Shown here: positions 1 through 64,000 of the stretch, one piece after another
Layout: the number at the start of each line of letters is the position of its first letter
Position numbering within the stretch: position 1 is the first letter of the stretch
Assembly: GCF_014078525.1 (NCBI RefSeq)
Contig: NZ_MU078697.1
Span: forward strand, 61,452 to 125,451
Source: Nitrosopumilus sp. b3
GTDB lineage: Archaea; Thermoproteota; Nitrososphaeria; Nitrososphaerales; Nitrosopumilaceae
Direction: 5' to 3'
DNA length: 64,000 nucleotides
Made by a program: the position numbers and the translations under genes
The notes under the pieces: model-generated
What the model was told of the DNA's origin: nothing
Database searches by the model: none
The model's input: only the letters and a program-made list of their open reading frames with translations

Positions 1-127
1 AGTGAATTTGTTCATCTGATTCGTTAAGACAAGTTGTACATTCAAATTTTATCGCTTGAAAACAAATCGAACATTTTTGTTTGATCTCTTGAAGAGTACC
101 ACACTTTCTACAGCAATCAATTCTCAT
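1..127 (-). CDS. Small zinc-ribbon protein (cut by window edge)
   Basis: The first 42 codons read MRIDCCRKCGTLQEIKQKC and run off the left edge, so the C-terminus is unseen. Cysteines at residues 5, 6, 9, then a CxxC at 19-22 and another at 30-33, give the spacing of a multi-knuckle zinc-binding protein. The ATG follows 10 bases after the stop of the small membrane-protein gene upstream (138-251), so the two are probably cotranscribed. Function is not recognised; zinc binding is inferred from the cysteine pairs only. Confidence 0.6.
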   Translation of the reverse strand, partial: MRIDCCRKCGTLQEIKQKCSICFQAIKFECTTCLNESDEQIH

Positions 128-137
128 TGTTTTCCAC

Positions 138-251
138 CTAAAGTATCACAGACAAAACAATTACAGAGATTGCTGTGATAGCATAGAAGGCATAATATGC
201 CTTTTTGTTTCGTGGTATCATTAATTTTGATTTTTGTTTATTTTGGATCAT
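138..251 (-). CDS. Very small single-span membrane protein, 37 aa
   Basis: The reading frame starts MIQNKQKSKLMIPRNKK and ends in a hydrophobic stretch (residues about 18-37), so it looks like a positively charged cytoplasmic head with one membrane span. A good Shine-Dalgarno sequence (GGAGG) lies 7 bases before the ATG, which supports translation. It precedes the zinc-ribbon gene at 1-127 with a short gap. No family recognised. Confidence 0.55.
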   Translation of the reverse strand: MIQNKQKSKLMIPRNKKAYYAFYAITAISVIVLSVIL

Positions 252-283
252 TGTATTTCCTCCTTTGAAAAAACAGCGAGACC

Positions 284-308
284 CCTGTGAAAAAACTCAC
301 AGGTTTTT
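284..308. promoter_or_regulatory. Inverted repeat with T-run upstream of a minus-strand operon
   Basis: CCTGTGA (284-290) pairs with TCACAGG (297-303) and is followed on the plus strand by five T. It sits about 35 bases upstream of the 251 start codon. It could be an operator for the minus-strand pair or a plus-strand terminator; no plus-strand gene is visible upstream of it, which favours an operator. Confidence 0.35.
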
Positions 309-444
309 ACTGGTCTAGGGTAATACTGTTCTCGCATGAAATAGATACAGTGTTTTTAACAATATACCTTGGTCAGCTAATCAGCTTACCAGTAATCTGC
401 TAAATTTACCATACTCTATGAACAGCATTTACCATACTATAATC

Positions 445-594
445 ATGAAAACAGAACAAATCTCAAACTGGGATAAAATGGTTCACGCCCCTTTCAAAAA
501 GGTCGTAAAATTTGATCTTCTCTGCATGGGTATTGGCGCAGTAATTGGAATGGGTGCAGGTGCCTATCTTGTTGCTAGCGGTTTAATCGGCTAG
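445..594 (+). CDS. Small Gly-rich membrane protein, 49 aa
   Basis: The protein begins MKTEQISNWDKMVHAPFKK and ends in a glycine-rich hydrophobic segment (about residues 27-49) consistent with one membrane span and a very short tail. Length and composition resemble small Sec61-gamma/SecE-like or other single-span subunits, but no diagnostic motif is present, so no name is given. The last 36 bases of the gene, with the downstream flank, are repeated at 62,619-62,660 (36 of 42 bases identical). Confidence 0.55.
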   Translation: MKTEQISNWDKMVHAPFKKVVKFDLLCMGIGAVIGMGAGAYLVASGLIG

Positions 595-600
595 CAACAA
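559..600 (+). repeat. 42-bp repeat, copy 1 (partner at 62,619-62,660)
   Basis: The 3' end of the small membrane-protein gene and a few bases after its stop match the segment at 62,619-62,660 at 36 of 42 positions without gaps. Both copies encode the peptide GAYLVASGL before a stop. Confidence 0.7.
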
Positions 601-636
601 ACTTATTTTTTATAATAATCAATAACGACAAGCATT

Positions 637-1605
637 ATGAAATTCCAAACAATAGAGGCATCATACACATCAAAAGAAGGTTGCAGACTAGTTTGGAAAG
701 GAGTAGATGAAGATGATACAGATGTTGTAATTTTAAATAAAAATGAATTAGAAAATCTAGTGGAGATTTTTAAAAAAAATTCTACTGGCGAGGTAGAGTT
801 AGAAGACCAAACAAGCATTATCAGAGTAAATTCAGATGTGACTCAGTTTATGCTAACAAATCATCCGTTGTTAGAAGTAAAGACCAATGAAATTCAAGAA
901 AAAGTGTTAGAGTATGCCAAAGTTCCTCACGAACCACAGTACGTATACATTGGAACAAAAGAATTCTATCCATCTGTTTGGATAAGAGATGATGGAAAAT
1001 CCCAGTCAGAGACAACCAAAAAAGATGCAAAAAAATCACTTATTGAAGCAATTCTATCATCAGAACCTGAAAAGATAAGACAAGATCTTTCACCCACTGA
1101 CATATTCAGAGTTTTTTCCACAAGACGCTCAACGAGGAAATTTGAAAAAACCAAAGTGGAAGATTGGAAGATTGACAAGATACTCTCAGCTGCTGATGTG
1201 GCACCAACAGCTGGAAACTTTCAAGGATTTCAAGTATACCTAGTTAAAAATAAAAAAACAAAAGAAGCACTTGTAGAGGCCGCAAATAAACAGCCATATG
1301 TTGATGCGCCAGTAGTGCTGGTCTTTTGTACAGAACCATCAAGAGTAAAGCTAAAGTTTCCCCCAGACATGTTAGAGAAATTTTCATTACAGGATGCAAC
1401 AATTGCAGCTGCATTTTCACTTCTTGCAGCATCAGGAGTAGGATTAAGCACAATATGGATTGGAATGTTTGATGAGGAAAAAGTAAAGCAGATTCTAGGT
1501 ACAGAATTAAGACCATCATCTATTTTGTGTATTGGCTATCCGGACAAGAAAAAGCCTCCAAAATCAAGAAGAAAGCTCAAAGATCTCATCAAAGTTATAG
1601 AATAA
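637..1605 (+). CDS. Nitroreductase-family protein with lineage-specific N-terminal domain
   Basis: Residues about 155-320 carry the FMN-dependent nitroreductase fold: the FMN-binding start RRSTRKF, the loop APTAGNFQGFQVY, the helix ASGVGLSTIWIGMF and the end CIGYPDKKKPPKSRR. These proteins reduce nitro groups, quinones or flavins using NAD(P)H. The first 150 residues show no family I recognise and make the protein longer than typical nitroreductases (about 170-220 aa). A TATA-like stretch (TTTTTTATAATAA) ends about 18 bases before the ATG and there is no clear ribosome site, so a nearly leaderless transcript is likely. The substrate cannot be told from the sequence. Confidence 0.85.
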   Translation: MKFQTIEASYTSKEGCRLVWKGVDEDDTDVVILNKNELENLVEIFKKNSTGEVELEDQTSIIRVNSDVTQFMLTNHPLLEVKTNEIQEKVLEYAKVPHEPQYVYIGTKEFYPSVWIRDDGKSQSETTKKDAKKSLIEAILSSEPEKIRQDLSPTDIFRVFSTRRSTRKFEKTKVEDWKIDKILSAADVAPTAGNFQGFQVYLVKNKKTKEALVEAANKQPYVDAPVVLVFCTEPSRVKLKFPPDMLEKFSLQDATIAAAFSLLAASGVGLSTIWIGMFDEEKVKQILGTELRPSSILCIGYPDKKKPPKSRRKLKDLIKVIE

Positions 1606-1647
1606 TTTTCTGTAATGATTTTTATCCAGTGTTGAGTAGCACTATCG

Positions 1648-2448
1648 ATGACGGATCTATTTGATGAAACTGCAAACTATGTATTGGATTTAGCAAGCCC
1701 TCAGAGAATGCAAATTTTATTCAAGTTATTAGAGAAAAATTCGACTCCCACCAGCTTGGCAAAAGAAATTGATGCTACAAAACAAGAGGTACATCGAAAT
1801 TTTACCAGACTAGAACAAAGCGGTTTGATAGAAAAGAAAACTGATGGAAAGTACACATTAACAACTTTTGGTAAAATAGTATGCACACAGGTTCCATCAC
1901 TAGTGTTTATTTCACAGAATAGAAAATATTTCGAGGATCATTATTTTGGAAACATCCCACACAAATTCCAAATGCGCTGCGGTCAACTTGCAAACGGTCA
2001 ATACATCAAGGGAATATCAAAGGTGCTTGAACAATGGAAAAATGTCTACAAAAATTCTAACGAATACATTTACGAAGTTTTATCTGAAGTTCCACTTGAT
2101 TTGATAGAACCTCTAGTAAAACAAGTCAAAAAAGGAGTGAAATTCAACTACATATTTTCAGAGTCAGCCGTAGTCCCTAAAGGACGAAAGGCATTACTGA
2201 AAAAACTCGGGTTTGACAAACTAGTTGAAAAGGGGTTAATTGAAAGAAAGATGGAAAAAAATGTTCAAACAGTCTTAATTCTAAATGAGAAAGAGGCATG
2301 CATTATGTTTCCCACACTTGATGGGGAATCAGATCTTACTGAGATGTTTTATTCAGATGACTTAATGTTTCATGAATGGTGCCTTGATTACTTTAGATAT
2401 TGCTGGTATGGCTCAGATATTTTTAAAGAAAGTAAGCTCAAAGAATAG
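1648..2448 (+). CDS. Winged-helix transcriptional regulator, FilR1-like
   Basis: Residues about 10-75 form an ArsR-type winged helix (ASPQRMQILFKLLEKNS, then a recognition helix near ATKQEVHRNFTRLEQSGLIEK). The remaining 190 residues match the general pattern of the DUF1724/FilR1 domain found in archaeal regulators (conserved aromatic, acidic C-terminal part with IFSESAVVP and MFYSDDLMFHEWCLDYF). Such proteins act as small-signal-responsive transcription factors; the effector is unknown. It is read in the same direction as the nitroreductase 42 bases upstream and may be cotranscribed. Confidence 0.8.
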   Translation: MTDLFDETANYVLDLASPQRMQILFKLLEKNSTPTSLAKEIDATKQEVHRNFTRLEQSGLIEKKTDGKYTLTTFGKIVCTQVPSLVFISQNRKYFEDHYFGNIPHKFQMRCGQLANGQYIKGISKVLEQWKNVYKNSNEYIYEVLSEVPLDLIEPLVKQVKKGVKFNYIFSESAVVPKGRKALLKKLGFDKLVEKGLIERKMEKNVQTVLILNEKEACIMFPTLDGESDLTEMFYSDDLMFHEWCLDYFRYCWYGSDIFKESKLKE

Positions 2449-2487
2449 TTGTTTATCTTTTTATTTCGTTAATTTTCAAGAAATTCT

Positions 2488-2604
2488 ATGAATGGAACGA
2501 GTTGTGATAATTGCTTTACAGGTTATCGTCCTGGACAGTTGATATCTTGCGAGAAATGCGGTTCAGAATTTTGTGATACATGTATTAAAAATCACAAACA
2601 TTGA
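2488..2604 (+). CDS. Small zinc-finger protein, 38 aa
   Basis: The frame contains C6xxC9, C21xxC24, C29xxC32 and His at 36 and 38, a cross-brace-like set of zinc ligands. It ends 21 bases before the stop of the convergent helicase gene. Many such mini zinc proteins occur in this window. No function is assigned. Confidence 0.55.
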   Translation: MNGTSCDNCFTGYRPGQLISCEKCGSEFCDTCIKNHKH

Positions 2605-2625
2605 GAATTATTTTAGAAATTATAA

Positions 2626-5271
2626 TTAGTTAAAAACTGAAAAAAACTCTTTTGCCCTATCTTTTGACAAATCTTTATTTTTTGTGACACAATAGTTTGT
2701 CGTAAAAGTACATTTCGGGCATCCACCCCAACTTTCACCCTGTGCAACCAATTTCTTCTGTTTAGGATCTACCGGACAGTCACAATCGCAAAGTAGTGAA
2801 TAACAAGTCTTGAGAATTTTTTCAAAATCATCATAAATTATTTTACTGCATCCATTGAATCCATCTGAAGAATTATCATAAAGATAGATTATCCCATTTT
2901 CATAGTATGCATCAATATCATTTGATTCAGATTTTGTGATAATTTTTGCAGCATTGATAAACACATGGGTTATAGTATGAATGGCAGAGTCTGCTGCAAT
3001 CTGGCTTTTTGATTCAGACTTTGTTTTTGAAATAAACTCTGAAGGAACAATGATACTTACAGAGGAATGTTTTGACTTCCAATTAAAATTCCGCCACGAT
3101 GAAATGTTTGTTCCATTATGAGTTTCAAAGTTTTCAGATGACTCGTTATAATTCCCTTTAAGATATCCAGTAATGGTTCTGCTCAACTCAATTATACCAT
3201 ATCGCAATGAAAGTTTTTTTGATTTTACAATAACGTCTCTATGTATTGCATTTCTCTCAGAGGTCTGAAGAATGGAAGTTCTCACAATTGGGATTGTTCT
3301 TTTTTGTTTTTCATAAGATCTCTTCAGATATGCTCTTGCACCATTGTGTGATTTTATCAAAGAAGTTACTTCATAGTTTTGTTTGTTAAAGTGATAAATT
3401 GCATGTTGATGAAGTTGATAATACCCAACAGGTACACCACGAGTTCCAATTTTTTTAGAATTATAGTAAATTGCAATCTCACCTGAAGTTCCTCTAAGAT
3501 TTACGCTATTTGCAAAATCAAAAAATTGTGATTTATCAGACTCTGTGGATGCCTCCTGTTCAATCTCAATTGATTCTGTGTGCTTATCAGAAATTATTGG
3601 ATTTTTCTTGTTTATTGGAATAACATGGTTTTGAGACAGATAGTCATCAATATGACGCGCAAAGTAATGACATGCAGCATCATCAGGATCAAAGACACAG
3701 ATGGCGTATGATTTTTGACCCATACGACCAGCACGACCGATTCGTTGCACAAAAGAATCATACTCATTTTTGAAAGCAGAGATTACAACATCAACATGGC
3801 CAATATCAATTCCAAGTTCTAATGTAGGTGTACAAGATAATGCATCTAATTCCCCTGCTTTCATTTGAGACTCGTATAATTTTCTATTATTTTGATCAAG
3901 GCCACCCCTATGAATTTGAATTCGGATACCATCATTTGCATCCTCTACATTTGATGCAAGGAATTCTGAATCATTGTGTGAATTGCTAAAGATTAATTGT
4001 GTAGAATTATTTTTGTAGCAAATTGATGCCAACATCTCCATAGTAGTTCTCTGCCCAAATTTTCTAGGCATAATGAAAAACATGTGCATGTTGTGCTTTC
4101 GTCGAATCTTGCTTTTAATGAAAGAAAACGAAGTCTCTGGCAAATCAAACATGTTTGAAAAAAATTCTTTAGAGTTATCCAAAGTAGCTGAAGAACCAAT
4201 GAATTGTACTTTTCCCATGTACCGCTTCATTCTTTTTAATACATGATAGACATTTGATCCATGAAAGCTAGTGTAAGAGTGAGCCTCATCCATCACAATA
4301 ATTTTTGCATTTTTGAATAATTCATTCCATTTTTTGTCTTGCAAGATAAGATGATAATTAATAAAATCAAAGTTTGTTGCGATGATTAGAGATTTTTTAC
4401 TGGCATCTGAAATTATCATGTCTTTGTATTCAGAACTTTGACCTCCATGGATAGAATAAACGGCAACCTTACTTTTCAAGCCGCACCTATCAATCAGATT
4501 CGATATCTTAGATACTTGATCATCAATTAGTGCATTAAGTGGATATACAAATAATGCAAATACACCTGGCTGCTCCTCTTGAGAAATCTTTTGTAGTATA
4601 GGAATAGAAAATGCCTCAGTCTTTCCAGAACCAGTGGGTGCAGAAATTATTGAATTTTTCCCCTCTAGGATGGATCTAATTGATTCTTCTTGAAATGGAA
4701 GCAATCCCGAAAAACCGTATTTCTCTATTCCTTTGAGAATATTTTCAGACAATATGTCTTTCAGACTATCTATGGGAATCTTTTCTGGATCAGGTGCAAC
4801 CATATTCTCATAATGAATAATTCCCAATGATTCTTCTTTATGACCTTGAATTATTTCTCGAACTATTCCATCGTTATCTACAAGAGATTGTGGAATTTGA
4901 CTAACATCAAATAAGATTTCTGCAGGCAGCGGTATTTTGGGCTCTGGTTTTTTTTCATTCTGTTTAGTGTATTTTTTTATTTCATCAGGATAGTAAGGTT
5001 CTGAGAGTGTGGGGCCATCACATCTATGTGGCTCATCTGTTTGCGAATCAATTGGAATAAATTTTCCACTATCTGATTTGAACTCTTCATCCCAATAGAT
5101 TTGAGCTCCACATCCTTTTGAACATGATTTTGTATTTCCAGAATAATTTACTCCATAAGTCGGTCTTTTAGGAATAACTTTTTCAGGATTGCATTTAGGA
5201 CAAATCCATGGTCCTCCAACATCTTCAAAATTTTGGGATAGTTTAGTATCACAATTAGAACAGAACTTCAT
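2626..5271 (-). CDS. DEAD/DEAH-box helicase with DUF1998-type C-terminus (MrfA/Hrq1-like)
   Basis: A superfamily 2 helicase of 881 residues. It opens with a zinc knuckle (CSNC ... CPKC) and a second cysteine module (CSKGCGAQIYWDE ... HRC). The helicase core follows: Q-like motif LLPFQEESI, Walker A SAPTGSGKTEAF, DEAH box VMDEAHSY, motif III GSSATL, and motif VI QRIGRAGRMG. The end carries a cysteine cluster, CDCDCP then GGCPKC, typical of the DUF1998 zinc-binding region of MrfA/Hrq1-like helicases, which unwind DNA 3' to 5' and act in repair of damaged or crosslinked DNA. DUF1998 helicases also occur in the DISARM defence system (DrmA), but no DISARM methylase or DrmB/C is adjacent. The gene stands alone. 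Confidence 0.85.
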   Translation of the reverse strand: MKFCSNCDTKLSQNFEDVGGPWICPKCNPEKVIPKRPTYGVNYSGNTKSCSKGCGAQIYWDEEFKSDSGKFIPIDSQTDEPHRCDGPTLSEPYYPDEIKKYTKQNEKKPEPKIPLPAEILFDVSQIPQSLVDNDGIVREIIQGHKEESLGIIHYENMVAPDPEKIPIDSLKDILSENILKGIEKYGFSGLLPFQEESIRSILEGKNSIISAPTGSGKTEAFSIPILQKISQEEQPGVFALFVYPLNALIDDQVSKISNLIDRCGLKSKVAVYSIHGGQSSEYKDMIISDASKKSLIIATNFDFINYHLILQDKKWNELFKNAKIIVMDEAHSYTSFHGSNVYHVLKRMKRYMGKVQFIGSSATLDNSKEFFSNMFDLPETSFSFIKSKIRRKHNMHMFFIMPRKFGQRTTMEMLASICYKNNSTQLIFSNSHNDSEFLASNVEDANDGIRIQIHRGGLDQNNRKLYESQMKAGELDALSCTPTLELGIDIGHVDVVISAFKNEYDSFVQRIGRAGRMGQKSYAICVFDPDDAACHYFARHIDDYLSQNHVIPINKKNPIISDKHTESIEIEQEASTESDKSQFFDFANSVNLRGTSGEIAIYYNSKKIGTRGVPVGYYQLHQHAIYHFNKQNYEVTSLIKSHNGARAYLKRSYEKQKRTIPIVRTSILQTSERNAIHRDVIVKSKKLSLRYGIIELSRTITGYLKGNYNESSENFETHNGTNISSWRNFNWKSKHSSVSIIVPSEFISKTKSESKSQIAADSAIHTITHVFINAAKIITKSESNDIDAYYENGIIYLYDNSSDGFNGCSKIIYDDFEKILKTCYSLLCDCDCPVDPKQKKLVAQGESWGGCPKCTFTTNYCVTKNKDLSKDRAKEFFSVFN

Positions 5272-5388
5272 GAATAAGATTTTGAATAATTTACCATTAA
5301 TGAATATATGATTAATTTGATGTTTACATCAGATCAATTATCATTTAATTTTTTACAAATTCTAATCAAGGTATTTTAAAAAAATAGT

Positions 5389-5787
5389 TTAAGATTTGGT
5401 TTTTGTATCAACCTTTACAGTATCTCCCAGTGAGATCTTGTCAATTAGTGAAATTAACTTGTTTGTATCAAATGGTTTTTGAATTATAGCTGAAGGTTTT
5501 GATTCAAAGAGGTCCTTGCTACATTCATGATCAGGACTACCAGTAATAATAATCACTTTGGCTTCAGAATTAATTTTACGAATTCCTTGAAGCCCATATA
5601 GGCCATCAAATTCAGGCATCCAATAATCCATCATTACGATATCAGGGGAATGTTTTCGATAAAGTTCAACTGCTTCTTTTCCATCATATCCCAATGCGAG
5701 AACCTCAATTGAGCGTAGATTAAGAAGATCCGACATTATTTCTGCAGTCTCTGGATCATCATCAATTATCAATACCGTAGGTTTCAT
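5389..5787 (-). CDS. Single-domain response regulator (CheY-like)
   Basis: A stand-alone receiver domain of 132 residues. Acidic pocket D9-D11, phospho-acceptor D54 in VMMDYWMPEFDG, conserved Thr in IIITGS, and Lys in QKPFD are all present, so phosphorylation by a histidine kinase is expected. No output domain is attached. An in-frame upstream ATG at 5832 would add 15 residues, but the MKPTVLIIDDD start fits the family better. No kinase gene is nearby. Confidence 0.85.
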   Translation of the reverse strand: MKPTVLIIDDDPETAEIMSDLLNLRSIEVLALGYDGKEAVELYRKHSPDIVMMDYWMPEFDGLYGLQGIRKINSEAKVIIITGSPDHECSKDLFESKPSAIIQKPFDTNKLISLIDKISLGDTVKVDTKTKS

Positions 5788-6100
5788 GAATGCTCTAAGG
5801 GTTAAGGGGTTATGAAAAGAAGTTTGAATCAAATAAACAAGCTGTAATATAGATAAAAAATTACTGATTTAGATTTTGGTTTTCAGGGTATTTGGGTTGC
5901 CATATCCAAAATAGACTACCCAGCAATTAGAGTAAAATTTTCTGGATCATTTGTCAACGAATATTTAGATTTGAAATTAACTACTTTTTTAAAAATACAA
6001 TTTAATGATAAAAGAATTCTTCGGATTTATTTGGGATTTGGTTACAGGTAACTAATCAGAGATTCTTTTTATTTTTTTATTAAAAACAGATTTAGAAAAA

Positions 6101-6367
6101 TTAAACTAGAATCTGTTTCTCAAGATTGTCCAAAGCCCAGTTTATCAGAGTACTTTTTTGATGAGCCCACCTATAATGTGAAGAAGCGTGTTTTTTATTC
6201 ACAGATGGTTCTGGATATGAACAGAATTGGCAGGATTCTGTGGTATCAGTAAGATGCTCAATAATCTCCTCTCTATGACCAGAAAGATGGATTAGCCAAG
6301 AAGTCCTATTTGCGGTAATTTGTTTTCCATTATCACAGTAAGGACATATGCTTGCAATAAATGCCAT
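6101..6367 (-). CDS. Two-finger C2H2-like zinc protein, 88 aa
   Basis: Two zinc-finger-like units are visible: CPYC (8-11) with HLSGH (27-31), and CQFC (46-49) with two later histidines (H66 and H70 region). This spacing suggests nucleic acid or protein binding. Stands alone between two intergenic regions. The upstream 268 bases (5833-6100) contain no gene that I can support. Confidence 0.6.
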   Translation of the reverse strand: MAFIASICPYCDNGKQITANRTSWLIHLSGHREEIIEHLTDTTESCQFCSYPEPSVNKKHASSHYRWAHQKSTLINWALDNLEKQILV

Positions 6368-6498
6368 TTTAGTTCAGAGGTAATTAGAAACTTGAAAATA
6401 ATAAGCAAAGAGATAGTTGATAGTATTCAGAGTTAAATCAATTTAAATTTAGTTTAATTATTCATTAGAATCTAATCGTCTAAGAAGGTGAAAATAGT

Positions 6499-6636
6499 AT
6501 GATTGAAACATTTACAACATTTCTACACAATCTAGAATTTGGAATGTATGATGCAATTATCAAAATCAATGAAAAAATTCATGGTTTGAACAAGTTCCAA
6601 AAATTTAGCACAGAAATTCTTAAGACATACAAATAA
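6499..6636 (+). CDS. Small hypothetical protein, 45 aa
   Basis: Starts MIETFTTFLHNLEFGMYDA and is predicted mostly helical with a Lys-rich end. It is followed 5 bases later by the next small gene, suggesting a two-gene transcript that ends at the hairpin near 6820. An AAGGTG motif lies 11 bases before the ATG and could act as a ribosome site. Not recognised. Confidence 0.5.
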   Translation: MIETFTTFLHNLEFGMYDAIIKINEKIHGLNKFQKFSTEILKTYK

Positions 6637-6641
6637 TCAAA

Positions 6642-6812
6642 ATGTCTAAAGCAATGAAGGTAGAAATAGTACAGTCTGAGAGCAAATCAGAACTTGATAG
6701 CTTGATTAATTCATGTATTCAAGATCGAGATGTCGAAGACATAAAGCTGACCGCTGTTTTATTGTCTGATAATAAAGTTCAGTATACAGCACTCATAATG
6801 CTGAAAAGCTAA
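6642..6812 (+). CDS. Small alpha/beta protein, possibly Cse60-like, 56 aa
   Basis: Begins MSKAMKVEIVQSESKSELDSLINSC by pattern; the order beta-strand, helix, then two strands (VEDIKLTAVL, YTALIML) resembles the small Cse60/DUF family in which a KV-strand is followed by a helix and an IKF-like strand. The similarity is weak and is inference only. Ends 8 bases before a strong terminator hairpin. Confidence 0.5.
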   Translation: MSKAMKVEIVQSESKSELDSLINSCIQDRDVEDIKLTAVLLSDNKVQYTALIMLKS

Positions 6813-6819
6813 AGAATAT

Positions 6820-6850
6820 TTGCACAATTTTTGTGCAATTTTTCTTTTTT
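6820..6850 (+). terminator. Hairpin and T-run after two small genes
   Basis: TTGCACAA (6820-6827) and TTGTGCAA (6831-6838) form a perfect 8-bp stem with a 3-base loop, followed by a T-rich tract. The position 8 bases after the 6642-6812 stop codon fits a transcription terminator. Confidence 0.7.
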
Positions 6851-7048
6851 ACAAATTTTTAACTAGATATTTTTTTCATCAAGACCGCAATTAATGCATC
6901 GTCTAGCATCTAAGATTAAGAAATATGCAAAATTATGAACAAATCCTTTCTTACAATCCATAAAAAAGCAGTGAATGATTAACGGATTAAGTATTGTGTG
7001 AAAATTAGTATCGATCTAGAGTTGATTTTTTTATTTTTTTAAAAATTC

Positions 7049-8002
7049 TTACGAATGACTAGCCTTCAATCCTTTGTATCGATTTCTAATAGTTACCTCT
7101 GTTACACCTGCAGCTTCGGCAATATCTCTTTGAGTGACAGATGCACCATTATGTACACATGACAAGTATAAGGCAGATGCTGCAAGACCCATTGGATCTT
7201 TTCCTGCGGATTCTTCACGCTCTTGTGCTTCCTTGAGCACTTTGATTGCATATCGTTTTGTTTTTTCTGTAATGTCGAGCTTACTTGAAATTCGAGCAAT
7301 ACATTGAACAGAATCAACAACTGGCATCTTTAGTTCTAATTCATAGTGTAACAGTCTATAACATCTTGCAATATCTTTTCTTTTTACATTTGCCGCATCT
7401 GCAACATCTTTTAGAGTTCTAGGTGTTGCAGTGTCTCTGCATGCAGCATAAAGTGATGCTGCAATCATTGCAGAAATTGATCTTCCTCGAACAAGTTTTT
7501 TCTCCAAAGCTTTTCTGTAAATGTAAGCTGCTTTTTCAAGAACATTTGCAGAAATTGCAATCTTGTCTTTTAATCTAGTTAATTCACCAAGTGCTTGCCT
7601 CAAGTTTCTATCAACAGGTTCATGAACTTGACTTCTGTTATCCCAAGTTCTAAGTCTCTCAATGGTACTCTTCATTGATGTTGAAAGTGGTTTTCCTGAT
7701 GCATCCTTGTTTAATGGATTGATAACTGTAGATAATCCCATATCATGCATTAGAAGTGATGAGGGAGCTCCAGTTCTTGCAGGATCTGCACCACCATCTT
7801 TTTGGAACGATCTCCATTCAGGACCAGATTCCTGGGTTTTTTCAGATACCACATAACCACACTTTGAGCAAAATTGTTCACCGGTAGTATCATCAGTTAG
7901 CATGGAATTTTTTCCACAACGCATGCAACTAGAATTTTGATTTGAAGTTACCAAACAAACCCACCTGTTTTTCCACCTATGTGAATCATGTAGAGTTACC
8001 AC
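7049..8002 (-). CDS. tfb: Transcription initiation factor TFB (TFIIB homologue)
   Basis: The N-terminus has the TFIIB zinc ribbon (CMRCGKN ... CSKCGYV) and B-reader region (GPEWRSF), followed by two cyclin-like repeats (about residues 110-200 and 205-300), the first with RGRSISAMIAASLYAACRD and the second with GLAASALYLSCV and the TQRDIAEAAGVTEVTIRNRYK recognition helix. It binds TBP-DNA at BRE/TATA and recruits RNA polymerase. The ATG at 8002 is about 25 bases from a TTTAAATTA box, which fits a leaderless start; an in-frame TTG at 7954 giving MVTSNQNSS is a good alternative. Thaumarchaea usually have several TFB copies. Confidence 0.95.
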   Translation of the reverse strand: MVTLHDSHRWKNRWVCLVTSNQNSSCMRCGKNSMLTDDTTGEQFCSKCGYVVSEKTQESGPEWRSFQKDGGADPARTGAPSSLLMHDMGLSTVINPLNKDASGKPLSTSMKSTIERLRTWDNRSQVHEPVDRNLRQALGELTRLKDKIAISANVLEKAAYIYRKALEKKLVRGRSISAMIAASLYAACRDTATPRTLKDVADAANVKRKDIARCYRLLHYELELKMPVVDSVQCIARISSKLDITEKTKRYAIKVLKEAQEREESAGKDPMGLAASALYLSCVHNGASVTQRDIAEAAGVTEVTIRNRYKGLKASHS

Positions 8003-8036
8003 TACACGCTAATTTAAACCGAGTATGATCCAGCAT

Positions 8037-8459
8037 TTATGAATAATATTCCTTAAATCCCTTATCAGTAGGGAGTAATTCGGTTTTGAGCCCAAACAAA
8101 CCTTGTTTTTGATGTACTTTTAGCATTCCATCTTTTTCCAAGGATTCCAAGATGGATTCAAGTTCTTGATTATTAATTCCAGTATTTTTTTGAATTTTTT
8201 CAAAGTATTTTGTACCGCGGTTTAGTTCCCCCAAAACCAGCATGGATTTTGTTTGAGGTTTGGAGGATTCCATTTTTGGTTCAGAATAGCCCATGGAGGG
8301 TTTTTGCGAGTCATCAAATCCTGAAGTATATTGATTTTCTTGGATTGTCTTAGGTTTCATCCCAATTCCTCTTTTTGCCAATAATCTAGGAATTATTCTT
8401 GATAGCGGAATTGCTAGGAAAATCACTAGATAAATCCAGGAAAAATTAGGATCTGCCAT
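8037..8459 (-). CDS. Membrane-anchored winged-helix-like protein, 140 aa
   Basis: From MADPNFSWIYLVIFLAIPL the protein has one N-terminal membrane span (residues about 7-24), a polar linker, then about 70 residues that look like a winged helix (GELNRGTKYFEKIQKNTGI, SILESLEKDGMLKV, LTDKGFKEYYS-type end). An upstream in-frame ATG at 8510 is less likely. Cytoplasmic wHTH on a membrane anchor suggests a membrane-linked regulator; target unknown. Divergent from the SPFH gene. Confidence 0.6.
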   Translation of the reverse strand: MADPNFSWIYLVIFLAIPLSRIIPRLLAKRGIGMKPKTIQENQYTSGFDDSQKPSMGYSEPKMESSKPQTKSMLVLGELNRGTKYFEKIQKNTGINNQELESILESLEKDGMLKVHQKQGLFGLKTELLPTDKGFKEYYS

Positions 8460-8562
8460 ACACCATAATACGTCTGGATGTCTTAAATTTGTTGAGAACT
8501 CTAGTGTCAAGATTTTATCTTAATATGATTGGTATAATAGTAGCTAAAGCATACTAGATTCA

Positions 8563-9426
8563 TTGTCAAAGTATCAGTCACCTAAGGTAAACGTGAATAT
8601 GAGTGCTGCAAAAGGAATTGGAATTGCCATAGTTCTTTTAATAATTATAGGAGTTGTAGCATCAGCTTCTGTTAAAATTGTAGATTCTGGAAATAGAGGA
8701 GTTCTATTACATTGGAATGCAGTTGATTTAACCCAACCACCGCTTCAGGAAGGATTGCATTTTGTAGTTCCATTTCAAGACGAGGTTGTAAATATTGAAG
8801 TTCGTACACTAAAGTATGCAAATGATGCACGTAGCGCATCAAGGGATCTGCAAACAGTAGAGACCACAGTTACAGTAAACTATCACCCAGATAAAGAGCA
8901 AGTACACAGACTATACAAGAATTTAGGATTAGATTATGAAAATAGAGTTATTCAACCAGCAATTGAAGAAACAGTAAAACAGGTAACTGCAAATTATAAT
9001 GCTGAAGAACTCATTACAAAAAGACCACTAGTCAAAGCAGATATTGAGGCTTCAATCAGAGAAAGATTGAATCAATTTAACGTTGTAACTGAAGTAATTT
9101 CAATTACGGATTTTGAATTTTCACCATTGTTTGCACAAGCAATCGAATCTAAAGTAGAGGCTGAACAAAATGCACTAAGGGCAGAAAATGACTTGAGAAG
9201 AATCGAAGTTGAAGCAAGACAGAGAGAAGCCAACGCTATCGGTCTTGCAAATGCAAACATTGCAGAGGCAAAAGGTGAAGCTGAAGCGATAGCAATCATC
9301 AACAAAGCCTTATCTGAAAATCCAAATTATTTAGAGTGGTTAAAGACTCAAGCATGGGATGGTAAACTACCACTTGTAGTAGGAGAGGGTGGAACACCAT
9401 TCATTTCCATACCAGTAAACCCTTAG
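8563..9426 (+). CDS. SPFH/prohibitin-family membrane protein
   Basis: A TTG start gives MSKYQSPKVNVNMS, followed by one membrane span (about 17-38) and the SPFH (band 7) domain (residues about 40-210, with SGNRGVLLHWNAVD and EGLHFVVPFQDEV). A coiled-coil region rich in Glu/Ala follows (EAEQNALRAENDLRRIEVEA). Prohibitin/HflC relatives oligomerise at the membrane and scaffold proteases or lipid domains. The C-terminus PLVVGEGGTPFISIP is typical of the prohibitin branch. Stands alone, with TATA-like TATAATAG about 30 bases upstream. Confidence 0.9.
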   Translation: MSKYQSPKVNVNMSAAKGIGIAIVLLIIIGVVASASVKIVDSGNRGVLLHWNAVDLTQPPLQEGLHFVVPFQDEVVNIEVRTLKYANDARSASRDLQTVETTVTVNYHPDKEQVHRLYKNLGLDYENRVIQPAIEETVKQVTANYNAEELITKRPLVKADIEASIRERLNQFNVVTEVISITDFEFSPLFAQAIESKVEAEQNALRAENDLRRIEVEARQREANAIGLANANIAEAKGEAEAIAIINKALSENPNYLEWLKTQAWDGKLPLVVGEGGTPFISIPVNP

Positions 9427-9443
9427 AAATTTAGAAAATTTTT

Positions 9444-9743
9444 CTATTCGTTATTTTTTTGAGCATCTCTGAGTGCATCATACATTGCAAGAAACTGTTC
9501 AGGTTCATTTTGCCTGTAATTTTTTTCAAGGTTTTGAATTTGCTGATGTGAAATTTGCTCACCCTTGTTTTCATAATATTCTTTAATTATTTGAGAGGGG
9601 GTTTTTCGGATATTGTATTTTTGCAGGGACTGTTTAACAGATCTCTTACAATACAAATCATAAATTAAAAATCGATAAACAAGATACCCTGATAATCCCA
9701 CAATTGCAACTATAATGATTGGAATGATAATTACGGATGCCAT
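9444..9743 (-). CDS. Small membrane protein with cytoplasmic helical tail, 99 aa
   Basis: Residues 1-30 are a hydrophobic span (ASVIIIPIIIVAIVGLSGYL) followed by a basic, helical tail with TPSQIIKEYYENKG and QNEPEQFLAMYDALRDAQ. No enzyme motif. Convergent with the SPFH gene 17 bases away. Confidence 0.6.
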   Translation of the reverse strand: MASVIIIPIIIVAIVGLSGYLVYRFLIYDLYCKRSVKQSLQKYNIRKTPSQIIKEYYENKGEQISHQQIQNLEKNYRQNEPEQFLAMYDALRDAQKNNE

Positions 9744-9922
9744 GGATAACAGTATGTGATTTTAGTATTTCATTGTTGTTCTTTTTTTAATTTAGTGCCA
9801 AGTATACAAAAATGGGAAAATTTTAGGTTGTCAAGCCAAGAAACCATATCCAAAATAATACTCATTTAGTATAATTTATTTAATTTATTCTGTAGAAATC
9901 CTACCGAAATTATCAATTCCAT

Positions 9923-9985
9923 ATGGCAGCCAAGAAAAAAGCAGCAGCAAAAACAACAAAAGCAAAGGTTTCAAAAAAGAAATAG
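9923..9985 (+). CDS. Lys/Ala-rich 20-aa peptide
   Basis: The frame MAAKKKAAAKTTKAKVSKKK resembles a histone H1 or chromatin-protein tail: half its residues are lysine and most others alanine or threonine. A TATA-like TTTATTTAA lies upstream and a perfect hairpin terminator overlaps its stop codon, so the transcript is real-looking and very short. It could be a DNA-binding peptide or a small RNA whose frame is incidental. Confidence 0.45.
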   Translation: MAAKKKAAAKTTKAKVSKKK

Positions 9986-10007
9986 TAATTTGAAACCTAG
10001 TTTTTTT
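9966..10007 (+). terminator. 10-bp perfect hairpin with T7 run
   Basis: AGGTTTCAAA (9966-9975) pairs exactly with TTTGAAACCT (9989-9998), followed by seven T (10001-10007). The stop codon of the 20-aa frame lies in the loop. Confidence 0.75.
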
Positions 10008-10048
10008 ATTTACAGTTTGTAACAATGAAACTTATTCAAAGAATGGAT

Positions 10049-10258
10049 TTAAGAGCCACGCATAGAAACTTGATTCCCAACGGAGTGATGAATCCCAACA
10101 ACTGATTCTGATAGAGTAGTAATCACCATCAAAGTTTCACATGAAAGGCAAAGAACTGAGGGCACATAATCTGCATTTAATTCAGATGGACCAATTGTAG
10201 CCAATACTGCATCATTTTTTATATCAATTCCCTGACAATGCACACATTTTGAAGGCAT
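10049..10258 (-). CDS. Small zinc-ribbon protein, 69 aa
   Basis: From MPSKCVHCQG, two CxxC pairs (C5xxC8 and CLSC near residue 38) bracket a beta-rich middle, a classic two-knuckle zinc ribbon. An upstream in-frame start at 10300 would add 14 residues without family support. Role unknown. Confidence 0.6.
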   Translation of the reverse strand: MPSKCVHCQGIDIKNDAVLATIGPSELNADYVPSVLCLSCETLMVITTLSESVVGIHHSVGNQVSMRGS

Positions 10259-10355
10259 GGCAGATACACGTTTAATTTTATTTATGAAATAATGGACCAA
10301 TCTAGAAAATTTACTTTATAGTGGTTCTTAAAGTAACTGTTATTGATTTTCAAAA

Positions 10356-10418
10356 ATGGATTTATCAGAGAATATCAAACTTCAATTAATGAGAACAATC
10401 AACGAATCATCAAGGTAA
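10356..10418 (+). CDS. Short upstream reading frame, 20 aa
   Basis: ATG to stop encodes MDLSENIKLQLMRTINESSR, ending 7 bases before the start of the pilus-like gene. Could be a leader peptide or a small gene; no ribosome site is obvious. A TTTATAG box 40 bases upstream would put it inside the same transcript. Confidence 0.3.
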   Translation: MDLSENIKLQLMRTINESSR

Positions 10419-10425
10419 GACAGAC

Positions 10426-11235
10426 ATGGCTCTAAGTAATAACGTTAGTTGGGGAATCATCATGTTTGGAACGATGTTGCTCATATTTTATCTGGTATCA
10501 ATAATGGATTTGCATATTGAATTTATCGAAAACATAGACAAAGCAATGTTAAATGAGAACATAATAAAATTAACATCGCTTAAAATTTCAAATCTTACTG
10601 CAGATACAGGAAATGACACTATTTCATTCAAGTTCAACAGTACTGGTACAAACAAATTTTGGGATTTTGAAAAGTTTGATCTATTTGTAATTTATAATGC
10701 AACTATTGACGATACAGAAACATTAGTTACAGACAAAATGAATTTTACTGACACAGGAGATGTTGCATGCTGCCCACCAATAGGTGATTGGGATATCAGC
10801 ATCTTAAACGATACACGAGATCCTAAAATAATCAATGAAGGAGAAACTGGCTATGTCCGTGCAGGATTGTCAAATAATATGTCAAGTGGTACATTAATTG
10901 TAAACTTTGTAACAGATAACGGAGTCACAACCCATTCATTTTACAAGCCTAATCAATACCCAATAGCTGATGCAGGTGACGACTATACAGAAGATGCATT
11001 ACTTCCAGATTGCATTCACCCATTAGATGGTTCTGGAAGTTACGATCCTGAAGGAGATTCACTAACATACCTTTGGAATGACATATCTGGAAATGTAATA
11101 TCGATTGCTGATGATACTGCAGAGAGCACTTCATTTGTAGGGAATTGTTTACCAGACGTGGTTGTTTTTGAACTTACAGTTTCAGATTCTATACCTAAAT
11201 CAAAATCAGATACAGTTACTATTACACTTGATTAA
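10426..11235 (+). CDS. Extracellular protein with FlaF/FlaG-like part and PKD-like domain
   Basis: One N-terminal membrane span (about residues 8-27) with a short cytoplasmic side is followed by a beta-rich domain (ISNLTADTGNDTISFKFNSTGTNKFWDFEKFDLFVIY) that resembles the stator proteins FlaF/FlaG of the archaellum. Residues about 185-269 form a PKD/REJ-like Ig domain (ADAGDDYTEDALL, LDGSGSYDPEGDSLTYLW, VFELTVSD). The combination suggests a surface or appendage anchor protein facing the S-layer. No other archaellum gene is adjacent. Confidence 0.65.
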   Translation: MALSNNVSWGIIMFGTMLLIFYLVSIMDLHIEFIENIDKAMLNENIIKLTSLKISNLTADTGNDTISFKFNSTGTNKFWDFEKFDLFVIYNATIDDTETLVTDKMNFTDTGDVACCPPIGDWDISILNDTRDPKIINEGETGYVRAGLSNNMSSGTLIVNFVTDNGVTTHSFYKPNQYPIADAGDDYTEDALLPDCIHPLDGSGSYDPEGDSLTYLWNDISGNVISIADDTAESTSFVGNCLPDVVVFELTVSDSIPKSKSDTVTITLD

Positions 11236-11311
11236 CTAGAGTGTAAAAATTCAATATTTTATTGAGAATTAACAATTGGTTTCTTTAAGGAGAAAAACAA
11301 AGTAAAAAGTA

Positions 11312-11788
11312 ATGCAATCAAATGATAAAATTTTGGTAATTGCAGCTATTATAGGCGGAGTGATTGCATTGGCAATAATTGTAGGGTTTATCGGACAGGG
11401 GAATGTCAGACATGTACAAATTTTCTGGCAAGAAAAAGTAGAGCATACTGTAATTTTTGAAGATATAGATGGAAAAACTCAGATTAGAGGAATAAAGGGT
11501 GTTGCAGGAGAAGTAAACCCCACACTACTTTCACGCACATCATTTGCATATGTACTGACTGTAATTAATAACGGAACAACAAATCATAGACTTTACATAG
11601 ATGGGTTTAATGTTCAAACAGATCTTCTTGAACCAGGACAACAAGACATCATCACAATTTATCCAGATAAAGAAGGAGAATTTGTTTACTATGATAAAAG
11701 ACAAGATCTAATCCAGCTAGGAAAGATCAAAATTGTTTCAGTAGTAGCAAGTGATGAGTTTCAAGGTATCTGGAGAGATTTGATTTAG
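11312..11788 (+). CDS. Membrane-anchored cupredoxin-like protein, 158 aa
   Basis: An N-terminal span (about 8-27) is followed by a beta-sandwich that resembles a cupredoxin fold: SFAYVLTVINNGTTNHRLYIDGFNV, then LLEPGQQDIITIYPDKEGEFVYYD. Thaumarchaea encode many blue-copper-type proteins, but here the usual Cys and Met ligands are absent and only one His in the NH motif remains, so copper binding is doubtful. It follows the FlaF/G-like gene in the same direction. Confidence 0.6.
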   Translation: MQSNDKILVIAAIIGGVIALAIIVGFIGQGNVRHVQIFWQEKVEHTVIFEDIDGKTQIRGIKGVAGEVNPTLLSRTSFAYVLTVINNGTTNHRLYIDGFNVQTDLLEPGQQDIITIYPDKEGEFVYYDKRQDLIQLGKIKIVSVVASDEFQGIWRDLI

Positions 11789-11793
11789 AAATT

Positions 11794-12663
11794 TTATTTC
11801 TTACCAATAATCAAATCCACTTTATAGTTTAGAGTTGCACGCGAATTGAGTTTCAGATTCCATGGAATGTAAGAAGGGTTTTTTGTCTTGGATGTAATTT
11901 GGAATCCAAATTTCTGAAGATATGTGCGTAGTTGAGATTCATCAAGTGGTGTTTTGACAGAATTTATGCCTCTATCAAAATCATATGGGTCTGAGATTAC
12001 AAAATATCCAGAAGTCATTTGTTTTGATACGTGTTTTAGAAAATCTACAGGTTCAACTAATTCCAAAATATTTAATGCTATTACAAGGTTAAATTTCGAT
12101 TTAGCAAATACAGAAGATAGTGAATCAGCTACAACATAATCAAGATTATCTCTGTAAGACTTTTTGGCAATTTGTAATGCACTAAATGATCTATCAATTC
12201 CAAAGACCATTTTGTGAGTATCTGCCAAAGAAAAGGCAGTAATTCCAATAGAGCAACCATGTTCTAATACAAAATCAGATCTGGGCAATGAATCAAGATG
12301 ATTTTTAATTATAGAGTAAAATTTTGAATGTCTGCTGTTTTGATATATTTTAGACCATCTATTTTCAAGTGCAGTTCTATCATCTGTAAAAACAGTTTTT
12401 GACATCGCTTTCTTCAAAAAACTTTTCATTTTTTTATTAATTGACAACTGATAGAGTTTACCACTTAGAAGCTTACGTGATGACAGATAATTTCCAAAGT
12501 CATCCCAAAGAATTGGAATTTTTCCAATTATTGGAAATTTGAGATTGCATTTTTTGCATTCTAAAATTCCTTCTTCAACTTCTTTTTTAATTTCAAAAGC
12601 ATCTAATTCAAGTTTATATCCACATCTAACACAGCTCAAGAATTTCAGAGTAGATTCTAGCAT
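11794..12663 (-). CDS. SAM-dependent methyltransferase with N-terminal zinc (Trm112-like) domain
   Basis: Residues 1-55 form a Trm112-like zinc domain (CVRCGYK ... CKKCNLKFPIIGKIPIL). Residues about 125-260 are a Rossmann methyltransferase: motif I VLEHGCSIGITAF, motif II VFGIDRSFSALQIAKK, and post motif FNLVIALNILELV. The substrate is unknown. Convergent with the cupredoxin-like gene 5 bases away. Confidence 0.8.
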   Translation of the reverse strand: MLESTLKFLSCVRCGYKLELDAFEIKKEVEEGILECKKCNLKFPIIGKIPILWDDFGNYLSSRKLLSGKLYQLSINKKMKSFLKKAMSKTVFTDDRTALENRWSKIYQNSRHSKFYSIIKNHLDSLPRSDFVLEHGCSIGITAFSLADTHKMVFGIDRSFSALQIAKKSYRDNLDYVVADSLSSVFAKSKFNLVIALNILELVEPVDFLKHVSKQMTSGYFVISDPYDFDRGINSVKTPLDESQLRTYLQKFGFQITSKTKNPSYIPWNLKLNSRATLNYKVDLIIGKK

Positions 12664-12739
12664 TTCTGTTTGCTCAGAGAGGGATTAACTAATAATTTCT
12701 TTGATGAAATAATCAAGATAATGTTAAATGTAGTATTTT

Positions 12740-13948
12740 TTGATTTTATGCAAATTGGGAGAATTTGAAGAGTTTGCCGAAGCCCTATTTGGCCAATTAT
12801 CAGTTGAAATCAATGAAGAAAAAGAGATTATGCAGCTTGCAATCAATGCGCGAGAAGACATTGCAAGAAAGGTAGAATTTAAAGAACTAGAAGAGATTGC
12901 AAACGAAATTTTTCCGGATTTCAAAGATAAAGTACAAGATTTTCTTGGAGTAAAAGTTGCAGATGATTTACAATTAAAATTTCCAGAACTAGAAGATTTA
13001 AAGAGACTCAAAGGGGACAAGGTATTTGCAGATCCTGAATCAAAAGAATTTGTAAAGAAGTTATTCAACGCAGTAGCAAAAGAAGATCTGAAAATCATTG
13101 CAGAACTAATGAAAGAGAACACTGCAAAATACTTGGTATATTCAACATATGCAATTCAATACATTTCTAAAATTACAACAACATATGGGGATTATCTTGA
13201 TTCAGTAATTTATCTAAACAAATTCATTTTGTCAAGATATCCACAAATCATTCTCCACAAGCAAGGGGAACCATACGAGTCAAGATTTGAAAATGTCAAT
13301 TCAGGTTATCTCGGAGCAGTAAAAATGACAGTACTTGAAGAATTGATTCACTCAACTCAAGGAAATCTTCATCAAATTAACAAAAATGCTGCAATGGAGG
13401 TAAACAGAATAAATGAAGAACTTGCAGGAATCATCCTATCGCTAGATAATGAGACGGTAAACAAGCTCTCAGAATATTGCCAGCTTCAGGCAGTTCCAGA
13501 TGATTTTCCCTTTGCAAAAAAAGCAAACCTGTTTTTCTTTTTGAATCCAGACCATTTCCTAATCGAACAGATTGGACCAGATGTAATGACTTTCACGCAT
13601 GTAGAAATTGATCCAAAAATTGGCGAATCAATTCCACAATTACTTGACATTTACAAAAGATGGCTAGTTCCAATTCAGCAGCATCATGCAGCATTTACTG
13701 CGATGGAGGGAATGGCAGGATTTGCAATTGAGAATATCCTAAAAGATGACAAAGACTTTCAGAATTATCTTATGACATTTATGGGAACTGACTTTTCATC
13801 ATACCAGGTAAGAAAGAGCATGGGAAAAGATTTCACTAAAGCAGCATATGAAAAACTAGGTAAAGAGACATTCAAAAAAATGATTGAAATTCCACCAAAC
13901 ACAAGAGAACTAAAAGATCCTCAACTATACCTAAAAAAACTGAGTTAA
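12740..13948 (+). CDS. Conserved-looking protein of unknown function, about 400 aa
   Basis: No family is recognised. The protein is mostly helical, with an acidic N-terminal third (EEFAEALFGQLSVEINEEKE) and hydrophobic blocks FFFLNPDHFLIEQIGPDVMTF and VPIQQHHAAFTAMEGMAGFA. A motif LEELIHSTQGNLHQIN has Glu and His suitable for metal binding but not the HExxH signature. Starts are TTG at 12740 or TTG at 12755; neither has a ribosome site. It lies 4 bases before the SirB1-like gene and is very likely cotranscribed with it. Confidence 0.7.
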   Translation: MILCKLGEFEEFAEALFGQLSVEINEEKEIMQLAINAREDIARKVEFKELEEIANEIFPDFKDKVQDFLGVKVADDLQLKFPELEDLKRLKGDKVFADPESKEFVKKLFNAVAKEDLKIIAELMKENTAKYLVYSTYAIQYISKITTTYGDYLDSVIYLNKFILSRYPQIILHKQGEPYESRFENVNSGYLGAVKMTVLEELIHSTQGNLHQINKNAAMEVNRINEELAGIILSLDNETVNKLSEYCQLQAVPDDFPFAKKANLFFFLNPDHFLIEQIGPDVMTFTHVEIDPKIGESIPQLLDIYKRWLVPIQQHHAAFTAMEGMAGFAIENILKDDKDFQNYLMTFMGTDFSSYQVRKSMGKDFTKAAYEKLGKETFKKMIEIPPNTRELKDPQLYLKKLS

Positions 13949-13952
13949 TCAA

Positions 13953-14771
13953 TTGGAAGAAAAATTTGATCCACTCGTAGCAGAATGGTTTGCATTTGTA
14001 AAAAATCCAAATTTTAACTTGGTAGAAAAATGTCTCAAGTTTGCTCAGATACTTGAATATCCTGATCTAAATGTAGATGATTACATCAAAAAAATTAGCA
14101 AGATAGGAATGTCACTCAAAGAGTCAATTAATGATGTAAAAAATCCAACATATCTTATTTCAATGTTAAACGAGCATCTCTTTGAAAATCTAGGATTTAG
14201 TGGGGATGATGATGACTATTACAATCCAAAAAATAATTTCCTAAACGAAGTAATTGATAAAAAATCAGGAATTCCAATTACTTTATCAATTCTTTATGCA
14301 GAAGTTGCAAAGTTTGTAGGATTAGATCTAAAGATTGCAGGATTTCCAGGTCACATACTAGTAAAATATAACGAAGAGATGATCTTAGATCCATTCTATG
14401 ATGGAAGACTAGTAGATATTGATGACTTGCAAGAAATTCTAGATGTTAATTTTGGAGGAGAGTTAGAGTTTCAGCCAGAATATCTAGATGAGGTAAAACC
14501 AGAACAGATTCTAGTTAGAATGACTCGTAATCTAAAAAATTCTTATGTTCAATCATTTGTATACGATAAGGCATTACGATGTGTCAACATGGTTTTAGCA
14601 ATAGAACCAGAGTCTCCTGAAGACATCAGAGACAAAGGAATCCTAGAAGATAGAATGCTAAATTATGATGTCGCATTAAAATATTTGAATAAATATTTGG
14701 AGATTAATCCAAACGCAGAAGATGTAGATTTTATTTTAGAATTAATTAGAAGTATAAAATCAAAAAATTAA
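13953..14771 (+). CDS. SirB1-like transglutaminase-fold protein with TPR tail
   Basis: Starts at TTG 4 bases after the previous stop. Residues about 65-160 match the SirB1 transglutaminase-like fold (YYNPKNNFLNEVIDKKSGIPITLSILYAEVAKFVGL, then AGFPGHILVKY and ILDPFYDGR). The C-terminal 90 residues carry TPR-like helices (ALRCVNMVLAIEPESPE, ALKYLNKYLEINPNAED). SirB1 proteins lack a proven enzymatic activity and may act as scaffolds. The last 4 bases overlap the convergent small gene. Confidence 0.8.
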   Translation: MEEKFDPLVAEWFAFVKNPNFNLVEKCLKFAQILEYPDLNVDDYIKKISKIGMSLKESINDVKNPTYLISMLNEHLFENLGFSGDDDDYYNPKNNFLNEVIDKKSGIPITLSILYAEVAKFVGLDLKIAGFPGHILVKYNEEMILDPFYDGRLVDIDDLQEILDVNFGGELEFQPEYLDEVKPEQILVRMTRNLKNSYVQSFVYDKALRCVNMVLAIEPESPEDIRDKGILEDRMLNYDVALKYLNKYLEINPNAEDVDFILELIRSIKSKN

Positions 14772-14938
14772 TCGATGATTGAATCTATATCATGTCCTTT
14801 CTTAATCATAGATATTTCATGACGAGCAATTTTATTTCTAAATGCTTTTTTGAGAATGTCAATTTCGGTTCTAAGCAATGCATTTTCATCTTCTAGTTTT
14901 GCAACACGCTCATAGATAGTTTCGGCTTCTGAATTCAT
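14768..14938 (-). CDS. Small coiled-coil protein, 56 aa
   Basis: Residues about 8-35 form a short coiled coil (YERVAKLEDENALLRTEIDILKKA by heptads), followed by a basic end. Its stop codon overlaps the SirB1-like stop by 4 bases on the other strand. The gene was found by reading the minus strand of the gap after 14,771. Role unknown. Confidence 0.6.
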   Translation of the reverse strand: MNSEAETIYERVAKLEDENALLRTEIDILKKAFRNKIARHEISMIKKGHDIDSIID

Positions 14939-15011
14939 ATTTTATTATTATTAAAAAAATGTCTTAAAAAGTTATGGGTAATTATTTTGATGGACAGGTT
15001 AGCTTTTTGGA

Positions 15012-15173
15012 CTATAATTCAAATTCTTGGCGACATTTTTCACATTTTCCTCGCTCTTGACCTGGAGGACCTAAAAGGAATACTTTGCCAATTGTTTTAC
15101 ATACAGGACACATTCCAGTAGTCGCGTTTTTTGGACCAGTGCGAATAATTTTTTGTGTTTTTCTTCGTCCCAT
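15012..15173 (-). CDS. Small zinc-ribbon protein, 53 aa
   Basis: MGRRKTQKIIRTGPKNATT leads into a CPVCKT ... CEKCRQEFEL zinc ribbon. The basic head plus ribbon resembles small ribosome- or RNA-associated archaeal proteins. The ATG at 15,173 is preferred over an in-frame start at 15,230, which would read through the tRNA-derived repeat. Its promoter contains TTAAAACTTAA inside or next to the casposon target duplication, so the element inserted just upstream. Confidence 0.7.
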   Translation of the reverse strand: MGRRKTQKIIRTGPKNATTGMCPVCKTIGKVFLLGPPGQERGKCEKCRQEFEL

Positions 15174-15202
15174 TGTAAAAACTTCCCAAATCGGTCTATT
15201 AA

Positions 15203-15216
15203 GTTTTAATGGCGCG
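15203..15216. repeat. Casposon target-site duplication, distal copy (14 bp)
   Basis: GTTTTAATGGCGCG here is identical to 31,036-31,049, which is the 3' end of the tRNA-Ser gene on the other side of the element. Both copies are followed by GGGA, so the match can be read as up to 18 bp. Confidence 0.85.
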
Positions 15217-15246
15217 GGGAATATAGCCACGGCTTGAGATTTTGCA
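15217..15246. repeat. Casposon left terminal inverted repeat
   Basis: Begins GGGAATATAG and ends TTTTGCA. Against the reverse complement of 31,006-31,035 it matches 21 of 30 positions without gaps, with ATATAG and TTTTGCA perfectly kept at the same spacing. Confidence 0.7.
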
Positions 15247-15280
15247 TTATTGACGAATTTCGTTCTAGGAATAGTGGGGA

Positions 15281-15406
15281 TCAGTTCAGAGACGTTGCAG
15301 GATGATTCTTCCTATTTGGACATCGATACCCCTGCATACCATTTGGAGAGTCAGATTCTAGATGCTCCAATACAGCACCGCATTTTTTACAAATTCTAGT
15401 TTTCAT
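15281..15406 (-). CDS. Small zinc-ribbon protein, 41 aa (casposon cargo)
   Basis: MKTRICKKCGAVLEHLE with CxxC at 6-9 and a later C29 plus H35 gives a single zinc knuckle. It shares the MKTR start with the surface-protein genes upstream and begins 3 bases after the previous stop, so it is the last gene of that train. It lies just inside the left end of the element. Confidence 0.55.
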   Translation of the reverse strand: MKTRICKKCGAVLEHLESDSPNGMQGYRCPNRKNHPATSLN

Positions 15407-15409
15407 TTT

Positions 15410-16204
15410 CTATCCATCTAGTTCATAATAGCCAAACAATTTTACAGATTCAATGTTTTGACCATAATTTACAATCACTTTGTTTCCATCAAGGGAAACT
15501 CGTTTGTCATCTACATCCTCACCATTAATGTGAACCATAAATACCCCATCAATCAAATCAGTAGGAATCTCAATTTCAATATTGTCAGTAGTTCCATTTC
15601 CTACAAAATATTCCACAGTAGATTCTTTCTCACTAAATACAATTTGAAGATCATATGGAGTTTCAGAGTTTGATTGTATAATTTCCTCAAAAATTTCTAG
15701 AGTGTTTGTGCATTTCCATCCAGAAGGATCACAGAGATTTTCATCTTGGTTAAAACATGCTGTTCTGCCACTTGTACAGGGAGGCAGAGTTTCATTTATT
15801 TTTGCAACACATCTTTCAACATCTTGCTGAACTTTGCCGTATTTCATTCTGCAATCAGCAGGGGTTTTTGGTTCATCGTTTTGTCTTGAATCAAGAGAGG
15901 GTATTTTTATAAAGTCTCTTTCATCAAAGTGAGAATTATCAAATGGAGATGCGCCTTTGCCTCCTCCACCATCTAGCATACGCCTTCTTTTCTCTTCTAA
16001 TCCTTCAGAGCATTCACGACTCCTTTGATCATAATATTTGCTTTTTACTGGATCAGAGGTAGTCAGAGCATCTCGAAAATTTTCACATGGCATAGATTCA
16101 AACTCTGATTTTATTTTATTTTCATAATCAACAGTGTAAGCAAGATAAAGCATCCCAATGAAACTAGGAATTAGTATTGCAAGAATAATTAGACTAGTTT
16201 TCAT
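15410..16204 (-). CDS. Membrane-anchored surface protein, 264 aa (casposon cargo)
   Basis: MKTSLIILAILIPSFIGMLYLA is a signal anchor. The rest is extracellular in character: Cys-containing linker with GGGGKGAS, a disulphide-rich middle (CRMKYGKVQQDVERC, CTSGRTACF, LCDPSGWKC) and a beta-rich C-terminal domain (YDLQIVFSEKESTVEYFVG). No enzyme family recognised. The start codon overlaps the stop of the next upstream gene (ATGA type), which implies translational coupling. Confidence 0.65.
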   Translation of the reverse strand: MKTSLIILAILIPSFIGMLYLAYTVDYENKIKSEFESMPCENFRDALTTSDPVKSKYYDQRSRECSEGLEEKRRRMLDGGGGKGASPFDNSHFDERDFIKIPSLDSRQNDEPKTPADCRMKYGKVQQDVERCVAKINETLPPCTSGRTACFNQDENLCDPSGWKCTNTLEIFEEIIQSNSETPYDLQIVFSEKESTVEYFVGNGTTDNIEIEIPTDLIDGVFMVHINGEDVDDKRVSLDGNKVIVNYGQNIESVKLFGYYELDG

Positions 16205-17679
16205 TTTTCAGTCACAGAAACCAAAAACATATCATCATAGGAATATTCTGGGAAAAAGTTTGCAACGATTGATTTTTTTAACAACTCCAAATTTGCGCCA
16301 GATACCCTGTACTTGAATCCATCTAAAAGAAACTGAATTACATACCCTTGTGAAGGATCTTGACTAGTGTTGTTCTCATCAAATGCATTCCCTCCAACAG
16401 AAATTAGAGTGTCTCCTATCTGCCAAGTCTCAGAATCATGTTTTGCAAGATTCAGAAAATACTTTTGGTCTTGTGCAGAGACATTGGCAATGTCAAGATA
16501 CACGCTATGGTGTCCCATAGAGGAATAGTCATAGTAACGAGACTCTATTTTGTTGTGACTGGCATCAACCTCTGCAAGGCCGTATCCTGCAAATGACACA
16601 GGAATTGAAGGGTGGTTTGGATGAGATTTCTTTACAGAGTCTGCAATTGCTTTTGAGCCCTGATGAATTTCTTGTGCAGACATGGAACGTCCGTAACCGA
16701 CAACTCCGTTTTTCTCTACAGTCCACACGGGAGGTTCTATGTACAATGAACCGTTCTCATCCATTGACAAATCAAGATATGGCAATGCCATAGGAGAGGT
16801 AATCAAGACAGGATCAGTGTTTTGTATAATCAGGCCGTCAATTGCACGATATACTGTTCCCCAGCAAGGATCTTCCAGCCTTTGTCGTCCCCCATCAGGC
16901 CAGTACTTTGTTACGCAATGATCAGTGGAGATAGATACTGCACTGTATGCCCTAAATGCAGAGACGTCATTTGCATCGCCTCCCAAATGTTCTGAAAGTC
17001 TTATCAGCACAAATTTTTGAAAGACGTCCCTGTTTTCAGTGTCTTCAGGATTTGGATAGTAAAAAAATTCCATAGAATTGGGCTCCATTAATGTGATTTT
17101 GGACCAATCAATTTCCTCTTCCTTATTTTCTAGTCCACAAACATATTGTAATACATAGAATTTTTCAGCAGACATTGCAATACCCATGCCAATCTTTGAT
17201 GCATCAGGGCTGAAGATTATTCCATATGATTCTGATTCAGACACTACTTGATTCATGTAATATTTGACAAATGGCTCCAACTCGCCAGGATATCTAGTGT
17301 GCTCAGATGCAAAGGCCACACCACGAACAGTTGCAGGATTGTTGTCATTGCCTACACATCCATACCCATATGACTTTACAACATCATTTTCATCTTGACT
17401 GACAATCTCAGCATATTCAGTAGAATTGGCATTTGCAATACGCAAAGCCTCTTTGTATGCTATTTCACTTAGTTTTGCATCCATGTTTATGGCAGAGAGG
17501 TTTTTTTCAGCTCGATTTTGATTAATCCAATCAAGGAATCTGTTTTTCATTGGTTCTGCATCAATGAACTCTGTCCTAGTCAAAGGTTCACGAGAATCAG
17601 TAAGTCCAATAACTGCAAAAGAGAATCCCAAAAACAAAATGGCAACAATCACAGAAATTATGATGATTTTATTGTTCAT
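16201..17679 (-). CDS. Secreted protein with CAP-like and degenerate Rieske-like parts
   Basis: The ATG at 17,679 (MNNKIIIISVIVAILFLGF) gives a signal anchor; the upstream in-frame TTG at 17,694 is less likely. Residues about 45-185 look like a CAP/SCP domain (NRFLDWINQNRAEKNLSAINMDAKLSEIA, then YGIIFSPDASKIGMGIA and YVLQYVCG). Residues about 220-310 resemble the Rieske fold: an HC pair near STDHCVTKYW, then DPCWGTVYRAIDG, ALPYLDLSMDENGSLYIEP. The cluster histidines of real Rieske proteins are missing, so no Fe-S cluster is expected. Both calls rest on pattern only. Confidence 0.55.
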   Translation of the reverse strand: MNNKIIIISVIVAILFLGFSFAVIGLTDSREPLTRTEFIDAEPMKNRFLDWINQNRAEKNLSAINMDAKLSEIAYKEALRIANANSTEYAEIVSQDENDVVKSYGYGCVGNDNNPATVRGVAFASEHTRYPGELEPFVKYYMNQVVSESESYGIIFSPDASKIGMGIAMSAEKFYVLQYVCGLENKEEEIDWSKITLMEPNSMEFFYYPNPEDTENRDVFQKFVLIRLSEHLGGDANDVSAFRAYSAVSISTDHCVTKYWPDGGRQRLEDPCWGTVYRAIDGLIIQNTDPVLITSPMALPYLDLSMDENGSLYIEPPVWTVEKNGVVGYGRSMSAQEIHQGSKAIADSVKKSHPNHPSIPVSFAGYGLAEVDASHNKIESRYYDYSSMGHHSVYLDIANVSAQDQKYFLNLAKHDSETWQIGDTLISVGGNAFDENNTSQDPSQGYVIQFLLDGFKYRVSGANLELLKKSIVANFFPEYSYDDMFLVSVTEK

Positions 17680-17680
17680 G

Positions 17681-17749
17681 TTATGTTTTTCCAAAAATTA
17701 TTGATGTTAAAAGGATTCCAACAGTAAGAATTTTGTATCTAGTTTTCAT
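17681..17749 (-). CDS. Orphan leader peptide, 22 aa
   Basis: MKTRYKILTVGILLTSIIFGKT then a stop: it is the MKTR signal anchor seen on the neighbouring genes but with no mature part. Its start overlaps the upstream stop (ATGA) and its stop is one base before the next ATG. It may be a remnant of a deleted or frameshifted gene, or a small membrane peptide used to couple translation. Confidence 0.45.
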   Translation of the reverse strand: MKTRYKILTVGILLTSIIFGKT

Positions 17750-18156
17750 ATTTTAGAGAATCCAATTATTGAAATTATTTGAGCATTATTTACACTCATT
17801 CCAAGTTTTCCATCTTCAAGCGTATATGGTATCTCTACACCATCAGACAACACTGCAATTGAGACGATGTTTTTGTCAGGAAATAATTTTTGCAGTATAG
17901 GCAATGGGTCATCCATGTGAATAAATCCATCAATGTTTTTACTCGTTGTAATTATTATTGCTTGCATCTCATCTTCAACAGTAATAGAGTATACATCCAT
18001 GTTAGATGCTATTGCAAAGCCATTTGTGACTTGAGTGATTCTAGGATCAATATCTTGAGTGTAATGCGTGCCACCTGACATATTACTAATTATGAATGGA
18101 AGAGATATCGCCACTCCTATAATTATAGGTATTATTATCAAAACTCTAGTTTTCAT
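17746..18156 (-). CDS. Membrane-anchored small surface protein, 136 aa
   Basis: MKTRVLIIIPIIIGVAISLPF is a signal anchor. The mature part is beta-rich with no cysteines in pairs: FAIASNMDVYSITVEDEMQAIIITT and KNIVSIAVLSDGVEIPYTLEDGKLGM. It ends by overlapping the 22-aa leader frame. Not recognised. Confidence 0.6.
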   Translation of the reverse strand: MKTRVLIIIPIIIGVAISLPFIISNMSGGTHYTQDIDPRITQVTNGFAIASNMDVYSITVEDEMQAIIITTSKNIDGFIHMDDPLPILQKLFPDKNIVSIAVLSDGVEIPYTLEDGKLGMSVNNAQIISIIGFSKI

Positions 18157-18499
18157 TTCCTTCTCCACTATCAGCAGTTATTCTTACTAGCTGCATATTC
18201 TCATCCATAGTAATTTTCAGTCGTTTAGCATCTCCCTGTTTTTCTTCAACAAACTCATACTGGCAATACCTTGGCATGTTTTCCATATTTCCCAAATTGT
18301 TAAACTTTGAATCAGGATGATTATCCAAAAAATTCTTTACGACAAGAAAATCTGTTTTTCCTCTCAACCATTCTTCAGAAACATCACAATCCAAAGGAAA
18401 CAGACGTTCAAAAGACAGTGCATTCATGTACAAGACAGCACCAATAATAATTACAGAAAAAGCAGTAACAGAGAACCAAAATATTTTTCTAGTTTTCAT
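18146..18499 (-). CDS. Membrane-anchored small surface protein, 117 aa
   Basis: MKTRKIFWFSVTAFSVIIIGAVLY is a signal anchor followed by about 90 extracellular residues with two cysteines (DCDVSEEW and RYCQYEF) that could form one disulphide. An AGGTGAT stretch lies before the start. The gene overlaps the next one by 11 bases. Not recognised. Confidence 0.6.
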   Translation of the reverse strand: MKTRKIFWFSVTAFSVIIIGAVLYMNALSFERLFPLDCDVSEEWLRGKTDFLVVKNFLDNHPDSKFNNLGNMENMPRYCQYEFVEEKQGDAKRLKITMDENMQLVRITADSGEGNEN

Positions 18500-18511
18500 T
18501 TTCTTTATCAC

Positions 18512-18670
18512 CTAAATCACTGTACACTGTTTTCTTCCACTAAATAGAAACTGCTCACAAAAAAGATAGACCGATTCTTGATCATCGTATTCGATATGAT
18601 AATTCAAAGATATAGGAATTAAAATAGAAAAAATAATTATTCCAAGGATAATCAAAGTTCTAATCTTCAT
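18512..18670 (-). CDS. Very small membrane-anchored protein, 52 aa
   Basis: MKIRTLIILGIIIFSILIPISL is a signal anchor; only 30 residues follow, with two cysteines. The start lies inside the 3' end of the upstream gene (18,660-19,883). It may be a reduced copy of its neighbours. Confidence 0.55.
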   Translation of the reverse strand: MKIRTLIILGIIIFSILIPISLNYHIEYDDQESVYLFCEQFLFSGRKQCTVI

Positions 18671-19883
18671 TTTCTGGTTCCGGTTCAGGTATGGGTTCGG
18701 GTTCAGGCGCACCCATCACATAATCAAGGGTCGGAGTGTATGGAACATGTGGTACATTCAAGTCCATTGGTTCTATCATCTTTAATAATTCACCAAGACC
18801 AATATCCATTGTAGCCCTGACATAGATTCTATCATCTCTGTGAATAATTATTGTTGAATAATGCGGTCTGTTTGGCTCATCAATTTCATATCCTTCTGCA
18901 AATGTTCCACGAAGATCATAGAATATTTTTCCTTCTTCTCGTTCAGGGTTTAGTTTGTAATGTGTATTGTTGAAATTTATTCCCATTGGGTGGTGAGACA
19001 CTTCCAGTCCATTGGAATAGTAAAGAGTTGCCTTTCTTCTATCATTAGAAATTTTGATTTTTTCAAGTTCTGTTCCTTCTGGAAGATATGGTGTGCCAAG
19101 TGTGTAATTCAGATAAGATTCTGCGTCATTGATAGAATAGACGTATGTGTTCTTGTCAGCATAGTTTCCTTCAGGAATGGGGTTAGGTTCGGGTTCAGGT
19201 TCAGATGCCAATTCATTATTTGTTACTCCCGGAACCCAGCCAACACCAGGATATAGTTTGTATCCTGCATCTAGCATTAGGTCTCTTTCTGCTATTGATG
19301 AGATGATCAGTTTTCTTTCGACTAGTTTTAGCAAAGTTTGTTCTTTTACACATGCAGGAGAGCCATTATTTTTTGTAACCAGAGTCAATGATTCTCTGCA
19401 TTGTATTTCATCAGCTAGAACACCAGACTTGAATTGCTTTAGTGGAGATAAAATTTCCTGCGGAATTGGATAAACTATTGGATCTAAAGATGCACCAACA
19501 TAGTTTTGTCGTACACCAAAGTTCCAATCCATAGATTGAATTCCGTTTTCCAATACCATATAGTAATTTCCAACCTCCCAATGTTCGGGAATAGTGAAAT
19601 TAAAGCTAAAATCCCCAGATTCACTTGTATCTGGATTTAGAGTTAAAACCAGTTTACTTGAATCCTCATAGTTTTTGAAAATGTTAGTAGTGAAATCATC
19701 TACATGTTGCTTAAAACTTCCATTAACAAACATAGTTTCCCCTGGAGAAATAATATTTTGCGAGATATCCATTATTTGTCCAGGAACTTCAATTATTCCA
19801 CCACCATTAAACGCATCAGAGTAAGGAATTCCTACAGATCCAATAATTCCAATTAAGATGATTATCAAAAATCTAGTTTTCAT
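18660..19883 (-). CDS. Secreted surface protein with Pro/Glu linkers, 407 aa
   Basis: The ATG at 19,883 gives MKTRFLIIILIGIIGSVGIPYSDAF, a signal peptide. Then come an Ig-like beta domain (ISPGETMFVNGSFKQH ... YYMVLENG), a short module (SPLKQFKSGVLADEIQC ... SPACVKEQTLLKLVER) that recurs in secreted thaumarchaeal proteins, a Pro-Glu linker, a beta domain and a PEPEPIPEPEPENED tail. The linkers suggest cell-wall extension. Function unknown. Confidence 0.65.
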   Translation of the reverse strand: MKTRFLIIILIGIIGSVGIPYSDAFNGGGIIEVPGQIMDISQNIISPGETMFVNGSFKQHVDDFTTNIFKNYEDSSKLVLTLNPDTSESGDFSFNFTIPEHWEVGNYYMVLENGIQSMDWNFGVRQNYVGASLDPIVYPIPQEILSPLKQFKSGVLADEIQCRESLTLVTKNNGSPACVKEQTLLKLVERKLIISSIAERDLMLDAGYKLYPGVGWVPGVTNNELASEPEPEPNPIPEGNYADKNTYVYSINDAESYLNYTLGTPYLPEGTELEKIKISNDRRKATLYYSNGLEVSHHPMGINFNNTHYKLNPEREEGKIFYDLRGTFAEGYEIDEPNRPHYSTIIIHRDDRIYVRATMDIGLGELLKMIEPMDLNVPHVPYTPTLDYVMGAPEPEPIPEPEPENED

Positions 19884-20293
19884 TGACATTCAAGTGCTAA
19901 ACGCACCCCTCTATCTTCAAGAACTGATTCAACTTCATCTAGTTGTTCCAAGGATTCTATCAATCTCATACCACTGCTCTCAGGTGACCACAGACCTTCA
20001 ATGCTAATGCGTAATTTTTCATTTTGCATGTCAGTTATCAAGATATACCTGTCTGACCAATCAAATCGCCAATCTAATTTTTTAATCTCATTTAGAACGG
20101 TTTTTGCAAAAACTTCCCGGTCTATTTTGTGAGTTGTTTGGACTAGAATTTGTGTATTACAATAGACATCATTTTCAGGTAGGTCATAGGTTGGATTCAT
20201 CTTTATTGGAAAATCAATCAGGATCGTTCCTGTAATTATTAGCGAAAATCCCGCCACAATTATGCCAACTATTATCACTGCTCTAGTTTTCAT
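19880..20293 (-). CDS. Membrane-anchored small surface protein, 137 aa
   Basis: MKTRAVIIVGIIVAGFSLIITGTIL is a signal anchor. The remainder (VYCNTQILVQTTHKIDREVFAKTVLNEIK, WSDRYILITDM) is alternating strand-helix. Its stop overlaps the next ATG (ATGA). Not recognised. Confidence 0.6.
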   Translation of the reverse strand: MKTRAVIIVGIIVAGFSLIITGTILIDFPIKMNPTYDLPENDVYCNTQILVQTTHKIDREVFAKTVLNEIKKLDWRFDWSDRYILITDMQNEKLRISIEGLWSPESSGMRLIESLEQLDEVESVLEDRGVRLALECQ

Positions 20294-20295
20294 AT

Positions 20296-20529
20296 TTACT
20301 CCACTGAAATGTACTCTATTTTTTCACCGCAAAAGGGGCAGTAATCAATGGGTGTAAGAGTGTCTTTTTCTACAATGCAGAACTTTCCAATTTTCCCACT
20401 CCAAGATTTTACAACTGAGACATATTTCTTTAATTTCTCACAGCAAAAATCCAGTTCATCTTCACTTTTGAATTCAGTAAAAGAGACAAATTCAAAAGCC
20501 TGAATATCTTTGCGTACATATACTTCCAT
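20296..20529 (-). CDS. Small protein with C-terminal CPFC knuckle, 77 aa
   Basis: About 50 residues of mixed strand/helix with a CC pair (residues 29-30) precede a C-terminal zinc half-knuckle (DYCPFCGEKIEYI). Lacks a signal sequence, so it is cytoplasmic. It is the first gene of the surface-protein train; its stop is 2 bases before the next start. Confidence 0.55.
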   Translation of the reverse strand: MEVYVRKDIQAFEFVSFTEFKSEDELDFCCEKLKKYVSVVKSWSGKIGKFCIVEKDTLTPIDYCPFCGEKIEYISVE

Positions 20530-20577
20530 GAATCAAACTCAATATAGGAAGTTCATAAAGTGTTCTAATCTTTTGTA

Positions 20578-20640
20578 AATAGATGGTGTGAGGTAAACGG
20601 TCTGGGAATTAGCCTCCAACCTATCTATTATGTTTTTAGT
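20578..20640. other. Hairpin in the leader region of the surface-protein train
   Basis: AATAGATGG ... GAGG (20,578-20,593) pairs with CCTCC ... ATCTATT (20,613-20,629) with small bulges around a 19-base loop, then a T-rich tract on the plus strand. It sits 50-100 bases upstream of the 20,529 start. It may be a terminator, a leader structure or a small RNA. Nothing else is seen in the 240-base gap. Confidence 0.4.
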
Positions 20641-20768
20641 TATTTATATCATAATAAAAGCAACACGAATGAATCGTTCATACAAATTCTCAGTGTTTCC
20701 TAAATACTATTTTGCAATAATCATATCCAGTTGGAGCTTTCACCAAGTTACCTGATTCGGTTTTGGTC

Positions 20769-21041
20769 TCAAGTTTCAATGTTATAATATCGATAAATAG
20801 GAACTTTGTTTTCCACACCAAGTCTTTCTCTTTTGATTAATTGTTTAGAATAACATTTTCTCAAACATGTATCAATTTCTTTATGATCAATTGTTGTTTT
20901 CAGATCCTTTTCAATATCAGAAGAACCTCTTTTAATTATAGATAGAATTTGGCGTTGTAATTCAAATAATTCCTCTCTAGTGTATGGGCGATCTAAAAAA
21001 TATCTATCATCATAGCCTAGAATCGGAGGTTCTGAAACCAT
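20769..21041 (-). CDS. Small cytoplasmic protein, possibly winged helix, 90 aa
   Basis: RPYTREELFELQRQILSIIKRGSSDIEKDLKT followed by KEIDTCLRKCYSKQLIKRERLG and a final strand pair VPIYRYYNIE look like helix-turn-helix plus wing. No close family recognised. A 29-codon frame starts at TTG one base out of phase near its stop. Confidence 0.5.
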   Translation of the reverse strand: MVSEPPILGYDDRYFLDRPYTREELFELQRQILSIIKRGSSDIEKDLKTTIDHKEIDTCLRKCYSKQLIKRERLGVENKVPIYRYYNIET

Positions 21042-21074
21042 ATCAAATTAACAAAAAAATAAAGCATAAAGTTT

Positions 21075-21164
21075 TTGGAAGCCAGATAGATTATTCTTGT
21101 AGAGTGGGATTATCTTGCTCAGGAATAATCATTTCGATGAAGATATTGTGCATCCAGCTTCCAA
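21075..21164. ncRNA. Nested inverted repeats, candidate structured RNA
   Basis: TTGGAAGC (21,075-21,082) pairs with GCTTCCAA (21,157-21,164), extended by a further GAT/ATC; inside, GATTATTC (21,089-21,096) pairs with GAATAATC (21,123-21,130). Two nested stems at consistent spacing in a gene-free gap between divergent genes suggest an RNA fold or paired protein sites. Strand is not resolved. Confidence 0.35.
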
Positions 21165-21254
21165 TTATATAATATGTTATTAACTTAATAAAATTCAGTG
21201 TTTGAAGGTTTTACACAAACACAATATCATGTATTATTAACATCATAATTTTTC

Positions 21255-21626
21255 ATGGGACTAAGTGCTCTAGTGATAGACGATTCTAAATTCATGAGAG
21301 AAAGCATAAGGGAGACTCTAGCTTACCTGAAGATTGGCTCAATTATTGAGGCCAAAAACGGCATAGAGGGAGTCAGGGCATTTATGAAGCACAAACCAGC
21401 CTTGGTGACAATAGACTATGAGATGCCAGGATTAAACGGCATAGAGACTGCAATGAAGATTCGAGAGATTGACAAGAATGTCATGATGATAATTGTCACA
21501 TCCATCAAGTCAAACATGATAGCAGTAAAGAGCGGAAAGATTCCAAATCTAGGATACATTACAAAGCCAATTGATCCTATCATGGTCAAAGAGACCATTG
21601 CAAAGTTGCAAAAGGCAGGAAACTGA
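21255..21626 (+). CDS. CheY-like response regulator (casposon cargo)
   Basis: A single receiver domain of 123 residues: acidic pair DD at 9-10, phospho-acceptor D54 in VTIDYEMPGLNG, Thr in IIVTS and Lys in YITKPID. The best resemblance is to CheY-type proteins that act by protein contact. It is followed 6 bases later by a second receiver. A TATTATTAA box lies about 25 bases upstream. Confidence 0.85.
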   Translation: MGLSALVIDDSKFMRESIRETLAYLKIGSIIEAKNGIEGVRAFMKHKPALVTIDYEMPGLNGIETAMKIREIDKNVMMIIVTSIKSNMIAVKSGKIPNLGYITKPIDPIMVKETIAKLQKAGN

Positions 21627-21632
21627 TGTAAA

Positions 21633-22064
21633 ATGAGCATCAGGGCAAACAATCCTCTACGATTCTGCAAGATTCTCATTGCAGATGATTCTGCATTTTT
21701 TAGATCATCAGTAAAGAAGATTCTCACCGAGGCAAACATTGGAAGCCGTTTTTATGAGGCAAATGACGGACAGGAGGCAGTATCAAAGTACGTACAGTTC
21801 AAACCAGACGTTACAATTATGGACATTATAATGCCAAACATTGATGGTGTAAAAGCTACAATGGCAATAAAACATCATGATCCAAATGCCAAGATTATTG
21901 TCATCTCTGCCAAGGAAAACAAAGAAACGGTAGAAGATGTGGTAAACAAGGGTGGTGCAAAGGATTATGTCCTCAAGCCTTGTGATTCTAGTGCAATAGT
22001 TATGGCAGTATCAAAGCAGGTCGTAGTTAGCAGACTAAAAAAGTCAGCTCCAAAATTAAAATGA
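21633..22064 (+). CDS. Second CheY-like response regulator (casposon cargo)
   Basis: Receiver domain with DD at 18-19, phospho-acceptor D64 in TIMDIIMPNIDG, SAK motif and Lys in VLKPCD. The 13-residue N-terminal extension is basic. Together with the preceding gene it forms a two-receiver operon without a kinase, so it must rely on host kinases. Confidence 0.85.
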   Translation: MSIRANNPLRFCKILIADDSAFFRSSVKKILTEANIGSRFYEANDGQEAVSKYVQFKPDVTIMDIIMPNIDGVKATMAIKHHDPNAKIIVISAKENKETVEDVVNKGGAKDYVLKPCDSSAIVMAVSKQVVVSRLKKSAPKLK

Positions 22065-22099
22065 AATTTTTGCTTTTTAAAAACACGGAATAAGTAATT

Positions 22100-22375
22100 T
22101 CAGTTTTTCAATAATTTTATAAAATTATCAATATCAGACTCCATTAAATTTGCAGATAGTGCTTTTTGGATTGATTGGAATATTTCATCGTATTGGGAAT
22201 GATACAATTGGAGTAAAATACCCTTCAAGATTTCAGGATGATCAATGCAGTCATCTAATGTCAAGAGGTATTTTGATGATAATATAGCTTGTACCTTTTC
22301 TAATTCAGACAGACCGATCTTTAGCATTGCTTGCTCTACTGCAAGTCTTACTGCATGTTTATTGACATTTGACAC
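22100..22375 (-). CDS. Small all-helical protein, 91 aa
   Basis: NVNKHAVRLAVEQAMLKIGLSELEKVQAIL and later helices (HPEILKGILLQLY, YDEIFQSIQKAL) indicate a helical bundle. It sits convergent with the CheY pair. Its position next to two receivers makes a role as their partner possible, but that is inference. No family named. Confidence 0.55.
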   Translation of the reverse strand: MSNVNKHAVRLAVEQAMLKIGLSELEKVQAILSSKYLLTLDDCIDHPEILKGILLQLYHSQYDEIFQSIQKALSANLMESDIDNFIKLLKN

Positions 22376-22412
22376 AAGATAAGACGCTGTGATTGTTATT
22401 TATCACTTTGTT

Positions 22413-22521
22413 AACATCGTAAGATATTATATAGAAAAATCATTTCAAAAGAACAGAATAACCTCTCAAAGGGAAGTAGTTGAAAAGAGTACAACTTCCC
22501 AATGAGAGTTTATCGATGTTA
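22413..22521. ncRNA. Long hairpin, candidate structured RNA
   Basis: Outer TAACATCG (22,413-22,420) pairs with CGATGTTA (22,514-22,521). Inner CTCTCA/TGAGAG, GGGAAG/CTTCCC and TTG/CAA pairs (22,463-22,508) close a loop AAAAGAGTA. The gap of 210 bases between genes holds nothing else. It could be a small RNA, or a leader of the 22,375 gene on the minus strand. Confidence 0.4.
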
Positions 22522-22587
22522 GTCAACCTAGGAAAAACAGACTAATCATTTCTTGTCTGTGTAAAACATTCATGCAGTCAGACAGTT

Positions 22588-22776
22588 CTATAATTGACTC
22601 AGATATTCAGTATGGCTCTTGGAATTCTCAAATGCCTTTTGCAGTCTTGATTCTAGTTCTGCCTTTTCCTGTACGTCTACAATCCATTGCTCTAGCTGTG
22701 CCTTTATGATCAATTCCTCCCACGATAGGTTACCATCTATGATGTTTTCAGAATCATATCTCAAATTAGTCGCCAT
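22588..22776 (-). CDS. Small helical protein, 62 aa
   Basis: SWEELIIKAQLEQWIVDVQEKAELESRLQKAFENS is one long amphipathic helix. ATG at 22,776. It faces the ribbon-helix-helix gene at 22,832 across a 55-base promoter gap. Not recognised. Confidence 0.5.
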   Translation of the reverse strand: MATNLRYDSENIIDGNLSWEELIIKAQLEQWIVDVQEKAELESRLQKAFENSKSHTEYLSQL

Positions 22777-22831
22777 AGGTAGTATTCATTCGTACCCCTT
22801 CTTAATAGGTCTTACTAATTATCTCTAAATC

Positions 22832-22978
22832 ATGAAGAAACAAAAGCTCAGCATCGCCATAGACCAAGACCTGCTTGAGTGGATAGAGACTCAGATCAAG
22901 ACATCCAGATTCGCAAATTACTCTCATGCCATACAATACTCTGTTAGACAATTAAAAGAAAATGAAGAGAAATCATAA
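22832..22978 (+). CDS. Ribbon-helix-helix DNA-binding protein, 48 aa
   Basis: KKQKLSIAIDQDLLEWIETQIKTSRFANYSHAIQYSVRQL has the strand-helix-turn-helix order of Arc/CopG/ParD proteins. Probably a repressor or antitoxin of the element. Too short to be found by usual cut-offs. Confidence 0.65.
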   Translation: MKKQKLSIAIDQDLLEWIETQIKTSRFANYSHAIQYSVRQLKENEEKS

Positions 22979-23059
22979 TATCAAAAGTTAAGATATGAAA
23001 TTGTTCATAGATATCAACATCTAAGAATTATTAACAAATGAGCCTATGATGGTAATATT

Positions 23060-23158
23060 ATGGGAAATAGAGCAAAATGCAAAATATGTGGACAGATACT
23101 ATACAGTGAAGGTTTTTTGAGAAAGCATTGTAGAACTGTACACAAAGATGAAAATTAA
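23060..23158 (+). CDS. C2H2 zinc-finger mini-protein, 32 aa
   Basis: KCKICGQILYSEGFLRKHCRTVH is a single finger with C7xxC10 and H23-x5-H29. Its stop codon overlaps by 4 bases the stop of the convergent ribbon-helix-helix gene. Single-finger proteins of this size are common in archaeal mobile elements. Confidence 0.6.
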   Translation: MGNRAKCKICGQILYSEGFLRKHCRTVHKDEN

Positions 23159-23298
23159 CTAAGACATTTCTTTAATGAATCATTAACAACTCTAGAAAGA
23201 CTAACGTTAGATGCAGAGTCTCTAATCTGCTTTGCCTGTAAGTGTCTTAGTTTTTTTAAAACATCAGCATCAAGTACGATGGTTATCCTATTACCCAT
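23155..23298 (-). CDS. Ribbon-helix-helix DNA-binding protein, 47 aa
   Basis: MGNRITIVLDADVLKKLRHLQAKQI then a second helix (SLSRVVNDSLKKC) is a CopG-type fold. The ATG at 23,298 is chosen because the upstream extension to 23,370 does not belong to the fold. A close relative is at 24,404-24,544. Confidence 0.65.
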   Translation of the reverse strand: MGNRITIVLDADVLKKLRHLQAKQIRDSASNVSLSRVVNDSLKKCLS

Positions 23299-23403
23299 AT
23301 TGCTTTTGTAATGATTTTTCTCATTATTATACCTCACACATGATTGTTCAGTATATTCTGCGATCAACAAAAACTATTTCTAATAGAGTAATAGTTTGTG
23401 GTC

Positions 23404-24336
23404 ATGAGAGCATCATATGTTCTTAAATCAAAATCAATCTACATAATTACAGTTCTGCTTATTGCAATGAGCATAGTTCCACCAGGAATTGCGTTTGCAT
23501 GTGATTCAGTTAAAATTTTAGACATATGTCTCGATCCTATCATCAATGGAATTTTAGATCCTATCGAACATCCAATTAAAACAATAGAAAACGATGTAAA
23601 GACAGTAGTAAATGATGTAAATACTGTTTCAAGAGACGTAAAGACAGTAATTTCAGATATTGAAAACCTTCCAAGAGAGATAGAAACTGATTTGGATAAA
23701 GATATTCAAAAAGTTGAGGCAAAAATAATATCACTTGAAAATACAATTGAGAACGATCTAAACAAAGACATCAAAGAAATAAAGACCAAAATCAACAGTA
23801 TAGAAAGTACAATAGAAAAAGACTTTTCAGAAGACATTCAGGAAATAAAAAACGATGTTGCATCCATTGAGGAGGATGCTAAAAAACTAGAAAAAATTGT
23901 AGAAGAGGATCTCAAAAAGAGCATAAACGAAATCAAGACTGACACAAAATCTCTAGAAAAAGTAGTCACGACGGATATCAAAGATTCAGTGAATACAATA
24001 GAGAGAAAAATCATCTCTATTGAGAAAAAAGTAGAAAATATTGAGCACAAAGTAGTTCATTTTATTGAAAATATTGGGCACAACATCTGGGATATTTTAA
24101 GAGAAGATCTCAAAATAATTGCAATTGTTTTTGTATCCATTATCGTAGCATACATTGCAGTAAAGTTTGCTCATTTTGCATTGTGGCTACACCGATACAG
24201 ACAAGAAAATACAGAGTCTCAAGACATAAAGAAACAACTTGCAAATGAAGAAAAAATAATTCAATTGCTAACTGAGATTAAAAACGACAAACAAAAAACA
24301 ATAACAAAAAAAGGAACGCTACCTAAAGGATATTAA
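23404..24336 (+). CDS. Secreted coiled-coil protein with C-terminal membrane span
   Basis: A signal peptide (YVLKSKSIYIITVLLIAMSIVPPGIAFAC) precedes about 190 residues of repeating Ile/Val heptads (patterns such as IENDVKTVVNDVNTV and KDIKEIKTKINSIE), forming a long parallel coiled coil. A membrane span (about 236-258, IIAIVFVSIIVAYIAVKF) and a basic cytoplasmic tail follow. The fold suggests a fibre or spacer held at the cell surface. A GTG at 23,398 is an alternative start. No homologous family named. Confidence 0.7.
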   Translation: MRASYVLKSKSIYIITVLLIAMSIVPPGIAFACDSVKILDICLDPIINGILDPIEHPIKTIENDVKTVVNDVNTVSRDVKTVISDIENLPREIETDLDKDIQKVEAKIISLENTIENDLNKDIKEIKTKINSIESTIEKDFSEDIQEIKNDVASIEEDAKKLEKIVEEDLKKSINEIKTDTKSLEKVVTTDIKDSVNTIERKIISIEKKVENIEHKVVHFIENIGHNIWDILREDLKIIAIVFVSIIVAYIAVKFAHFALWLHRYRQENTESQDIKKQLANEEKIIQLLTEIKNDKQKTITKKGTLPKGY

Positions 24337-24403
24337 ATTATTTCAATACCACTTTTGGAACATTTGCTATTTCCTTATATCTCATATAATCACATTCTAT
24401 TAC

Positions 24404-24544
24404 ATGAAGAAACGTATAACAATCATGATTGATGATGATCTAGACAAAAAACTCAGACAACTACAAGCAAAAACAATACAGAAAGAACAGACATCATTTA
24501 GTTATTCCCAAGCACTAAATGAAACATTAAGAAAAAAACTCTGA
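24404..24544 (+). CDS. Ribbon-helix-helix DNA-binding protein, 46 aa
   Basis: KKRITIMIDDDLDKKLRQLQAKTI and a second helix (SYSQALNETLRKKL) match the CopG fold; the block DKKLRQLQAK closely follows KKLRHLQAK of the 23,155 gene, so the two are paralogues. Convergent with cas1, stops 7 bases apart. Confidence 0.65.
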   Translation: MKKRITIMIDDDLDKKLRQLQAKTIQKEQTSFSYSQALNETLRKKL

Positions 24545-24551
24545 AAATATT

Positions 24552-25763
24552 TTATTCTAATTTTTCTAATATTTTGTCATAGATTTTCATTTTATCTTTT
24601 GACTGGACATTCTTTTTCATATACCATAACGTAGATTTGTTAATACCTAACTTCTTTCCCTCCTCAGGACTCATTGACAAAATCTTTTGTCTTAACTCTA
24701 AATTATCATCACGATTAATCTTAATTGGTGGAATCTTAATCTCCAAAGTCTTTTTCCTGTCTCCAACAAACTGTGCAAGCTGTGAGATGTTATTGTTTAG
24801 AATATTCTGATATGCAAAATATTTTTTGCCATAGGATACCTTGAGATTGAAATTGTACTTTATCTTATCAACTAGTAACTTTGCAGTTGATTGTTTTAAT
24901 CTAATGTGATAGTTTTCAGTTAGAATAAAATCTGATTTCTTTAGCTTGTTCTCTTCTAGTAATTGAATGACAGACAAATCAATTAACCAACGGAACAACT
25001 CTTGACAATCATAAACCAAAGGAGTTCTGCTAAGTAACGTCTCATGCAAGAATCCAATCTGTGTGTCAAGACCGACAGAGTTGAGAGATTTTTTGATTTC
25101 AGCTGCTAGGATAGAATAACCATAGTTTAGCAGTGCATTGATTTCGTCTGCTGCATGGTCTGCTCTTTTGTGATCAATGCTGGAGCGAGTCTCAAATGAG
25201 AATTGCGGTGCCAGTTTGCCAAATACATCTCTGATGTACTCAAAGTAGATTTTAGCGATTCTTGCCTCATGGCCCATTATCTCAGGGATTTTGTGCGTGT
25301 TTTTGGCTGATTTGGTACGGAAAATCTCAAATTCGGCCTCAAATCTCTTCTTGATTTCATTTTTGTCTATAGGATAAAATTTTGATAATTCCAATAATAG
25401 ATTCAGTGAAGAATCAATCTTTGATTTGACAATCTTTTCTGCAATAGAATATCGTATTATTCCATCAAGGTGTTTCTTGTATTGGAATAATCTCAACTTT
25501 CCTGAAATTGTTTGGTCTGGCAGTGTTGTTGCCAACAGATTTCCATCCCAGTTTAACAAAGTTAGATGAATATTATGTTTCATCAGCCACCTCATTGACT
25601 CAAAGGAAATGTTTCCAGTATGACCGTCAATTATGATACTGTCATGCTCTATCTTGTGTGGTGCAAATTCCAGTCTTTTGTTTTGCAGTTTGTTTGTAAC
25701 TACTAGTTTTCTCTTGTCTACGTTAATTGATGTGCCAAAGCCTGAAATTAGTAAGGGATTCAT
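24552..25763 (-). CDS. cas1: Cas1-family integrase (casposase)
   Basis: Cas1 endonuclease-integrase of 403 residues. The ATG at 25,763 is preceded by GGAGGAG. The N-terminal beta domain (residues 1-85, LISGFGTSINVDKRKLVVTN, IIDGHTGNISFESMRWLMKH) and helical C-terminal domain are both present. Metal ligands appear conserved: E166 in GHEARIAKIY, H240 in GFLH, D252 and E255 in VYDCQELFR. The last 50 residues add a helix-turn-helix (GKKLGINKSTLWYMKKN), a feature of casposon Cas1 proteins that bind the element ends. No cas2, other cas gene or CRISPR array is in the window. It joins and cuts DNA ends during transposition in characterised relatives. The start overlaps the upstream surface-protein stop. 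Confidence 0.93.
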   Translation of the reverse strand: MNPLLISGFGTSINVDKRKLVVTNKLQNKRLEFAPHKIEHDSIIIDGHTGNISFESMRWLMKHNIHLTLLNWDGNLLATTLPDQTISGKLRLFQYKKHLDGIIRYSIAEKIVKSKIDSSLNLLLELSKFYPIDKNEIKKRFEAEFEIFRTKSAKNTHKIPEIMGHEARIAKIYFEYIRDVFGKLAPQFSFETRSSIDHKRADHAADEINALLNYGYSILAAEIKKSLNSVGLDTQIGFLHETLLSRTPLVYDCQELFRWLIDLSVIQLLEENKLKKSDFILTENYHIRLKQSTAKLLVDKIKYNFNLKVSYGKKYFAYQNILNNNISQLAQFVGDRKKTLEIKIPPIKINRDDNLELRQKILSMSPEEGKKLGINKSTLWYMKKNVQSKDKMKIYDKILEKLE

Positions 25764-27187
25764 TTTCTCCTCCAATAAATGATCAAACCTATACCAGAGC
25801 CAGTTCCTGCAACCAGTGCAATAACAATCAAAGTCAAATCAAAGTGAGAGTCATTAAATATTCCAGTTCCAGAACCGAATCCCATACTTTCTTCAGCAAA
25901 GTATACTTTTTCACTTGCCATCTTCATCTCTTCACTATCATCATAAGCATCATGTTCAGGTCCAAATTGAAATCTGTATTCTGCTGGTGCATATTTTGAA
26001 TCACATAGTTTTCTGTCTTTATACCAAGTGCCATCAAGCTTGTCACATTCTTCTTTGTCATTTACAATTGGAATTCCTGTTTCAATGTCATAATTTCCAA
26101 TTCTTTGGCATTGATCATTTAGTATCATGCCACGTCCTCCCAGACAGATTTTTTCGCCATCTTCATTAACAATTTCATAAGAACTTGTAACTTCGGGTTT
26201 TGGTTCTGGAGGAGGAGCACCAAATGCATCCCGGTCTAAATATTCACAGTCAATGTTGTCAATAAAGTGAGTAGCATTCCACCAACGAAGTTCAGGTTCT
26301 ATGCAAGCCTGTCCAGATTTTTTACATTCACAATTATCCAAGACATCTTGTAGCTTGCTGTCTGGTTCTTCCATATTCTTTTTGCATTTTCCAAAGTCAT
26401 GTTTAGGATTTGGGTCACATGTTGGAAGATCCTTGTTCATCTCTTCAAAAGTAGTGCAGACGCCATTAGACAATCCATATCCTTCCTCACAGCGTTCCAC
26501 ATATACAGGATTTTCAGAATAATAGTTTCCATCCTCAGGCCCAGGCTCCCATATGTAACCAGCAGGAGGAGAAGTTAGTTTAGTGGTGCATGAATCAGTA
26601 TTGCCGTTTTCAACGTATACTTTGTAGGTTTTTCCAATGGTATAATCAACACTTACTGAAGAACTTGTAACAGCATCATCGTCATGAAATATTTTTCCAG
26701 TGTTATCTAAGACATGTTTTGGAGTATCGACTTTTCCTTTAATCACATCATGAATAAAGAAGGTAACTCTCTGCGGTCCATCATAATTGTCAAGGCGTGT
26801 AACGGTTCCTGTAAAGACAAGTTCAGATGATTTTAACTTTGCATCATAGTTTATTTCTTCAGTACAAAGCGCATAGGCATATTTGATTTCCATGCCACTT
26901 GCAATATCAAAATAGACAGGTTCTATGAAACTAATGTAAAGTGATTCTAAAAATCCAGGTGTGCCATGTTCTGTAGGATGCCATGTGCATGTTAGTAAAT
27001 CAAATGAATGTGTATGATTGTACAATCCAATTGAAGGAACGACTTGATGTTCTTTAGGAGGAACACAGTTTTGTACCCAATCAGATTTTTTTATTTCTTG
27101 GTCTTGGTATGACAAATAATATTGATCAGATGCCAGCAAAGATGCAAGTATCACAACAATTATTCCAACAATTATCAAGATTTTCAT
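25760..27187 (-). CDS. Cys-rich surface protein, TIMP/NTR-like domain, 475 aa
   Basis: Signal anchor MKILIIVGIIVVILASLLA and a second span near the C-terminus (LIVIALVAGTGSGIGLIIYW) place both ends at the membrane. Residues about 105-210 show a TIMP/NTR-like OB-fold pattern: CTEEINYDAKLKSSELVFTGTVTRL, VTFFIHDVIKGK, YTIGKTYKVYVENG. After that there are numerous cysteines (PTCDPNPKHDFGKC, NCECKKSGQAC). Probably extracellular and disulphide-rich. Domain call is by pattern. Confidence 0.6.
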   Translation of the reverse strand: MKILIIVGIIVVILASLLASDQYYLSYQDQEIKKSDWVQNCVPPKEHQVVPSIGLYNHTHSFDLLTCTWHPTEHGTPGFLESLYISFIEPVYFDIASGMEIKYAYALCTEEINYDAKLKSSELVFTGTVTRLDNYDGPQRVTFFIHDVIKGKVDTPKHVLDNTGKIFHDDDAVTSSSVSVDYTIGKTYKVYVENGNTDSCTTKLTSPPAGYIWEPGPEDGNYYSENPVYVERCEEGYGLSNGVCTTFEEMNKDLPTCDPNPKHDFGKCKKNMEEPDSKLQDVLDNCECKKSGQACIEPELRWWNATHFIDNIDCEYLDRDAFGAPPPEPKPEVTSSYEIVNEDGEKICLGGRGMILNDQCQRIGNYDIETGIPIVNDKEECDKLDGTWYKDRKLCDSKYAPAEYRFQFGPEHDAYDDSEEMKMASEKVYFAEESMGFGSGTGIFNDSHFDLTLIVIALVAGTGSGIGLIIYWRRK

Positions 27188-28140
27188 TTTCTCTTCTCCA
27201 TTAACTCTGACAATTCCTCAGGAATGCTTCCATATTGTTTCTCATATTGCTCAATTTGTTCATGTAAGCTTTGCTCATCATAGTTATAGTGAATAATCTG
27301 TCCAACAAGGTTTCCAAGTTCCCCTAGTTTGTTCATCTCTGAAATAAATTTCCAATGCGACTCATTATCTATGGATTCTATCATGGATTCTTGTCGTAAT
27401 TGATGGCGTTGATCACGCAATGTCAATGAGTATTCATAAAGAGATTGTCGCCATGAATCAAGTTCTATGTTACAGAAATGTCCATTAGAATAGCTAGAGA
27501 GGACATCATCAGTGTTGAATGAGGCAAACCTATAGTCGGTGTTTTTGTCAAAACAATTCAAATGGTATGGCTGCTTGTCAGTTATCTCATTAGTACAAGT
27601 ATCAAGATGAAAGTATGTTGATGCAAGCTGATTTTTTTCATTTGTTGCAATCAAACCATAGTGAATGTTTGATATGTCATTTCGCTCATCAAATATGTCC
27701 AGTTCCAGGGTGTGTGAGGCGTATTTTTTGGAAAATATCTGAAAATTCTTTGTCTGGGAGATTTTTTGCAGTTGCAGAGGAATATTTTGCTCTATGGCGC
27801 ATATTGAGGATGGAACATAGTCAAATTTTTCTGCTCTTTGCTGCACAGTCATGAAAGGATATTGGCCTTCAAGCAGTGTGACTTTGGAGATCTTGATTCC
27901 AAGCAAATCTAGTGAGAGTTCCTTGAATTTTTCTCCCATCAGTATTCTTGATGCGTTGAATTGCTGCATGTTACCGTCTAGTTTGTATTTTTTTGACTTT
28001 TCATTGATGGAAATTATTTCGTTTGTTTGTTTTTTAAATGACAGGGATTTTGGGATTTCATTTGGGTTTTGATATACAAGAAACAATGTTGCAGATACCA
28101 AGACTGCCATGACAGATATGATTTTCAGTTCAGTCTTCAT
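27184..28140 (-). CDS. Membrane-anchored surface protein, 318 aa
   Basis: MKTELKIISVMAVLVSATLFLVYQ is a signal anchor. The remainder has no recognised domain; four cysteines (SICAIEQ, DTCTNE, NCFDK, HFCNIE) could form two disulphides. The stop overlaps the start of the 475-aa gene (ATGA), and the start overlaps the stop of the winged-helix gene, so all are one operon. Confidence 0.6.
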   Translation of the reverse strand: MKTELKIISVMAVLVSATLFLVYQNPNEIPKSLSFKKQTNEIISINEKSKKYKLDGNMQQFNASRILMGEKFKELSLDLLGIKISKVTLLEGQYPFMTVQQRAEKFDYVPSSICAIEQNIPLQLQKISQTKNFQIFSKKYASHTLELDIFDERNDISNIHYGLIATNEKNQLASTYFHLDTCTNEITDKQPYHLNCFDKNTDYRFASFNTDDVLSSYSNGHFCNIELDSWRQSLYEYSLTLRDQRHQLRQESMIESIDNESHWKFISEMNKLGELGNLVGQIIHYNYDEQSLHEQIEQYEKQYGSIPEELSELMEKRK

Positions 28141-28841
28141 TTTTTCATCCTCAGCTTTGCTTTTGTAATGTTTCGTAATCGTTTGAGTTCTTCAGATTCT
28201 TCTTTTGTTACTTTTCCATCCTCAAATATTGCCAAGATGTCTTTTTCTTTTTGTGACATGATATCAAGATAATCCAAGGATTGTTCTTTGATTGACTTTA
28301 CCAAATCCTTGTATTCTAGAATGAATCCCAAAATTATTTTGCCGTCTTTAGCATCATCAAGTTTGATGTTTTTGTTTTTAATATCCTCAATAATGTTACG
28401 ATACAAAGTTTGATGTAGATTGTTTGCAGTCTCTTTTGTAATTGGATTGTTCTTTGAGAGTTTCTTGTCATAGACCAGATCATCTTGGATTCCCCACGGC
28501 AAATCATAATAGTACATTGAACCTCTAATGTTGTCATAATCCTCATGATACAACCCGCCATTTACCAGAATCTTGTTAATCAGCATCCCGATAATTCCAA
28601 AGGAGAGAAGAGAGTTTTTTCCTTTCTTAGTTATTGCATATGCCTTTTTGTGTTGGTATATTACAAGTTCAATCTTTTTTTCATCCTCCAGTTCTTTTCT
28701 GAGTCGATTGGCACTGCTTGGGCCCTTGCCGTACTGCCGTTCAAGTTCAGAAAATGGCAGTGGTTCAGCCTCCAAAAGCGACAAAAATCTGTTTTTTCGT
28801 AGCTCTTTTGTGACTGATTCTTCAATATCTTGAGTATACAA
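28137..28841 (-). CDS. Winged-helix DNA-binding protein, likely operon repressor
   Basis: Residues about 10-75 look like a winged helix (RFLSLLEAEPLPFSELERQYGKGPSSANRLRKELEDEKKIEL, wing AYAITKKGKNSL). The rest is helical with no output domain recognised. A TTG start at 28,841 lies directly at the edge of a GGTAGT palindrome cluster and about 23 bases from TTAATAA, so the transcript is probably leaderless and self-repressed. First gene of the 28,841-24,552 operon that ends with cas1. Confidence 0.7.
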   Translation of the reverse strand: MYTQDIEESVTKELRKNRFLSLLEAEPLPFSELERQYGKGPSSANRLRKELEDEKKIELVIYQHKKAYAITKKGKNSLLSFGIIGMLINKILVNGGLYHEDYDNIRGSMYYYDLPWGIQDDLVYDKKLSKNNPITKETANNLHQTLYRNIIEDIKNKNIKLDDAKDGKIILGFILEYKDLVKSIKEQSLDYLDIMSQKEKDILAIFEDGKVTKEESEELKRLRNITKAKLRMKK

Positions 28842-28866
28842 TGGTAGTTTACTACCATTTGGTAGT
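28841..28866. promoter_or_regulatory. Overlapping palindromic operators between divergent genes
   Basis: ATGGTAGT-TT-ACTACCAT (28,841-28,858) is a perfect inverted repeat, and ACTACC-ATTT-GGTAGT (28,851-28,866) is a second one sharing its right half. They lie between the TATA boxes and starts of the winged-helix gene (minus) and the HTH gene (plus), the typical place for autorepression. Confidence 0.65.
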
Positions 28867-28897
28867 TATTAAGTATTATTCAGCTATCTTGTATTAT

Positions 28898-29383
28898 GTG
28901 AAGCAACAAATCCACAAAAAGCCCTGGAACAAATTAACTCCAAGACAGAAGAGCACAAGAAAAAAGGCACTAGCAGTAATCACACAATCAAAAAAATCAA
29001 AAAGACCAGTATCAATCATTGCAAGAGAAAATGAAATCTCATTGAGTACAGTTCAAAAACATACCAATGCTTTCAAGAAGGTAAAGGGCAGGTGGATTCC
29101 AAAAAAGTGGGACAAGGTTTCACGTTCTGTTACAATTGTAGAGAACGGCAAATTTCGTTCTGTACAGGTTTCTGACTCCAGACACTCTACTACCATAGGA
29201 CGATACCACAATGCAGTAAGGCACTATCTTAACACAGGGGACTCATCCAAGCTAAAGAAATTCAAGAAAAAGAAAATTAGAGATTCAAACGGTAAACTGC
29301 ATTCCTTTGAGACTAGATTAAAGATAATCGAAGAGATTCACGAATCCATTGAGGAGATTGAATTCTTTGAGGTGTATGATTGA
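28898..29383 (+). CDS. HTH-domain protein of the casposon, 161 aa
   Basis: From GTG 28,898 the protein reads VKQQIHKKPWNKLTPRQKS; a TTATTAAG box is about 27 bases upstream. Residues about 22-65 form a helix-turn-helix (RKKALAVITQSKKSKRPVSIIARENEISLSTVQKHTNAF) followed by a basic domain and acidic end. HTH proteins of this kind accompany Cas1 in casposons. Its stop shares bases with the next start (TGATG). Confidence 0.7.
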   Translation: MKQQIHKKPWNKLTPRQKSTRKKALAVITQSKKSKRPVSIIARENEISLSTVQKHTNAFKKVKGRWIPKKWDKVSRSVTIVENGKFRSVQVSDSRHSTTIGRYHNAVRHYLNTGDSSKLKKFKKKKIRDSNGKLHSFETRLKIIEEIHESIEEIEFFEVYD

Positions 29384-29841
29384 TGATGTTAGAGAATTAC
29401 GATCCACTAATTATATTCAATGACAAAATCTCTACCGTACATGATAGAATTCAACATGAGACAAACCAAACTAGAATTTTTCTAAATGCATTATTCAATC
29501 AGACACTACAAGAGTCAAAGACTAGAAAAAAGTATTGTGAAATCTGTTTGGTCAGACATGTTTCATTTGAGGGACACCATGTAGCTGGAAGAAAGCACGA
29601 CCATAGACAAATCACTGCATGCATTCCATGCCATAACATCCTGACTGGAACACAGAAACTTTGGGATTCTAGATGGTGGGATGAGACAGAATCAGAAGTC
29701 TTGAGATTATCCTTTTTGTATCATGGTGTTTATGATGTTTTAAAATTAATTTCTGCAAAAAGACAAGATTCTCTTTACTCTCAGATTGCAGATTCTATCA
29801 TTCCAATGGTCTCATATCTGCAAAATGGGGCTCAAAATTGA
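29383..29841 (+). CDS. HNH endonuclease
   Basis: Residues about 48-95 hold the HNH motif with its zinc cysteines: KYCEICLVRH, then FEGHHVAGRKHDHRQITACIPCHNILTGTQKLWD. The His-His pair, the central Asn-like region and the final CxxCHN are in order. Casposons regularly carry an HNH nuclease next to cas1 or polB; a role in element maintenance is inferred. The stop overlaps the next TTG. Confidence 0.85.
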   Translation: MMLENYDPLIIFNDKISTVHDRIQHETNQTRIFLNALFNQTLQESKTRKKYCEICLVRHVSFEGHHVAGRKHDHRQITACIPCHNILTGTQKLWDSRWWDETESEVLRLSFLYHGVYDVLKLISAKRQDSLYSQIADSIIPMVSYLQNGAQN

Positions 29842-30710
29842 GCCTAGATTCGGTGTTTTTGAGGTGTTTTGCAGATTCTCACGGTACACCATATGATGAC
29901 ACTTTCAAAATAGAACCAAAACCAAACGACTCGATTCATCTTGTGTTAGGATATGATAGAAAATCAGATTATGGAACATGCATCATTTGGATTAATCAGA
30001 AAATCTCAAAGAGTCTCTTTTTCTGTACTGATAACACTAAACAATCTGCAATAAAGAAACTGGATTCTAGATTTCCCATTTATTCTAGAAGAGAGTTTGT
30101 TGAGAAGATATTTTTTCCATATGTTCAGAAAGCAAGGGCAAAGTGCATTGGATTTGAATTGCCATACATCATATCAAGGCTTGCTACTCATACCACAGAA
30201 TCAAGACGTCATCCAAACGGTTTCTCTTTTACATTGTCAGACAAGGCAAAAATTCCACACATAGTAATCAAAAACATTGATAGTAAATCACAGTTCATCG
30301 AGTTTAACAAGACATTTAGAAAAAAGATCAAAGACAATATTCCATATTACAGAGGATGTTTTGTTGATTGCAAAACTCTGGGATTTGTGTTAACAAACAA
30401 TTCATATGATTTAGAATCTATCATTTCTGACTTTGATGTTCCCATAGTTTTGGATGAATCTCCAATCAATTATGCCTTGGCAGTCTATTCTTTGTACAGA
30501 CAATTGATGAACAGATTCAAAATGTTTTGTCTAGACAAGCTAGAAAACAAGTTGTTCTCACCTGCAACTATAGGAAAATCATATCTAGAAAAGATTGGCA
30601 TCATTCCATTTCTAAAACAGGAATATCATAGATATACCAAACATAAATTAGAACATGGTAATTTATTGATTTTATTTACTATCTTTTTTTTAATAAAATA
30701 TAAAAAATAA
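29838..30710 (+). pseudogene. Truncated family-B DNA polymerase (3'-5' exonuclease part only)
   Basis: Blocks that match the exonuclease half of element-encoded PolB-like proteins are seen: IGFELPYIISRLA, NGFSFTLSD, the Asp motif CFVDCKTLGFVLTNNSYDLESIISDFDV, and SPATIGKSYLEKIGI. Casposon polymerases continue for several hundred residues into palm and thumb; here the frame turns into a low-complexity basic end (LLILFTIFFLIKYKK) and stops. Only about 320 bases remain before the element end, so the polymerase domain has been deleted. Starts at TTG overlapping the HNH stop. Confidence 0.65.
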
Positions 30711-30715
30711 AAGAT

Positions 30716-30880
30716 ATGCCAGATGAAAGTTGCAGAAAATGTGGCAAACCACTATACACAAACACAAAATGTAGTGATTGTAGTACAATATTTCAAGAAA
30801 TATGCATGAATTGTGGGAATAAACCGCTTCCAAGGTATCATTTTTGCATTAAAATAAATAAAAATAAAATTATAATTTGA
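30716..30880 (+). CDS. Small zinc-ribbon protein, 54 aa
   Basis: Three CxxC pairs (C6xxC9, C19xxC22, C30xxC33) plus a late His-Phe-Cys. It starts 5 bases after the polymerase fragment stop; the C-terminal end IKINKNKIII is of low complexity and may be read-through beyond an original stop. Unknown role. Confidence 0.5.
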   Translation: MPDESCRKCGKPLYTNTKCSDCSTIFQEICMNCGNKPLPRYHFCIKINKNKIII

Positions 30881-31005
30881 AAATTCACTTTTTTATCTAT
30901 CTTTTATTTTTTAAAATATCTCTTTTTTTAAAATAAGATAGATCTAGCTTAAGATATTTTTTTTTAAAAAAATATAGACTCCCCTATAGTCTCAGATGGA
31001 ATCAG

Positions 31006-31035
31006 TGCAAAACCCCATGCCTCAACTATATACAC
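31006..31035. repeat. Casposon right terminal inverted repeat
   Basis: Reverse complement begins GTGTATATAG and ends TTTTGCA, matching the left end at 15,217-15,246 at 21 of 30 positions. The preceding 30,881-31,005 is A/T-rich with a small AGACT/AGTCT hairpin and no gene. Confidence 0.7.
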
Positions 31036-31049
31036 GTTTTAATGGCGCG
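31036..31049. repeat. Casposon target-site duplication, tRNA copy (14 bp)
   Basis: GTTTTAATGGCGCG covers the last bases of tRNA-Ser with its CCA and the first bases downstream. Identical to 15,203-15,216. Confidence 0.85.
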
Positions 31050-31129
31050 GGGAGAGGGATTTGAACCCACGAGTTCTTGCGAACATAGGATTAGCAATCC
31101 TACGCCCTACCAGGCTAGGCGACCCCCGC
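31043..31129 (-). tRNA. tRNA-Ser (anticodon GCU)
   Basis: Reading the minus strand: acceptor GCGGGGG pairs with TCCCCGC, D arm with TAGCCTGGTA, anticodon stem AGGAT/ATCCT around TTGCTAA (anticodon GCT), long variable arm GTTCGCAAGAAC, T arm GGGTTCAAATCCC, discriminator G and encoded CCA. The long variable arm and anticodon identify serine. Its 3' end is the casposon target and remains intact. Confidence 0.95.
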
Positions 31130-31162
31130 ACAAATATGCCTAGAATTAATCTGTAAATAAAT

Positions 31163-31909
31163 TCACTCGTCGCTAAATTGACTATAATTATTAACGATTT
31201 CATCAATTGGAAGTCTTTTTCCACCTACTATTTTGAGATCCACATGAACTTTTTTGTCAGTAATTGTGAGAATGTTATAGGTGTTTTCAAAGAAACCGCG
31301 AACACGCTCAGAAGTAGCAGTTCCTGCATTTACTACTGTCAAGGTTCTAAAATTCCAAGCCCATGGTCTATGCTTGTGTCCACATAAAACAATGTCAACT
31401 TTGGTATCTAAAACAGTACGCAAAACATCTCCGGCATCAACAACAGTTAGTTGATCAGACCCAGTGTCTGGAATCGCAATTAAATGATGATGCATTGCAA
31501 CAATCTTTACTTTATCTTTGTATTTTTTCATGGTTCTCTCCAACCACAAATTTTGCCTGTAACCTACTTCACCTTCATTTCTATCAGGTCTTGCTGTTCC
31601 AACAGTAACTAAAACTACATCATCACTGATCTCATTTACAGCTTCAAATGGAAAGAATTTTTTGAATAATAGATAACCGGTGTTTCGATAATCATGATTT
31701 CCACTAATTGCAATAATTTTTTTTGTGTTAAATTTATCCAACATTGACTTGCATTTTTCATATTCCTTCATCATTCCTTCATTTGTTAAATCACCAGTGA
31801 TTACAATGACTTCAGGTTTTAGTTCATTTACTTCAGAAACTAGAGTATCAAATTTGTCTTGTAAAAATTGAGAGCCAACATGCAGATCAGAGATTTGAAC
31901 TATTTGCAT
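31163..31909 (-). CDS. Metallophosphoesterase
   Basis: The calcineurin-like signature is complete: DLHVGS, TGDLTNEG, GNHDYR, HHH (residues near 140) and GHKHRPW. Two metal ions would be bound and a phosphate mono- or diester cleaved; substrate unknown, with resemblance to CpdA/Icc-type 3',5'-cyclic phosphodiesterases. 248 residues, single domain. Upstream of the tRNA gene in the same direction. Confidence 0.9.
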   Translation of the reverse strand: MQIVQISDLHVGSQFLQDKFDTLVSEVNELKPEVIVITGDLTNEGMMKEYEKCKSMLDKFNTKKIIAISGNHDYRNTGYLLFKKFFPFEAVNEISDDVVLVTVGTARPDRNEGEVGYRQNLWLERTMKKYKDKVKIVAMHHHLIAIPDTGSDQLTVVDAGDVLRTVLDTKVDIVLCGHKHRPWAWNFRTLTVVNAGTATSERVRGFFENTYNILTITDKKVHVDLKIVGGKRLPIDEIVNNYSQFSDE

Positions 31910-32018
31910 GAGATTGTTTGGACAAATCAGGTATTAAATTATCACTATAGAAAATATGTAGATGTAAAATGATTTTCAAGGTAGAATTAAATAATAAACT
32001 CCTCGAAAATATTCAGTT

Positions 32019-33050
32019 TTGAGTAAAAAAGCTGCAGTAATGAAAGGAGACGGTATTGGTCCTGAAGTTGTAGAATCAATGCTCAAAGTTCTAAAAGAAT
32101 GCAATACTCAATCAGAGATTATTCTTTGTGAGGCAGGCTCTGAGCAATGGGACAAAAATGGAAGAAAAGACAAATCATACATCCCAGATGAGACAATCAA
32201 GATTTTAGAAGAATCTGATGCCTGCTTTAAGGGACCAACTACAACCATTCCAGTTCCAGGAGCTCCAAGAAGTGTAGCAGTTACTCTGCGTCAAAAATTT
32301 GAATTATATTCTAACATCAGACCAACTAAAACTTATGATAGATTAACACCCAATAGAAAACTAGACTGTGTGTGTTTTAGAGAAGCAACTGAAGGATTGT
32401 ACACAGGTGTTGAGGCAAGGATTAACGAAGACGCAGCAATTGCAATTAGAAAAATTACAAGACAAGGTTGTGACAGATTCCTAAATTCTGCACTGAAATG
32501 GGCAAAACAAAACAACATGAAAAAAATGGTTGCAATTACAAAAAGAAATATCCTAAAAGAAACAGACGGAATTTTTTGGAATTGTGCTCAAAAAGCAGTC
32601 GAGGGAACAGATGTAGAATTATCAGAGATTTACATTGATAACATGGCACAGCAAATGGTAGTTGCCCCTGAGCAGTTCAATGGCGCAGTTCTTGTAAGTA
32701 CTAATTTGTTTATGGATATTATTTCAGAGTTAGCTTCAGGATTGGTAGGTTCTATTGGATTAATTTATTCAGCAAATATGGGGGATGATTTTGCAATGTT
32801 TGAAGCAGCACATGGAAGTGCACCGCAGTTTGCAGGACAGAACAAAGTGAATCCCACTGCTACTGTTCTATCAGGAGCTTGGATGGCAGAATATCTTGGT
32901 GAGAAAGATATCAGAGATGCAATATTTGATGCAACATATCAAGTCATCAATGAAGGAAAAACAGTAACATGGGATATCGGAGGTAATGCATCAACTACAC
33001 AAATGACAGATGCAATTATCACATATGCAAAAGATAATCTAAGAAAATAA
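32019..33050 (+). CDS. Isocitrate/isopropylmalate dehydrogenase family enzyme
   Basis: Begins at TTG with the beta-decarboxylating dehydrogenase start KKAAVMKGDGIGPEVVESM. Also present: NIRPTKTYD (Arg for carboxylate), FREATEGLYTGVE, KRNILKETDG with Lys of the active site, the NANMGDDFAMFEAAHGSAP metal and NAD loop and GGNASTTQMTDAI. Substrate is isocitrate or a homologue; in thaumarchaea the closest role is isocitrate dehydrogenase of the TCA cycle. The symbol is left blank because isopropylmalate dehydrogenase cannot be excluded. Confidence 0.85.
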   Translation: MSKKAAVMKGDGIGPEVVESMLKVLKECNTQSEIILCEAGSEQWDKNGRKDKSYIPDETIKILEESDACFKGPTTTIPVPGAPRSVAVTLRQKFELYSNIRPTKTYDRLTPNRKLDCVCFREATEGLYTGVEARINEDAAIAIRKITRQGCDRFLNSALKWAKQNNMKKMVAITKRNILKETDGIFWNCAQKAVEGTDVELSEIYIDNMAQQMVVAPEQFNGAVLVSTNLFMDIISELASGLVGSIGLIYSANMGDDFAMFEAAHGSAPQFAGQNKVNPTATVLSGAWMAEYLGEKDIRDAIFDATYQVINEGKTVTWDIGGNASTTQMTDAIITYAKDNLRK

Positions 33051-33584
33051 TTAGTTAGTAGCCTCTACCAGAATTAATTCCTCAAAGAATAATTTCTTTT
33101 TTGCCATAATTCGCGTTTTCAAGCCTAATTTTTGAGCATAGTCAATTAATTTTTGATAGTTAGATAACGACGATGTAACAAACACAAATTTTCCATTTTC
33201 TGCAATATTGTTAATTACAGAATCAAATATTTTCTTTGGAATCTCAAATCCCTCTGCACCACCATCTGTTGCAATATCTAGTATTTCATCAGTTGCAAGA
33301 TAGGGTAAGTTGCATACAATGAAATCAAATTTTATTTTTAGTGCATCAGAGCCACTACAGCAAACAAGGTTTTGTGTTTTGTAGGTTTGATCCTTTAGTA
33401 CTGCAAAATTAATGTCAGTTCCAACTACAAGAGAAAAATTCTTAGATAGTAATTTTGTCAGATATCCAGAGCCACTACCAATATCCAAAGCACAGTCTCC
33501 TTTTTCATCTTCAATGTTTTTTACAATGAAGAAGGTATCCTCTGAAGGAGGATATTCTTCATTTTTTAAGAATTTGGTTTGCAA
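33051..33584 (-). CDS. hemK2: HemK2-type protein methyltransferase (release factor N5-glutamine)
   Basis: A Rossmann methyltransferase of 177 residues: N-terminal YPPSEDTFFIVKNI, motif I ALDIGSGSGYL, motif II VVGTDINFAVL, and motif IV CNLPYLA in place of NPPY, typical of the archaeal/eukaryal HemK2/Mtq2 group that methylates the Gln of aRF1's GGQ. It overlaps the ksgA gene by 26 bases, a conserved arrangement. Confidence 0.85.
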   Translation of the reverse strand: MQTKFLKNEEYPPSEDTFFIVKNIEDEKGDCALDIGSGSGYLTKLLSKNFSLVVGTDINFAVLKDQTYKTQNLVCCSGSDALKIKFDFIVCNLPYLATDEILDIATDGGAEGFEIPKKIFDSVINNIAENGKFVFVTSSLSNYQKLIDYAQKLGLKTRIMAKKKLFFEELILVEATN

Positions 33585-34266
33585 GATTAATTATTTCATC
33601 TCCAGAAAGATCATCGACTCTTTTATCTATTTCACTTTCTTTATTGAACTGTTTTAAAATATTTTTTACAGTCTTTCTCCTATATGAAAAAATTTTGTTG
33701 ATTGTTTGGATTAGATCCTTACTCATTACATTTTTTTTAACAATTTTTAAAATTACAGAGTCAACTTTTGGAGGAGGTGAAAAATTGTTTTTTCCAACAT
33801 TTGAGAGAACCTTTATTTCAAAAGAGTAATCAGCTATGACGCTTACTGCCTTACGTTTTTTTGATGATTTTGCAAGTAGTTTCTCTGCAAATTCTTTTTG
33901 AACCATTATCACTCCATGGGAAAAAGAAGATTCTGCAAGCCACTCTATTGCGTCTTTACTCTTAGAATATGGAAGATTTGAGACAAAGATTGTGAAAGAA
34001 TCTTTTGCCTTAAAGCCATCACCGGATTTTAAAACTAAATTATCAATGTCTGAAAACTTTGATTTTGCATTTTCGGTTAGCTGCTTATCTACATCAACTG
34101 AAATTACCTTTTTTCCATTCTTACACAATAGTGGAGTCAGAATTCCTAATCCTGTTCCCAGTTCAAAGACAACATCATTTTTTGTAATTTTAGCCTCAGA
34201 AGCAATGGTTTGTGCTATAGGATTTGAGTTGAGAAAGTGTTGTCCGAAACGTTTTCGTTTTATCAT
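33559..34266 (-). CDS. ksgA: rRNA adenine dimethyltransferase KsgA/Dim1
   Basis: Class I methyltransferase with start KRKRFGQHFLNS, motif I FELGTGLGILTPLL, motif II ISVDVDKQL, the catalytic VSNLPYSKSK and the Dim1 insert FSPPPKVDSVIL. Dimethylates two adjacent adenines near the 3' end of 16S rRNA. At 235 residues it lacks the longer C-terminal extension of some archaeal members. Same operon as rpoF and rpl21e. Confidence 0.92.
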   Translation of the reverse strand: MIKRKRFGQHFLNSNPIAQTIASEAKITKNDVVFELGTGLGILTPLLCKNGKKVISVDVDKQLTENAKSKFSDIDNLVLKSGDGFKAKDSFTIFVSNLPYSKSKDAIEWLAESSFSHGVIMVQKEFAEKLLAKSSKKRKAVSVIADYSFEIKVLSNVGKNNFSPPPKVDSVILKIVKKNVMSKDLIQTINKIFSYRRKTVKNILKQFNKESEIDKRVDDLSGDEIINLANQILKK

Positions 34267-34829
34267 CTCTTTACAAAGAGATTCATTCTGCTTTCACCAG
34301 TTATTTCATCCATGATTCGCTCAGAAATGTGTTTAACTGGTTCTTTGAATCCAACTCTTTCTTGTAAATCAGCATAGCTTTCAAATTTTTTCTTTTCTCG
34401 TTCTTCAAGCATTGTTTTCATGTAGGTCTTTCCAATTCCAGGAATCAACTCTAGAGCATGAATTCTTGGTGTTAATGGTTGTGCTTTGTTGAGATACTCT
34501 ACAAATTTAGATTCATTATTAGTTACAATGTTTTCTACAACAGTTGGCAATTCGCTTTGTGCAGATGATGATATCTTTTCATACTCCATCTTTCCCAATA
34601 CAGATAGAACCTTAGTTCTGCCATCTTTTCCGATATAGATTTTCTCACCTATCTCAAAAGTAGAATTTGGAATTCCAAGAATTTCTAAAAGAGTTAGACG
34701 GTCTTCTCCAATTGCTGTAACGATAATTCCTTCCCGTCCTCTCACAGTTGATGATTTCCCTCGAGGATTAAAATCCAAAACATAAGCATGTTCCTCATAT
34801 TTTCTAGGTGGGGATTGTGCCCTATACAA
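34263..34829 (-). CDS. DUF655 protein with OB and helix-hairpin-helix folds
   Basis: Residues about 10-85 are beta-rich like an OB fold (AYVLDFNPRGKSS, IIVTAIGEDRLTLLEIL, KIYIGKDGRTKVLSVLG). Residues about 125-165 are a helix-hairpin-helix (HALELIPGIGKTYMKTMLEEREKKKFESYADLQERVG). The archaeal family DUF655 matches this length and layout and lies between rpoF and ksgA in many genomes. Probably nucleic acid binding. TTG start. Confidence 0.85.
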   Translation of the reverse strand: MYRAQSPPRKYEEHAYVLDFNPRGKSSTVRGREGIIVTAIGEDRLTLLEILGIPNSTFEIGEKIYIGKDGRTKVLSVLGKMEYEKISSSAQSELPTVVENIVTNNESKFVEYLNKAQPLTPRIHALELIPGIGKTYMKTMLEEREKKKFESYADLQERVGFKEPVKHISERIMDEITGESRMNLFVKR

Positions 34830-34849
34830 AATAAAATTCTCCGAAAAAC

Positions 34850-35176
34850 TTAGGAATGCCCCTTGATTATATTGAGCATTTTTTCTAGAGTTTCAGCAAG
34901 AATTAGTTTTTTCCAGCCGAATGTAAATGAACGTAGTTCAGCTAAACTGGTTGGTCTAATGTTTACAATTTCAACAGCTTCATCTTCTGTTAGTTCACAT
35001 TCTTTGATGAGTTGTTTCTTCATTTCTTTTGCATCTTTTGATTCGATTGTTGCAAATTTTGAAACATAATCATAGGTCCATCGCTGAATTTGATCCATAT
35101 CCTCAGGATCAACTTTACCTAAGATTTCTTTAACTTCTGAAAGAGAAATGGCTTGTTTCTTTTGTACTTCTTCCAT
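34850..35176 (-). CDS. rpoF: RNA polymerase subunit Rpb4 (RpoF)
   Basis: A 108-residue helical protein with the Rpb4 blocks AISLSEVKEIL and EIVNIRPTSLAELRSF. Rpb4 forms the stalk with Rpb7. Located one base after the L21e stop (TGATATG), so the ATG at 35,176 is preferred over an in-frame GTG at 35,185. Confidence 0.9.
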   Translation of the reverse strand: MEEVQKKQAISLSEVKEILGKVDPEDMDQIQRWTYDYVSKFATIESKDAKEMKKQLIKECELTEDEAVEIVNIRPTSLAELRSFTFGWKKLILAETLEKMLNIIKGHS

Positions 35177-35177
35177 A

Positions 35178-35477
35178 TCATACACCGAATGGTTTAATGT
35201 GATCCAATCTAGTGATTAAGGTTTTCGTTTTTTCACCTAATTTGACATCAAGTGTGATTGCACGTCTACCAACATTTGTAATACGACCTACTTTGCCGTG
35301 ATATCTTCTGTGTGGTAGTCCTTTATGTTGTCTAGGATCAATAATGACAAGGGCTTGCTGACCTTCTTGGTATTCACGTAACAAGAATGAGACTCCTCTT
35401 GGAGAGTCTTTTTTCATAACAGATCTTGATTTGTGCTTAAATCCATGTGAACGACCATGAGATTTCTTAGTTGCCAT
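35178..35477 (-). CDS. rpl21e: 50S ribosomal protein L21e
   Basis: 99 residues, starting ATKKSHGRSHGFKHKSRS and containing VIIDPRQHKGLPHRRYHGKVG, the KOW-like core of L21e. Binds rRNA in the large subunit. First gene in the conserved L21e-Rpb4-DUF655-KsgA-HemK2 block. Confidence 0.96.
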   Translation of the reverse strand: MATKKSHGRSHGFKHKSRSVMKKDSPRGVSFLLREYQEGQQALVIIDPRQHKGLPHRRYHGKVGRITNVGRRAITLDVKLGEKTKTLITRLDHIKPFGV

Positions 35478-35534
35478 TAAGTGTCAAATCTCCGAAAGCC
35501 CTATTTTAAGACTTAGAACAGGATTTAGGAAAAA

Positions 35535-36590
35535 TCACCCAATAATATCAGTTCTAAGTTGACCACAAGCAGCTGAGATCTCAGTTCCTTTCTCAACCCG
35601 TATTGTACAATTTACTCCTGCATTCGTTAAAATTCTCTCAAATTCATAGACTCTGTTTGTTGATGGTCGTCTAAAATCGCCTGCTGTAGGATTAATTGGA
35701 ATCAGATTGACATGAGAGCCATTCCCTTTCAAAAGTCTAGACAATTCCTCTGCTATTTCAGGGGAATCATTGATTCCATCCATCAGAGCATATTCAAATG
35801 TCACACGCCTTCCAGTTTTTTTGAAATAACGTCTGCCTGCATCAATGATATCTTCAACAGAATTAGGTCCTGCAGTTGGAACAAGTTCTTTTCTTAACTT
35901 GTTGTTTGGAGAATGTAACGATATAGCAAGACCAATTTGTAAATTTTCTTCTGCAAGTTTATCGATTCCAGATACAATGCCTATTGTAGAGATTGTTATG
36001 TGTCGTTGTCCAAGTCCAAATCCTCTATCATGTGTTAGAATTCGTATTGCTCTAATCATCTCGTCATAGTTTGCCATTGGCTCTCCCATTCCCATAAACA
36101 CTAGATTCGTTACGTGCTCTCCTCGTTTTTCCAAAATTTCTGCAAAATGAATTACTTGAGATACAATATGTTCTGCAGCAAGATTTGTTTTGAAACCCAT
36201 CTGTCCTGTTGCACAAAATACACATCCCATTGCACAACCAATTTGTGTAGAAACACAAATAGTTGATCTTGGATGGCCTCCAATTTTTGATGAAGGGTAT
36301 TGCATTAGAACAGTTTCTACTGCATTATCATTATTTAGATCAAGCAAAAGTTTTGTTGTTTCACCATCATCACTTACAACTCTATGAGTTTCTTTTGCAG
36401 AGCCAATAGTGTATCCAGATTCAACAAGTTCTTGTCTTAATTTTTTTGGGAGTTGTGGTATGTCGTTGATGTCTTTAGGGAATTTGTAATATAATGGAAG
36501 TAAAATTTGATCTGCACGATATCTAGGATAGCCCATGTCAATTACTAATTGCTCCATCTCTTCAGGAAGTAATCGATATAGATCAGTCAT
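35535..36590 (-). CDS. rlmN: RlmN-like radical SAM rRNA/tRNA methyltransferase
   Basis: 351 residues with the RlmN/Cfr layout: N-terminal PRYRADQILLPLYYKF, radical SAM motif GCAMGCVFCATG, MGMGEPMANYDEMI, LAISLHSPN, RRVTFEYALMDGIND and the C-terminal Cys of the pair in ISAACGQLR. Methylates C2 of adenosine 2503 in 23S rRNA in bacteria. Archaeal copies are less common, so the exact target is inferred. Confidence 0.9.
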   Translation of the reverse strand: MTDLYRLLPEEMEQLVIDMGYPRYRADQILLPLYYKFPKDINDIPQLPKKLRQELVESGYTIGSAKETHRVVSDDGETTKLLLDLNNDNAVETVLMQYPSSKIGGHPRSTICVSTQIGCAMGCVFCATGQMGFKTNLAAEHIVSQVIHFAEILEKRGEHVTNLVFMGMGEPMANYDEMIRAIRILTHDRGFGLGQRHITISTIGIVSGIDKLAEENLQIGLAISLHSPNNKLRKELVPTAGPNSVEDIIDAGRRYFKKTGRRVTFEYALMDGINDSPEIAEELSRLLKGNGSHVNLIPINPTAGDFRRPSTNRVYEFERILTNAGVNCTIRVEKGTEISAACGQLRTDIIG

Positions 36591-36683
36591 TATGTATTGA
36601 CAGTCTCAAATGATATTATAATTTAATCAATAATATTGAAAATAAAAGAAAATTCAAAAAGAATTGAAGAGAAAGGAGAAGAA

Positions 36684-37847
36684 TTACTCTTCAATTGGTT
36701 CTGAATCATCTAATTCAGGGTCTACTGTAGATTTTACAACATCCTCGACTTCAGGTGTTTCTACTGTAGCCTCGACTTCAGGTGTTTCTACTGTAGCCTC
36801 GACTTCAGGTGTTTCTACTGTAGCCTCTACCTTAGGCTCTTTTGCTGCTTTTGTTTTTTTGGTAGTCTTTTTCGTCTTTTTCTCAGCTTCTTCAGGATCA
36901 ATTACTCCTGCTTCGCCTAGAGCAAAGATTACTTCCTCTTCAGGGTGGTGAGGACTATCTACCATTCTAGCAATTCGCTTCTTACCTGATTTCTTAAAGT
37001 AGATTCTATAGGTACTTGTATGTGCAACTACGTTTCCACCAATAGGTCGTGTTGGATCTCCAAAGAAGACATCAGGTGATGCCATAACTTGGTTGGTGGC
37101 AATTGCAGCACAGTTGTATGTTTCTGCAATCCTTGATAACAAATGAACAAAGTGATTGAGTTTTTGTTGTCTGACTGACAATGTTCCTCTTCCGAGATAT
37201 TCAGCACGGAACAATCCAACTGCAGAGTCGGCAACAATTAGTTTAACATTGTTTTCTTCAATTATAGGACCGGCTTCTTCTAGAATCAATACTTGATGTG
37301 CGCTGTTATATGCACGAGCAACTATGATGTTATCTAGAACTTTTTCAGGATCCATGTCATGAGCTTTGGCAATGGATACGATTCTTTCAGGTCGAAAAGT
37401 ATTTTCAGTATCAATATACAAAACACTGCCTTCAAGACCGCCTTCTTCTTTGGTTTTTTGAACCATTACAGACATTGTATGAGCAAATTGTGTTTTACCA
37501 CAACCAAATTCACCATAAACTTCTGTTAAGGCCTGAGTCTCAAGACCACCATCAAATAATGTATCAAGGCAGTTTGTACCAGTTGTAATTTTACCAATGC
37601 TTTGTCGGTGTTTGTAAATTTCACTTGCACTAACAAAATGTTTGGCAATTAATCCCCCATCAACTAAGTGTTGTCTGGCTTTATTGACAATTTTTTCAGC
37701 AGTGTCCTTTTCCATTCCAGTTATTTCTGCAATTTCTACAGGACCCCTGACGATGAGGTCCATGACGTTGTGGACACCTGCATCGGATAATTTTCTTGTG
37801 GTTACAGGACCTACGCCCTCTAAACTATCTAATCTTAAATCTTCCAT
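36684..37847 (-). CDS. radA: DNA recombinase RadA with repeat-rich acidic tail
   Basis: RecA/Rad51-family recombinase. N-terminal helix-hairpin-helix domain (residues 1-65, LEGVGPVTTRKLSDAGVHNV), Walker A GEFGCGKT (112-119), Walker B LIVADSAVGLF, and loop regions ATNQVMASPD. Catalyses strand exchange in repair. Length 387 is longer than the usual 320-350: a tail of about 65 residues contains KKTKKTTKKTK and three copies of the VEATVETPE repeat. A TTATAAAG box about 28 bases upstream suggests a leaderless transcript; the IS6-like element begins immediately upstream of it. Confidence 0.96.
   Translation of the reverse strand: MEDLRLDSLEGVGPVTTRKLSDAGVHNVMDLIVRGPVEIAEITGMEKDTAEKIVNKARQHLVDGGLIAKHFVSASEIYKHRQSIGKITTGTNCLDTLFDGGLETQALTEVYGEFGCGKTQFAHTMSVMVQKTKEEGGLEGSVLYIDTENTFRPERIVSIAKAHDMDPEKVLDNIIVARAYNSAHQVLILEEAGPIIEENNVKLIVADSAVGLFRAEYLGRGTLSVRQQKLNHFVHLLSRIAETYNCAAIATNQVMASPDVFFGDPTRPIGGNVVAHTSTYRIYFKKSGKKRIARMVDSPHHPEEEVIFALGEAGVIDPEEAEKKTKKTTKKTKAAKEPKVEATVETPEVEATVETPEVEATVETPEVEDVVKSTVDPELDDSEPIEE
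36744..36824. repeat. Three tandem 27-bp repeats inside radA
   Basis: Three near-identical units (36,744-36,770, 36,771-36,797, 36,798-36,824) encode the Glu/Thr/Pro/Val tail repeat. Slippage between copies would change tail length without frameshift. Confidence 0.85.
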
Positions 37848-37880
37848 ACCGTATGGTACGGTACCAGTACTTTATAAGAG
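37848..37880 (-). promoter_or_regulatory. radA promoter with palindrome at the start
   Basis: On the minus strand, TTATAAAG (about 37,870-37,877) is a TATA box. ACCGTA-TGG-TACGGT (37,848-37,862) is an inverted repeat adjacent to the start codon that could bind a repressor. The upstream BRE-side sequence ends at the TGTTTTAG target duplication (37,884). Confidence 0.5.
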
Positions 37881-37883
37881 TAT

Positions 37884-37891
37884 TGTTTTAG
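37884..37891. repeat. 8-bp target duplication TGTTTTAG, copy 1
   Basis: Identical to 42,465-42,472 and 45,767-45,774, each adjoining an inverted-repeat end. Eight bp is the usual duplication length for IS6-family elements. Confidence 0.85.
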
Positions 37892-37914
37892 GGTTCTGCT
37901 AACTTGTCGAGACC
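37892..37914. repeat. Element 1 left inverted repeat (23 bp)
   Basis: GGTTCTGCTAACTTG then TCGAGACC, perfect match to the complement of 42,442-42,464. Confidence 0.9.
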
Positions 37915-37949
37915 TGAAATATAGATCTTCTCCAAATTGAGTTTCATTC

Positions 37950-39065
37950 CTAGTTAGAATTTGCCTTGTGTAAACTGGCGTTTTGGATTATGGTTTTCCA
38001 CCTGTTCTTTCCATCTACTTTTATCAAGGCTTCCTCTGATGGGGTCTTTCCCTTCAAAGCACCATGTTTCTTTGTGAAATTGTAATATGCTTTCATTCCA
38101 TCAATTATAGGAGTATCTTTTTTCTTTAGACCTCTAAACACTTTTTCTCTGTCTCTAATCTCCCCATTGAGACGTTCCATTTTATTATTATTCATATCAC
38201 CTTGAATGTGAATATGTCTAGTATGTTGTGTCTTTTTGCCAAATATCCTCTTTGAGGATTTTCTATATGCTGGCAATCCATCTGTTATGAATTGAGTTGG
38301 ATTTTTGCCTATCGCCTCTTTTGTGAGTTTTAACAAATTATCTGCATTATGTTGAAACTTTGTGTCTGCCATATCAGAAGCAAGCCAATACCTTGTATCA
38401 TCATCCATGCTTGCAAATAGATATTTTTGTTTGCCTGCAACCTTTATCCATACTTCATCTGCCCTAACCCAATTTCCAGTTCTTGGAATAATCTCGTTTA
38501 GATACTTTGAAACCATTGTAGAGTATTTACAAATCCATTTGTATATAGCAACATCAGATACTTCAATTCCCATCATCTCATAGTGATTTGAAATATCACG
38601 TGTTGACATTCCAGAATAGTACATCTGCAAAGCACCTGTAATCGTATTTACATCAAATCTTGTTTTCTCAAATCCATGATTTGCTGAGAATTTCTTTTTA
38701 CAGTCAAGGCACTTGAAAATCTGAACTGTACAGTTCTTGTTCTTTCTAGTTCCTTTTTTGGTTATTCTGCCTGAATCACAATATTTGCAAAGATTAAGTT
38801 GAGAACGTTCCATGATTCTAAATACATTGTTTCTGTAACACTTATTTTTCATGATTAATTCCAATACAATTTTGATATGCTTACAGTCTGCCTTTCTAAC
38901 TGAATGGTCTTTGCACTCACAAACTAGACCGTTATCAGTCTTTGATACGATGTAGAATGTATTAGGATTAGTTTGTGAACGAACCTTGAATCTGTTTGAT
39001 TCAAACTGTGAAGCATAGCCTGATGATTCCATCATTTGTTTTGCTCGTTGTTTTCTTGGATTCAT
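37950..39065 (-). CDS. IS6-like DDE transposase with SWIM zinc finger (element 1)
   Basis: 371 residues. SWIM motif C49xC51 ... C61xH63 near the N-terminus, a zinc ribbon (CKYC ... CLDCKKKF), an HTH (STRDISNHYEMMGIEVSDVAIYKWICKY) and the IS6 DDE core: D203 in RADEVW, D262 in FITDGLPAY, E297 in NNKMERLNGEIRDRE. Catalyses end cleavage and joining. The start codon adjoins a 9-bp inverted repeat. Similar to the transposase at 43,550 in architecture but only partly in sequence. Confidence 0.9.
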   Translation of the reverse strand: MNPRKQRAKQMMESSGYASQFESNRFKVRSQTNPNTFYIVSKTDNGLVCECKDHSVRKADCKHIKIVLELIMKNKCYRNNVFRIMERSQLNLCKYCDSGRITKKGTRKNKNCTVQIFKCLDCKKKFSANHGFEKTRFDVNTITGALQMYYSGMSTRDISNHYEMMGIEVSDVAIYKWICKYSTMVSKYLNEIIPRTGNWVRADEVWIKVAGKQKYLFASMDDDTRYWLASDMADTKFQHNADNLLKLTKEAIGKNPTQFITDGLPAYRKSSKRIFGKKTQHTRHIHIQGDMNNNKMERLNGEIRDREKVFRGLKKKDTPIIDGMKAYYNFTKKHGALKGKTPSEEALIKVDGKNRWKTIIQNASLHKANSN

Positions 39066-39066
39066 T

Positions 39067-39124
39067 GTTATACTATATTGGTAGTATAACTAGAATATAT
39101 AGTTAGTTATCAAAGTAGTATAAC
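39067..39124. promoter_or_regulatory. Divergent promoter with TAGTATAAC repeats
   Basis: GTTATACTA (39,067-39,075) and TAGTATAAC (39,082-39,090) form a perfect 9-bp inverted repeat; a third TAGTATAAC lies at 39,116-39,124. ATATATT on the minus strand fits the transposase TATA box. Repeated half-sites next to the transposase start suggest repression. Confidence 0.55.
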
Positions 39125-39156
39125 TTTATTAAAGTAGAAAATGTTTCGATAGAGTA

Positions 39157-39369
39157 ATGGGATCACGTAACATCAAGAACATTAAGGGTAAGGACTATCT
39201 TTACTACATAATTTCTGAGGATGGGAAGAAGAAAGCAATCTATTGTGGTCTATTATCAAATCCAGAATCAGAAAAGAAAGCATTGAAACTGGAATTAGGA
39301 CAATTAAAACAACAGAAAAAGAATCTATCTGAAAAAGTCATTGAGATAGAAAATAAGTTGAAAAAATGA
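39157..39369 (+). CDS. Small coiled-coil protein, 70 aa (element 1 cargo)
   Basis: A beta-rich head (NIKGKDYLYYIISEDGKKKAIYCG) and a C-terminal coiled coil (ALKLELGQLKQQKKNLSEKVIEIENKLKK). The head resembles short proteins that accompany archaeal mobile genes, but no family is identified. Might be a regulator of the divergent transposase. Its stop is 9 bases from the convergent specificity gene. Confidence 0.55.
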   Translation: MGSRNIKNIKGKDYLYYIISEDGKKKAIYCGLLSNPESEKKALKLELGQLKQQKKNLSEKVIEIENKLKK

Positions 39370-39378
39370 TCAATTGGA

Positions 39379-40434
39379 TTATTTTAGATTGTTAGAATAT
39401 GGTAGGGATTTGATATAATCTTCCATAAACTGCCAATCAGGTTTACCTTCATCATCCACAGGCAGTTTGATTATGGAGTTATTCATTCTATCGAGACTCC
39501 ATTTTCTACTATAATTATATTTGAATTTCTCTAAACGTATCAAAGAAATCAAAAACATTGCAATAAACTGATTTAATGTAAATTTTGGAACAAATACATG
39601 AACTGCTTCTGTGGAACAAAATGGGAATGGTTGATAAAATGATTCTCCTACACTGCCATCTCTATTGACTGTTATTACATTACCCCTATGTTCAGGTTTG
39701 ATATTCAACTTTCCAGTCAAACCATTATTTTTTTCAAGAGATGTGATATACGGGGTTTCTCCATTTTCATCCATATCTTTTTTTTGTGCACCTTGACCTT
39801 TACCTCTTTCAATTGAAAACAATTTATCATATCTGAAATATTCCCATTTTCTATCACTTAATTTTAGATTTAATTGATGAAATGATTTTTCAGGTATTGT
39901 AAGTTTAATAGATTTTTTTTGTTCAATATTATGAATATAATCTTCCATAAACTGCCAATCAGGTTTACCTTCATCATCCACAGGCAGTTTGATAATCATA
40001 CTATGTAATCTTGCACTATCTAAAATTCTACCATAAGAATATTTCATTTTTTCTAACCTGAATAGAGTTATTAAGAAAATAGCAGTGTATTGATTTAACT
40101 TTGTATCTTTTTTTGGAACTAACGCCTTCACTCTTGTAAATACAGCACCTAATTCAGATTGATAAAAAGCATGCCCTGTGTTTACCCCTATTGAAGCAAC
40201 AGATATGAAATTCTTGAATTTTTTATTTCCGTCATATCGTACTTTACCCTTAATCCCATTATTTGTTGTGAGATTTTCTATGGAATTTACCCAAACACCA
40301 TCCTTGTGTTTTGGATCATTCTCTTTAGGTTTATCACCCCCTGTATACATAGTAAACAAATCATCAATTTTGAATTCTTTCCAATTTTTTACATTTAAAT
40401 CAAATTTGTTGTCTTGATTATTGGATATTTTCAT
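39379..40434 (-). CDS. Restriction-modification specificity subunit (BcgI-B/HsdS-like)
   Basis: 351 residues with two target-recognition domains in tandem: WKEFKIDDLFTMYTGGDKP and WEYFRYDKLFSIERGKGQG, each followed by the same block ending IKLPVDDEGKPDWQFMEDYI, which is repeated almost exactly. This two-domain layout reads a bipartite DNA target. Size and partner size (351 and 646) are close to BcgI-B (341) and BcgI-A (637). Overlap of stop and start with the upstream gene is nil; they abut directly. Confidence 0.85.
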   Translation of the reverse strand: MKISNNQDNKFDLNVKNWKEFKIDDLFTMYTGGDKPKENDPKHKDGVWVNSIENLTTNNGIKGKVRYDGNKKFKNFISVASIGVNTGHAFYQSELGAVFTRVKALVPKKDTKLNQYTAIFLITLFRLEKMKYSYGRILDSARLHSMIIKLPVDDEGKPDWQFMEDYIHNIEQKKSIKLTIPEKSFHQLNLKLSDRKWEYFRYDKLFSIERGKGQGAQKKDMDENGETPYITSLEKNNGLTGKLNIKPEHRGNVITVNRDGSVGESFYQPFPFCSTEAVHVFVPKFTLNQFIAMFLISLIRLEKFKYNYSRKWSLDRMNNSIIKLPVDDEGKPDWQFMEDYIKSLPYSNNLK

Positions 40435-42375
40435 TTAATCACTGTTTGCAAGTTTGAATGAAACGTAATCTTTTATGGATTTGACAAAATCATCTTCTTT
40501 TAGAATAGAATAATCTACCTGCATATATGCTTCAACACACCATTCATCTTCAGGTGTAAGTAACTTTGTAAAACAATAGGGGGTTCTTTTTTTATTTTCA
40601 TATTCATCTAACCATTGAGTTCTAATTTTTTCCCATTTGTTATTATAATCGGCTCTACCAAAACGCCTTGTTTTTACATATCCATCATCTTTCCAATATC
40701 CTAGAAATGTTTCTTTATTCTTAGGATGTGGTTGATGTGCTTTGAAAACTACAATTGCACAGATAGTTCCGACATTTGAATTGAAAAATAATTCATTAGG
40801 CATTGAAAAAACTGCATCTAAAGTATGTTTTTCCATCAATCTCTTCTTTAGTTCTAACAAATGTCCTTCAGTTGCAGTAACACAACTCATGGGTATGATT
40901 GCAATACAAGTACCATTTGGTTCTAATATCTCCAAATTATTTAATACAAACTCAAATTCTTCAGTGTCAGATTTTATATTTTTATACGGCGGATTCAAAA
41001 AACCCACATTAGGTTTCATTTCTGAACCTGTTTTCTTTTTAAAATCTTCTTTAGACTGTTCAATAAAATCTGGTTTGAAACAATCTCCTTTGAATATACT
41101 ACTTGAACCGTCTTTATGAATAAACATATTTGAACATGCTAAAGCAAATATGTCATTTTGAAATTCAAAACCGATAATTTGTTTATTCTTAATATCTTTG
41201 ATTTTTACATTATTTCCTTTAGCATCATCAATCATCTTATTCATTGCACTAATCAAAAATCCACCAGTACCACAACAATTATCAAAAACTATTGAATCCT
41301 TGTTCACTTTTGCAAGATCTACAAATAAATCGGTAATATGTGGGGGTGTGAGAACAATTCCTAATCCTTTATCTGAATTAGCATATCTAAGAAATTCAAT
41401 ATAAAATTGACCAAGTACATCATGTTTGTACGTTTTGATAAAACTGTGAATGTTAGTGTCAATGTCTTTTATGATGTCTTTTAAAATATTAACATCTGAA
41501 ACAAACGATTCATGATGTCTAATGAAAGAATACTCTCTTTCTAAATCTTGGATCTTCATATCCTGTATATTCCCTTCTTTCAATTCTTCAGAAATTGTTG
41601 TCACCAAACTTCCACTGAGAGTCTTTGGCTTCTTATGTTTTTCATAAGATGTTTTGAATACCTCGTTTCTAAGAGCAAGTAAAATACCTGAAATTAACAA
41701 ACTGCGTATAGATTCTTTAATTTTTAATTTATGTAATCTTTCATTGAGTTGTTTTGAATATACCATTAAATCGTTAAAATCTTGATGAAGTTTATGTTCA
41801 TCATTTTTGTATTCATCTAAGTAATTTTCTAATGACAATAAATCAACCCCAAGAAAATCTTTGGCTTCAAAAGTATCACGTATTTGCAGAAATTGAGATA
41901 CTTTCAATTCTTTTTTTGTTTCTCCACTAACTGCAATAGAAATAACATCAAAACTTTTAGAAAGAAAGGATGAATATAGTAAAACACCATCAACTGCATA
42001 CTCTGAATAATTATCTCTTTTCTTACTTTCATGTTTAGTTATGTCTGCTTTACATTCGATAACAATAATCAAATTGGATTCATCTTTAAAAGAAATTATA
42101 AATTCAGGTTTACCTTTACCTAATCCTTTCTTTGATGCATTTTTGAGTAGTTTGTTAATTCTTGGGTTTATTGAATCCTGTTCTTCTATTATGACTTTGG
42201 AATCTTTAACTAATGCATCTTTCTTGAAATGTTCTCTTACGATATTTTCGGTAATTCTCTCATTCATCAGACTACATGTCTGACCTTCGAGAATACGTTG
42301 ATCCCCCCCCTTGTCAATTTTTTTGTGATCTGGGATCAATTCTAACTTACTCATTTTTCTAATATTGTTATTCAT
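40435..42375 (-). CDS. Fused nuclease-adenine methyltransferase (BcgI-A-like, type IIB)
   Basis: N-terminal PD-(D/E)XK nuclease (about residues 85-175: GKPEFIISF, LIIVIECKAD with E107 and K109) followed by N6-adenine methyltransferase: SAM motif I VFDNCCGTGGFLISAM, motif IV FLNPPYKN, and the HsdM core (FIEFLRYA, GIVLTPPHITDLF). One chain therefore can methylate and cut, while the next gene supplies specificity. Type IIB enzymes such as BcgI cut on both sides of the site. ATG at 42,375 or 42,354. First gene of the pair. Confidence 0.87.
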   Translation of the reverse strand: MNNNIRKMSKLELIPDHKKIDKGGDQRILEGQTCSLMNERITENIVREHFKKDALVKDSKVIIEEQDSINPRINKLLKNASKKGLGKGKPEFIISFKDESNLIIVIECKADITKHESKKRDNYSEYAVDGVLLYSSFLSKSFDVISIAVSGETKKELKVSQFLQIRDTFEAKDFLGVDLLSLENYLDEYKNDEHKLHQDFNDLMVYSKQLNERLHKLKIKESIRSLLISGILLALRNEVFKTSYEKHKKPKTLSGSLVTTISEELKEGNIQDMKIQDLEREYSFIRHHESFVSDVNILKDIIKDIDTNIHSFIKTYKHDVLGQFYIEFLRYANSDKGLGIVLTPPHITDLFVDLAKVNKDSIVFDNCCGTGGFLISAMNKMIDDAKGNNVKIKDIKNKQIIGFEFQNDIFALACSNMFIHKDGSSSIFKGDCFKPDFIEQSKEDFKKKTGSEMKPNVGFLNPPYKNIKSDTEEFEFVLNNLEILEPNGTCIAIIPMSCVTATEGHLLELKKRLMEKHTLDAVFSMPNELFFNSNVGTICAIVVFKAHQPHPKNKETFLGYWKDDGYVKTRRFGRADYNNKWEKIRTQWLDEYENKKRTPYCFTKLLTPEDEWCVEAYMQVDYSILKEDDFVKSIKDYVSFKLANSD

Positions 42376-42410
42376 GCCTGATCAAGTCTCCGTTTTGCTT
42401 GGTGTTGACT

Positions 42411-42426
42411 TGGAAAATGTTTTCCA
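42411..42426. promoter_or_regulatory. 16-bp palindrome upstream of the RM genes
   Basis: TGGAAAA-TG-TTTTCCA lies 36 bases upstream of the methyltransferase start, between the right inverted repeat and the gene. It may be a control site for restriction-modification expression; no C-protein gene is seen. Confidence 0.4.
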
Positions 42427-42441
42427 TTGAGTTTTTTGTTG

Positions 42442-42464
42442 GGTCTCGACAAGTTAGCAGAACC
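42442..42464. repeat. Element 1 right inverted repeat (23 bp)
   Basis: GGTCTCGACAAGTTAGCAGA then ACC; complement of the left end. Confidence 0.9.
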
Positions 42465-42472
42465 TGTTTTAG
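42465..42472. repeat. 8-bp target duplication TGTTTTAG, shared middle copy
   Basis: Exactly eight bases separate the right end of element 1 from the left end of element 2, and they are the same TGTTTTAG found at both outer edges. Confidence 0.88.
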
Positions 42473-42523
42473 GGTTCTGTCAAATCTGCGGTGGAAAATA
42501 TGACCTGTAAAAAATCGGTTGAT
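42473..42523. repeat. Element 2 left inverted repeat (about 50 bp, imperfect)
   Basis: First 20 bases match the complement of 45,747-45,766 at 18 positions; a second block GTAAAAA.TCGGTTGAT is also shared with the right end at nearly the same spacing. Confidence 0.8.
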
Positions 42524-42565
42524 TGGAGTGGAAAATGAGTAAAAATCAAACCTACAGATCTTTTA

Positions 42566-42577
42566 TTAGGTACCGAA
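42566..42577 (+). promoter_or_regulatory. Operator-like TTAGGTACCGAA in the Ntn hydrolase promoter
   Basis: TTTTATTA (42,561-42,568) is a TATA box 25-30 bases from the ATG at 42,592. The TTAGGTACC half-palindrome directly follows it and matches the three TTAGGTACCTAA-like sites at 43,476-43,541. Confidence 0.5.
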
Positions 42578-42591
42578 AGAATACTTTTGAT

Positions 42592-43335
42592 ATGACCTAT
42601 ATTTTGGGTGCATCATGTATCGATGGAGTAGTTTTAGTAAGTGACCAAAAATTTCTTCGTGGAAGTACACCATCTTATCATGAGAAATTAGTTGAAGTTT
42701 TTCCAAGTGTGATAATGGGTGGTGCAGGCACAAGAGGTATTATTGATAGATTTTATGATGAAATAAAACTCAAAATTGAGAATGAGGACATTACAAATAT
42801 TGAAGAATTAATTAATTATTCAGAAGATAGGACTTTAGATATTCATAGAAGATATTATGGGAGGGCAGATGGAATGGAGTTATTAATTGGGTTACGTGGG
42901 ACTGGTGGCAAATCAAAACTGTTCAACATTGTAACTTCTGGTGGAGTGGCAGAACCAATCAAAGAATACATTGCAATTGGTTCGGGTGTTCCATATGGTT
43001 CATTTTTACTGAAGGAATTATGGAATAAAAAAATGACAATGATGGAGTTTGCAAAAGTAGGTTATTTCCTTGTTGATTATATTACAAAATTTAAGTTAGA
43101 GGATTCAGTTGGTGGAAATCCAAAAGTTTGGTTTATTCCAGAAATTATAGAAGAAGAGGGTAAAGATGTTAATGATCTTATTCAACAATATCCAGCTCGT
43201 ACGGCAAACAAATCAGAATTAGAAACTATGAAAAATTATTCAGACATACAAATAAATAAAATCAATCAAGCATTGGAAAATTTAAAAACATTGCCTAAGA
43301 TTATTTCTTCTTCACAACAAGACGATCCTTCTTAG
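42592..43335 (+). CDS. Proteasome-like Ntn hydrolase
   Basis: From MTYILGASCIDGVVLVSDQK the N-terminal fold and length match the proteasome beta/HslV group. If the Met is removed, Thr1 is exposed and D17 (VSDQK) and K31 (HEKL) fall at or near the positions of the catalytic D17 and K33. Later blocks VIMGGAGTRGIIDRFYDEI and AIGSGVPYG also fit. The leaderless promoter and the Thr1 start argue that translation begins at 42,592 rather than at the upstream frame start. The last 80 residues are extra and helical. The protein is not the housekeeping proteasome; target unknown. Confidence 0.7.
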   Translation: MTYILGASCIDGVVLVSDQKFLRGSTPSYHEKLVEVFPSVIMGGAGTRGIIDRFYDEIKLKIENEDITNIEELINYSEDRTLDIHRRYYGRADGMELLIGLRGTGGKSKLFNIVTSGGVAEPIKEYIAIGSGVPYGSFLLKELWNKKMTMMEFAKVGYFLVDYITKFKLEDSVGGNPKVWFIPEIIEEEGKDVNDLIQQYPARTANKSELETMKNYSDIQINKINQALENLKTLPKIISSSQQDDPS

Positions 43336-43462
43336 AATCCATTTCTAATTCGGCACCTTCTTTCCATCCTAATTCTTTAATTTTTTCTGGTGGAATTACC
43401 ACTACCCATTTAGCATATTCTTCATTACCTACCTTTCGAGAAAGTTGTTTTTGTAGTTTCAT
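43301..43462 (-). CDS. AbrB/SpoVT-type DNA-binding protein, 53 aa
   Basis: MKLQKQLSRKVGNEEYAKW leads into VVVIPPEKIKELGWKEGAELEM, the swapped-hairpin AbrB/MazE motif. Its promoter holds a TTAGGTGCCTAA palindrome, and TTAGGTACCTAA sites overlap the transposase promoter, so it probably represses itself, the transposase and possibly the Ntn hydrolase. The 3' end overlaps the convergent Ntn hydrolase gene by 35 bases. Confidence 0.75.
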   Translation of the reverse strand: MKLQKQLSRKVGNEEYAKWVVVIPPEKIKELGWKEGAELEMDSKKDRLVVKKK

Positions 43463-43475
43463 ATTATCAATTATG

Positions 43476-43541
43476 TTAGGTGCCTAATAAATTGAATGTT
43501 AATCTTTAGGTACCTAAATGTTTATATAATTAGGTACCTAA
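43476..43541. promoter_or_regulatory. Three TTAGGTACCTAA operators between AbrB and transposase
   Basis: TTAGGTGCCTAA at 43,476-43,487, and perfect TTAGGTACCTAA at 43,506-43,517 and 43,530-43,541. The last one lies between the transposase TATA box (TTTATATAA, 43,521-43,529) and its ATG at 43,550; the first lies in the AbrB promoter. Confidence 0.7.
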
Positions 43542-43549
43542 TAACAAAT

Positions 43550-44680
43550 ATGGAAAGAGAACCCAACCCACGACAAGAAAAAGGAAAACAGATAGCACTA
43601 AAATCAGATTTAATCAGAATTTCAGATTATCACTATCAGGTACATTCACAGACTACTAACAGAGATTATCATGTCATTAAATCAGACGGAGTATGGCATT
43701 GTGACTGTCCAGACCATAGATTCCGTAAAGTATGCTGTAAGCACATTCACGCAATAGAATTTTCCCTCAAAATCAGAGAGGAAGTACGAGAGAGAAACAA
43801 GGTTACAATCGAGCCTGTAAGTGTGGATTCATGCAGATTCTGCAAGGGTAAAAACATCAAGAAATACGGCATTCGTAAGAACAAGCATACAGTAATTCAA
43901 AGATTCTCGTGTTCAGACTGCCACAGAACATTTTCAATGAATCTAGGCTTTGAGAAAATGAAGCATAATCCTAAAGGAATCACGACTGCCATGCAACTCT
44001 ACTTTTCAGGGGAGTCATTAAGAAACGTGGCTAAATCACTTAGATTCTTAGGAATGGACGTAACACATCAGACAATTTACAACTGGATTCAAAAATACAC
44101 AAAACTAATGGAATCATACATTGATAAAATTACCCCACAAGTCGGTGATGCATGGAGAGCCGATGAAGTCTATGTAAAGATTCGTGGTGATTTGAAATAT
44201 GTTTTTGCAATGCTTGATGATGAGACTCGTTACTTAATTGCACATGAAGTAGCAGATAGAAAAGAAGGTCATGATGCAAGAGGTCTATTACAAAAATCAA
44301 AACAAGTTACACAAACCAAACCCAAAGTGTTCATCACAGACGGATTAGAATCATATCATCAAGCATACAAGAAAGAATTTTGGACATTGAAAAGGCAACA
44401 TAGAACTTTACACATCAGACATATTCACTTGCAAAAAGATTACAATAATAATAAAATGGAAAGATGGAATGGAGAATTTAGAGATAGAGAGAAAGTAATG
44501 AGAGGAGTCAAGAAAAAAGATACGCCAATTTTGAAAGGTTTTGAAATCTTTCATAATTATTTTCGTCCACATTCTGCATTAGACGGAATGACGCCAAGTG
44601 AGAAATGTGGGATTACAATTAACGGGGACAATAAATGGATTACATTGATTCAGAATGCTAAAAATAACGTAGCAGAATAA
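43550..44680 (+). CDS. IS6-like DDE transposase with SWIM zinc finger (element 2)
   Basis: 376 residues. The ATG at 43,550 (MEREPNPRQEKG) is about 25 bases from a TTTATATAA box. SWIM motif C51xC53 ... C63xH65, zinc ribbon CRFC ... CSDCHRTF, HTH (SLRNVAKSLRFLGMDVTHQTIYNWI) and DDE residues D205 (RADEVY), D264 (FITDGLESY), E304 (NNKMERWNGEFRDRE). Likely active. The frame upstream to 43,496 is not part of the protein. Confidence 0.9.
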   Translation: MEREPNPRQEKGKQIALKSDLIRISDYHYQVHSQTTNRDYHVIKSDGVWHCDCPDHRFRKVCCKHIHAIEFSLKIREEVRERNKVTIEPVSVDSCRFCKGKNIKKYGIRKNKHTVIQRFSCSDCHRTFSMNLGFEKMKHNPKGITTAMQLYFSGESLRNVAKSLRFLGMDVTHQTIYNWIQKYTKLMESYIDKITPQVGDAWRADEVYVKIRGDLKYVFAMLDDETRYLIAHEVADRKEGHDARGLLQKSKQVTQTKPKVFITDGLESYHQAYKKEFWTLKRQHRTLHIRHIHLQKDYNNNKMERWNGEFRDREKVMRGVKKKDTPILKGFEIFHNYFRPHSALDGMTPSEKCGITINGDNKWITLIQNAKNNVAE

Positions 44681-44953
44681 TTATTTTTTTGAATTTTTTC
44701 GAATATCTTTTTCTTTAGATTTATCGTAAAGATATTTGAAAATAGTGAAGTCAATTAAATCAGGTTCAAATTTTGCTTCCAAATAATCCTCAAGAAAATC
44801 CTGTTCATATCTATCAATAGAAACGATACTTGAACGATCCTGTCTATGCTGTAAATAAAAAACGGGTGCATCAGAATTTGGGTTCAGAATTTTAAATCCA
44901 AGTTGTTCTAAAACTGCAAGAACACGATGTTGTTTGTATCTTTTTTTTGCCAA
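44681..44953 (-). CDS. HicA-like toxin candidate, 90 aa
   Basis: VLAVLEQLGFKILNPNSDAPVFYLQHRQDRSSIVSIDRY resembles the double-stranded-RNA-binding-like HicA fold (Gly-Phe after a helix, then paired strands), although the catalytic His in GSH is replaced by a polar SDA. TTG start at 44,953. It abuts the convergent transposase stop. The upstream gene 32 bases away is HicB-like, the usual partner. RNase activity is doubtful without the His. Confidence 0.5.
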   Translation of the reverse strand: MAKKRYKQHRVLAVLEQLGFKILNPNSDAPVFYLQHRQDRSSIVSIDRYEQDFLEDYLEAKFEPDLIDFTIFKYLYDKSKEKDIRKNSKK

Positions 44954-44984
44954 TCAAAAGAAGAGAAGAAAGTGCTGTTATTGA

Positions 44985-45170
44985 CTATTTCGCTGCCTTT
45001 TTGAATACTTTCTCATATTCTGTAATTGCGCCCTTAATTTTTTCTAATGCGTCTTCACTTGTTTTTCCATACACAGATATCTCTGGATTAATATCGCACT
45101 TTCCAATATATCCCTCACTAAGTGGGGATATTGTATAGGATGCTTTACTTGCTGCCAATGTATTTTTCAT
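44985..45170 (-). CDS. HicB-like antitoxin, 61 aa
   Basis: ASYTISPLSEGYIGKCDINPEISVYGKTSEDALEKIKGAITEYEKVF is the HicB partial RNase H-like fold (YTISP-like strand, GK-x-C-x-x-N-P-E-x-S-x-x-G-x-T, then helix). It lacks the DNA-binding tail of longer HicB proteins. The gene order antitoxin then toxin is common. Confidence 0.65.
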   Translation of the reverse strand: MKNTLAASKASYTISPLSEGYIGKCDINPEISVYGKTSEDALEKIKGAITEYEKVFKKAAK

Positions 45171-45311
45171 GTTACAATTCTCACTTATATAATTATGGAA
45201 GAATTTCTAGATCTTACACACTATGTTATTTGACAAAACAAGAATCTTCATGAATCATCAAAAATCAACAAAAAACTATCAAAAATCATCCAAAAATAAC
45301 CAAACCAAATC

Positions 45312-45362
45312 GTTAAACCTTCATTTCCACTCCGCTACAAAAGTTAAACCTTCATTTCCACT
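45312..45362. repeat. 20-bp direct repeat
   Basis: GTTAAACCTTCATTTCCACT occurs at 45,312-45,331 and 45,343-45,362. It lies between the HicB start and the 8-bp tandem repeats. The 45,181-45,505 stretch holds no convincing gene. Confidence 0.8.
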
Positions 45363-45372
45363 AAGTATACTT

Positions 45373-45476
45373 GGATACTTGGATACTTGGATACTTGGAT
45401 ACTTGGATACTTGGATACTTGGATACTTGGATACTTGGATACTTGGATACTTGGATACTTGGATACTTGGATACTT
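45373..45476. repeat. 13 tandem copies of GGATACTT (8 bp)
   Basis: Perfect tandem array of 104 bases, preceded by a partial unit. An 8-base period changes frame each unit, so it is not a coding repeat (a long frame through it encodes repeating LGYLDTWI by chance). Confidence 0.95.
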
Positions 45477-45505
45477 ACACAAAATTGAAGAAAAAATTAT
45501 GATAA

Positions 45506-45595
45506 TTATTGAAGGGTGCTAAGATAATAGAAACTAGCACCAATACCAGCACTAATTATTGCAGATATGATTATGCCTTTAATCCATACACGCAT
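45506..45595 (-). CDS. Possible membrane peptide, 29 aa
   Basis: MRVWIKGIIISAIISAGIGASFYYLSTLQ is one membrane span. No ribosome site or clear promoter; conservation is unknown. Downstream of it (45,653-45,672) GTGAAAC/GTTTCAC forms a hairpin, and GCGGTACCGC (45,697-45,706) is a perfect palindrome near the right end of the element. Confidence 0.3.
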   Translation of the reverse strand: MRVWIKGIIISAIISAGIGASFYYLSTLQ

Positions 45596-45716
45596 ATCCA
45601 AATTTGAAAGATGTGACTTAAGGAGGTTACTGATAAAAATATTCTACAAATGGTGAAACGTTGATGTTTCACATATTGATCGCTATTACGCCTAGTGCGG
45701 TACCGCCTAAATTCTC

Positions 45717-45766
45717 ATCAACCGACTTTTTACGCCTGAATTACCAACCGCAGGCTTGACAGAACC
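45717..45766. repeat. Element 2 right inverted repeat (about 50 bp, imperfect)
   Basis: Complement starts GGTTCTGTCAAGCCTGCGGT; see the left repeat. Confidence 0.8.
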
Positions 45767-45774
45767 TGTTTTAG
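45767..45774. repeat. 8-bp target duplication TGTTTTAG, copy 3
   Basis: Outer right edge of the tandem insertions; same as 37,884-37,891 and 42,465-42,472. Confidence 0.85.
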
Positions 45775-45812
45775 AATTAGATCGTAAAATGATAAATTTT
45801 AGTAAAAATTGA

Positions 45813-45995
45813 CTAACGTCGCTTTCTTCTTTGTCCTGGTTTGTTCTGTCCAGGGAATCTACCTAGGACAAATCGTTTTTTGAAGTTACTTTTGTTTCTT
45901 AGACTAGAGCTAGTACCTACAATTTTTCTTCCTTCAACCTTTGGTGTCTGTCCTCTCACTTTACCTGCTTTGGTAAGTGAACCGTGTGTTGCCAT
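45813..45995 (-). CDS. rps30e: 30S ribosomal protein S30e
   Basis: MATHGSLTKAGKVRGQTPKV with the basic end RKIVGTSSSLRNKSNFKKRF by pattern matches S30e. The eukaryotic homologue is fused to ubiquitin (FUBI); here it is free as in other archaea. The protein is 60 residues. The IS6-like insertions lie downstream of its stop. Confidence 0.92.
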   Translation of the reverse strand: MATHGSLTKAGKVRGQTPKVEGRKIVGTSSSLRNKSNFKKRFVLGRFPGQNKPGQRRKRR

Positions 45996-46035
45996 GTTAT
46001 AAAATAGGAATTAGTGAATTTATGTATTTGTATGA

Positions 46036-47760
46036 CTACCAGTATTTGGCCTTTACAGTCTCAATAACTTGTTCGTGTTCCTTACTCTTTCTACGTGCAT
46101 ATCTCTCCATGGCACCTAATGGAACACCGCCAAGAGATCTTGCAATGGCGTTAAAGAAGTATCTTTGAGGTCCTTTAGAACCAGTTTTGGTCATGAATTT
46201 TTGAATACCATATTTGAAATTGTGCTGCCATGTCTTGTATAGAACTCCAAGCTGAGCAGGAGTCATTTCATTTCCGATATTAAAGAAATCAGATTTTTCT
46301 AGCAATCCAATAGGAACGAAGGTTAGTGCAGTTGCAGTAAACATGGAATCAGGTTGCTCATGCTCTAGTTCACTGAGTAAACGAATTGTCTCCCAAGAGT
46401 CTTCAGGAGTTTCATCATTATCAAGACCCATAATTAATGTGAAGGCAGGAATCCAATAGTCCTGATTTAATGTCTTAACACCTTCTTTTACAACCCAGTG
46501 CCATTCAGATGGATCATAAGGGGCTAATTTTCTATCAGCGTATTTACCAATTAGTCTAAGACTGCCAGTTTCAAATCCAGCTTGAACACCAATCATGTTG
46601 TCAGGTCCTGCTTTGATAATTTTAGAAAGATTTGGAATTAATTTTTCATCAGCAATTGCTCCTGCCAATGTACCATGTGTGGGATTTGTGTGCTCAACTC
46701 CTGTAGACATGATTGCTGTAAATAGTTCTTCAAGAGCTTCTCTGTTTGGCTCCATTCCTTTTGCGGTTCTAGGATCCATTCCATAAACAAAGATATCATC
46801 ACTATGAATCCAAGCAGACTTGGAGCCACCTTTCTTAATGTTAACTTCAATTTCTTTTTTGACTTTTTCTGGAGAATAGTATCTCAATGATCTTAATGTA
46901 ACATCACAGAATTTACAACCTCTACCACAACCACGCATTACCTCTACCATTCCATGCATACTTGGTTCTACAATGTCAGGAATTTCTTCTAGTTCAGGTC
47001 TATCCCAGAAATTAACAAATCGTCCATGGATTTTTTTACCATTTCTTTCAAATTCTTTTACGTTGACTTTAAAGTCACTTCTCTTTCTGAAAGGATCCAT
47101 ATTTTCAAATTCACCATTAATCAAATAATTGAAGAATCTTCCAGCATGTCCGTCAATTTCAGGTGCAATTCCACCCAATTCTCCCTCTAGAATTGCATAG
47201 ATTCCAAACTCTTCAATTTTTTCTGGATCATAATTGTATTGCCAAGTTCCAGATGCACCGGAAATCACTTTTGCCTTACTACCAGTTTTTAATTTAGCAG
47301 CTTTGATTCTATGATGTAATTCAGCATTGTAAAATTCATCATAAGAGGTTTGTTTTCTACCATAAGTAAATGTCATTGTTACAGGACCCATTCCAAGAGG
47401 ATCCATTTCATAAGTTCCAACAACTTCAGTTTGAGGGCCAATGAATTTTTCAATGTGATCAGGATGAGCTACAACTACATCTTGTCTGCTAAATCCATCT
47501 CGGAGTAAACCGGCTTCTAATTTTCTCAAACCGTATGGGGCATAGTTTGCAACACCATTTGTGTGAGGAATATAATTACAAATAAAATCAAACAGAATTT
47601 TTGGGGTTACTTGATTTCCAAGAATTTTGTACCAAAAACTGCTTTTATCCCGATTAGGGTCAAGTGCAGGTGCACATCCAAAAAAGGTAGCTAATGAAAG
47701 TCCTCGATATGGAGACATTAAAGTTCTGTCTGCAGTTAAAACAATTTTCGGAGTTCCCAT
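46036..47760 (-). CDS. Radical SAM protein of unknown reaction
   Basis: 574 residues. The ATG at 47,760 is preceded by AAGGA. The radical SAM cluster motif is in EVMRGCGRGCKFCDVTLR near residue 280; downstream GFETGSLRLIGKYADRK and ALTFVPIGLLE fit the barrel. The N-terminal 270 residues contain GLSLATFFGCAPA and a Rossmann-like part comparable to B12-binding radical SAM enzymes, but no DxHxxG motif is seen. A modification enzyme; product unknown. Confidence 0.8.
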   Translation of the reverse strand: MGTPKIVLTADRTLMSPYRGLSLATFFGCAPALDPNRDKSSFWYKILGNQVTPKILFDFICNYIPHTNGVANYAPYGLRKLEAGLLRDGFSRQDVVVAHPDHIEKFIGPQTEVVGTYEMDPLGMGPVTMTFTYGRKQTSYDEFYNAELHHRIKAAKLKTGSKAKVISGASGTWQYNYDPEKIEEFGIYAILEGELGGIAPEIDGHAGRFFNYLINGEFENMDPFRKRSDFKVNVKEFERNGKKIHGRFVNFWDRPELEEIPDIVEPSMHGMVEVMRGCGRGCKFCDVTLRSLRYYSPEKVKKEIEVNIKKGGSKSAWIHSDDIFVYGMDPRTAKGMEPNREALEELFTAIMSTGVEHTNPTHGTLAGAIADEKLIPNLSKIIKAGPDNMIGVQAGFETGSLRLIGKYADRKLAPYDPSEWHWVVKEGVKTLNQDYWIPAFTLIMGLDNDETPEDSWETIRLLSELEHEQPDSMFTATALTFVPIGLLEKSDFFNIGNEMTPAQLGVLYKTWQHNFKYGIQKFMTKTGSKGPQRYFFNAIARSLGGVPLGAMERYARRKSKEHEQVIETVKAKYW

Positions 47761-47811
47761 ATCCTTCAAGGAAATAATTTTATGATTTATTTTAAACCTT
47801 GCTAGCGAAAT

Positions 47812-48624
47812 TCAATATTTTTCTAAAATTCCAGCCTTATTCCTGTAAAAATGACCAAATTCCTTGTTTGAAGAAAGATGCTCACCATCAAAGACAGTAC
47901 CATCCCTGCATACTAGGTCTTCACCAACGCAGCAACTTCCACAAATTCCAACACCACATTTCATCATTCTCTCAAGACTTGCTTGGACAAACATGTTCCT
48001 TGAATGTGCAGATTGGACAGTTTTATACATCATTATTTCTGGCCCACACACATACACACCATCAAAATGAGATTCATTGACTAGTTTTTCAACTAAATCA
48101 GTAACAAAGCCTTTTTCGCCATAACTTCCATCATCAGTTGAAACGAGTACTTTGTGAGAATTGTTCTCCAGCATGCTATTTGCAAATTCTTCAAAGAAAA
48201 CTTCATCTTTTGATTTTGCCCCTATCAGAACAGTAACATCATCTGTAGGTTTTACAAATGAAAGCAATCGCATCATTGGAACAAGACCAGTTCCACCACC
48301 CACTAACAAAAGTTTTCCTTCTTTTAGATCAAATGAATTTCCATAAGGACCGCGAATTCCAATCTGTTGTCCTTCTTTGATATTAAATAATCCAGTTGAA
48401 GCTGGTCCATGTTTTCTCACAGTAAATGCAGCTTTTCCAGGTTCTCTAGTAATCATTACACTCATTGGTAATTCATTAACTCCGGGAATCCAAACCATTG
48501 CAAATTGTCCAGGAAGTACATTTGACATTACATCATCAGAAAAAACCAGAGTTCTAACAGTAGGTGTTTCATCAATTACTTTTTCAATTGTGACAATTGT
48601 TGTATGATTATGATTTCTTTGCAA
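47812..48624 (-). CDS. pyrK: Dihydroorotate dehydrogenase electron-transfer subunit
   Basis: 270 residues with FAD-binding ferredoxin-reductase fold (LPMSVMITREPG, RGPYGNSF, LLVGGGTGLVPMMRLL) and C-terminal 2Fe-2S cysteines (KCGVGICGSCCVGEDLVCRDG). PyrK passes electrons from PyrD to NAD+. It overlaps pyrD by 17 bases. Confidence 0.9.
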   Translation of the reverse strand: MQRNHNHTTIVTIEKVIDETPTVRTLVFSDDVMSNVLPGQFAMVWIPGVNELPMSVMITREPGKAAFTVRKHGPASTGLFNIKEGQQIGIRGPYGNSFDLKEGKLLLVGGGTGLVPMMRLLSFVKPTDDVTVLIGAKSKDEVFFEEFANSMLENNSHKVLVSTDDGSYGEKGFVTDLVEKLVNESHFDGVYVCGPEIMMYKTVQSAHSRNMFVQASLERMMKCGVGICGSCCVGEDLVCRDGTVFDGEHLSSNKEFGHFYRNKAGILEKY

Positions 48625-49561
48625 GACCCACCATCTCCTTTATTGAAGAATAATTTTTTCTTTTCATGTATTCTAGAATACCATTATTGATTTCACCAAA
48701 TACATTTATCCAATTATCACCAACCGCACTTCCAAGTTGAATTGCAGATGCACCTGCCAAGAAGAACTCTACTGCATCCTCCCAAGTTGAGACACCACCA
48801 CATCCAATAATTGGAATGTCATATTTTGAAGAAATCTCATACACACATCTCAACGCAATAGGTTTGATTGGAGTTCCAGATAATCCACCAAATTTATTGC
48901 TAAGAATAGGTCGCTGTGTTTCAACATCAATAGCCATAGCCCTAACAGTATTGATTGCAGTAATGGCATCAATTCCAGAATCTATTGCAGTGCCTACAGT
49001 GTTAAGATAATGAGTAGTTCCTAAACCGACTTTAGCAATTATAGGAACATCAGTTGAATTTTTAGATGTAGTTACAATCTTTCTAACTAGTTCAGGATCA
49101 TCGCCAACTTCCAAACCAACTTTGGCAACATGAGGGCAGGATAAATTTAGCTCATATGCTGTAACTTTACAATTTTCAAATTGTTTTATCATAAACTCAA
49201 AATCTTCAGGAATTGAGCCAACCAAACTAACTACAATTGGAACATCTTGGTTTGGTTCAATCATTTTAGCAAAATTTGGAGCTCCAGGGTTGGATAGGCC
49301 TACAGCATTTATCCAACCACCACCTTTTACGCCAAAGATTGTTGGATTTGGATAACCCTCCCATGGTTCTGTACTAAGTGATTTTGTTACAACTGCACCA
49401 GCACCTGAACGATATAATCGATTAAAAACATCCAAAGATATACCTAAAATTCCAGATGCAAGCATTACAGGCCTATCTAATTGAATTTGACCTATGGAAG
49501 TTGCAAGACTGGTTTCCACTTTGAATAATGAACTTGGTTTCGAATATAATAGTTGATTCAC
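48608..49561 (-). CDS. pyrD: Dihydroorotate dehydrogenase, class 1B
   Basis: TIM-barrel FMN enzyme of 317 residues: PVMLASGILG, the KSLSTEPWEGYPNPTIF loop, AYELNLSCPHVAKVG with the probable catalytic Cys, KVGLGTTHY, and GGVSTWEDAVEFFLAGASAIQLG. Oxidises dihydroorotate to orotate in pyrimidine synthesis, working with PyrK downstream. GTG start. The FMN-only class 1B fits the linked pyrK. Confidence 0.93.
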   Translation of the reverse strand: MNQLLYSKPSSLFKVETSLATSIGQIQLDRPVMLASGILGISLDVFNRLYRSGAGAVVTKSLSTEPWEGYPNPTIFGVKGGGWINAVGLSNPGAPNFAKMIEPNQDVPIVVSLVGSIPEDFEFMIKQFENCKVTAYELNLSCPHVAKVGLEVGDDPELVRKIVTTSKNSTDVPIIAKVGLGTTHYLNTVGTAIDSGIDAITAINTVRAMAIDVETQRPILSNKFGGLSGTPIKPIALRCVYEISSKYDIPIIGCGGVSTWEDAVEFFLAGASAIQLGSAVGDNWINVFGEINNGILEYMKRKNYSSIKEMVGLAKKS

Positions 49562-49604
49562 GATTCTGGTACCTTTTTTAAAGGTGATTTAGAATCAACT
49601 AGTC

Positions 49605-50960
49605 ATGTATTCTGTGATATTAACAGAATTTGGAATCTCAGTTTTCAATGATGACAAGCTTGAAAAATCATTTCCTTTCTCAAATCCAGTTAAAGAATAT
49701 CTTTTAGTAAAAAACAAAGAATCAAAACTTAATGAATTAATCAATTATTTAGCTTCAATTCAAAGAGGAGTCTCCGTTAGTGATGAAGCACTACTTGCAA
49801 TTTTAAAAAAACATTCAATTGATTGTTATTTGATGGATGCAGCACAATTAGATAATGTTCAAGCAACAAAACCACAAATTATTGTAGATTCTGGCTTTGC
49901 CTCTAATTTACAAGACACATTAGGAAAACTAAGAGAGTTTGCTTTGGGAATTTCATCATCCAAAGTAACAGAGGTTTCTGAAAGTCCGGATCTTCACATC
50001 ATTCAAGCAATTAATTCATTAGATGAGATTGACAAGATTGCAAATGGTCTAAGTTCAAGACTTCGGGAATGGTATGGATTACACTTTCCAGAATTAGATA
50101 ACATTATTGACAGCATTAATGGATATGCACAAATTGTTCTTGCTGGAAAACGAGAATCATTAACAAAACAAGTTTTTGAAGAAGCAGGGTTTCCAGAATC
50201 AAAAGTAGAGATGTTGACTTTAATTTCTTCAAAAAGTAGGGGAGGAGATATTTCAGATGTCAATTTAGCTATAGTTCAATCAATTGCAAAACAAATTTTA
50301 GATTTTCATGAATTACGTAAAAAACTTGAAGAGCATGTTGAAACTGCCATGCAAGAAATTGCACCAAATCTTTCAGCAATTCTTGGAAGTGCAGTAGGTG
50401 CAAGAATTTTAGGAAGAGCTGGAAGTCTCAAGAGATTGGCATCATTACCTGCCAGTACAATCCAAGTACTGGGAGCTGAAAAAGCATTGTTTAGATCATT
50501 GAAGACAGGTTCTCAACCTCCAAAGCACGGATTATTGTTCCAGCATGCTATGGTTCATGCAGCTCCCAGATGGCAAAGAGGAAAAATTGCCAGAGCAGTT
50601 GCTGCCAAAGCCGTAATTGCTGCGAGAGTAGATGTCTACGGAGAAGGACTAAACCAAACACTTCTTGAAAAACTCAACATCAGAGTAGATGAGATTGGAA
50701 AAAAGTATGAAAATCCAACTGAGAAATACATGAGAAAACCCCAAGAATTTAGGCGTGAAGGAAGGGGCTTTGGAGATAGAAGAAGAGAAGGTGGAGATAG
50801 AAGAAGAGAAGGTGGAGATAGAAGAAGAGAAGGTGGAGATAGAAGAAGAGAAGGTGGAGATAGAAGAAGAGAAGGTGGAGATAGAAGAAGAGAAGAAGGC
50901 GGTTCAAGAAATGAAAGATCAGGTTCAAATAAAAAGAGAAAGAAGTTTGGAAGAAGATAA
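49605..50960 (+). CDS. nop5: C/D box RNP protein Nop5 (Nop56/58) with repeat tail
   Basis: 451 residues: N-terminal fibrillarin-binding part, coiled coil, and the NOP domain with PNLSAILGSAVGARILGRAGSLKRLA and GAEKALFRSLKTG ... PPKHGLLF. Guides 2'-O-methylation of RNA with fibrillarin and L7Ae. The tail has six copies of GGDRRRE-type repeats and a final KKRKKFGRR. ATG at 49,605; next gene fibrillarin overlaps by 14 bases. Confidence 0.94.
   Translation: MYSVILTEFGISVFNDDKLEKSFPFSNPVKEYLLVKNKESKLNELINYLASIQRGVSVSDEALLAILKKHSIDCYLMDAAQLDNVQATKPQIIVDSGFASNLQDTLGKLREFALGISSSKVTEVSESPDLHIIQAINSLDEIDKIANGLSSRLREWYGLHFPELDNIIDSINGYAQIVLAGKRESLTKQVFEEAGFPESKVEMLTLISSKSRGGDISDVNLAIVQSIAKQILDFHELRKKLEEHVETAMQEIAPNLSAILGSAVGARILGRAGSLKRLASLPASTIQVLGAEKALFRSLKTGSQPPKHGLLFQHAMVHAAPRWQRGKIARAVAAKAVIAARVDVYGEGLNQTLLEKLNIRVDEIGKKYENPTEKYMRKPQEFRREGRGFGDRRREGGDRRREGGDRRREGGDRRREGGDRRREGGDRRREEGGSRNERSGSNKKRKKFGRR
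50772..50897. repeat. Six 21-bp tandem repeats in the nop5 tail
   Basis: GGAGATAGAAGAAGAGAAGG units encode GGDRRRE in the sense frame. In-frame 21-base period allows length change. Confidence 0.85.
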
Positions 50961-51621
50961 TCAATCATATTTTTGGATAAAATCAGAAGGCGAAAGAAAA
51001 CTAGCTACTGAAAATTTAGTTCCAGGAAATCAAGTGTATAAAGAAAAATTAATTATCAAAAAAGGAGTAGAATATAGATTATGGGATGCATTTAGGAGTA
51101 AATTAGCAGCAGCTATAATGAATGATCTTGAATATTTCCCATTTGAAAATAAAAGTATAGTTCTGTATTTAGGAGCCTCAACTGGAACTACGGTTAGTCA
51201 CATTTCAGATATTGTAGGTCCTAGTGGAATAGTTTTTGGTGTAGAACATGCGAGTAGAGTGGCAAGAGATTTTCTCGATAGAGTCGCATCATATAGAAAA
51301 AACATCATTCCAATATTACAAGATGCAAGAAAACCAAAAGAATATTTTTCAGTCTTTGGAAAAGTAGACATCATATATGTCGACATAGCACAACCAGATC
51401 AAACACAAATTGCATTAGATAATTGTGAGATGTATCTAAAAAAAGGAGGTTATTTCTTTTTAGTCATCAAGACACGTAGTATTGATGTTACAAAATCACC
51501 AAGAAGAATTATTGAAGAGGAAACTGAGAAGCTAAAAAAGAATTTTGATATCTTGCAATCAATTGATTTGCATCCATATGATAAAGATCATGCAATGGTA
51601 ATTGCAAAATATAAAAATTAA
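50947..51621 (+). CDS. flpA: Fibrillarin-like rRNA/tRNA 2'-O-methyltransferase
   Basis: TTG start inside the nop5 end gives MEEDNQSYFWIKSEG, a typical fibrillarin beginning. 224 residues: VEYRLWDAFRSKLAAAI, motif I VLYLGASTGTTVSHISDIV, VFGVEHASRVARDF, VDIIYVDIAQPDQTQIA and IKTRSIDVT. It is the catalytic part of C/D box RNP. Confidence 0.94.
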   Translation: MEEDNQSYFWIKSEGERKLATENLVPGNQVYKEKLIIKKGVEYRLWDAFRSKLAAAIMNDLEYFPFENKSIVLYLGASTGTTVSHISDIVGPSGIVFGVEHASRVARDFLDRVASYRKNIIPILQDARKPKEYFSVFGKVDIIYVDIAQPDQTQIALDNCEMYLKKGGYFFLVIKTRSIDVTKSPRRIIEEETEKLKKNFDILQSIDLHPYDKDHAMVIAKYKN

Positions 51622-52259
51622 TTATTTCCAGTTATTTTTAGAACGGGTTTCCAGCTTTTACGCACAAAATTAGGCAGGGCATGATTATTTTTATAATATT
51701 TAGTCACAAATTTCACTGTTATAGAATCTGAAGGATACCCACTACCCAAATCATGATTTCTTCTTAACTTTGCAATTGCTTTATCTCTTGTAACTTTAGC
51801 AAGAATAGATGCAGCAGAGACTACTACAAATCTACTATCTGCGCGATGATATGATCTAATTTTATGATTGTCAGATAGTTTGGAGATTTCTTTTCCAAAT
51901 CTAGTGGGATTTACATCACAGGAATCCACATATGATATATCCGGATTTAATTTTGAAACTACTTTTGCCATGTATTTTGCCTCTAAACCATTTAGGCAGT
52001 GTTTCTTTACACTAGCATCAATTAATCTAGGAGAAATTTTTGCAATATAATAATCATCTACGATTTCAATAATTTTTTTGTATAGATGTTCACGTAGTTT
52101 AGGAGTAAGTTTTTTTGAATCTTTTACACCTAATGCGCTTAATTTTTTCATATTTTTTTTATCAATTAACACTCCAGCTATTACTAATGGGCCCAACATA
52201 GGACCACGTCCAGCATCATCTATACCACAGATTTGCACGAATTGTGTCTTAATGCACAA
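51618..52259 (-). CDS. rnhB: Ribonuclease HII
   Basis: 213 residues. N-terminal GIDDAGRGPMLGPLVIAGV is the RNase HII signature DEAGRG with Glu changed to Asp; SYVDSCDVNPTRFG, HRADSRFVVVSAASILAKVTRD and LGSGYPSD also match. Removes RNA in RNA-DNA hybrids. Starts TTG 52,259 or GTG 52,238 (MQICGIDDAGRG), the latter giving a more usual length. Convergent with fibrillarin. Confidence 0.9.
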   Translation of the reverse strand: MCIKTQFVQICGIDDAGRGPMLGPLVIAGVLIDKKNMKKLSALGVKDSKKLTPKLREHLYKKIIEIVDDYYIAKISPRLIDASVKKHCLNGLEAKYMAKVVSKLNPDISYVDSCDVNPTRFGKEISKLSDNHKIRSYHRADSRFVVVSAASILAKVTRDKAIAKLRRNHDLGSGYPSDSITVKFVTKYYKNNHALPNFVRKSWKPVLKITGNN

Positions 52260-52298
52260 GTATTAAACCGTTATAGGATTAGAAAAAATGAAAAATAA

Positions 52299-53447
52299 TT
52301 GGAATTTCCAGATGAAACTTTTCAAGAAATAATTGAAGGTACAACAAAACTACTAGTTCCAAAAAAATCAATTACCGATAAAGTTCCACCAAAAAAACCT
52401 GCATTCTTTAATCCAAAAGCTAAAGTGAATAGAGATTTTTCCATTATTGCATATGCATCTTTTCTAAAGAATTTTCAAGGACCAAAAATTTTCTTAGAAG
52501 GATTATCGGGAATTGGTGCAAGAGGATTAAGAGTTGGAAATGAGTTAGATGTAGAAAAAATTGTAATAAATGATCTAAATCCCACCGCACTAGAAATGTC
52601 AAAATATTCAGCCAATCTGAACAATTTAGAAAATATTAAATTTTCTGAAAAAGAAGTATGTAGATTTTTGAGCAAATATTCAAAAAAAGGCAAAAGAGGT
52701 TCAATTGTAGATATTGATCCCTTTGGTTCTCCTGCAGCATTTTTTGACTGTGGGATTAGAGCAACGATGCATGGAGGAATTTTGTCTACTGCAGCTACGG
52801 ATCTTCAAGTTCTAAATGGGCTTTTTCAGAGTGCCTGTAAGAGAAAATATGGTGGAATTCCAGTAAGAACAGAGTATGGAAACGAAATAGCCATTAGACT
52901 GATTTTAGGTTGTCTAAGAGCAGTTGCAGGAAGACTAGGTGTAGAAATCATACCATTATTTGTGGAAAGTGAGATGCATTACTATCGAACCTATGTCAAA
53001 GTTCTAAACAGACCAGATCAAAAAGAAAATTTAGGATACATTTTACACTGCAAAAATTGTGGCCATAGAAAAATATCATTAGAAAAAGAAAATGAATGTA
53101 ATTTGTGCAATCAGCAATTCAATATTGCTGGTCCTTTATGGATAGGAAAAATTTTTGATAAAGAATTTATTCAAAACATGATTTTTGAAGTTCCAAATTT
53201 CCAAATAGATAAAAATTGTGAGAGGGTACTTGGAAAATGTCTTGCAGAATCAGAAATGCCTGCAACTTATTTTACATTAGACGAGATTGCATCAAAAATG
53301 AAATCATCCCCACCTAAACTTGAAAATGCAATTTTAAATTTACAAAAAAATAATTTTCAAGCAAGTATCACATCATTTAGTCCAACAGGGTTTAGAACAA
53401 ATGCCAAAATTAATGAAATAATTAAAATATTTCAGACTATCCAATAA
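52299..53447 (+). CDS. trm1: tRNA (guanine26-N2)-dimethyltransferase Trm1
   Basis: 382 residues, TTG start. Class I methyltransferase with FLEGLSGIGARGLRV (motif I), VINDLNPTALEMSKYSANLN, VDIDPFGSPAAFFDCG (motif IV) and a zinc ribbon CKNCGH ... CNLCNQQF. Methylates G26 of tRNA. The 3' end overlaps rlmE by 11 bases. Confidence 0.93.
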   Translation: MEFPDETFQEIIEGTTKLLVPKKSITDKVPPKKPAFFNPKAKVNRDFSIIAYASFLKNFQGPKIFLEGLSGIGARGLRVGNELDVEKIVINDLNPTALEMSKYSANLNNLENIKFSEKEVCRFLSKYSKKGKRGSIVDIDPFGSPAAFFDCGIRATMHGGILSTAATDLQVLNGLFQSACKRKYGGIPVRTEYGNEIAIRLILGCLRAVAGRLGVEIIPLFVESEMHYYRTYVKVLNRPDQKENLGYILHCKNCGHRKISLEKENECNLCNQQFNIAGPLWIGKIFDKEFIQNMIFEVPNFQIDKNCERVLGKCLAESEMPATYFTLDEIASKMKSSPPKLENAILNLQKNNFQASITSFSPTGFRTNAKINEIIKIFQTIQ

Positions 53448-54030
53448 ATCCTAAACAAACAAGATATAGTTCACTACTTTGTTTTCTACTAGCATTAGGT
53501 TTTGTGAGATTTATTCTAGAAAATTTTTTCTTTACATAGTCTCTGAATTCCATAGAATACTCACCGTCAAAAACTTTGAAAACAGCATTTCCTTTGTTTG
53601 CTAAAACCTTGTCCATTATTTTGGTGCAATCATAATTTAATGAGATTTGTTTTGCATGATCAACTGTCCAATTTCCACTAACTTGAGGAGAAAGATCACA
53701 AACTACAGCATTAACTTTACGCCCAAAATAATCCATCACCTCATCAACTACATGCTCATCTTCAATATTTTCTCGAATAATATGGGCTCCGGGAATTTCT
53801 TCAACATAGGATAAATCAACACCCATCACTTTACCTTGATTTCCTGCTAATTTTACTGCCATCTGAGTCCAACCTCCAGGAGCACAACCAAGATCAAGTA
53901 CGTAGAATCCAGGACCAATAATTCGATAAGATTTGTTTAGTTCTTGTAGTTTGAAAGCTGCTCTACTGCGATAACCCTGCTCATGAGCTAATCTTCGGTA
54001 ATGATCTTTTCGTGCATCAATTAGTTTCAT
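53437..54030 (-). CDS. rlmE: RlmE/FtsJ-type 2'-O-methyltransferase
   Basis: 197 residues with the RRLAHEQGYRSRAAFKLQELNKSYRI start, motif I VLDLGCAPGGWTQMA, VMGVDLSYVEEI, VVCDLSPQVSGNW, and the KDKE tetrad region AVFKVFDGEYSMEF. Methylates 2'-OH of rRNA (U2552 in bacteria) or tRNA. Overlaps the RPC34-like gene by 4 bases. Confidence 0.93.
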   Translation of the reverse strand: MKLIDARKDHYRRLAHEQGYRSRAAFKLQELNKSYRIIGPGFYVLDLGCAPGGWTQMAVKLAGNQGKVMGVDLSYVEEIPGAHIIRENIEDEHVVDEVMDYFGRKVNAVVCDLSPQVSGNWTVDHAKQISLNYDCTKIMDKVLANKGNAVFKVFDGEYSMEFRDYVKKKFSRINLTKPNASRKQSSELYLVCLGFIG

Positions 54031-54824
54031 TTGGCCTTCGCAGGTTTTTTCATCTCGGCAATTACCCAGTCTTCAATAAACTGACAGTTTCTAGGACTAA
54101 TTTCGCCTTCAAGTGAGCATTTCTGTTCAACAGGACAAACCAAGCATGGAGCGTTTTCGATTGATTGAGTACTGATTGGAGTTTTCTTTAAAATTAGTTT
54201 GTAAGTCCAACGTCCTTTTTCTAAAAGTTTTTCTCTATAAATTGTCCCCATCCTTTCAAGCTTTAATGCTAAACGTGAACCATCACGACTTGTAAGTTTA
54301 AGTTTTTTCCATAGCTCACTTTGAAACATTCCTTCAGATTCGCGTTCTGCAAGTATATCACAGACTTTGTTTGTAAGTCTCTCCATGTCAACTTTTTCAA
54401 TTTGGAAATTTTCAATTTCTTCATCAGAAAGTTGCTCTTCTAATTCTTCTTCTAATGTTTTTTCTGCTTCTTTTTTGGCTTCCTCTAATTCTTTTTTAGT
54501 TAATTTTTTCTCTTTTGGTGGTTTTGCTTCGGCTTTTTTCTTTACTGGTTTTGCTTTAGCTTTTTTCTTTGCTGGTTTTTCTTCAGTTTTCTTTGCGGGT
54601 TTTGCTTTAGCTTTTTTCTTTGCTGGTTTTTCTTCAGTTTTCTTTGCGGGTTTTGCTTCAGCTTTTTTCTTTACTGGTTTTTCTTCAGTTTTCTTTGCTG
54701 GTTTTGCTTTAGCTTTTTTCTTGGGAGATGAATCTAGGATTTTCTTTTTCTTTTTTAATTCATCTAATTCTGCTTTAATTTTTGCAGCTTCATCAGTTAG
54801 AGTATCTTTTTTCTTTGCCATCAA
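54027..54824 (-). CDS. RPC34-like winged-helix/Fe-S protein with Lys-rich repeat tail
   Basis: 265 residues. The N-terminal 125 are lysine/alanine/proline repeats (AKPAKKTEEKPAKKK-type, several copies), like histone H1 tails. The C-terminal half has a winged helix (MFQSELWKKLKLTSRDGSRLALKLERMGTIYREKL) and a Cys set C227-x2-C230-x5-C236-x10-C247 (CLVCPVEQKC ... NC). This is the arrangement reported for the archaeal orthologue of the Pol III subunit RPC34, which binds an Fe-S cluster. Function in archaeal transcription is unproven. Confidence 0.75.
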   Translation of the reverse strand: MMAKKKDTLTDEAAKIKAELDELKKKKKILDSSPKKKAKAKPAKKTEEKPVKKKAEAKPAKKTEEKPAKKKAKAKPAKKTEEKPAKKKAKAKPVKKKAEAKPPKEKKLTKKELEEAKKEAEKTLEEELEEQLSDEEIENFQIEKVDMERLTNKVCDILAERESEGMFQSELWKKLKLTSRDGSRLALKLERMGTIYREKLLEKGRWTYKLILKKTPISTQSIENAPCLVCPVEQKCSLEGEISPRNCQFIEDWVIAEMKKPAKAK

Positions 54825-54876
54825 ATCACCTCATTTTTTAAATTCAAATTCCTATTTATCATAGAAAAATTCATGC

Positions 54877-55338
54877 CTATTTAACAGTAAATGTTCCCCT
54901 AGTTGAGATAGTCTGTAACTGTTTTGAAACCATTTCTGCTACAATCTCATATGAGCCTGGAGAGTCAATGATTTTAGAGAATTCATCATTAATTGGAATT
55001 GTTCCGGTTCCGTCACCAAAGCACTGCTCAAAATATCCACCTTGAGTAATCACATCATTTGATGAAGAGTAAATTGTGACGTATAGATCCCCACAGTCAA
55101 AAGATGCATCATCAATTTCAATTTGAATTTCGACAGGTGCTGTTGTGGAGTACTGTTTTGCAAGACCAATTATTTCAATCGGAGATTTATGGCTTGAAAA
55201 TCCTTCAGAGAAAGACATTGGCCACATGTTTAATTCCCTGCCAGGTTTATCCAAGATATCATTCATTACAGCAGATCCAAATACAATTGAAAATATTACA
55301 GGTAAGACAAATACTAGAAAAATTTTTTTAGACACCAT
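54877..55338 (-). CDS. Secreted Ig-like protein, 153 aa
   Basis: MVSKKIFLVFVLPVIFSIVFGSAV is a signal peptide; the rest is beta-rich (APVEIQIEIDDASFDCGDLYVTIYSS, GYFEQCFGDGTG, SYEIVAEMVSKQLQTIST). The two cysteines may form a disulphide. Resembles cell-surface Ig-fold proteins of thaumarchaea. Function unknown. Confidence 0.65.
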   Translation of the reverse strand: MVSKKIFLVFVLPVIFSIVFGSAVMNDILDKPGRELNMWPMSFSEGFSSHKSPIEIIGLAKQYSTTAPVEIQIEIDDASFDCGDLYVTIYSSSNDVITQGGYFEQCFGDGTGTIPINDEFSKIIDSPGSYEIVAEMVSKQLQTISTRGTFTVK

Positions 55339-55441
55339 TTTGTTTTAAGATCTGTGATTCCCTTATATCTATTTAGCAAAATTCTAAACTTCAGATCAAT
55401 TTGACGAATGAGTTAAATCGTAGACAACTAAATATCGCTAG

Positions 55442-57535
55442 ATGCGACTTAGAAAATTCAGAGTTAGAGCATATCGTTGTATTCATGATTCTGGAGAGAT
55501 TACAGTAGGGGATCTAGCTGCCTTTGTAGGTAGAAATGAAAGTGGTAAAACAACCATACTTCAGGCATTAACCTTGCTAAACAGAGACGAGGTAGTATCA
55601 GAATTGGATCTATGTGATGAAATGGATGATGAATTAAAAAATGAGATAAGATTAGCAGAGGGAGAATTTGATCTAAACCAGCATGAGAGAGATTTGATTA
55701 AAGAAAAATTCCCAAGTTTGCCAGAAATTAAAAAAATTAAATTGGTCAGAACAAACAGAAGACCAGATGTTCAATACGAATTTGAAGATATTGAACTTAG
55801 TGAAGATGAAAGTCAAGGAATCAATTCATGGGAAAATTTCTCAAGACAAATTTTAGGATTTTTTGATACAATTCCAAACCATCTAAGAATACAAATCGAT
55901 ACGAAATTTTTTGAAGGACCAGTTCCAAAGAATCAAGAAACTTTTGATAGTGGGATGGCAGAATTCAGTAATCAGTTTCATGTAATTGCAATTCAGGAAC
56001 CAAAAGTTATTGAAGAATGGGAAAAAATCTATGAAAATCCAGAAAACCAATTTTCAAATTTACTTAGTGGTGAAAGCATAAAAACAGCCTTGGAAAATTT
56101 CATAGCATCGGATTTACATCCAAGATTTGTATATTTTTCAGATTACAAAAAAATCTATGGCAACATCAATCTTAATGAATTTCTCAGGGAAGAAAGAGGA
56201 GAAAGAGCAGATTCAATTGAATATATTGAAGAATTTGATAAAGCAGAGACTGTAAGAAATCTATTTTATCTTGCTGAACTTGACATGAAAGAACTAGACG
56301 AAGTAAAAGAAAGCCCTTCACAATGTATCAAACTTTTAAATGCTGCAAGTAATAGATTGACCAAAAAACTAAATCCTGCATGGAAGGGTGACCCAATCCA
56401 CGTAGATTTAAGATACAATCCAGGAAACATTATGAGTGTAGTAATTTCAGATGTCCATAAAGACGGAACAATAACAAACACAGGGTTACTAAATAGAAGA
56501 GCAGAAGGATTCAAATGGACATTTTCATTTATCGTAAACTTTGCAGCTGAAACTCAAAGGGCTGAATTAAAAGAAGCATTATTGCTTTTAGATGAGCCTG
56601 CTAGAAATCTTCATCCGACTCAGCAAATGGGAATTTCTGATTTGCTAAAAAATTTAGCGGGTTCAAATCAAGTTCTATATGCAACACATTCTCCATTTAT
56701 GATATTTGATTATACACCTGGTAACTTGCTAGTAGTTGAATTAGATAAAAGAAAACATCTCAGTAGGATCTTTTATGATTATTGGAATGCAGATGATAAA
56801 ACATTAACACCAATTTTGTATGGATTATCTAGAGGACAGGTAGAATCCATTGTAGATAGAGAAATTGGAACCAATTCCAGACCAATAATAATTGTGGAGA
56901 CAATGTCAGATGCTATGTATCTTAATGCATTTGACAAATTTTTACAAGATCCAAATATTTCAATGAATCCTCTTAATGTTGTAGCAGCTTATAACAAAAA
57001 TTCAGTTTTACCATTGGCAATTTTTTACAGAAATCACGGATACAGAACATTTGTGCTTTTAGATAATTCAGAAGAATCAAAGCAAATTTCGGCTCAACTA
57101 GTATCAAATGAGTTTTCATCCATTCAGACCATATTCTTTGAAAGAGAAGGAAAGAAGCTAGAATCAATTGAAGACTATATTGCACTAGAGGATTATCTGC
57201 ATCCAGTCAATCAGACTTATGAAATAAAGTTAAGGCGTGAAGGGTTTTCAAATCTTACTCCTGAGGAAGTCATATCAAAAGAAGGTAAAGGAGTTTTGGA
57301 GAAGTTGAAAAAAATATGGCAGGACCACAGGGAAGATGATTGGGGAGAATTTGATAACGAAGAGATCACTAGATACATTTGTGAAAAGATAGCCCTTGAA
57401 GATACTGGTTTTCTTACAGACAAAACAAAGGATCAGTTTAGATCATTGTACAGATTAATTGCTGAAAGAATCAGACAATATCAAAATATTGCATCCAAGC
57501 CTGACCCATCTAAATTTCAAAAGGCCAAAGCTTAA
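55442..57535 (+). CDS. OLD-family ATPase-nuclease
   Basis: 697 residues. N-terminal ABC-type ATPase: Walker A GRNESGKT (30-37), helical insertion of about 280 residues, signature-like SRGQVE, Walker B ALLLLDEPARNLHP and H-loop ATHSPFMIF. C-terminal TOPRIM-like domain begins PIIIVETMSDAMYLNAF with Glu, then FVLLDNSEES in place of DxD. This is the overcoming-lysogenization-defect layout; such nucleases act in phage exclusion or repair. Whether the replaced Asp keeps metal binding is unknown. No partner gene (GajB/UvrD) is adjacent. Confidence 0.8.
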   Translation: MRLRKFRVRAYRCIHDSGEITVGDLAAFVGRNESGKTTILQALTLLNRDEVVSELDLCDEMDDELKNEIRLAEGEFDLNQHERDLIKEKFPSLPEIKKIKLVRTNRRPDVQYEFEDIELSEDESQGINSWENFSRQILGFFDTIPNHLRIQIDTKFFEGPVPKNQETFDSGMAEFSNQFHVIAIQEPKVIEEWEKIYENPENQFSNLLSGESIKTALENFIASDLHPRFVYFSDYKKIYGNINLNEFLREERGERADSIEYIEEFDKAETVRNLFYLAELDMKELDEVKESPSQCIKLLNAASNRLTKKLNPAWKGDPIHVDLRYNPGNIMSVVISDVHKDGTITNTGLLNRRAEGFKWTFSFIVNFAAETQRAELKEALLLLDEPARNLHPTQQMGISDLLKNLAGSNQVLYATHSPFMIFDYTPGNLLVVELDKRKHLSRIFYDYWNADDKTLTPILYGLSRGQVESIVDREIGTNSRPIIIVETMSDAMYLNAFDKFLQDPNISMNPLNVVAAYNKNSVLPLAIFYRNHGYRTFVLLDNSEESKQISAQLVSNEFSSIQTIFFEREGKKLESIEDYIALEDYLHPVNQTYEIKLRREGFSNLTPEEVISKEGKGVLEKLKKIWQDHREDDWGEFDNEEITRYICEKIALEDTGFLTDKTKDQFRSLYRLIAERIRQYQNIASKPDPSKFQKAKA

Positions 57536-57615
57536 GATTTAAGAAGTTTGCTTATGAAAGATTCTGAATCAAAAAATAATAATGCAGGAAAAAGGGTTTA
57601 AGGTTTAAGAGAGAG

Positions 57616-59760
57616 ATGAGTAATTTGGAAAACATGAACAAGTCCTCAATGAGAGGAATCATCCTTTCAATTGTAATTTTACTTTCAATCACATTTGCAG
57701 TAATTCCATCTTATGCTCAAGAAATTGATGTTTCAAGTATAGCTCTTGAAGAGACCACAATACTTGAATTAAAAAATGAACAGGACCAAGACATCAATAC
57801 GTTTAGGATTTGGGTTGGTAGTGATTATAGTTTCCAATCTTTTAAAACTGAAAAAGGATGGGTAGGGGAAAAAACACCACAGGGAGTTATAGTGTTCACA
57901 TCATCTGAGCCAATCAAAAAAGGAGAATCTGTCAAATTTGGTGTTAAAACAGACAAAGTAAGTTCCGGAATTAATTGGAAGGCATTAGATGACAAAGATA
58001 AACAGATTGACACGGGTAAAGCATTACCAAAAGAATTATCAAAAGTGGTTAAAAATCCAGACAATGTTCAAGTTGAAGAAAATTCAGGTTTCAGCATTTC
58101 TGAAGAGTCAATATTTAGAATAGTTCCAGAAAAACCAAATGTTGGTTCATCAATTAGAGTTACAGGAGATAAATTCGGAGCATCTCAAGAATTTGATTTC
58201 TATATCAATTCAAAAAAGATTGGAAATTTTGTGACAGATAAAGATGGTCACTTTATGACTTCAATGAAAATTCCAGAAGATCAAAAAGCTGACAGGGCAG
58301 ATTTTATCATAAAGGACAAAGAAGGTGAAGAAAAGAAAATTAGTATTAGAATAGGTGAGATTGAAAACAGAATTCCCGAAGAGAATATCAAACTAACAAT
58401 TCAAGGTATTCCAAACGTTGTACATAGAGGAGATCTACTAGAAATTTTCGGAACAGGTTCCCCAGGAAAGGGAGTTTCATTGACTATAAACTCACCAGAT
58501 GGAGAAGTTATCAGGACTAGAACGGCAGAGATTGACAGTAAAGGAAACTGGATGATCGAACCACTTATTGTTCCACTAGATAGACCATTTGGTAAATATA
58601 CCGGAGTTCTTTCAGATGGTAAAACAAACAAATCAGTTAGCTGGACAATAGAATCAGACAAAGTAATTATTATCACTCCTACAAGTTTGAAATTTGAACC
58701 AGGTGAAACTATAACGTTTAACGGAACAGCATTGCCAAACAAACCAATAGAGTTAACACTTGAGGATCCTCTTGGGAAAGAAGTATTTTCAGACATTTTT
58801 GAAATTGATGAGTCAGGTGAAGTAGAATTTGAATATCCAACTCTTCAGAGTACAGCAGAAGGAACATACACGTTAATTGCGACACAAGAAAAGAATAAAG
58901 AATTAATTTTTGTAGGACTTGGGCAATTACCCTCAATTCCGGTAAATATTGAATTTGATAAATTAAGTTACAAATCTACTGAAACTGCAACCATTACAGT
59001 TTCAGGTAAGGCATCAGAGATTGTATCATTATTAATAATTGATCCTGCAGATAAACCAAAAGGAGACACAGTATCTATCCAGCTGCAGCCAGATGGCAGA
59101 GGTTCTCATTCATTGGATCTTGATGGATACGCTTCAGGGGTATACTCAGCAGTTGTTAGTAAAGGAAGTGCTAAAAGTACAGAGATTTTTGCAGTGGGAT
59201 TACAAGTAGGATCAGGCGAAATTGACATCAATACAACAAAAACAGAATATCATCCAGGAGATCCAATTTTAATTTTAGGCAACACCAGTCCAAACGTCAT
59301 TCTAACTATTTCTTTGTGGAATCCAGATGAAAAACAGATCAAGGAAAGAGAATCATTCTCAGATAAAAACGGTAAGATTTCTGAAGAATCATTTAGAATA
59401 CCTTCTGATGCTAAAACAGGAACATGGAAGATTCATGCAAAAAGCGGTTCAAACTTTGACACTGTAGAACTTGATGTTCTTGCAGTAACACAAGAAGGAA
59501 TGATAGTAACAATTGTCGATAATCCAGATACTTATTTAGGAAAATCAAAAAATATTCAAATTTTTGGAGCATCACAAACTGTTGCAATAGAAATTCTTTC
59601 ATCTGAAGGAATAGTGATTGAAAACTTGTCAATCCCCGCATCAAAAGCAGGGGAAATCAATCTCCCATGGTTTGTTCCTTCAGAAACCGAACCTGGAACA
59701 TATACAATCAAAGTTTCAGATGCATTCAATTCTGCTGAAACTACTTTTGAAATAAACTAG
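57616..59760 (+). CDS. Large secreted protein of repeated Ig-like domains
   Basis: 714 residues. Signal peptide (SMRGIILSIVILLSITFAVIPSYAQ). After that the protein is a chain of beta-sandwich repeats with spacing about 90-100 residues, recognisable by patterns such as GDLLEIFGTGSPGKGVSLTI, GETITFNGTALPNKPIELTL, ETATITVSGKASEIVSLLI, GDPILILGNTSPNVILTISLW. Looks like a fibrous S-layer associated protein. Starts at 57,616, 57,634 or 57,649. Confidence 0.8.
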   Translation: MSNLENMNKSSMRGIILSIVILLSITFAVIPSYAQEIDVSSIALEETTILELKNEQDQDINTFRIWVGSDYSFQSFKTEKGWVGEKTPQGVIVFTSSEPIKKGESVKFGVKTDKVSSGINWKALDDKDKQIDTGKALPKELSKVVKNPDNVQVEENSGFSISEESIFRIVPEKPNVGSSIRVTGDKFGASQEFDFYINSKKIGNFVTDKDGHFMTSMKIPEDQKADRADFIIKDKEGEEKKISIRIGEIENRIPEENIKLTIQGIPNVVHRGDLLEIFGTGSPGKGVSLTINSPDGEVIRTRTAEIDSKGNWMIEPLIVPLDRPFGKYTGVLSDGKTNKSVSWTIESDKVIIITPTSLKFEPGETITFNGTALPNKPIELTLEDPLGKEVFSDIFEIDESGEVEFEYPTLQSTAEGTYTLIATQEKNKELIFVGLGQLPSIPVNIEFDKLSYKSTETATITVSGKASEIVSLLIIDPADKPKGDTVSIQLQPDGRGSHSLDLDGYASGVYSAVVSKGSAKSTEIFAVGLQVGSGEIDINTTKTEYHPGDPILILGNTSPNVILTISLWNPDEKQIKERESFSDKNGKISEESFRIPSDAKTGTWKIHAKSGSNFDTVELDVLAVTQEGMIVTIVDNPDTYLGKSKNIQIFGASQTVAIEILSSEGIVIENLSIPASKAGEINLPWFVPSETEPGTYTIKVSDAFNSAETTFEIN

Positions 59761-59798
59761 TATCAAACAATTTTATTTCACCTCAGAAGATACCAGTC

Positions 59799-60311
59799 AT
59801 GAATTTAAAAGACAAAATAGCAGAATACCCAAATTTTCCTAAAAAAGGAATTTTATTTAGAGATTTTAGTCCAATTTTGAAGGATCCTTCAGCATTATCT
59901 GAAATTGCAGATGAGTTTTCTAAGTATTTTCATACTAAAGATATCGATGTATTTGCAGGAATCGAATCACGTGGATTCATTCTTGCATGCATTTTAGCGT
60001 CTAGATACAAAAAAGGAATGATGATGATTAGAAAAGCAGGAAAATTACCTGGAAAGACTGTAAAGTTGTCGTACACTATTGAATATGGGAAGGACACAAT
60101 TGAAATTCAAAAAGACATTATTGAGAAAGGGCAAAAAGTGTTGATTTGTGATGATTTACTTGCTACAGGAGGAACAGCAAAAGCTTCTGCAAAACTTATT
60201 GAAAAGGTGGGTGGTAAAATTACCGGTTTTGCATTCATCATAGAGTTAACAGACCTTAATGGAATCAAAGGAATAAGCAATTACAATTGCAAGTCACTGG
60301 TGAAGTATTAA
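59799..60311 (+). CDS. apt: Adenine phosphoribosyltransferase
   Basis: 170 residues: [42 protein letters not shown]-like RKAGKLPG and the PRPP loop [16 protein letters not shown]. Converts adenine and PRPP to AMP. Stop overlaps the mtnP start (TAATG), so the two are coupled: mtnP yields adenine that apt recycles. Confidence 0.95.
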
Positions 60312-61102
60312 TGGAAAAGGATGTAGAAATTGGAATTTTTGGAGGGACGGGGATTTATGATTCAGGGTTACTCAAAGATGCACAAGAGATTGATATCGAT
60401 ACACCATACGGAAAGCCATCAGATACTATCACTGTAGGAATTTTTAATGGACGGAAGATTGCTTTTCTCCCAAGACATGGGAAAAAACATTCTATTCCTC
60501 CCCACATGATTAATTTTAGAGCAAATATTTGGGCTTTTAAAGAATTAGGCATTACAAGAATTATTGCGCCATCTGCAGTTGGAAGTCTTAAAGAAGAATT
60601 AGAGCCAGGACATTTTGTTTTACCATCACAATTTATAGATTTTACAAAATCAAGAAAAGGATCATTTTCTGAAGAAGGAAGAGTGATACACATTTCAGTT
60701 GCAGACCCATTTTGTCCAGAATTGCAGTCATCCATTATCAAAGTAACAGAAAAACAAGATTTGAAAATGCATAAAGATTGCACTTATGTCTGCATTGAAG
60801 GTCCAAGATTTTCAACCAAAGCAGAATCAAAATTTTATAGAACAACAGGTGCAGACATTATTGGAATGACATTAGTTCCTGAATGCCAGTTAGCTCGTGA
60901 AGCACAAATGTGTTATGCGTCAATTTCAACAGTAACAGATTATGATGTATGGGCAGAAAAACCTGTTACAGCTAAAGAAGTTTTAGAGACCTTATCAAAA
61001 AATGTAGAAAAAACAAAGGAAGTGTTAACAAAATTAATTGATCAAATTCCTAAAACTAGAAGCTGCTCGTGTGCTAAGGCGTTAGAGGAAGCAGAATTTT
61101 AG
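60311..61102 (+). CDS. mtnP: S-methyl-5'-thioadenosine phosphorylase
   Basis: 263 residues starting [26 protein letters not shown] family motifs: [47 protein letters not shown], and [14 protein letters not shown]. Cleaves MTA to adenine and methylthioribose-1-phosphate. Directly after apt. Confidence 0.94.
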
Positions 61103-61383
61103 TCATCAACAAATGACTCTTTTTTAAGACCCTCAGGAAGTGTAAGATCTCCTTGAAGTAAATTCCTTTGAAGTGAGTCTATAACTTCATCAACATCATA
61201 TCCTAATTTTTTTAGTTCTTTTTCTGTAGCATCAGAAAGCTTTGCACCAACATTTTGTCCCCCAATTCTGCCAAATGCAATAGCGGTGAAACGAAATTCA
61301 TTATTATCCAAAGTGAAATTTCCAGTAATTTTCGCAGCCATCTGGCTTCCATGAATATTATTAATGTGAACTTTAAGATCCAT
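61099..61383 (-). CDS. Conserved-looking small protein, 94 aa
   Basis: A beta-rich N-terminal half ([35 protein letters not shown]) and a helical end ([27 protein letters not shown]). Convergent overlap with mtnP by 4 bases. Not recognised. Confidence 0.6.
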
Positions 61384-61391
61384 TTTAGGAA

Positions 61392-61790
61392 TTAAATTTC
61401 TACGGCCTTGTTTATGTTATCATCAATTAAAAAGCTCCAATGCTTTTCATCTTCAATTTTATAATTATTTATTTTGAGGGGAATGATTTTCTCATCTAAG
61501 CATTCATGCTTTAGTTCGCCATTTTCTTTGAGTCTCACTAACTTCCATTTGTATTTCCCTTGTTGTAATTTGCATATTGTCACTCCCCATTTTGCATCAG
61601 CATCAATTTTTGGCATTCCAACTAGATCTGCAATTTCCTCAATGCCTAATTGTTTTTCTTCACAAAATCTTTTCTTGCAAACACCACATCTCCAAACATC
61701 AACAGAACCTATAGTTCTCTCATCTACATTGATGTTTACTACTCCAAAGTAAACTGGCTGATGCTTGCAGGTTTCAGGGTCAACACTCAA
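61392..61790 (-). CDS. Zinc-binding-like small protein, 132 aa
   Basis: CKHQPVYF, then WRCGVCKKRFCEEKQLG forms a Cys cluster resembling a zinc knuckle. The remaining region is beta-rich. TTG start. Placed 8 bases before the next gene, in one operon with the 94-aa gene. Role unknown. Confidence 0.55.
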   Translation of the reverse strand: MSVDPETCKHQPVYFGVVNINVDERTIGSVDVWRCGVCKKRFCEEKQLGIEEIADLVGMPKIDADAKWGVTICKLQQGKYKWKLVRLKENGELKHECLDEKIIPLKINNYKIEDEKHWSFLIDDNINKAVEI

Positions 61791-61812
61791 TGTTGGTCAT
61801 CCATCAATAGCA

Positions 61813-62169
61813 TTATTTAGTTCTTGCATCATCATAAGGCTTTTCTAAAATTACTCCTATATTATCAACAATTTTATTTCGTCCAAAAGATCGATTTTCT
61901 CGTTCACATAATTTTCTATACATATTGATGGCAGTGAATCTAGGATGCATTGCTTCAAACTCAGTTTCAGAAATATCAATAAATGCACCCAAAGTCATTA
62001 AATCTCTAGATGCTTTTTTAGCAACTTCTTCAGATATTTTTAATTTTTCAGCAATTTTTACCGGAGACATTTTACCATAACATGTAATTAACAAATAGAC
62101 TTTGGCTTGAACAGATTCTAATTTAATTTCAGAGATCAAATCATTTTCAATTTTTGAGAGATCCATCAT
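61813..62169 (-). CDS. Winged-helix (TrmB-like) regulator, 118 aa
   Basis: LESVQAKVYLLITCYGKMSPVKIAEKLKISEEVAKKASRDLMTLGAF is a TrmB-type helix-turn-helix. The remainder is short without a sensor domain. Upstream of the two small genes in one direction. A repressor role is inferred. Confidence 0.7.
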   Translation of the reverse strand: MMDLSKIENDLISEIKLESVQAKVYLLITCYGKMSPVKIAEKLKISEEVAKKASRDLMTLGAFIDISETEFEAMHPRFTAINMYRKLCERENRSFGRNKIVDNIGVILEKPYDDARTK

Positions 62170-62200
62170 TTAGAAAATAAGTTACAACGAAATAAATGAT

Positions 62201-62419
62201 CTATTTTTTGACTAATAGTTTCTTAGAAATTTTTAAAGAGAATCCCATTGCAATAAAATGAACAAAAGCACCCAATATCACACCTAAAAAGAGATTATCA
62301 AGAATCATCCACACGACAACAAATGTAGAAAGTGATGGAATAGTAACAATCAATGCAATTACTGTGCCTTTTATTGCAATCTCACGAATTGATAGTTTTG
62401 TAGACTCTTTATCAGTCAA
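62201..62419 (-). CDS. Small membrane protein with two spans, 72 aa
   Basis: Two hydrophobic stretches (GTVIALIVTIPSLSTFVVVWMIL and FLGVILGAFVHFIAMGFSL) with a cytosolic N-terminus and Lys-rich end. No family recognised. Confidence 0.6.
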   Translation of the reverse strand: MTDKESTKLSIREIAIKGTVIALIVTIPSLSTFVVVWMILDNLFLGVILGAFVHFIAMGFSLKISKKLLVKK

Positions 62420-62487
62420 TGGTAAAAATTTTAAAAATGGTAATAAAAACCAAAGATTAGTCAGAAGATATTGACCAATTTTTCTAC

Positions 62488-62654
62488 TTGATTTTTATCA
62501 AAAAAGACTCAAATGTATTCTGCCCTAAATGTCATGTTGAAAATATTAAGATTACATTGAAAAAATACCCTAACCATTTATTATTTGTGGGCATTGTCAA
62601 TCAACTTTTAGAATAATTGGTGCTTATCTTGTTGCTAGCGGATTATTAGACTAG
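62488..62654 (+). pseudogene. Frameshifted zinc-ribbon remnant with duplicated tail
   Basis: A TTG frame encodes ...VFCPKCHVENIKITLKKYP, and after a frame shift near 62,570 the next frame continues PFIICGHCQSTFRIIGAYL and stops at 62,654. The two CxxC knuckles make a zinc ribbon only if the frames are joined. The last 36 bases match the end of the 445-594 gene (42-bp repeat). Confidence 0.5.
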
Positions 62655-62660
62655 TAACAA
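62619..62660 (+). repeat. 42-bp repeat, copy 2 (partner at 559-600)
   Basis: 36 of 42 identical positions with 559-600. Nothing else is seen in 62,661-62,804. Confidence 0.7.
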
Positions 62661-62804
62661 TTTTTTATTTTTCTAACAAAACAAAATTCGAATCGGGGAA
62701 TCCAAAAGGATCATGATTATTTTTTTGAAAAGTATCAAGCCTGAAATTACTATATGTTCAAATATTTTTAATACAATTTTTTAATGTTATACTTCACTAT
62801 TAAT

Positions 62805-62999
62805 TCAAAAGTTACTGGTAAGATGCGATTCACCTTGTATAACTCCAAACTTTTCAAGGTCTTGTGCAATCATCTGGTATTGAACAGAATCACGATCCCA
62901 CACTTCCTCTAACAAATAATTTTGTATCGATGTAAAGATGAATGTCTTAGGAAGCAGATAACAGTCATCTAGACATAGTATGACCCAAAGATCAAACAT
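62805..62999 (-). CDS. Small hypothetical protein, 64 aa
   Basis: MFDLWVILCLDDCYLLPKTF then a helical end (YQMIAQDLEKFGVIQG). Not recognised; no paired cysteines. Weakly supported. The 63,000-63,201 region has no gene visible. Confidence 0.4.
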   Translation of the reverse strand: MFDLWVILCLDDCYLLPKTFIFTSIQNYLLEEVWDRDSVQYQMIAQDLEKFGVIQGESHLTSNF

Positions 63000-63201
63000 T
63001 GATTTGATTACTCAAATCATTTTCTTTCTAGTTGGCTATTACCCATATTGTATGAATGAAAATAATATAAACATATGATCAAAATTATCATGTCTGATAT
63101 TAGGATCAAAAATTGAAATTTTTAAGTTAAATTATATTTCATAAAGAAATTATTTCCAAGAAAGGTTCAAGCATTTTAGGAATTGAACTAAAACTAGACG
63201 A

Positions 63202-63504
63202 TTAAGATTCTATCTCAAACCCCATATTTCTCAAAATTTCCTGAATAACTGTAGGGATAATATTTGATTGCTGTTCTTTACCAAGTTCTAATCTGGCCAA
63301 TTCAGCAAACTCTTCTAATGAAGCATCACAGAGTTCTATGGAATGATTTTCTCTAATACAATTTTCTAATTGAAGTGAAACTAATTCCTGAATTTTTTTA
63401 GATTTCTCAGGATCTATCTGTGGATTATTTACAGAATACGCTTCATATGCCACAAATGATATTATAGCTGCCAGAATTATAATGCCGATGATTTTTACTG
63501 TCAC
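63202..63504 (-). CDS. Membrane-anchored small protein, 100 aa
   Basis: Signal anchor TVKIIGIIILAAIISFVAYEAYS followed by an extracytoplasmic helical part with two cysteines (NCIRENHSIELCD). Similar in plan to the casposon surface proteins but outside the element. Confidence 0.6.
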   Translation of the reverse strand: MTVKIIGIIILAAIISFVAYEAYSVNNPQIDPEKSKKIQELVSLQLENCIRENHSIELCDASLEEFAELARLELGKEQQSNIIPTVIQEILRNMGFEIES

Positions 63505-63585
63505 TAATATTCTAAATTTTTTATGAACTTAAGCATATTTGTATAGTGAAATTAGTGTTCAAACTATCCATGATTATATAATTGA

Positions 63586-63696
63586 TCAAAGTTTTTTGTC
63601 TTTGTTAGACATGTAGATTATTGCACATTTAGATGAACAAAAATCACTAGCCCTATCATCAAATTCCTTTTTACAATAATTACAAACTTTCATCAT
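63586..63696 (-). CDS. Small zinc-finger protein, 36 aa
   Basis: MMKVCNYCKKEFDDRASDF has CxxC at 5-8 and a second pair C20-x3-C24 (CSSKC), like the MYM/TRASH-type treble-clef knuckle. Fits the pattern of small zinc proteins in this genome. Either of two consecutive ATGs may start it. Confidence 0.6.
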   Translation of the reverse strand: MMKVCNYCKKEFDDRASDFCSSKCAIIYMSNKDKKL

Positions 63697-63781
63697 AGAT
63701 GATGTCACAACATCCTAATTAACAGTGTATTTTACAATTGTAAAGCCATGTAATTATATTTCTTGAAAAATTATTGGAATT

Positions 63782-64000
63782 GTGGATGATTTTGAATTTG
63801 TTGAAGATAAAACACAAAATCCAAAAATAATTTTAAACAAATCAACATTCAACAAACTAATTTTTGCAATAGTTTCAGTTGCTATTGTCTCTGCATTTCT
63901 AGGTGGCTATGTAGTTGGGGGAGAAACAGCAGAACCAAAAGAAGTCATTGTTAGAGAAGCCGTTCCAACATCTCAAGCAAAACCAACTTCACAAGAACAG
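63782..64000 (+). CDS. Membrane-anchored extracytoplasmic protein (cut by window edge)
   Basis: A GTG start gives an acidic head (DDFEFVEDKTQNPK) and a membrane span at about residues 27-46 (LIFAIVSVAIVSAFLGGYVVGG), then a Pro/Ala/Gln linker that runs off the right edge. The head-span-linker plan is like thaumarchaeal anchored thioredoxin/DsbA-type proteins, but the catalytic part is not in the window. Confidence 0.6.
   Translation, partial: MDDFEFVEDKTQNPKIILNKSTFNKLIFAIVSVAIVSAFLGGYVVGGETAEPKEVIVREAVPTSQAKPTSQEQ

What the first reader, a model, noticed from the sequence alone, without database searches (positions are those of the whole stretch)
15203..31049. A casposon with a 14-bp duplication of tRNA-Ser and matching terminal repeats
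A lone Cas1 with HTH tail, HNH nuclease, HTH protein and PolB fragment lie inside a 15.8-kb segment whose edges carry imperfect inverted repeats (21 of 30 bases) and a 14-bp copy of the tRNA-Ser 3' end. The duplication length and tRNA target agree with what is known for casposons. This gives exact boundaries and a very large cargo.
Basis: partly seen in the sequence, partly recalled or inferred. Interest (0 to 1): 0.95.

Follow-up and report, generated by a model that had tools for sequence, protein, structure and literature searches.

The report
Casposon lodged in a tRNA-serine gene
A 15.8-kb stretch of DNA carrying a lone Cas1 gene (a relative of the enzyme that writes CRISPR memories) sits exactly at the 3' end of a serine-tRNA gene in a Nitrosopumilus-type archaeon, while close relatives have the same site empty; Cas1 likely put it there by reading the tRNA's T-arm sequence, and its own DNA polymerase gene is cut short, so it is predicted to be unable to copy itself unaided.

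Summary
Window 15217-31035 (15,819 bp) is flanked by 14-bp copies of GTTTTAATGGCGCG (15203-15216, 31036-31049); the right copy overlaps the last 7 nt of tRNA-Ser(GCU). 22 of 29 loci fetched from relatives show the empty site, including the nearest genome (flanks 93-95% identical). The lone Cas1 has the C-terminal HTH of family-2 casposases and groups with the solved Methanosarcina mazei casposase (83/82), apart from six compact, family-1-type Cas1 of the genus. (2) Of 24 host-facing casposon ends collected by their inverted repeat alone, 20 have TTC[A/G]AAT[C/T] at exactly -16..-9 from the duplication, in tRNA-Ser, tRNA-Glu and non-tRNA sites; this is the register measured in vitro for the A. 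boonei casposase. Related elements stand in tandem (at least five junctions in one genome). Casposons are a known kind; this is a new variant. Mobility is untested.

The parts
15203..15216 (.). distal 14-bp target-site duplication (GTTTTAATGGCGCG)
   Evidence: single copy in empty sites
15217..15247 (+). left terminal inverted repeat, GGGAATATAG...GATTTTGCAT
   Evidence: same outer and inner motifs in relatives
15410..16204 (-). cargo: 264-aa protein with MKTS-type signal sequence; a 51-aa module shared (67%) with the G185 casposon
16201..17694 (-). cargo: CAP-domain (PF00188) predicted secreted protein
   Evidence: E 5.5e-6
17746..18168 (-). cargo: small protein with MKTR signal sequence
18146..18511 (-). 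cargo: small protein with MKTR signal sequence
18512..18712 (-). cargo: small protein with MKIR signal sequence
18660..19889 (-). cargo: 409-aa MKTR-signal protein with WING-49 domain (NF058652)
19880..20293 (-). cargo: 137-aa protein with MKTR signal sequence
20296..20529 (-). cargo: 77-aa protein, 92% identical to one inside a sister element in G039
20769..21041 (-). cargo: 90-aa protein of unknown kind
21255..21626 (+). cargo: CheY-like response regulator
   Evidence: PF00072 E 3.9e-19
21633..22064 (+). cargo: second CheY-like response regulator
   Evidence: PF00072 E 2e-25
22100..22375 (-). cargo: 91-aa protein of unknown kind
22588..22776 (-). cargo: 62-aa protein, homologue (66% over 47 aa) in the G039 element
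23155..23370 (-). small ribbon-helix-helix-like protein (label by eye, no Pfam hit over cut-off), homologues in sister casposons
23398..24336 (+). cargo: coiled-coil protein with a hydrophobic stretch (by eye; no Pfam hit over cut-off)
24552..25775 (-). cas1: casposase with C-terminal helix-turn-helix; E170, H244, D256 and E259 invariant in the alignment
25760..27187 (-). cargo: 475-aa protein of unknown kind
27184..28140 (-). cargo: 318-aa protein of unknown kind
28137..28841 (-). winged-helix-like protein found next to cas1 in relatives
28841..29383 (+). HTH protein of the casposon core (homologous to genes beside PolB in relatives)
29380..29841 (+). HNH-type nuclease of the casposon core (motif by eye)
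29838..30710 (+). truncated polB: residues 1 to about 261 of an 863-aa family-2-type PolB; all polymerase motifs missing
30615..31035 (.). right end shared with cas1-less elements of G161 (73% over 266 nt) and G010 (81% over 273 nt), in place of the rest of polB
30716..30880 (+). 54-aa double-zinc-ribbon-like protein (below Pfam cut-off), conserved at the right end of two cas1-less sister elements
31005..31035 (-). right terminal inverted repeat, GTGTATATAG...GTTTTGCAC read from the end inward
31036..31049 (.). tRNA-proximal target-site duplication; overlaps 7 nt of tRNA-Ser
31043..31129 (-). tRNA-Ser(GCU), kept intact by the insertion
31058..31065 (-). leader motif TTCAAATC (T-arm) at -16..-9 from the duplication

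Best explanation
A 15,819-bp element with imperfect terminal inverted repeats and 14-bp target duplications sits at the 3' end of tRNA-Ser(GCU), and it is most likely a polymerase-less derivative of a family-2 casposon that its own Cas1 (casposase) likely inserted. Shown by sequence: exact ends, duplication, intact tRNA, empty site in relatives, open Cas1 frame with conserved catalytic-type residues and HTH tail, loss of the polymerase part of PolB, and a right end that matches cas1-less sister elements. Inferred mechanism: Cas1 is predicted to hold the two TIR ends, recognise the T-arm sequence TTCAAATC 8 bp upstream of the site, join the 3' ends to the two strands 14 bp apart at the tRNA 3' end, and leave gaps that host repair fills, giving the duplication; the tRNA stays whole because the copied 7 nt restore it. 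Inferred: the element lost the end of polB by recombination with a cas1-less sister element; since then it would depend on host replication, or on excision and re-integration by Cas1, instead of copying itself. The cargo (predicted secreted or membrane proteins with a common MKTR-type signal, two CheY proteins) is carried along; what it does for the host is not known.
For: Ends and duplication. Empty site in 22 of 29 relatives' loci. Cas1 full length 254 bits, E 2.2e-74 to the M. mazei casposase against at most 91 bits for any other Cas1 in the PDB; a tree of 55 Cas1 places it with 6opm (83/82) and away from six compact Cas1 (100/100), one of which adjoins EF-2 and three of whose four tested neighbours are DNA_pol_B_2 polymerases. 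No Cas2 and one Cas1 in the genome. No integrase domain in the 23 element proteins scanned with Pfam. PolB of the window aligns to residues 1-273 only; no other copy in the genome. TTC[AG]AAT[CT] at -16..-9 in 20 of 24 host-facing ends found by TIR (19 TTCAAAT, one TTCGAAT), the 4 without it being far ends of elements; background 2.8e-4 per position. Whole-family pattern: 138 places in 62 of 250 genomes against 3 places for the reversed pattern. A. boonei casposase needs TCAAATC at -15..-9 in vitro (passages of PMC6614799).
Against: In 2014 all casposons were said to carry PolB (PMC4046053, passages), and this copy has lost it, so present mobility is doubtful. The TIRs match at only 21 of 31 positions. 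The fork with M. mazei has moderate support and one reference sequence, taken from an alignment printout; the tree program flagged 6opm and the CRISPR rows as long branches of unsure place, and A. boonei Cas1 was not in the tree. The T-arm motif is present in nearly every tRNA (recalled), so the tRNA cases alone do not show recognition; only the nine non-tRNA cases do, and for that class no empty copy was seen. The 24 ends were collected with a list of inner TIR motifs drawn up by eye, from loci brought in by Cas1 searches and by two patterns holding the tRNA-Ser end, and some are related by descent, so they are not 24 independent draws. One motif-bearing end (G039) faces the motif with its left TIR, unlike the tRNA-Ser elements.
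Confidence: 0.86

Rival explanations
1. An integrated element put in by a tyrosine recombinase at a tRNA attachment site; Cas1 is just cargo.
For: 57% of the thaumarchaeal integrated elements in one survey lie in tRNA genes (PMC6563490 section 7), most such elements carrying XerC/XerD-type integrases (passage); direct repeats of tRNA 3' ends are typical of them.
Against: None of the 23 element proteins scanned with Pfam has an integrase domain. The element has terminal inverted repeats shared with other Cas1-bearing elements, and the duplication has the same length and register in elements whose ends are unambiguous (AATAGAAACGTGCT in G054; CGCGCCTTTCTTTT in G258).
Confidence: 0.05
2. A dead relic: the element is decaying after loss of polB and can no longer move in any way.
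For: PolB lacks all polymerase motifs, no other copy of it exists in the genome.
Against: Cas1, HTH and HNH frames are open and conserved; the two duplications are identical; M. mazei casposons were reported to excise and re-integrate, including an engineered mini-casposon (passages of PMC10359463). Elements without cas1 stand at tRNA-Ser(GCT) in G010 (3.65 kb) and at a tRNA-Ser(ACT) in G170 (1.03 kb), so ends alone seem enough for mobility in trans.
Confidence: 0.35
3. A domesticated Cas1 used by the cell (for example for CRISPR adaptation) that happens to lie in an island.
For: Pfam and NCBIfam call it a CRISPR Cas1.
Against: No Cas2, no second Cas1; HTH tail, TIRs, duplication and casposon core genes; tree position. 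A CRISPR array was not searched for genome-wide.
Confidence: 0.02

Closest known systems
NitNCS1-C1, family-2 casposon of Ca. Nitrosotalea okcheonensis (PMC6563490 section 11, read)
   Same: Thaumarchaeal host, Cas1 + HNH + HTH core, tRNA gene as target, damaged polB.
   Different: tRNA-Pro instead of tRNA-Ser; there polB is split in two, here its polymerase part is gone and the right end is another. It was the only family-2 casposon of Thaumarchaeota in that paper. Its sequence was not compared here.
AciBoo-C1 of Aciduliprofundum boonei (PMC6614799, passages)
   Same: 14-15-bp duplication at a tRNA 3' end; TCAAATC at -15..-9.
   Different: tRNA-Pro; CC at the start of the duplication; polymerase gene present (recalled); euryarchaeal host. 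Its Cas1 was not compared here.
M. mazei casposons (6opm; PMC6977970 and PMC10359463, passages)
   Same: Full-length Cas1 similarity with HTH tail; 14-bp duplication overlapping 4 nt of tRNA-Leu.
   Different: tRNA-Leu; CGCA at the start of the duplication where this one has CGCG; polB present.
   Same: Same tRNA-Ser site, same TIR motifs, Cas1 82%, HNH 68%, HTH 61%.
   Different: Complete 863-aa PolB; a second, cas1-less 15.5-kb element stands between it and the tRNA.
Family-1 casposons of Nitrosopumilus (NitAR1-C1 and kin)
   Same: Host genus; lone Cas1.
   Different: Compact Cas1 without HTH, protein-primed PolB, EF-2 as commonest target (PMC4046053, PMC6563490, passages); two such Cas1 of the genus are 27% identical to the window's.

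Membership tests
Casposon (superfamily) | Cas1 without CRISPR partners as the only candidate integrase | tested here: met
   one Cas1, no Cas2; no integrase domain in 23 element proteins
Casposon (superfamily) | Terminal inverted repeats | tested here: met
   21 of 31; 2 of 20,000 random pairs; motifs shared with relatives
Casposon (superfamily) | Target-site duplication, median 15 bp, with single-copy empty site | tested here: met
   14 bp (18 counting chance identity); empty in 22 of 29
Casposon (superfamily) | Family-B DNA polymerase gene (self-synthesis) | tested here: not met
   only residues 1 to about 261 of 863 remain; no other copy in the genome. Hence filed as a derivative, not as a complete casposon
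Family 2 casposon | C-terminal HTH on Cas1 | tested here: met
   absent in the two family-1-type rows of the same alignment
Family 2 casposon | Cas1 groups with family-2 casposases | tested here: met
   with M. mazei 6opm at 83/82, single, long-branched reference; that M. mazei is family 2 is from passages of PMC6977970 and PMC6563490
Family 2 casposon | HNH nuclease and HTH protein genes | tested here: met
   homologues at 12 (HNH) and 13 (HTH) of 13 related Cas1 loci compared; HNH motif by eye, no Pfam hit over cut-off
Family 2 casposon | PolB ending in the same HTH as Cas1 | tested here: not met
   present in the relatives' PolB (by eye), lost here with the C-terminus
Family 2 casposon | Insertion overlapping 4-7 nt of a tRNA 3' end (reported for five euryarchaeal casposons) | tested here: met
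   7 nt of tRNA-Ser
Family 1 casposon | Compact Cas1, protein-primed PolB, EF-2 target | tested here: not met
Any active casposon | Excision and integration by its Cas1 | not testable with these tools
   needs enzyme or culture

The most novel reading that the evidence does not exclude
Casposons of this archaeal family build CRISPR-like arrays out of whole transposons: a T-arm-like leader, 14-bp repeats, and inserts of 1 to 20 kb added at the leader by Cas1. Cas1 is a swappable targeting module (both elements found with a Cas1 from one clade and a PolB from another sit at the target type of the Cas1 clade), cas1-less and polymerase-less inserts such as the one in this window are moved in trans, and in a sister group the leader itself has left the tRNA and travels with the elements (all 19 exact copies of one non-tRNA leader pattern found in 95 genomes have an element-like end behind them, 17 by a strict test). 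That would be a living intermediate between a transposon target and a CRISPR locus.
Probability: 0.25. Interest if true: 0.9.

Novelty: new variant of a known kind. Interest (0 to 1): 0.62.

Why it matters
It supplies exact ends, an empty site, an intact relative, polymerase-less and cas1-less versions, and many insertions of related casposons. That makes two open questions testable by experiment: which DNA a casposase reads in nature (T-arm-like leader plus first bases of the duplication), and whether casposon ends and Cas1 suffice for movement without PolB. Both bear on how Cas1 and leader-repeat arrays of CRISPR arose.

Tried and rejected
Family 1 was my first label (note), because that is the family reported for Nitrosopumilus; rejected after the HTH tail, the tree and the EF-2 and DNA_pol_B_2 neighbours of compact Cas1 in the same genus. 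That the non-tRNA targets are one protein-coding gene: rejected, no common frame runs through the sites and the upstream sequences differ. Free copies of the non-tRNA leader: of 19 exact pattern matches all are followed by a GGGG-, GGGA- or GGAG-type start; a score scan of about 1.25 Mb of held, partly overlapping loci (trained on 31 sites, so biased to them) counted 44 occupied and 3 not followed by a TIR by its strict test: two of these (L177, L182) score high and look like variant element ends by eye, the third is weak. Fold of the PolB: model weak (mean pLDDT 60); best PDB match phi29 polymerase, E 5.8e-4, TM 0.18, not relied on. Pfam, NCBIfam and PHROGs find no polymerase family over cut-off in the intact 863-aa relative (one weak DNA polymerase II hit, 19.1 bits against a cut-off of 570); the polymerase call rests on motifs DFASMFP, NSTCYG and CDTDS (recalled as PolB motifs A, B, C) and weak profile hits to DNA polymerase alpha (E 7e-4). 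A duplication at the EF-2 end within L129 was sought and not found. Viral contigs: 8 stretches matched a pattern, none encodes a relative of the Cas1. A search for the MKTR signal elsewhere in the genome with a 39-aa piece only found itself, so how common it is outside the element is not settled. Krupovic et al. 2016 on casposon mobility is not held, so prior report of cas1-less casposons cannot be excluded; the searches made were made, in the open-licence library only.

Full report
What is there. The window lies in a Nitrosopumilus-type genome (a same-genus genome, G122, has a contig of the same length as one whose protein is named Nitrosopumilus sp.). At 15203-15216 and 31036-31049 stands GTTTTAATGGCGCG. 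The right copy covers the last 7 nt of tRNA-Ser(GCU), 31043-31129 on the minus strand. Between the copies lie 15,819 bp whose ends are inverted repeats, GGGAATATAG against GTGTATATAG and so on, 21 of 31 positions, a value that 2 of 20,000 random pairs from the element reach. The direct repeat can be stretched to 18 bp because the element begins GGGA like the tRNA; the 14-bp length is fixed by relatives whose ends leave no doubt (AATAGAAACGTGCT in G054; CGCGCCTTTCTTTT in G258), and with 14 bp the two inverted repeats align without offset.

Empty site. A search of 100 genomes, its own included, with the tRNA and the gene behind it found matches in 99, many of them short; 29 loci were fetched besides the window's own. 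In 22 of 29 the left flank and the tRNA are joined with one copy of the shared stretch, letter for letter GTTTTAATGGCGCG in 15 and one base different in 7; in two of the 22 (L004, L024) only about 200 bp of the left flank match. The nearest genome, G051 (flanks 94.5% and 92.9% identical), has the predicted empty site. So the element most likely arrived after the split from G051. The remaining seven: G010 carries a 3.65-kb element with the same end motifs at the same base; G044 has another left flank; in G043 a contig ends there; for G003, G013, G032 and G045 the fetched piece did not hold the whole site (G013's was later seen intact).

Casposase and family. Cas1 (24552-25775, minus) matches PF01867 and, over its whole length including the HTH tail, the solved M. 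mazei casposase 6opm with 254 bits; the next Cas1 in the PDB has 91. The genome has no other Cas1 and no Cas2; a CRISPR array was not searched for. In a tree of 55 Cas1 (44 of the 120 listed homologues, six compact Cas1 of the same genus, four PDB stretches and the window) it falls in a clade of its homologues next to 6opm (83/82) and away from the compact ones (100/100); the program warns that 6opm and the CRISPR rows are long branches. The two compact ones aligned lack the HTH, three of four tested neighbours are DNA_pol_B_2 polymerases, and one Cas1 sits right behind EF-2: they fit family 1 as defined in PMC4046053 (passages). The window element has the family-2 set: HTH on Cas1, HNH and HTH proteins, tRNA 3' target. 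In PMC6563490 (sections 7 and 11 read, other passages seen) one thaumarchaeal family-2 casposon is given, in tRNA-Pro of Nitrosotalea. PMC12097351 (passages) places a Nitrosarchaeum Cas1 in family 1; whether it is of the present clade was not tested.

Polymerase lost. In JAOTVS010000009.1 (L032) the same element type has an 863-aa PolB with motifs at 296, 472 and 548 and a C-terminal HTH like that of Cas1. The window's frame matches residues 1-273 (70%) and stops after 290 aa. From 30615 on, its DNA matches the right ends of cas1-less elements in G161 (73% over 266 nt) and G010 (81% over 273 nt). Two other genomes share this end, so an assembly slip is unlikely. No other copy of this PolB exists in the genome. 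The retained part also lacks the D-x-E motif (recalled as exonuclease motif I) that 6 of the 11 other PolBs aligned show near residue 44; its two nearest relatives lack it too. I therefore call it a chimeric, polymerase-less derivative and do not file it as a complete self-synthesising casposon.

Relatives at the same tRNA. A left-end and a right-end pattern holding the tRNA-Ser 3' end found 6 and 5 genomes among 250 of the family. G170 has a 1.03-kb insert with both ends, in tandem with another element; G161 a 7.5-kb one, both beside a tRNA-Ser with anticodon ACT. G172 and G258 (contig length equal to that of P0049, Ca. Nitrosotenuis cloacae) have casposons of another end type at the very same base of tRNA-Ser(GCT).

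How it picks its site. I collected ends in held loci by the inverted repeat alone (outer motif plus a list of inner motifs drawn up by eye): 44 distinct, 20 of them facing another element, 24 facing host DNA. Nineteen of the 24 have TTCAAAT[CT] at -16..-9 from the 14-bp duplication; one (G010) has TTCGAATC there; the other four are the far ends of elements. Of the 20, eight are tRNA-Ser, three tRNA-Glu, and nine lie where ARAGORN finds no tRNA (for G058 only 60 nt upstream were at hand). The motif at any position has a frequency of 2.8e-4. Part of the tRNA-Ser loci came in through patterns holding the tRNA-Ser end, and some ends are related by descent. A pattern of motif, 22 bases and TIR start gave 138 places in 62 of 250 genomes, against 3 places for the reversed pattern. 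This second count presupposes the motif; the first does not. The A. boonei casposase needs TCAAATC at -15..-9 and the first two bases of the duplication in vitro (PMC6614799, passages), the M. mazei enzyme CGCA and some tRNA sequence (PMC6977970, passages). The window site has TCAAATC at -15..-9 and CGCG. That the HTH tail reads the motif is my inference.

Modules. Among 14 loci compared (PolB in 13), Cas1 and the PolB-HNH-HTH block disagree in two: G172 (Cas1 75-86% to the window clade, PolB 31-37% to it, but 57-64% to the block of G054, G258, G038 and G036) and G038 (Cas1 80-82% to G022, G009 and G058, PolB 31-33% to them, 56-59% to the G054 block). G172 sits at tRNA-Ser like the window. For G038 a leader of the AGCACAAC type, with a variant end, lies on the same contig at the fitting place and orientation; that it is the end of this very element is inferred. 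Two cases are few, but they suggest that Cas1 sets the target.

Arrays. The single-contig genome G022 has a leader at 1,415,200 and TIR-duplication-TIR junctions at 1,436,804, 1,444,955, 1,457,581, 1,478,063 and 1,497,934, the inner copies inverted relative to the leader copy, so the block may have flipped once. Tandem insertion of two casposons is in print (PMC6563490, passage); rows of this length I did not see in the passages I read, and the library is partial (searches).

Verdict. Ordinary in kind, new in form: a family-2-type casposon at tRNA-Ser with a missing polymerase, part of a large population of related ends. That it came in by Cas1 is well supported by comparison; that it can still move is open.

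Noticed in passing
L079/L080/L091/L188-L192 (G022:C1:1415200-1497950): A row of casposons at one non-tRNA leader with at least five tandem junctions, inserts of about 21.6, 8.1, 12.6, 20.5 and 19.9 kb between identical 14-bp repeats; inner repeats inverted relative to the leader copy. Right end not found up to 1,548,900.
   Followed up: partly
L169-L187 (19 places in 9 of 95 genus genomes): A non-tRNA leader-plus-duplication pattern resembling tRNA-Glu's 3' end was found, as exact matches, only with an element-like end behind it (17 of 19 by a strict test, the other two by eye), with unlike DNA in front: it may travel with the elements.
   Followed up: partly
window 15410-20293 (minus strand): Six of seven cargo genes in this stretch begin with nearly the same signal sequence (MKTR/MKTS/MKIR plus a hydrophobic run) but have unlike mature parts; the scan found no other such gene start in the 64-kb window; also seen in the G185 and G039 elements and once outside an element in G039.
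   Followed up: partly
L101 and L099 (G170, G161): A second tRNA-Ser gene with anticodon ACT, unusual for archaea (recalled), stands beside casposon ends near the normal GCT copy; it may be a copy made by casposon traffic.
   Followed up: no
window 31150-31160 equivalent in G013, G028, G031, G040: Matches break and restart with an 11-base overlap just upstream of the same tRNA-Ser, with 0.3 to 5 kb between: a different recurrent insertion point.
   Followed up: no
L102 (G039:C52): A sister element with a 92% identical cargo gene lies at another site, its left end facing a TTCAAATT motif, and runs off the contig.
   Followed up: no
L127 11476 and L128 14284: Casposon-type ends with the same leader rule lie in loci fetched for compact family-1-type Cas1 genes, so both families may share target rules.
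   Followed up: no
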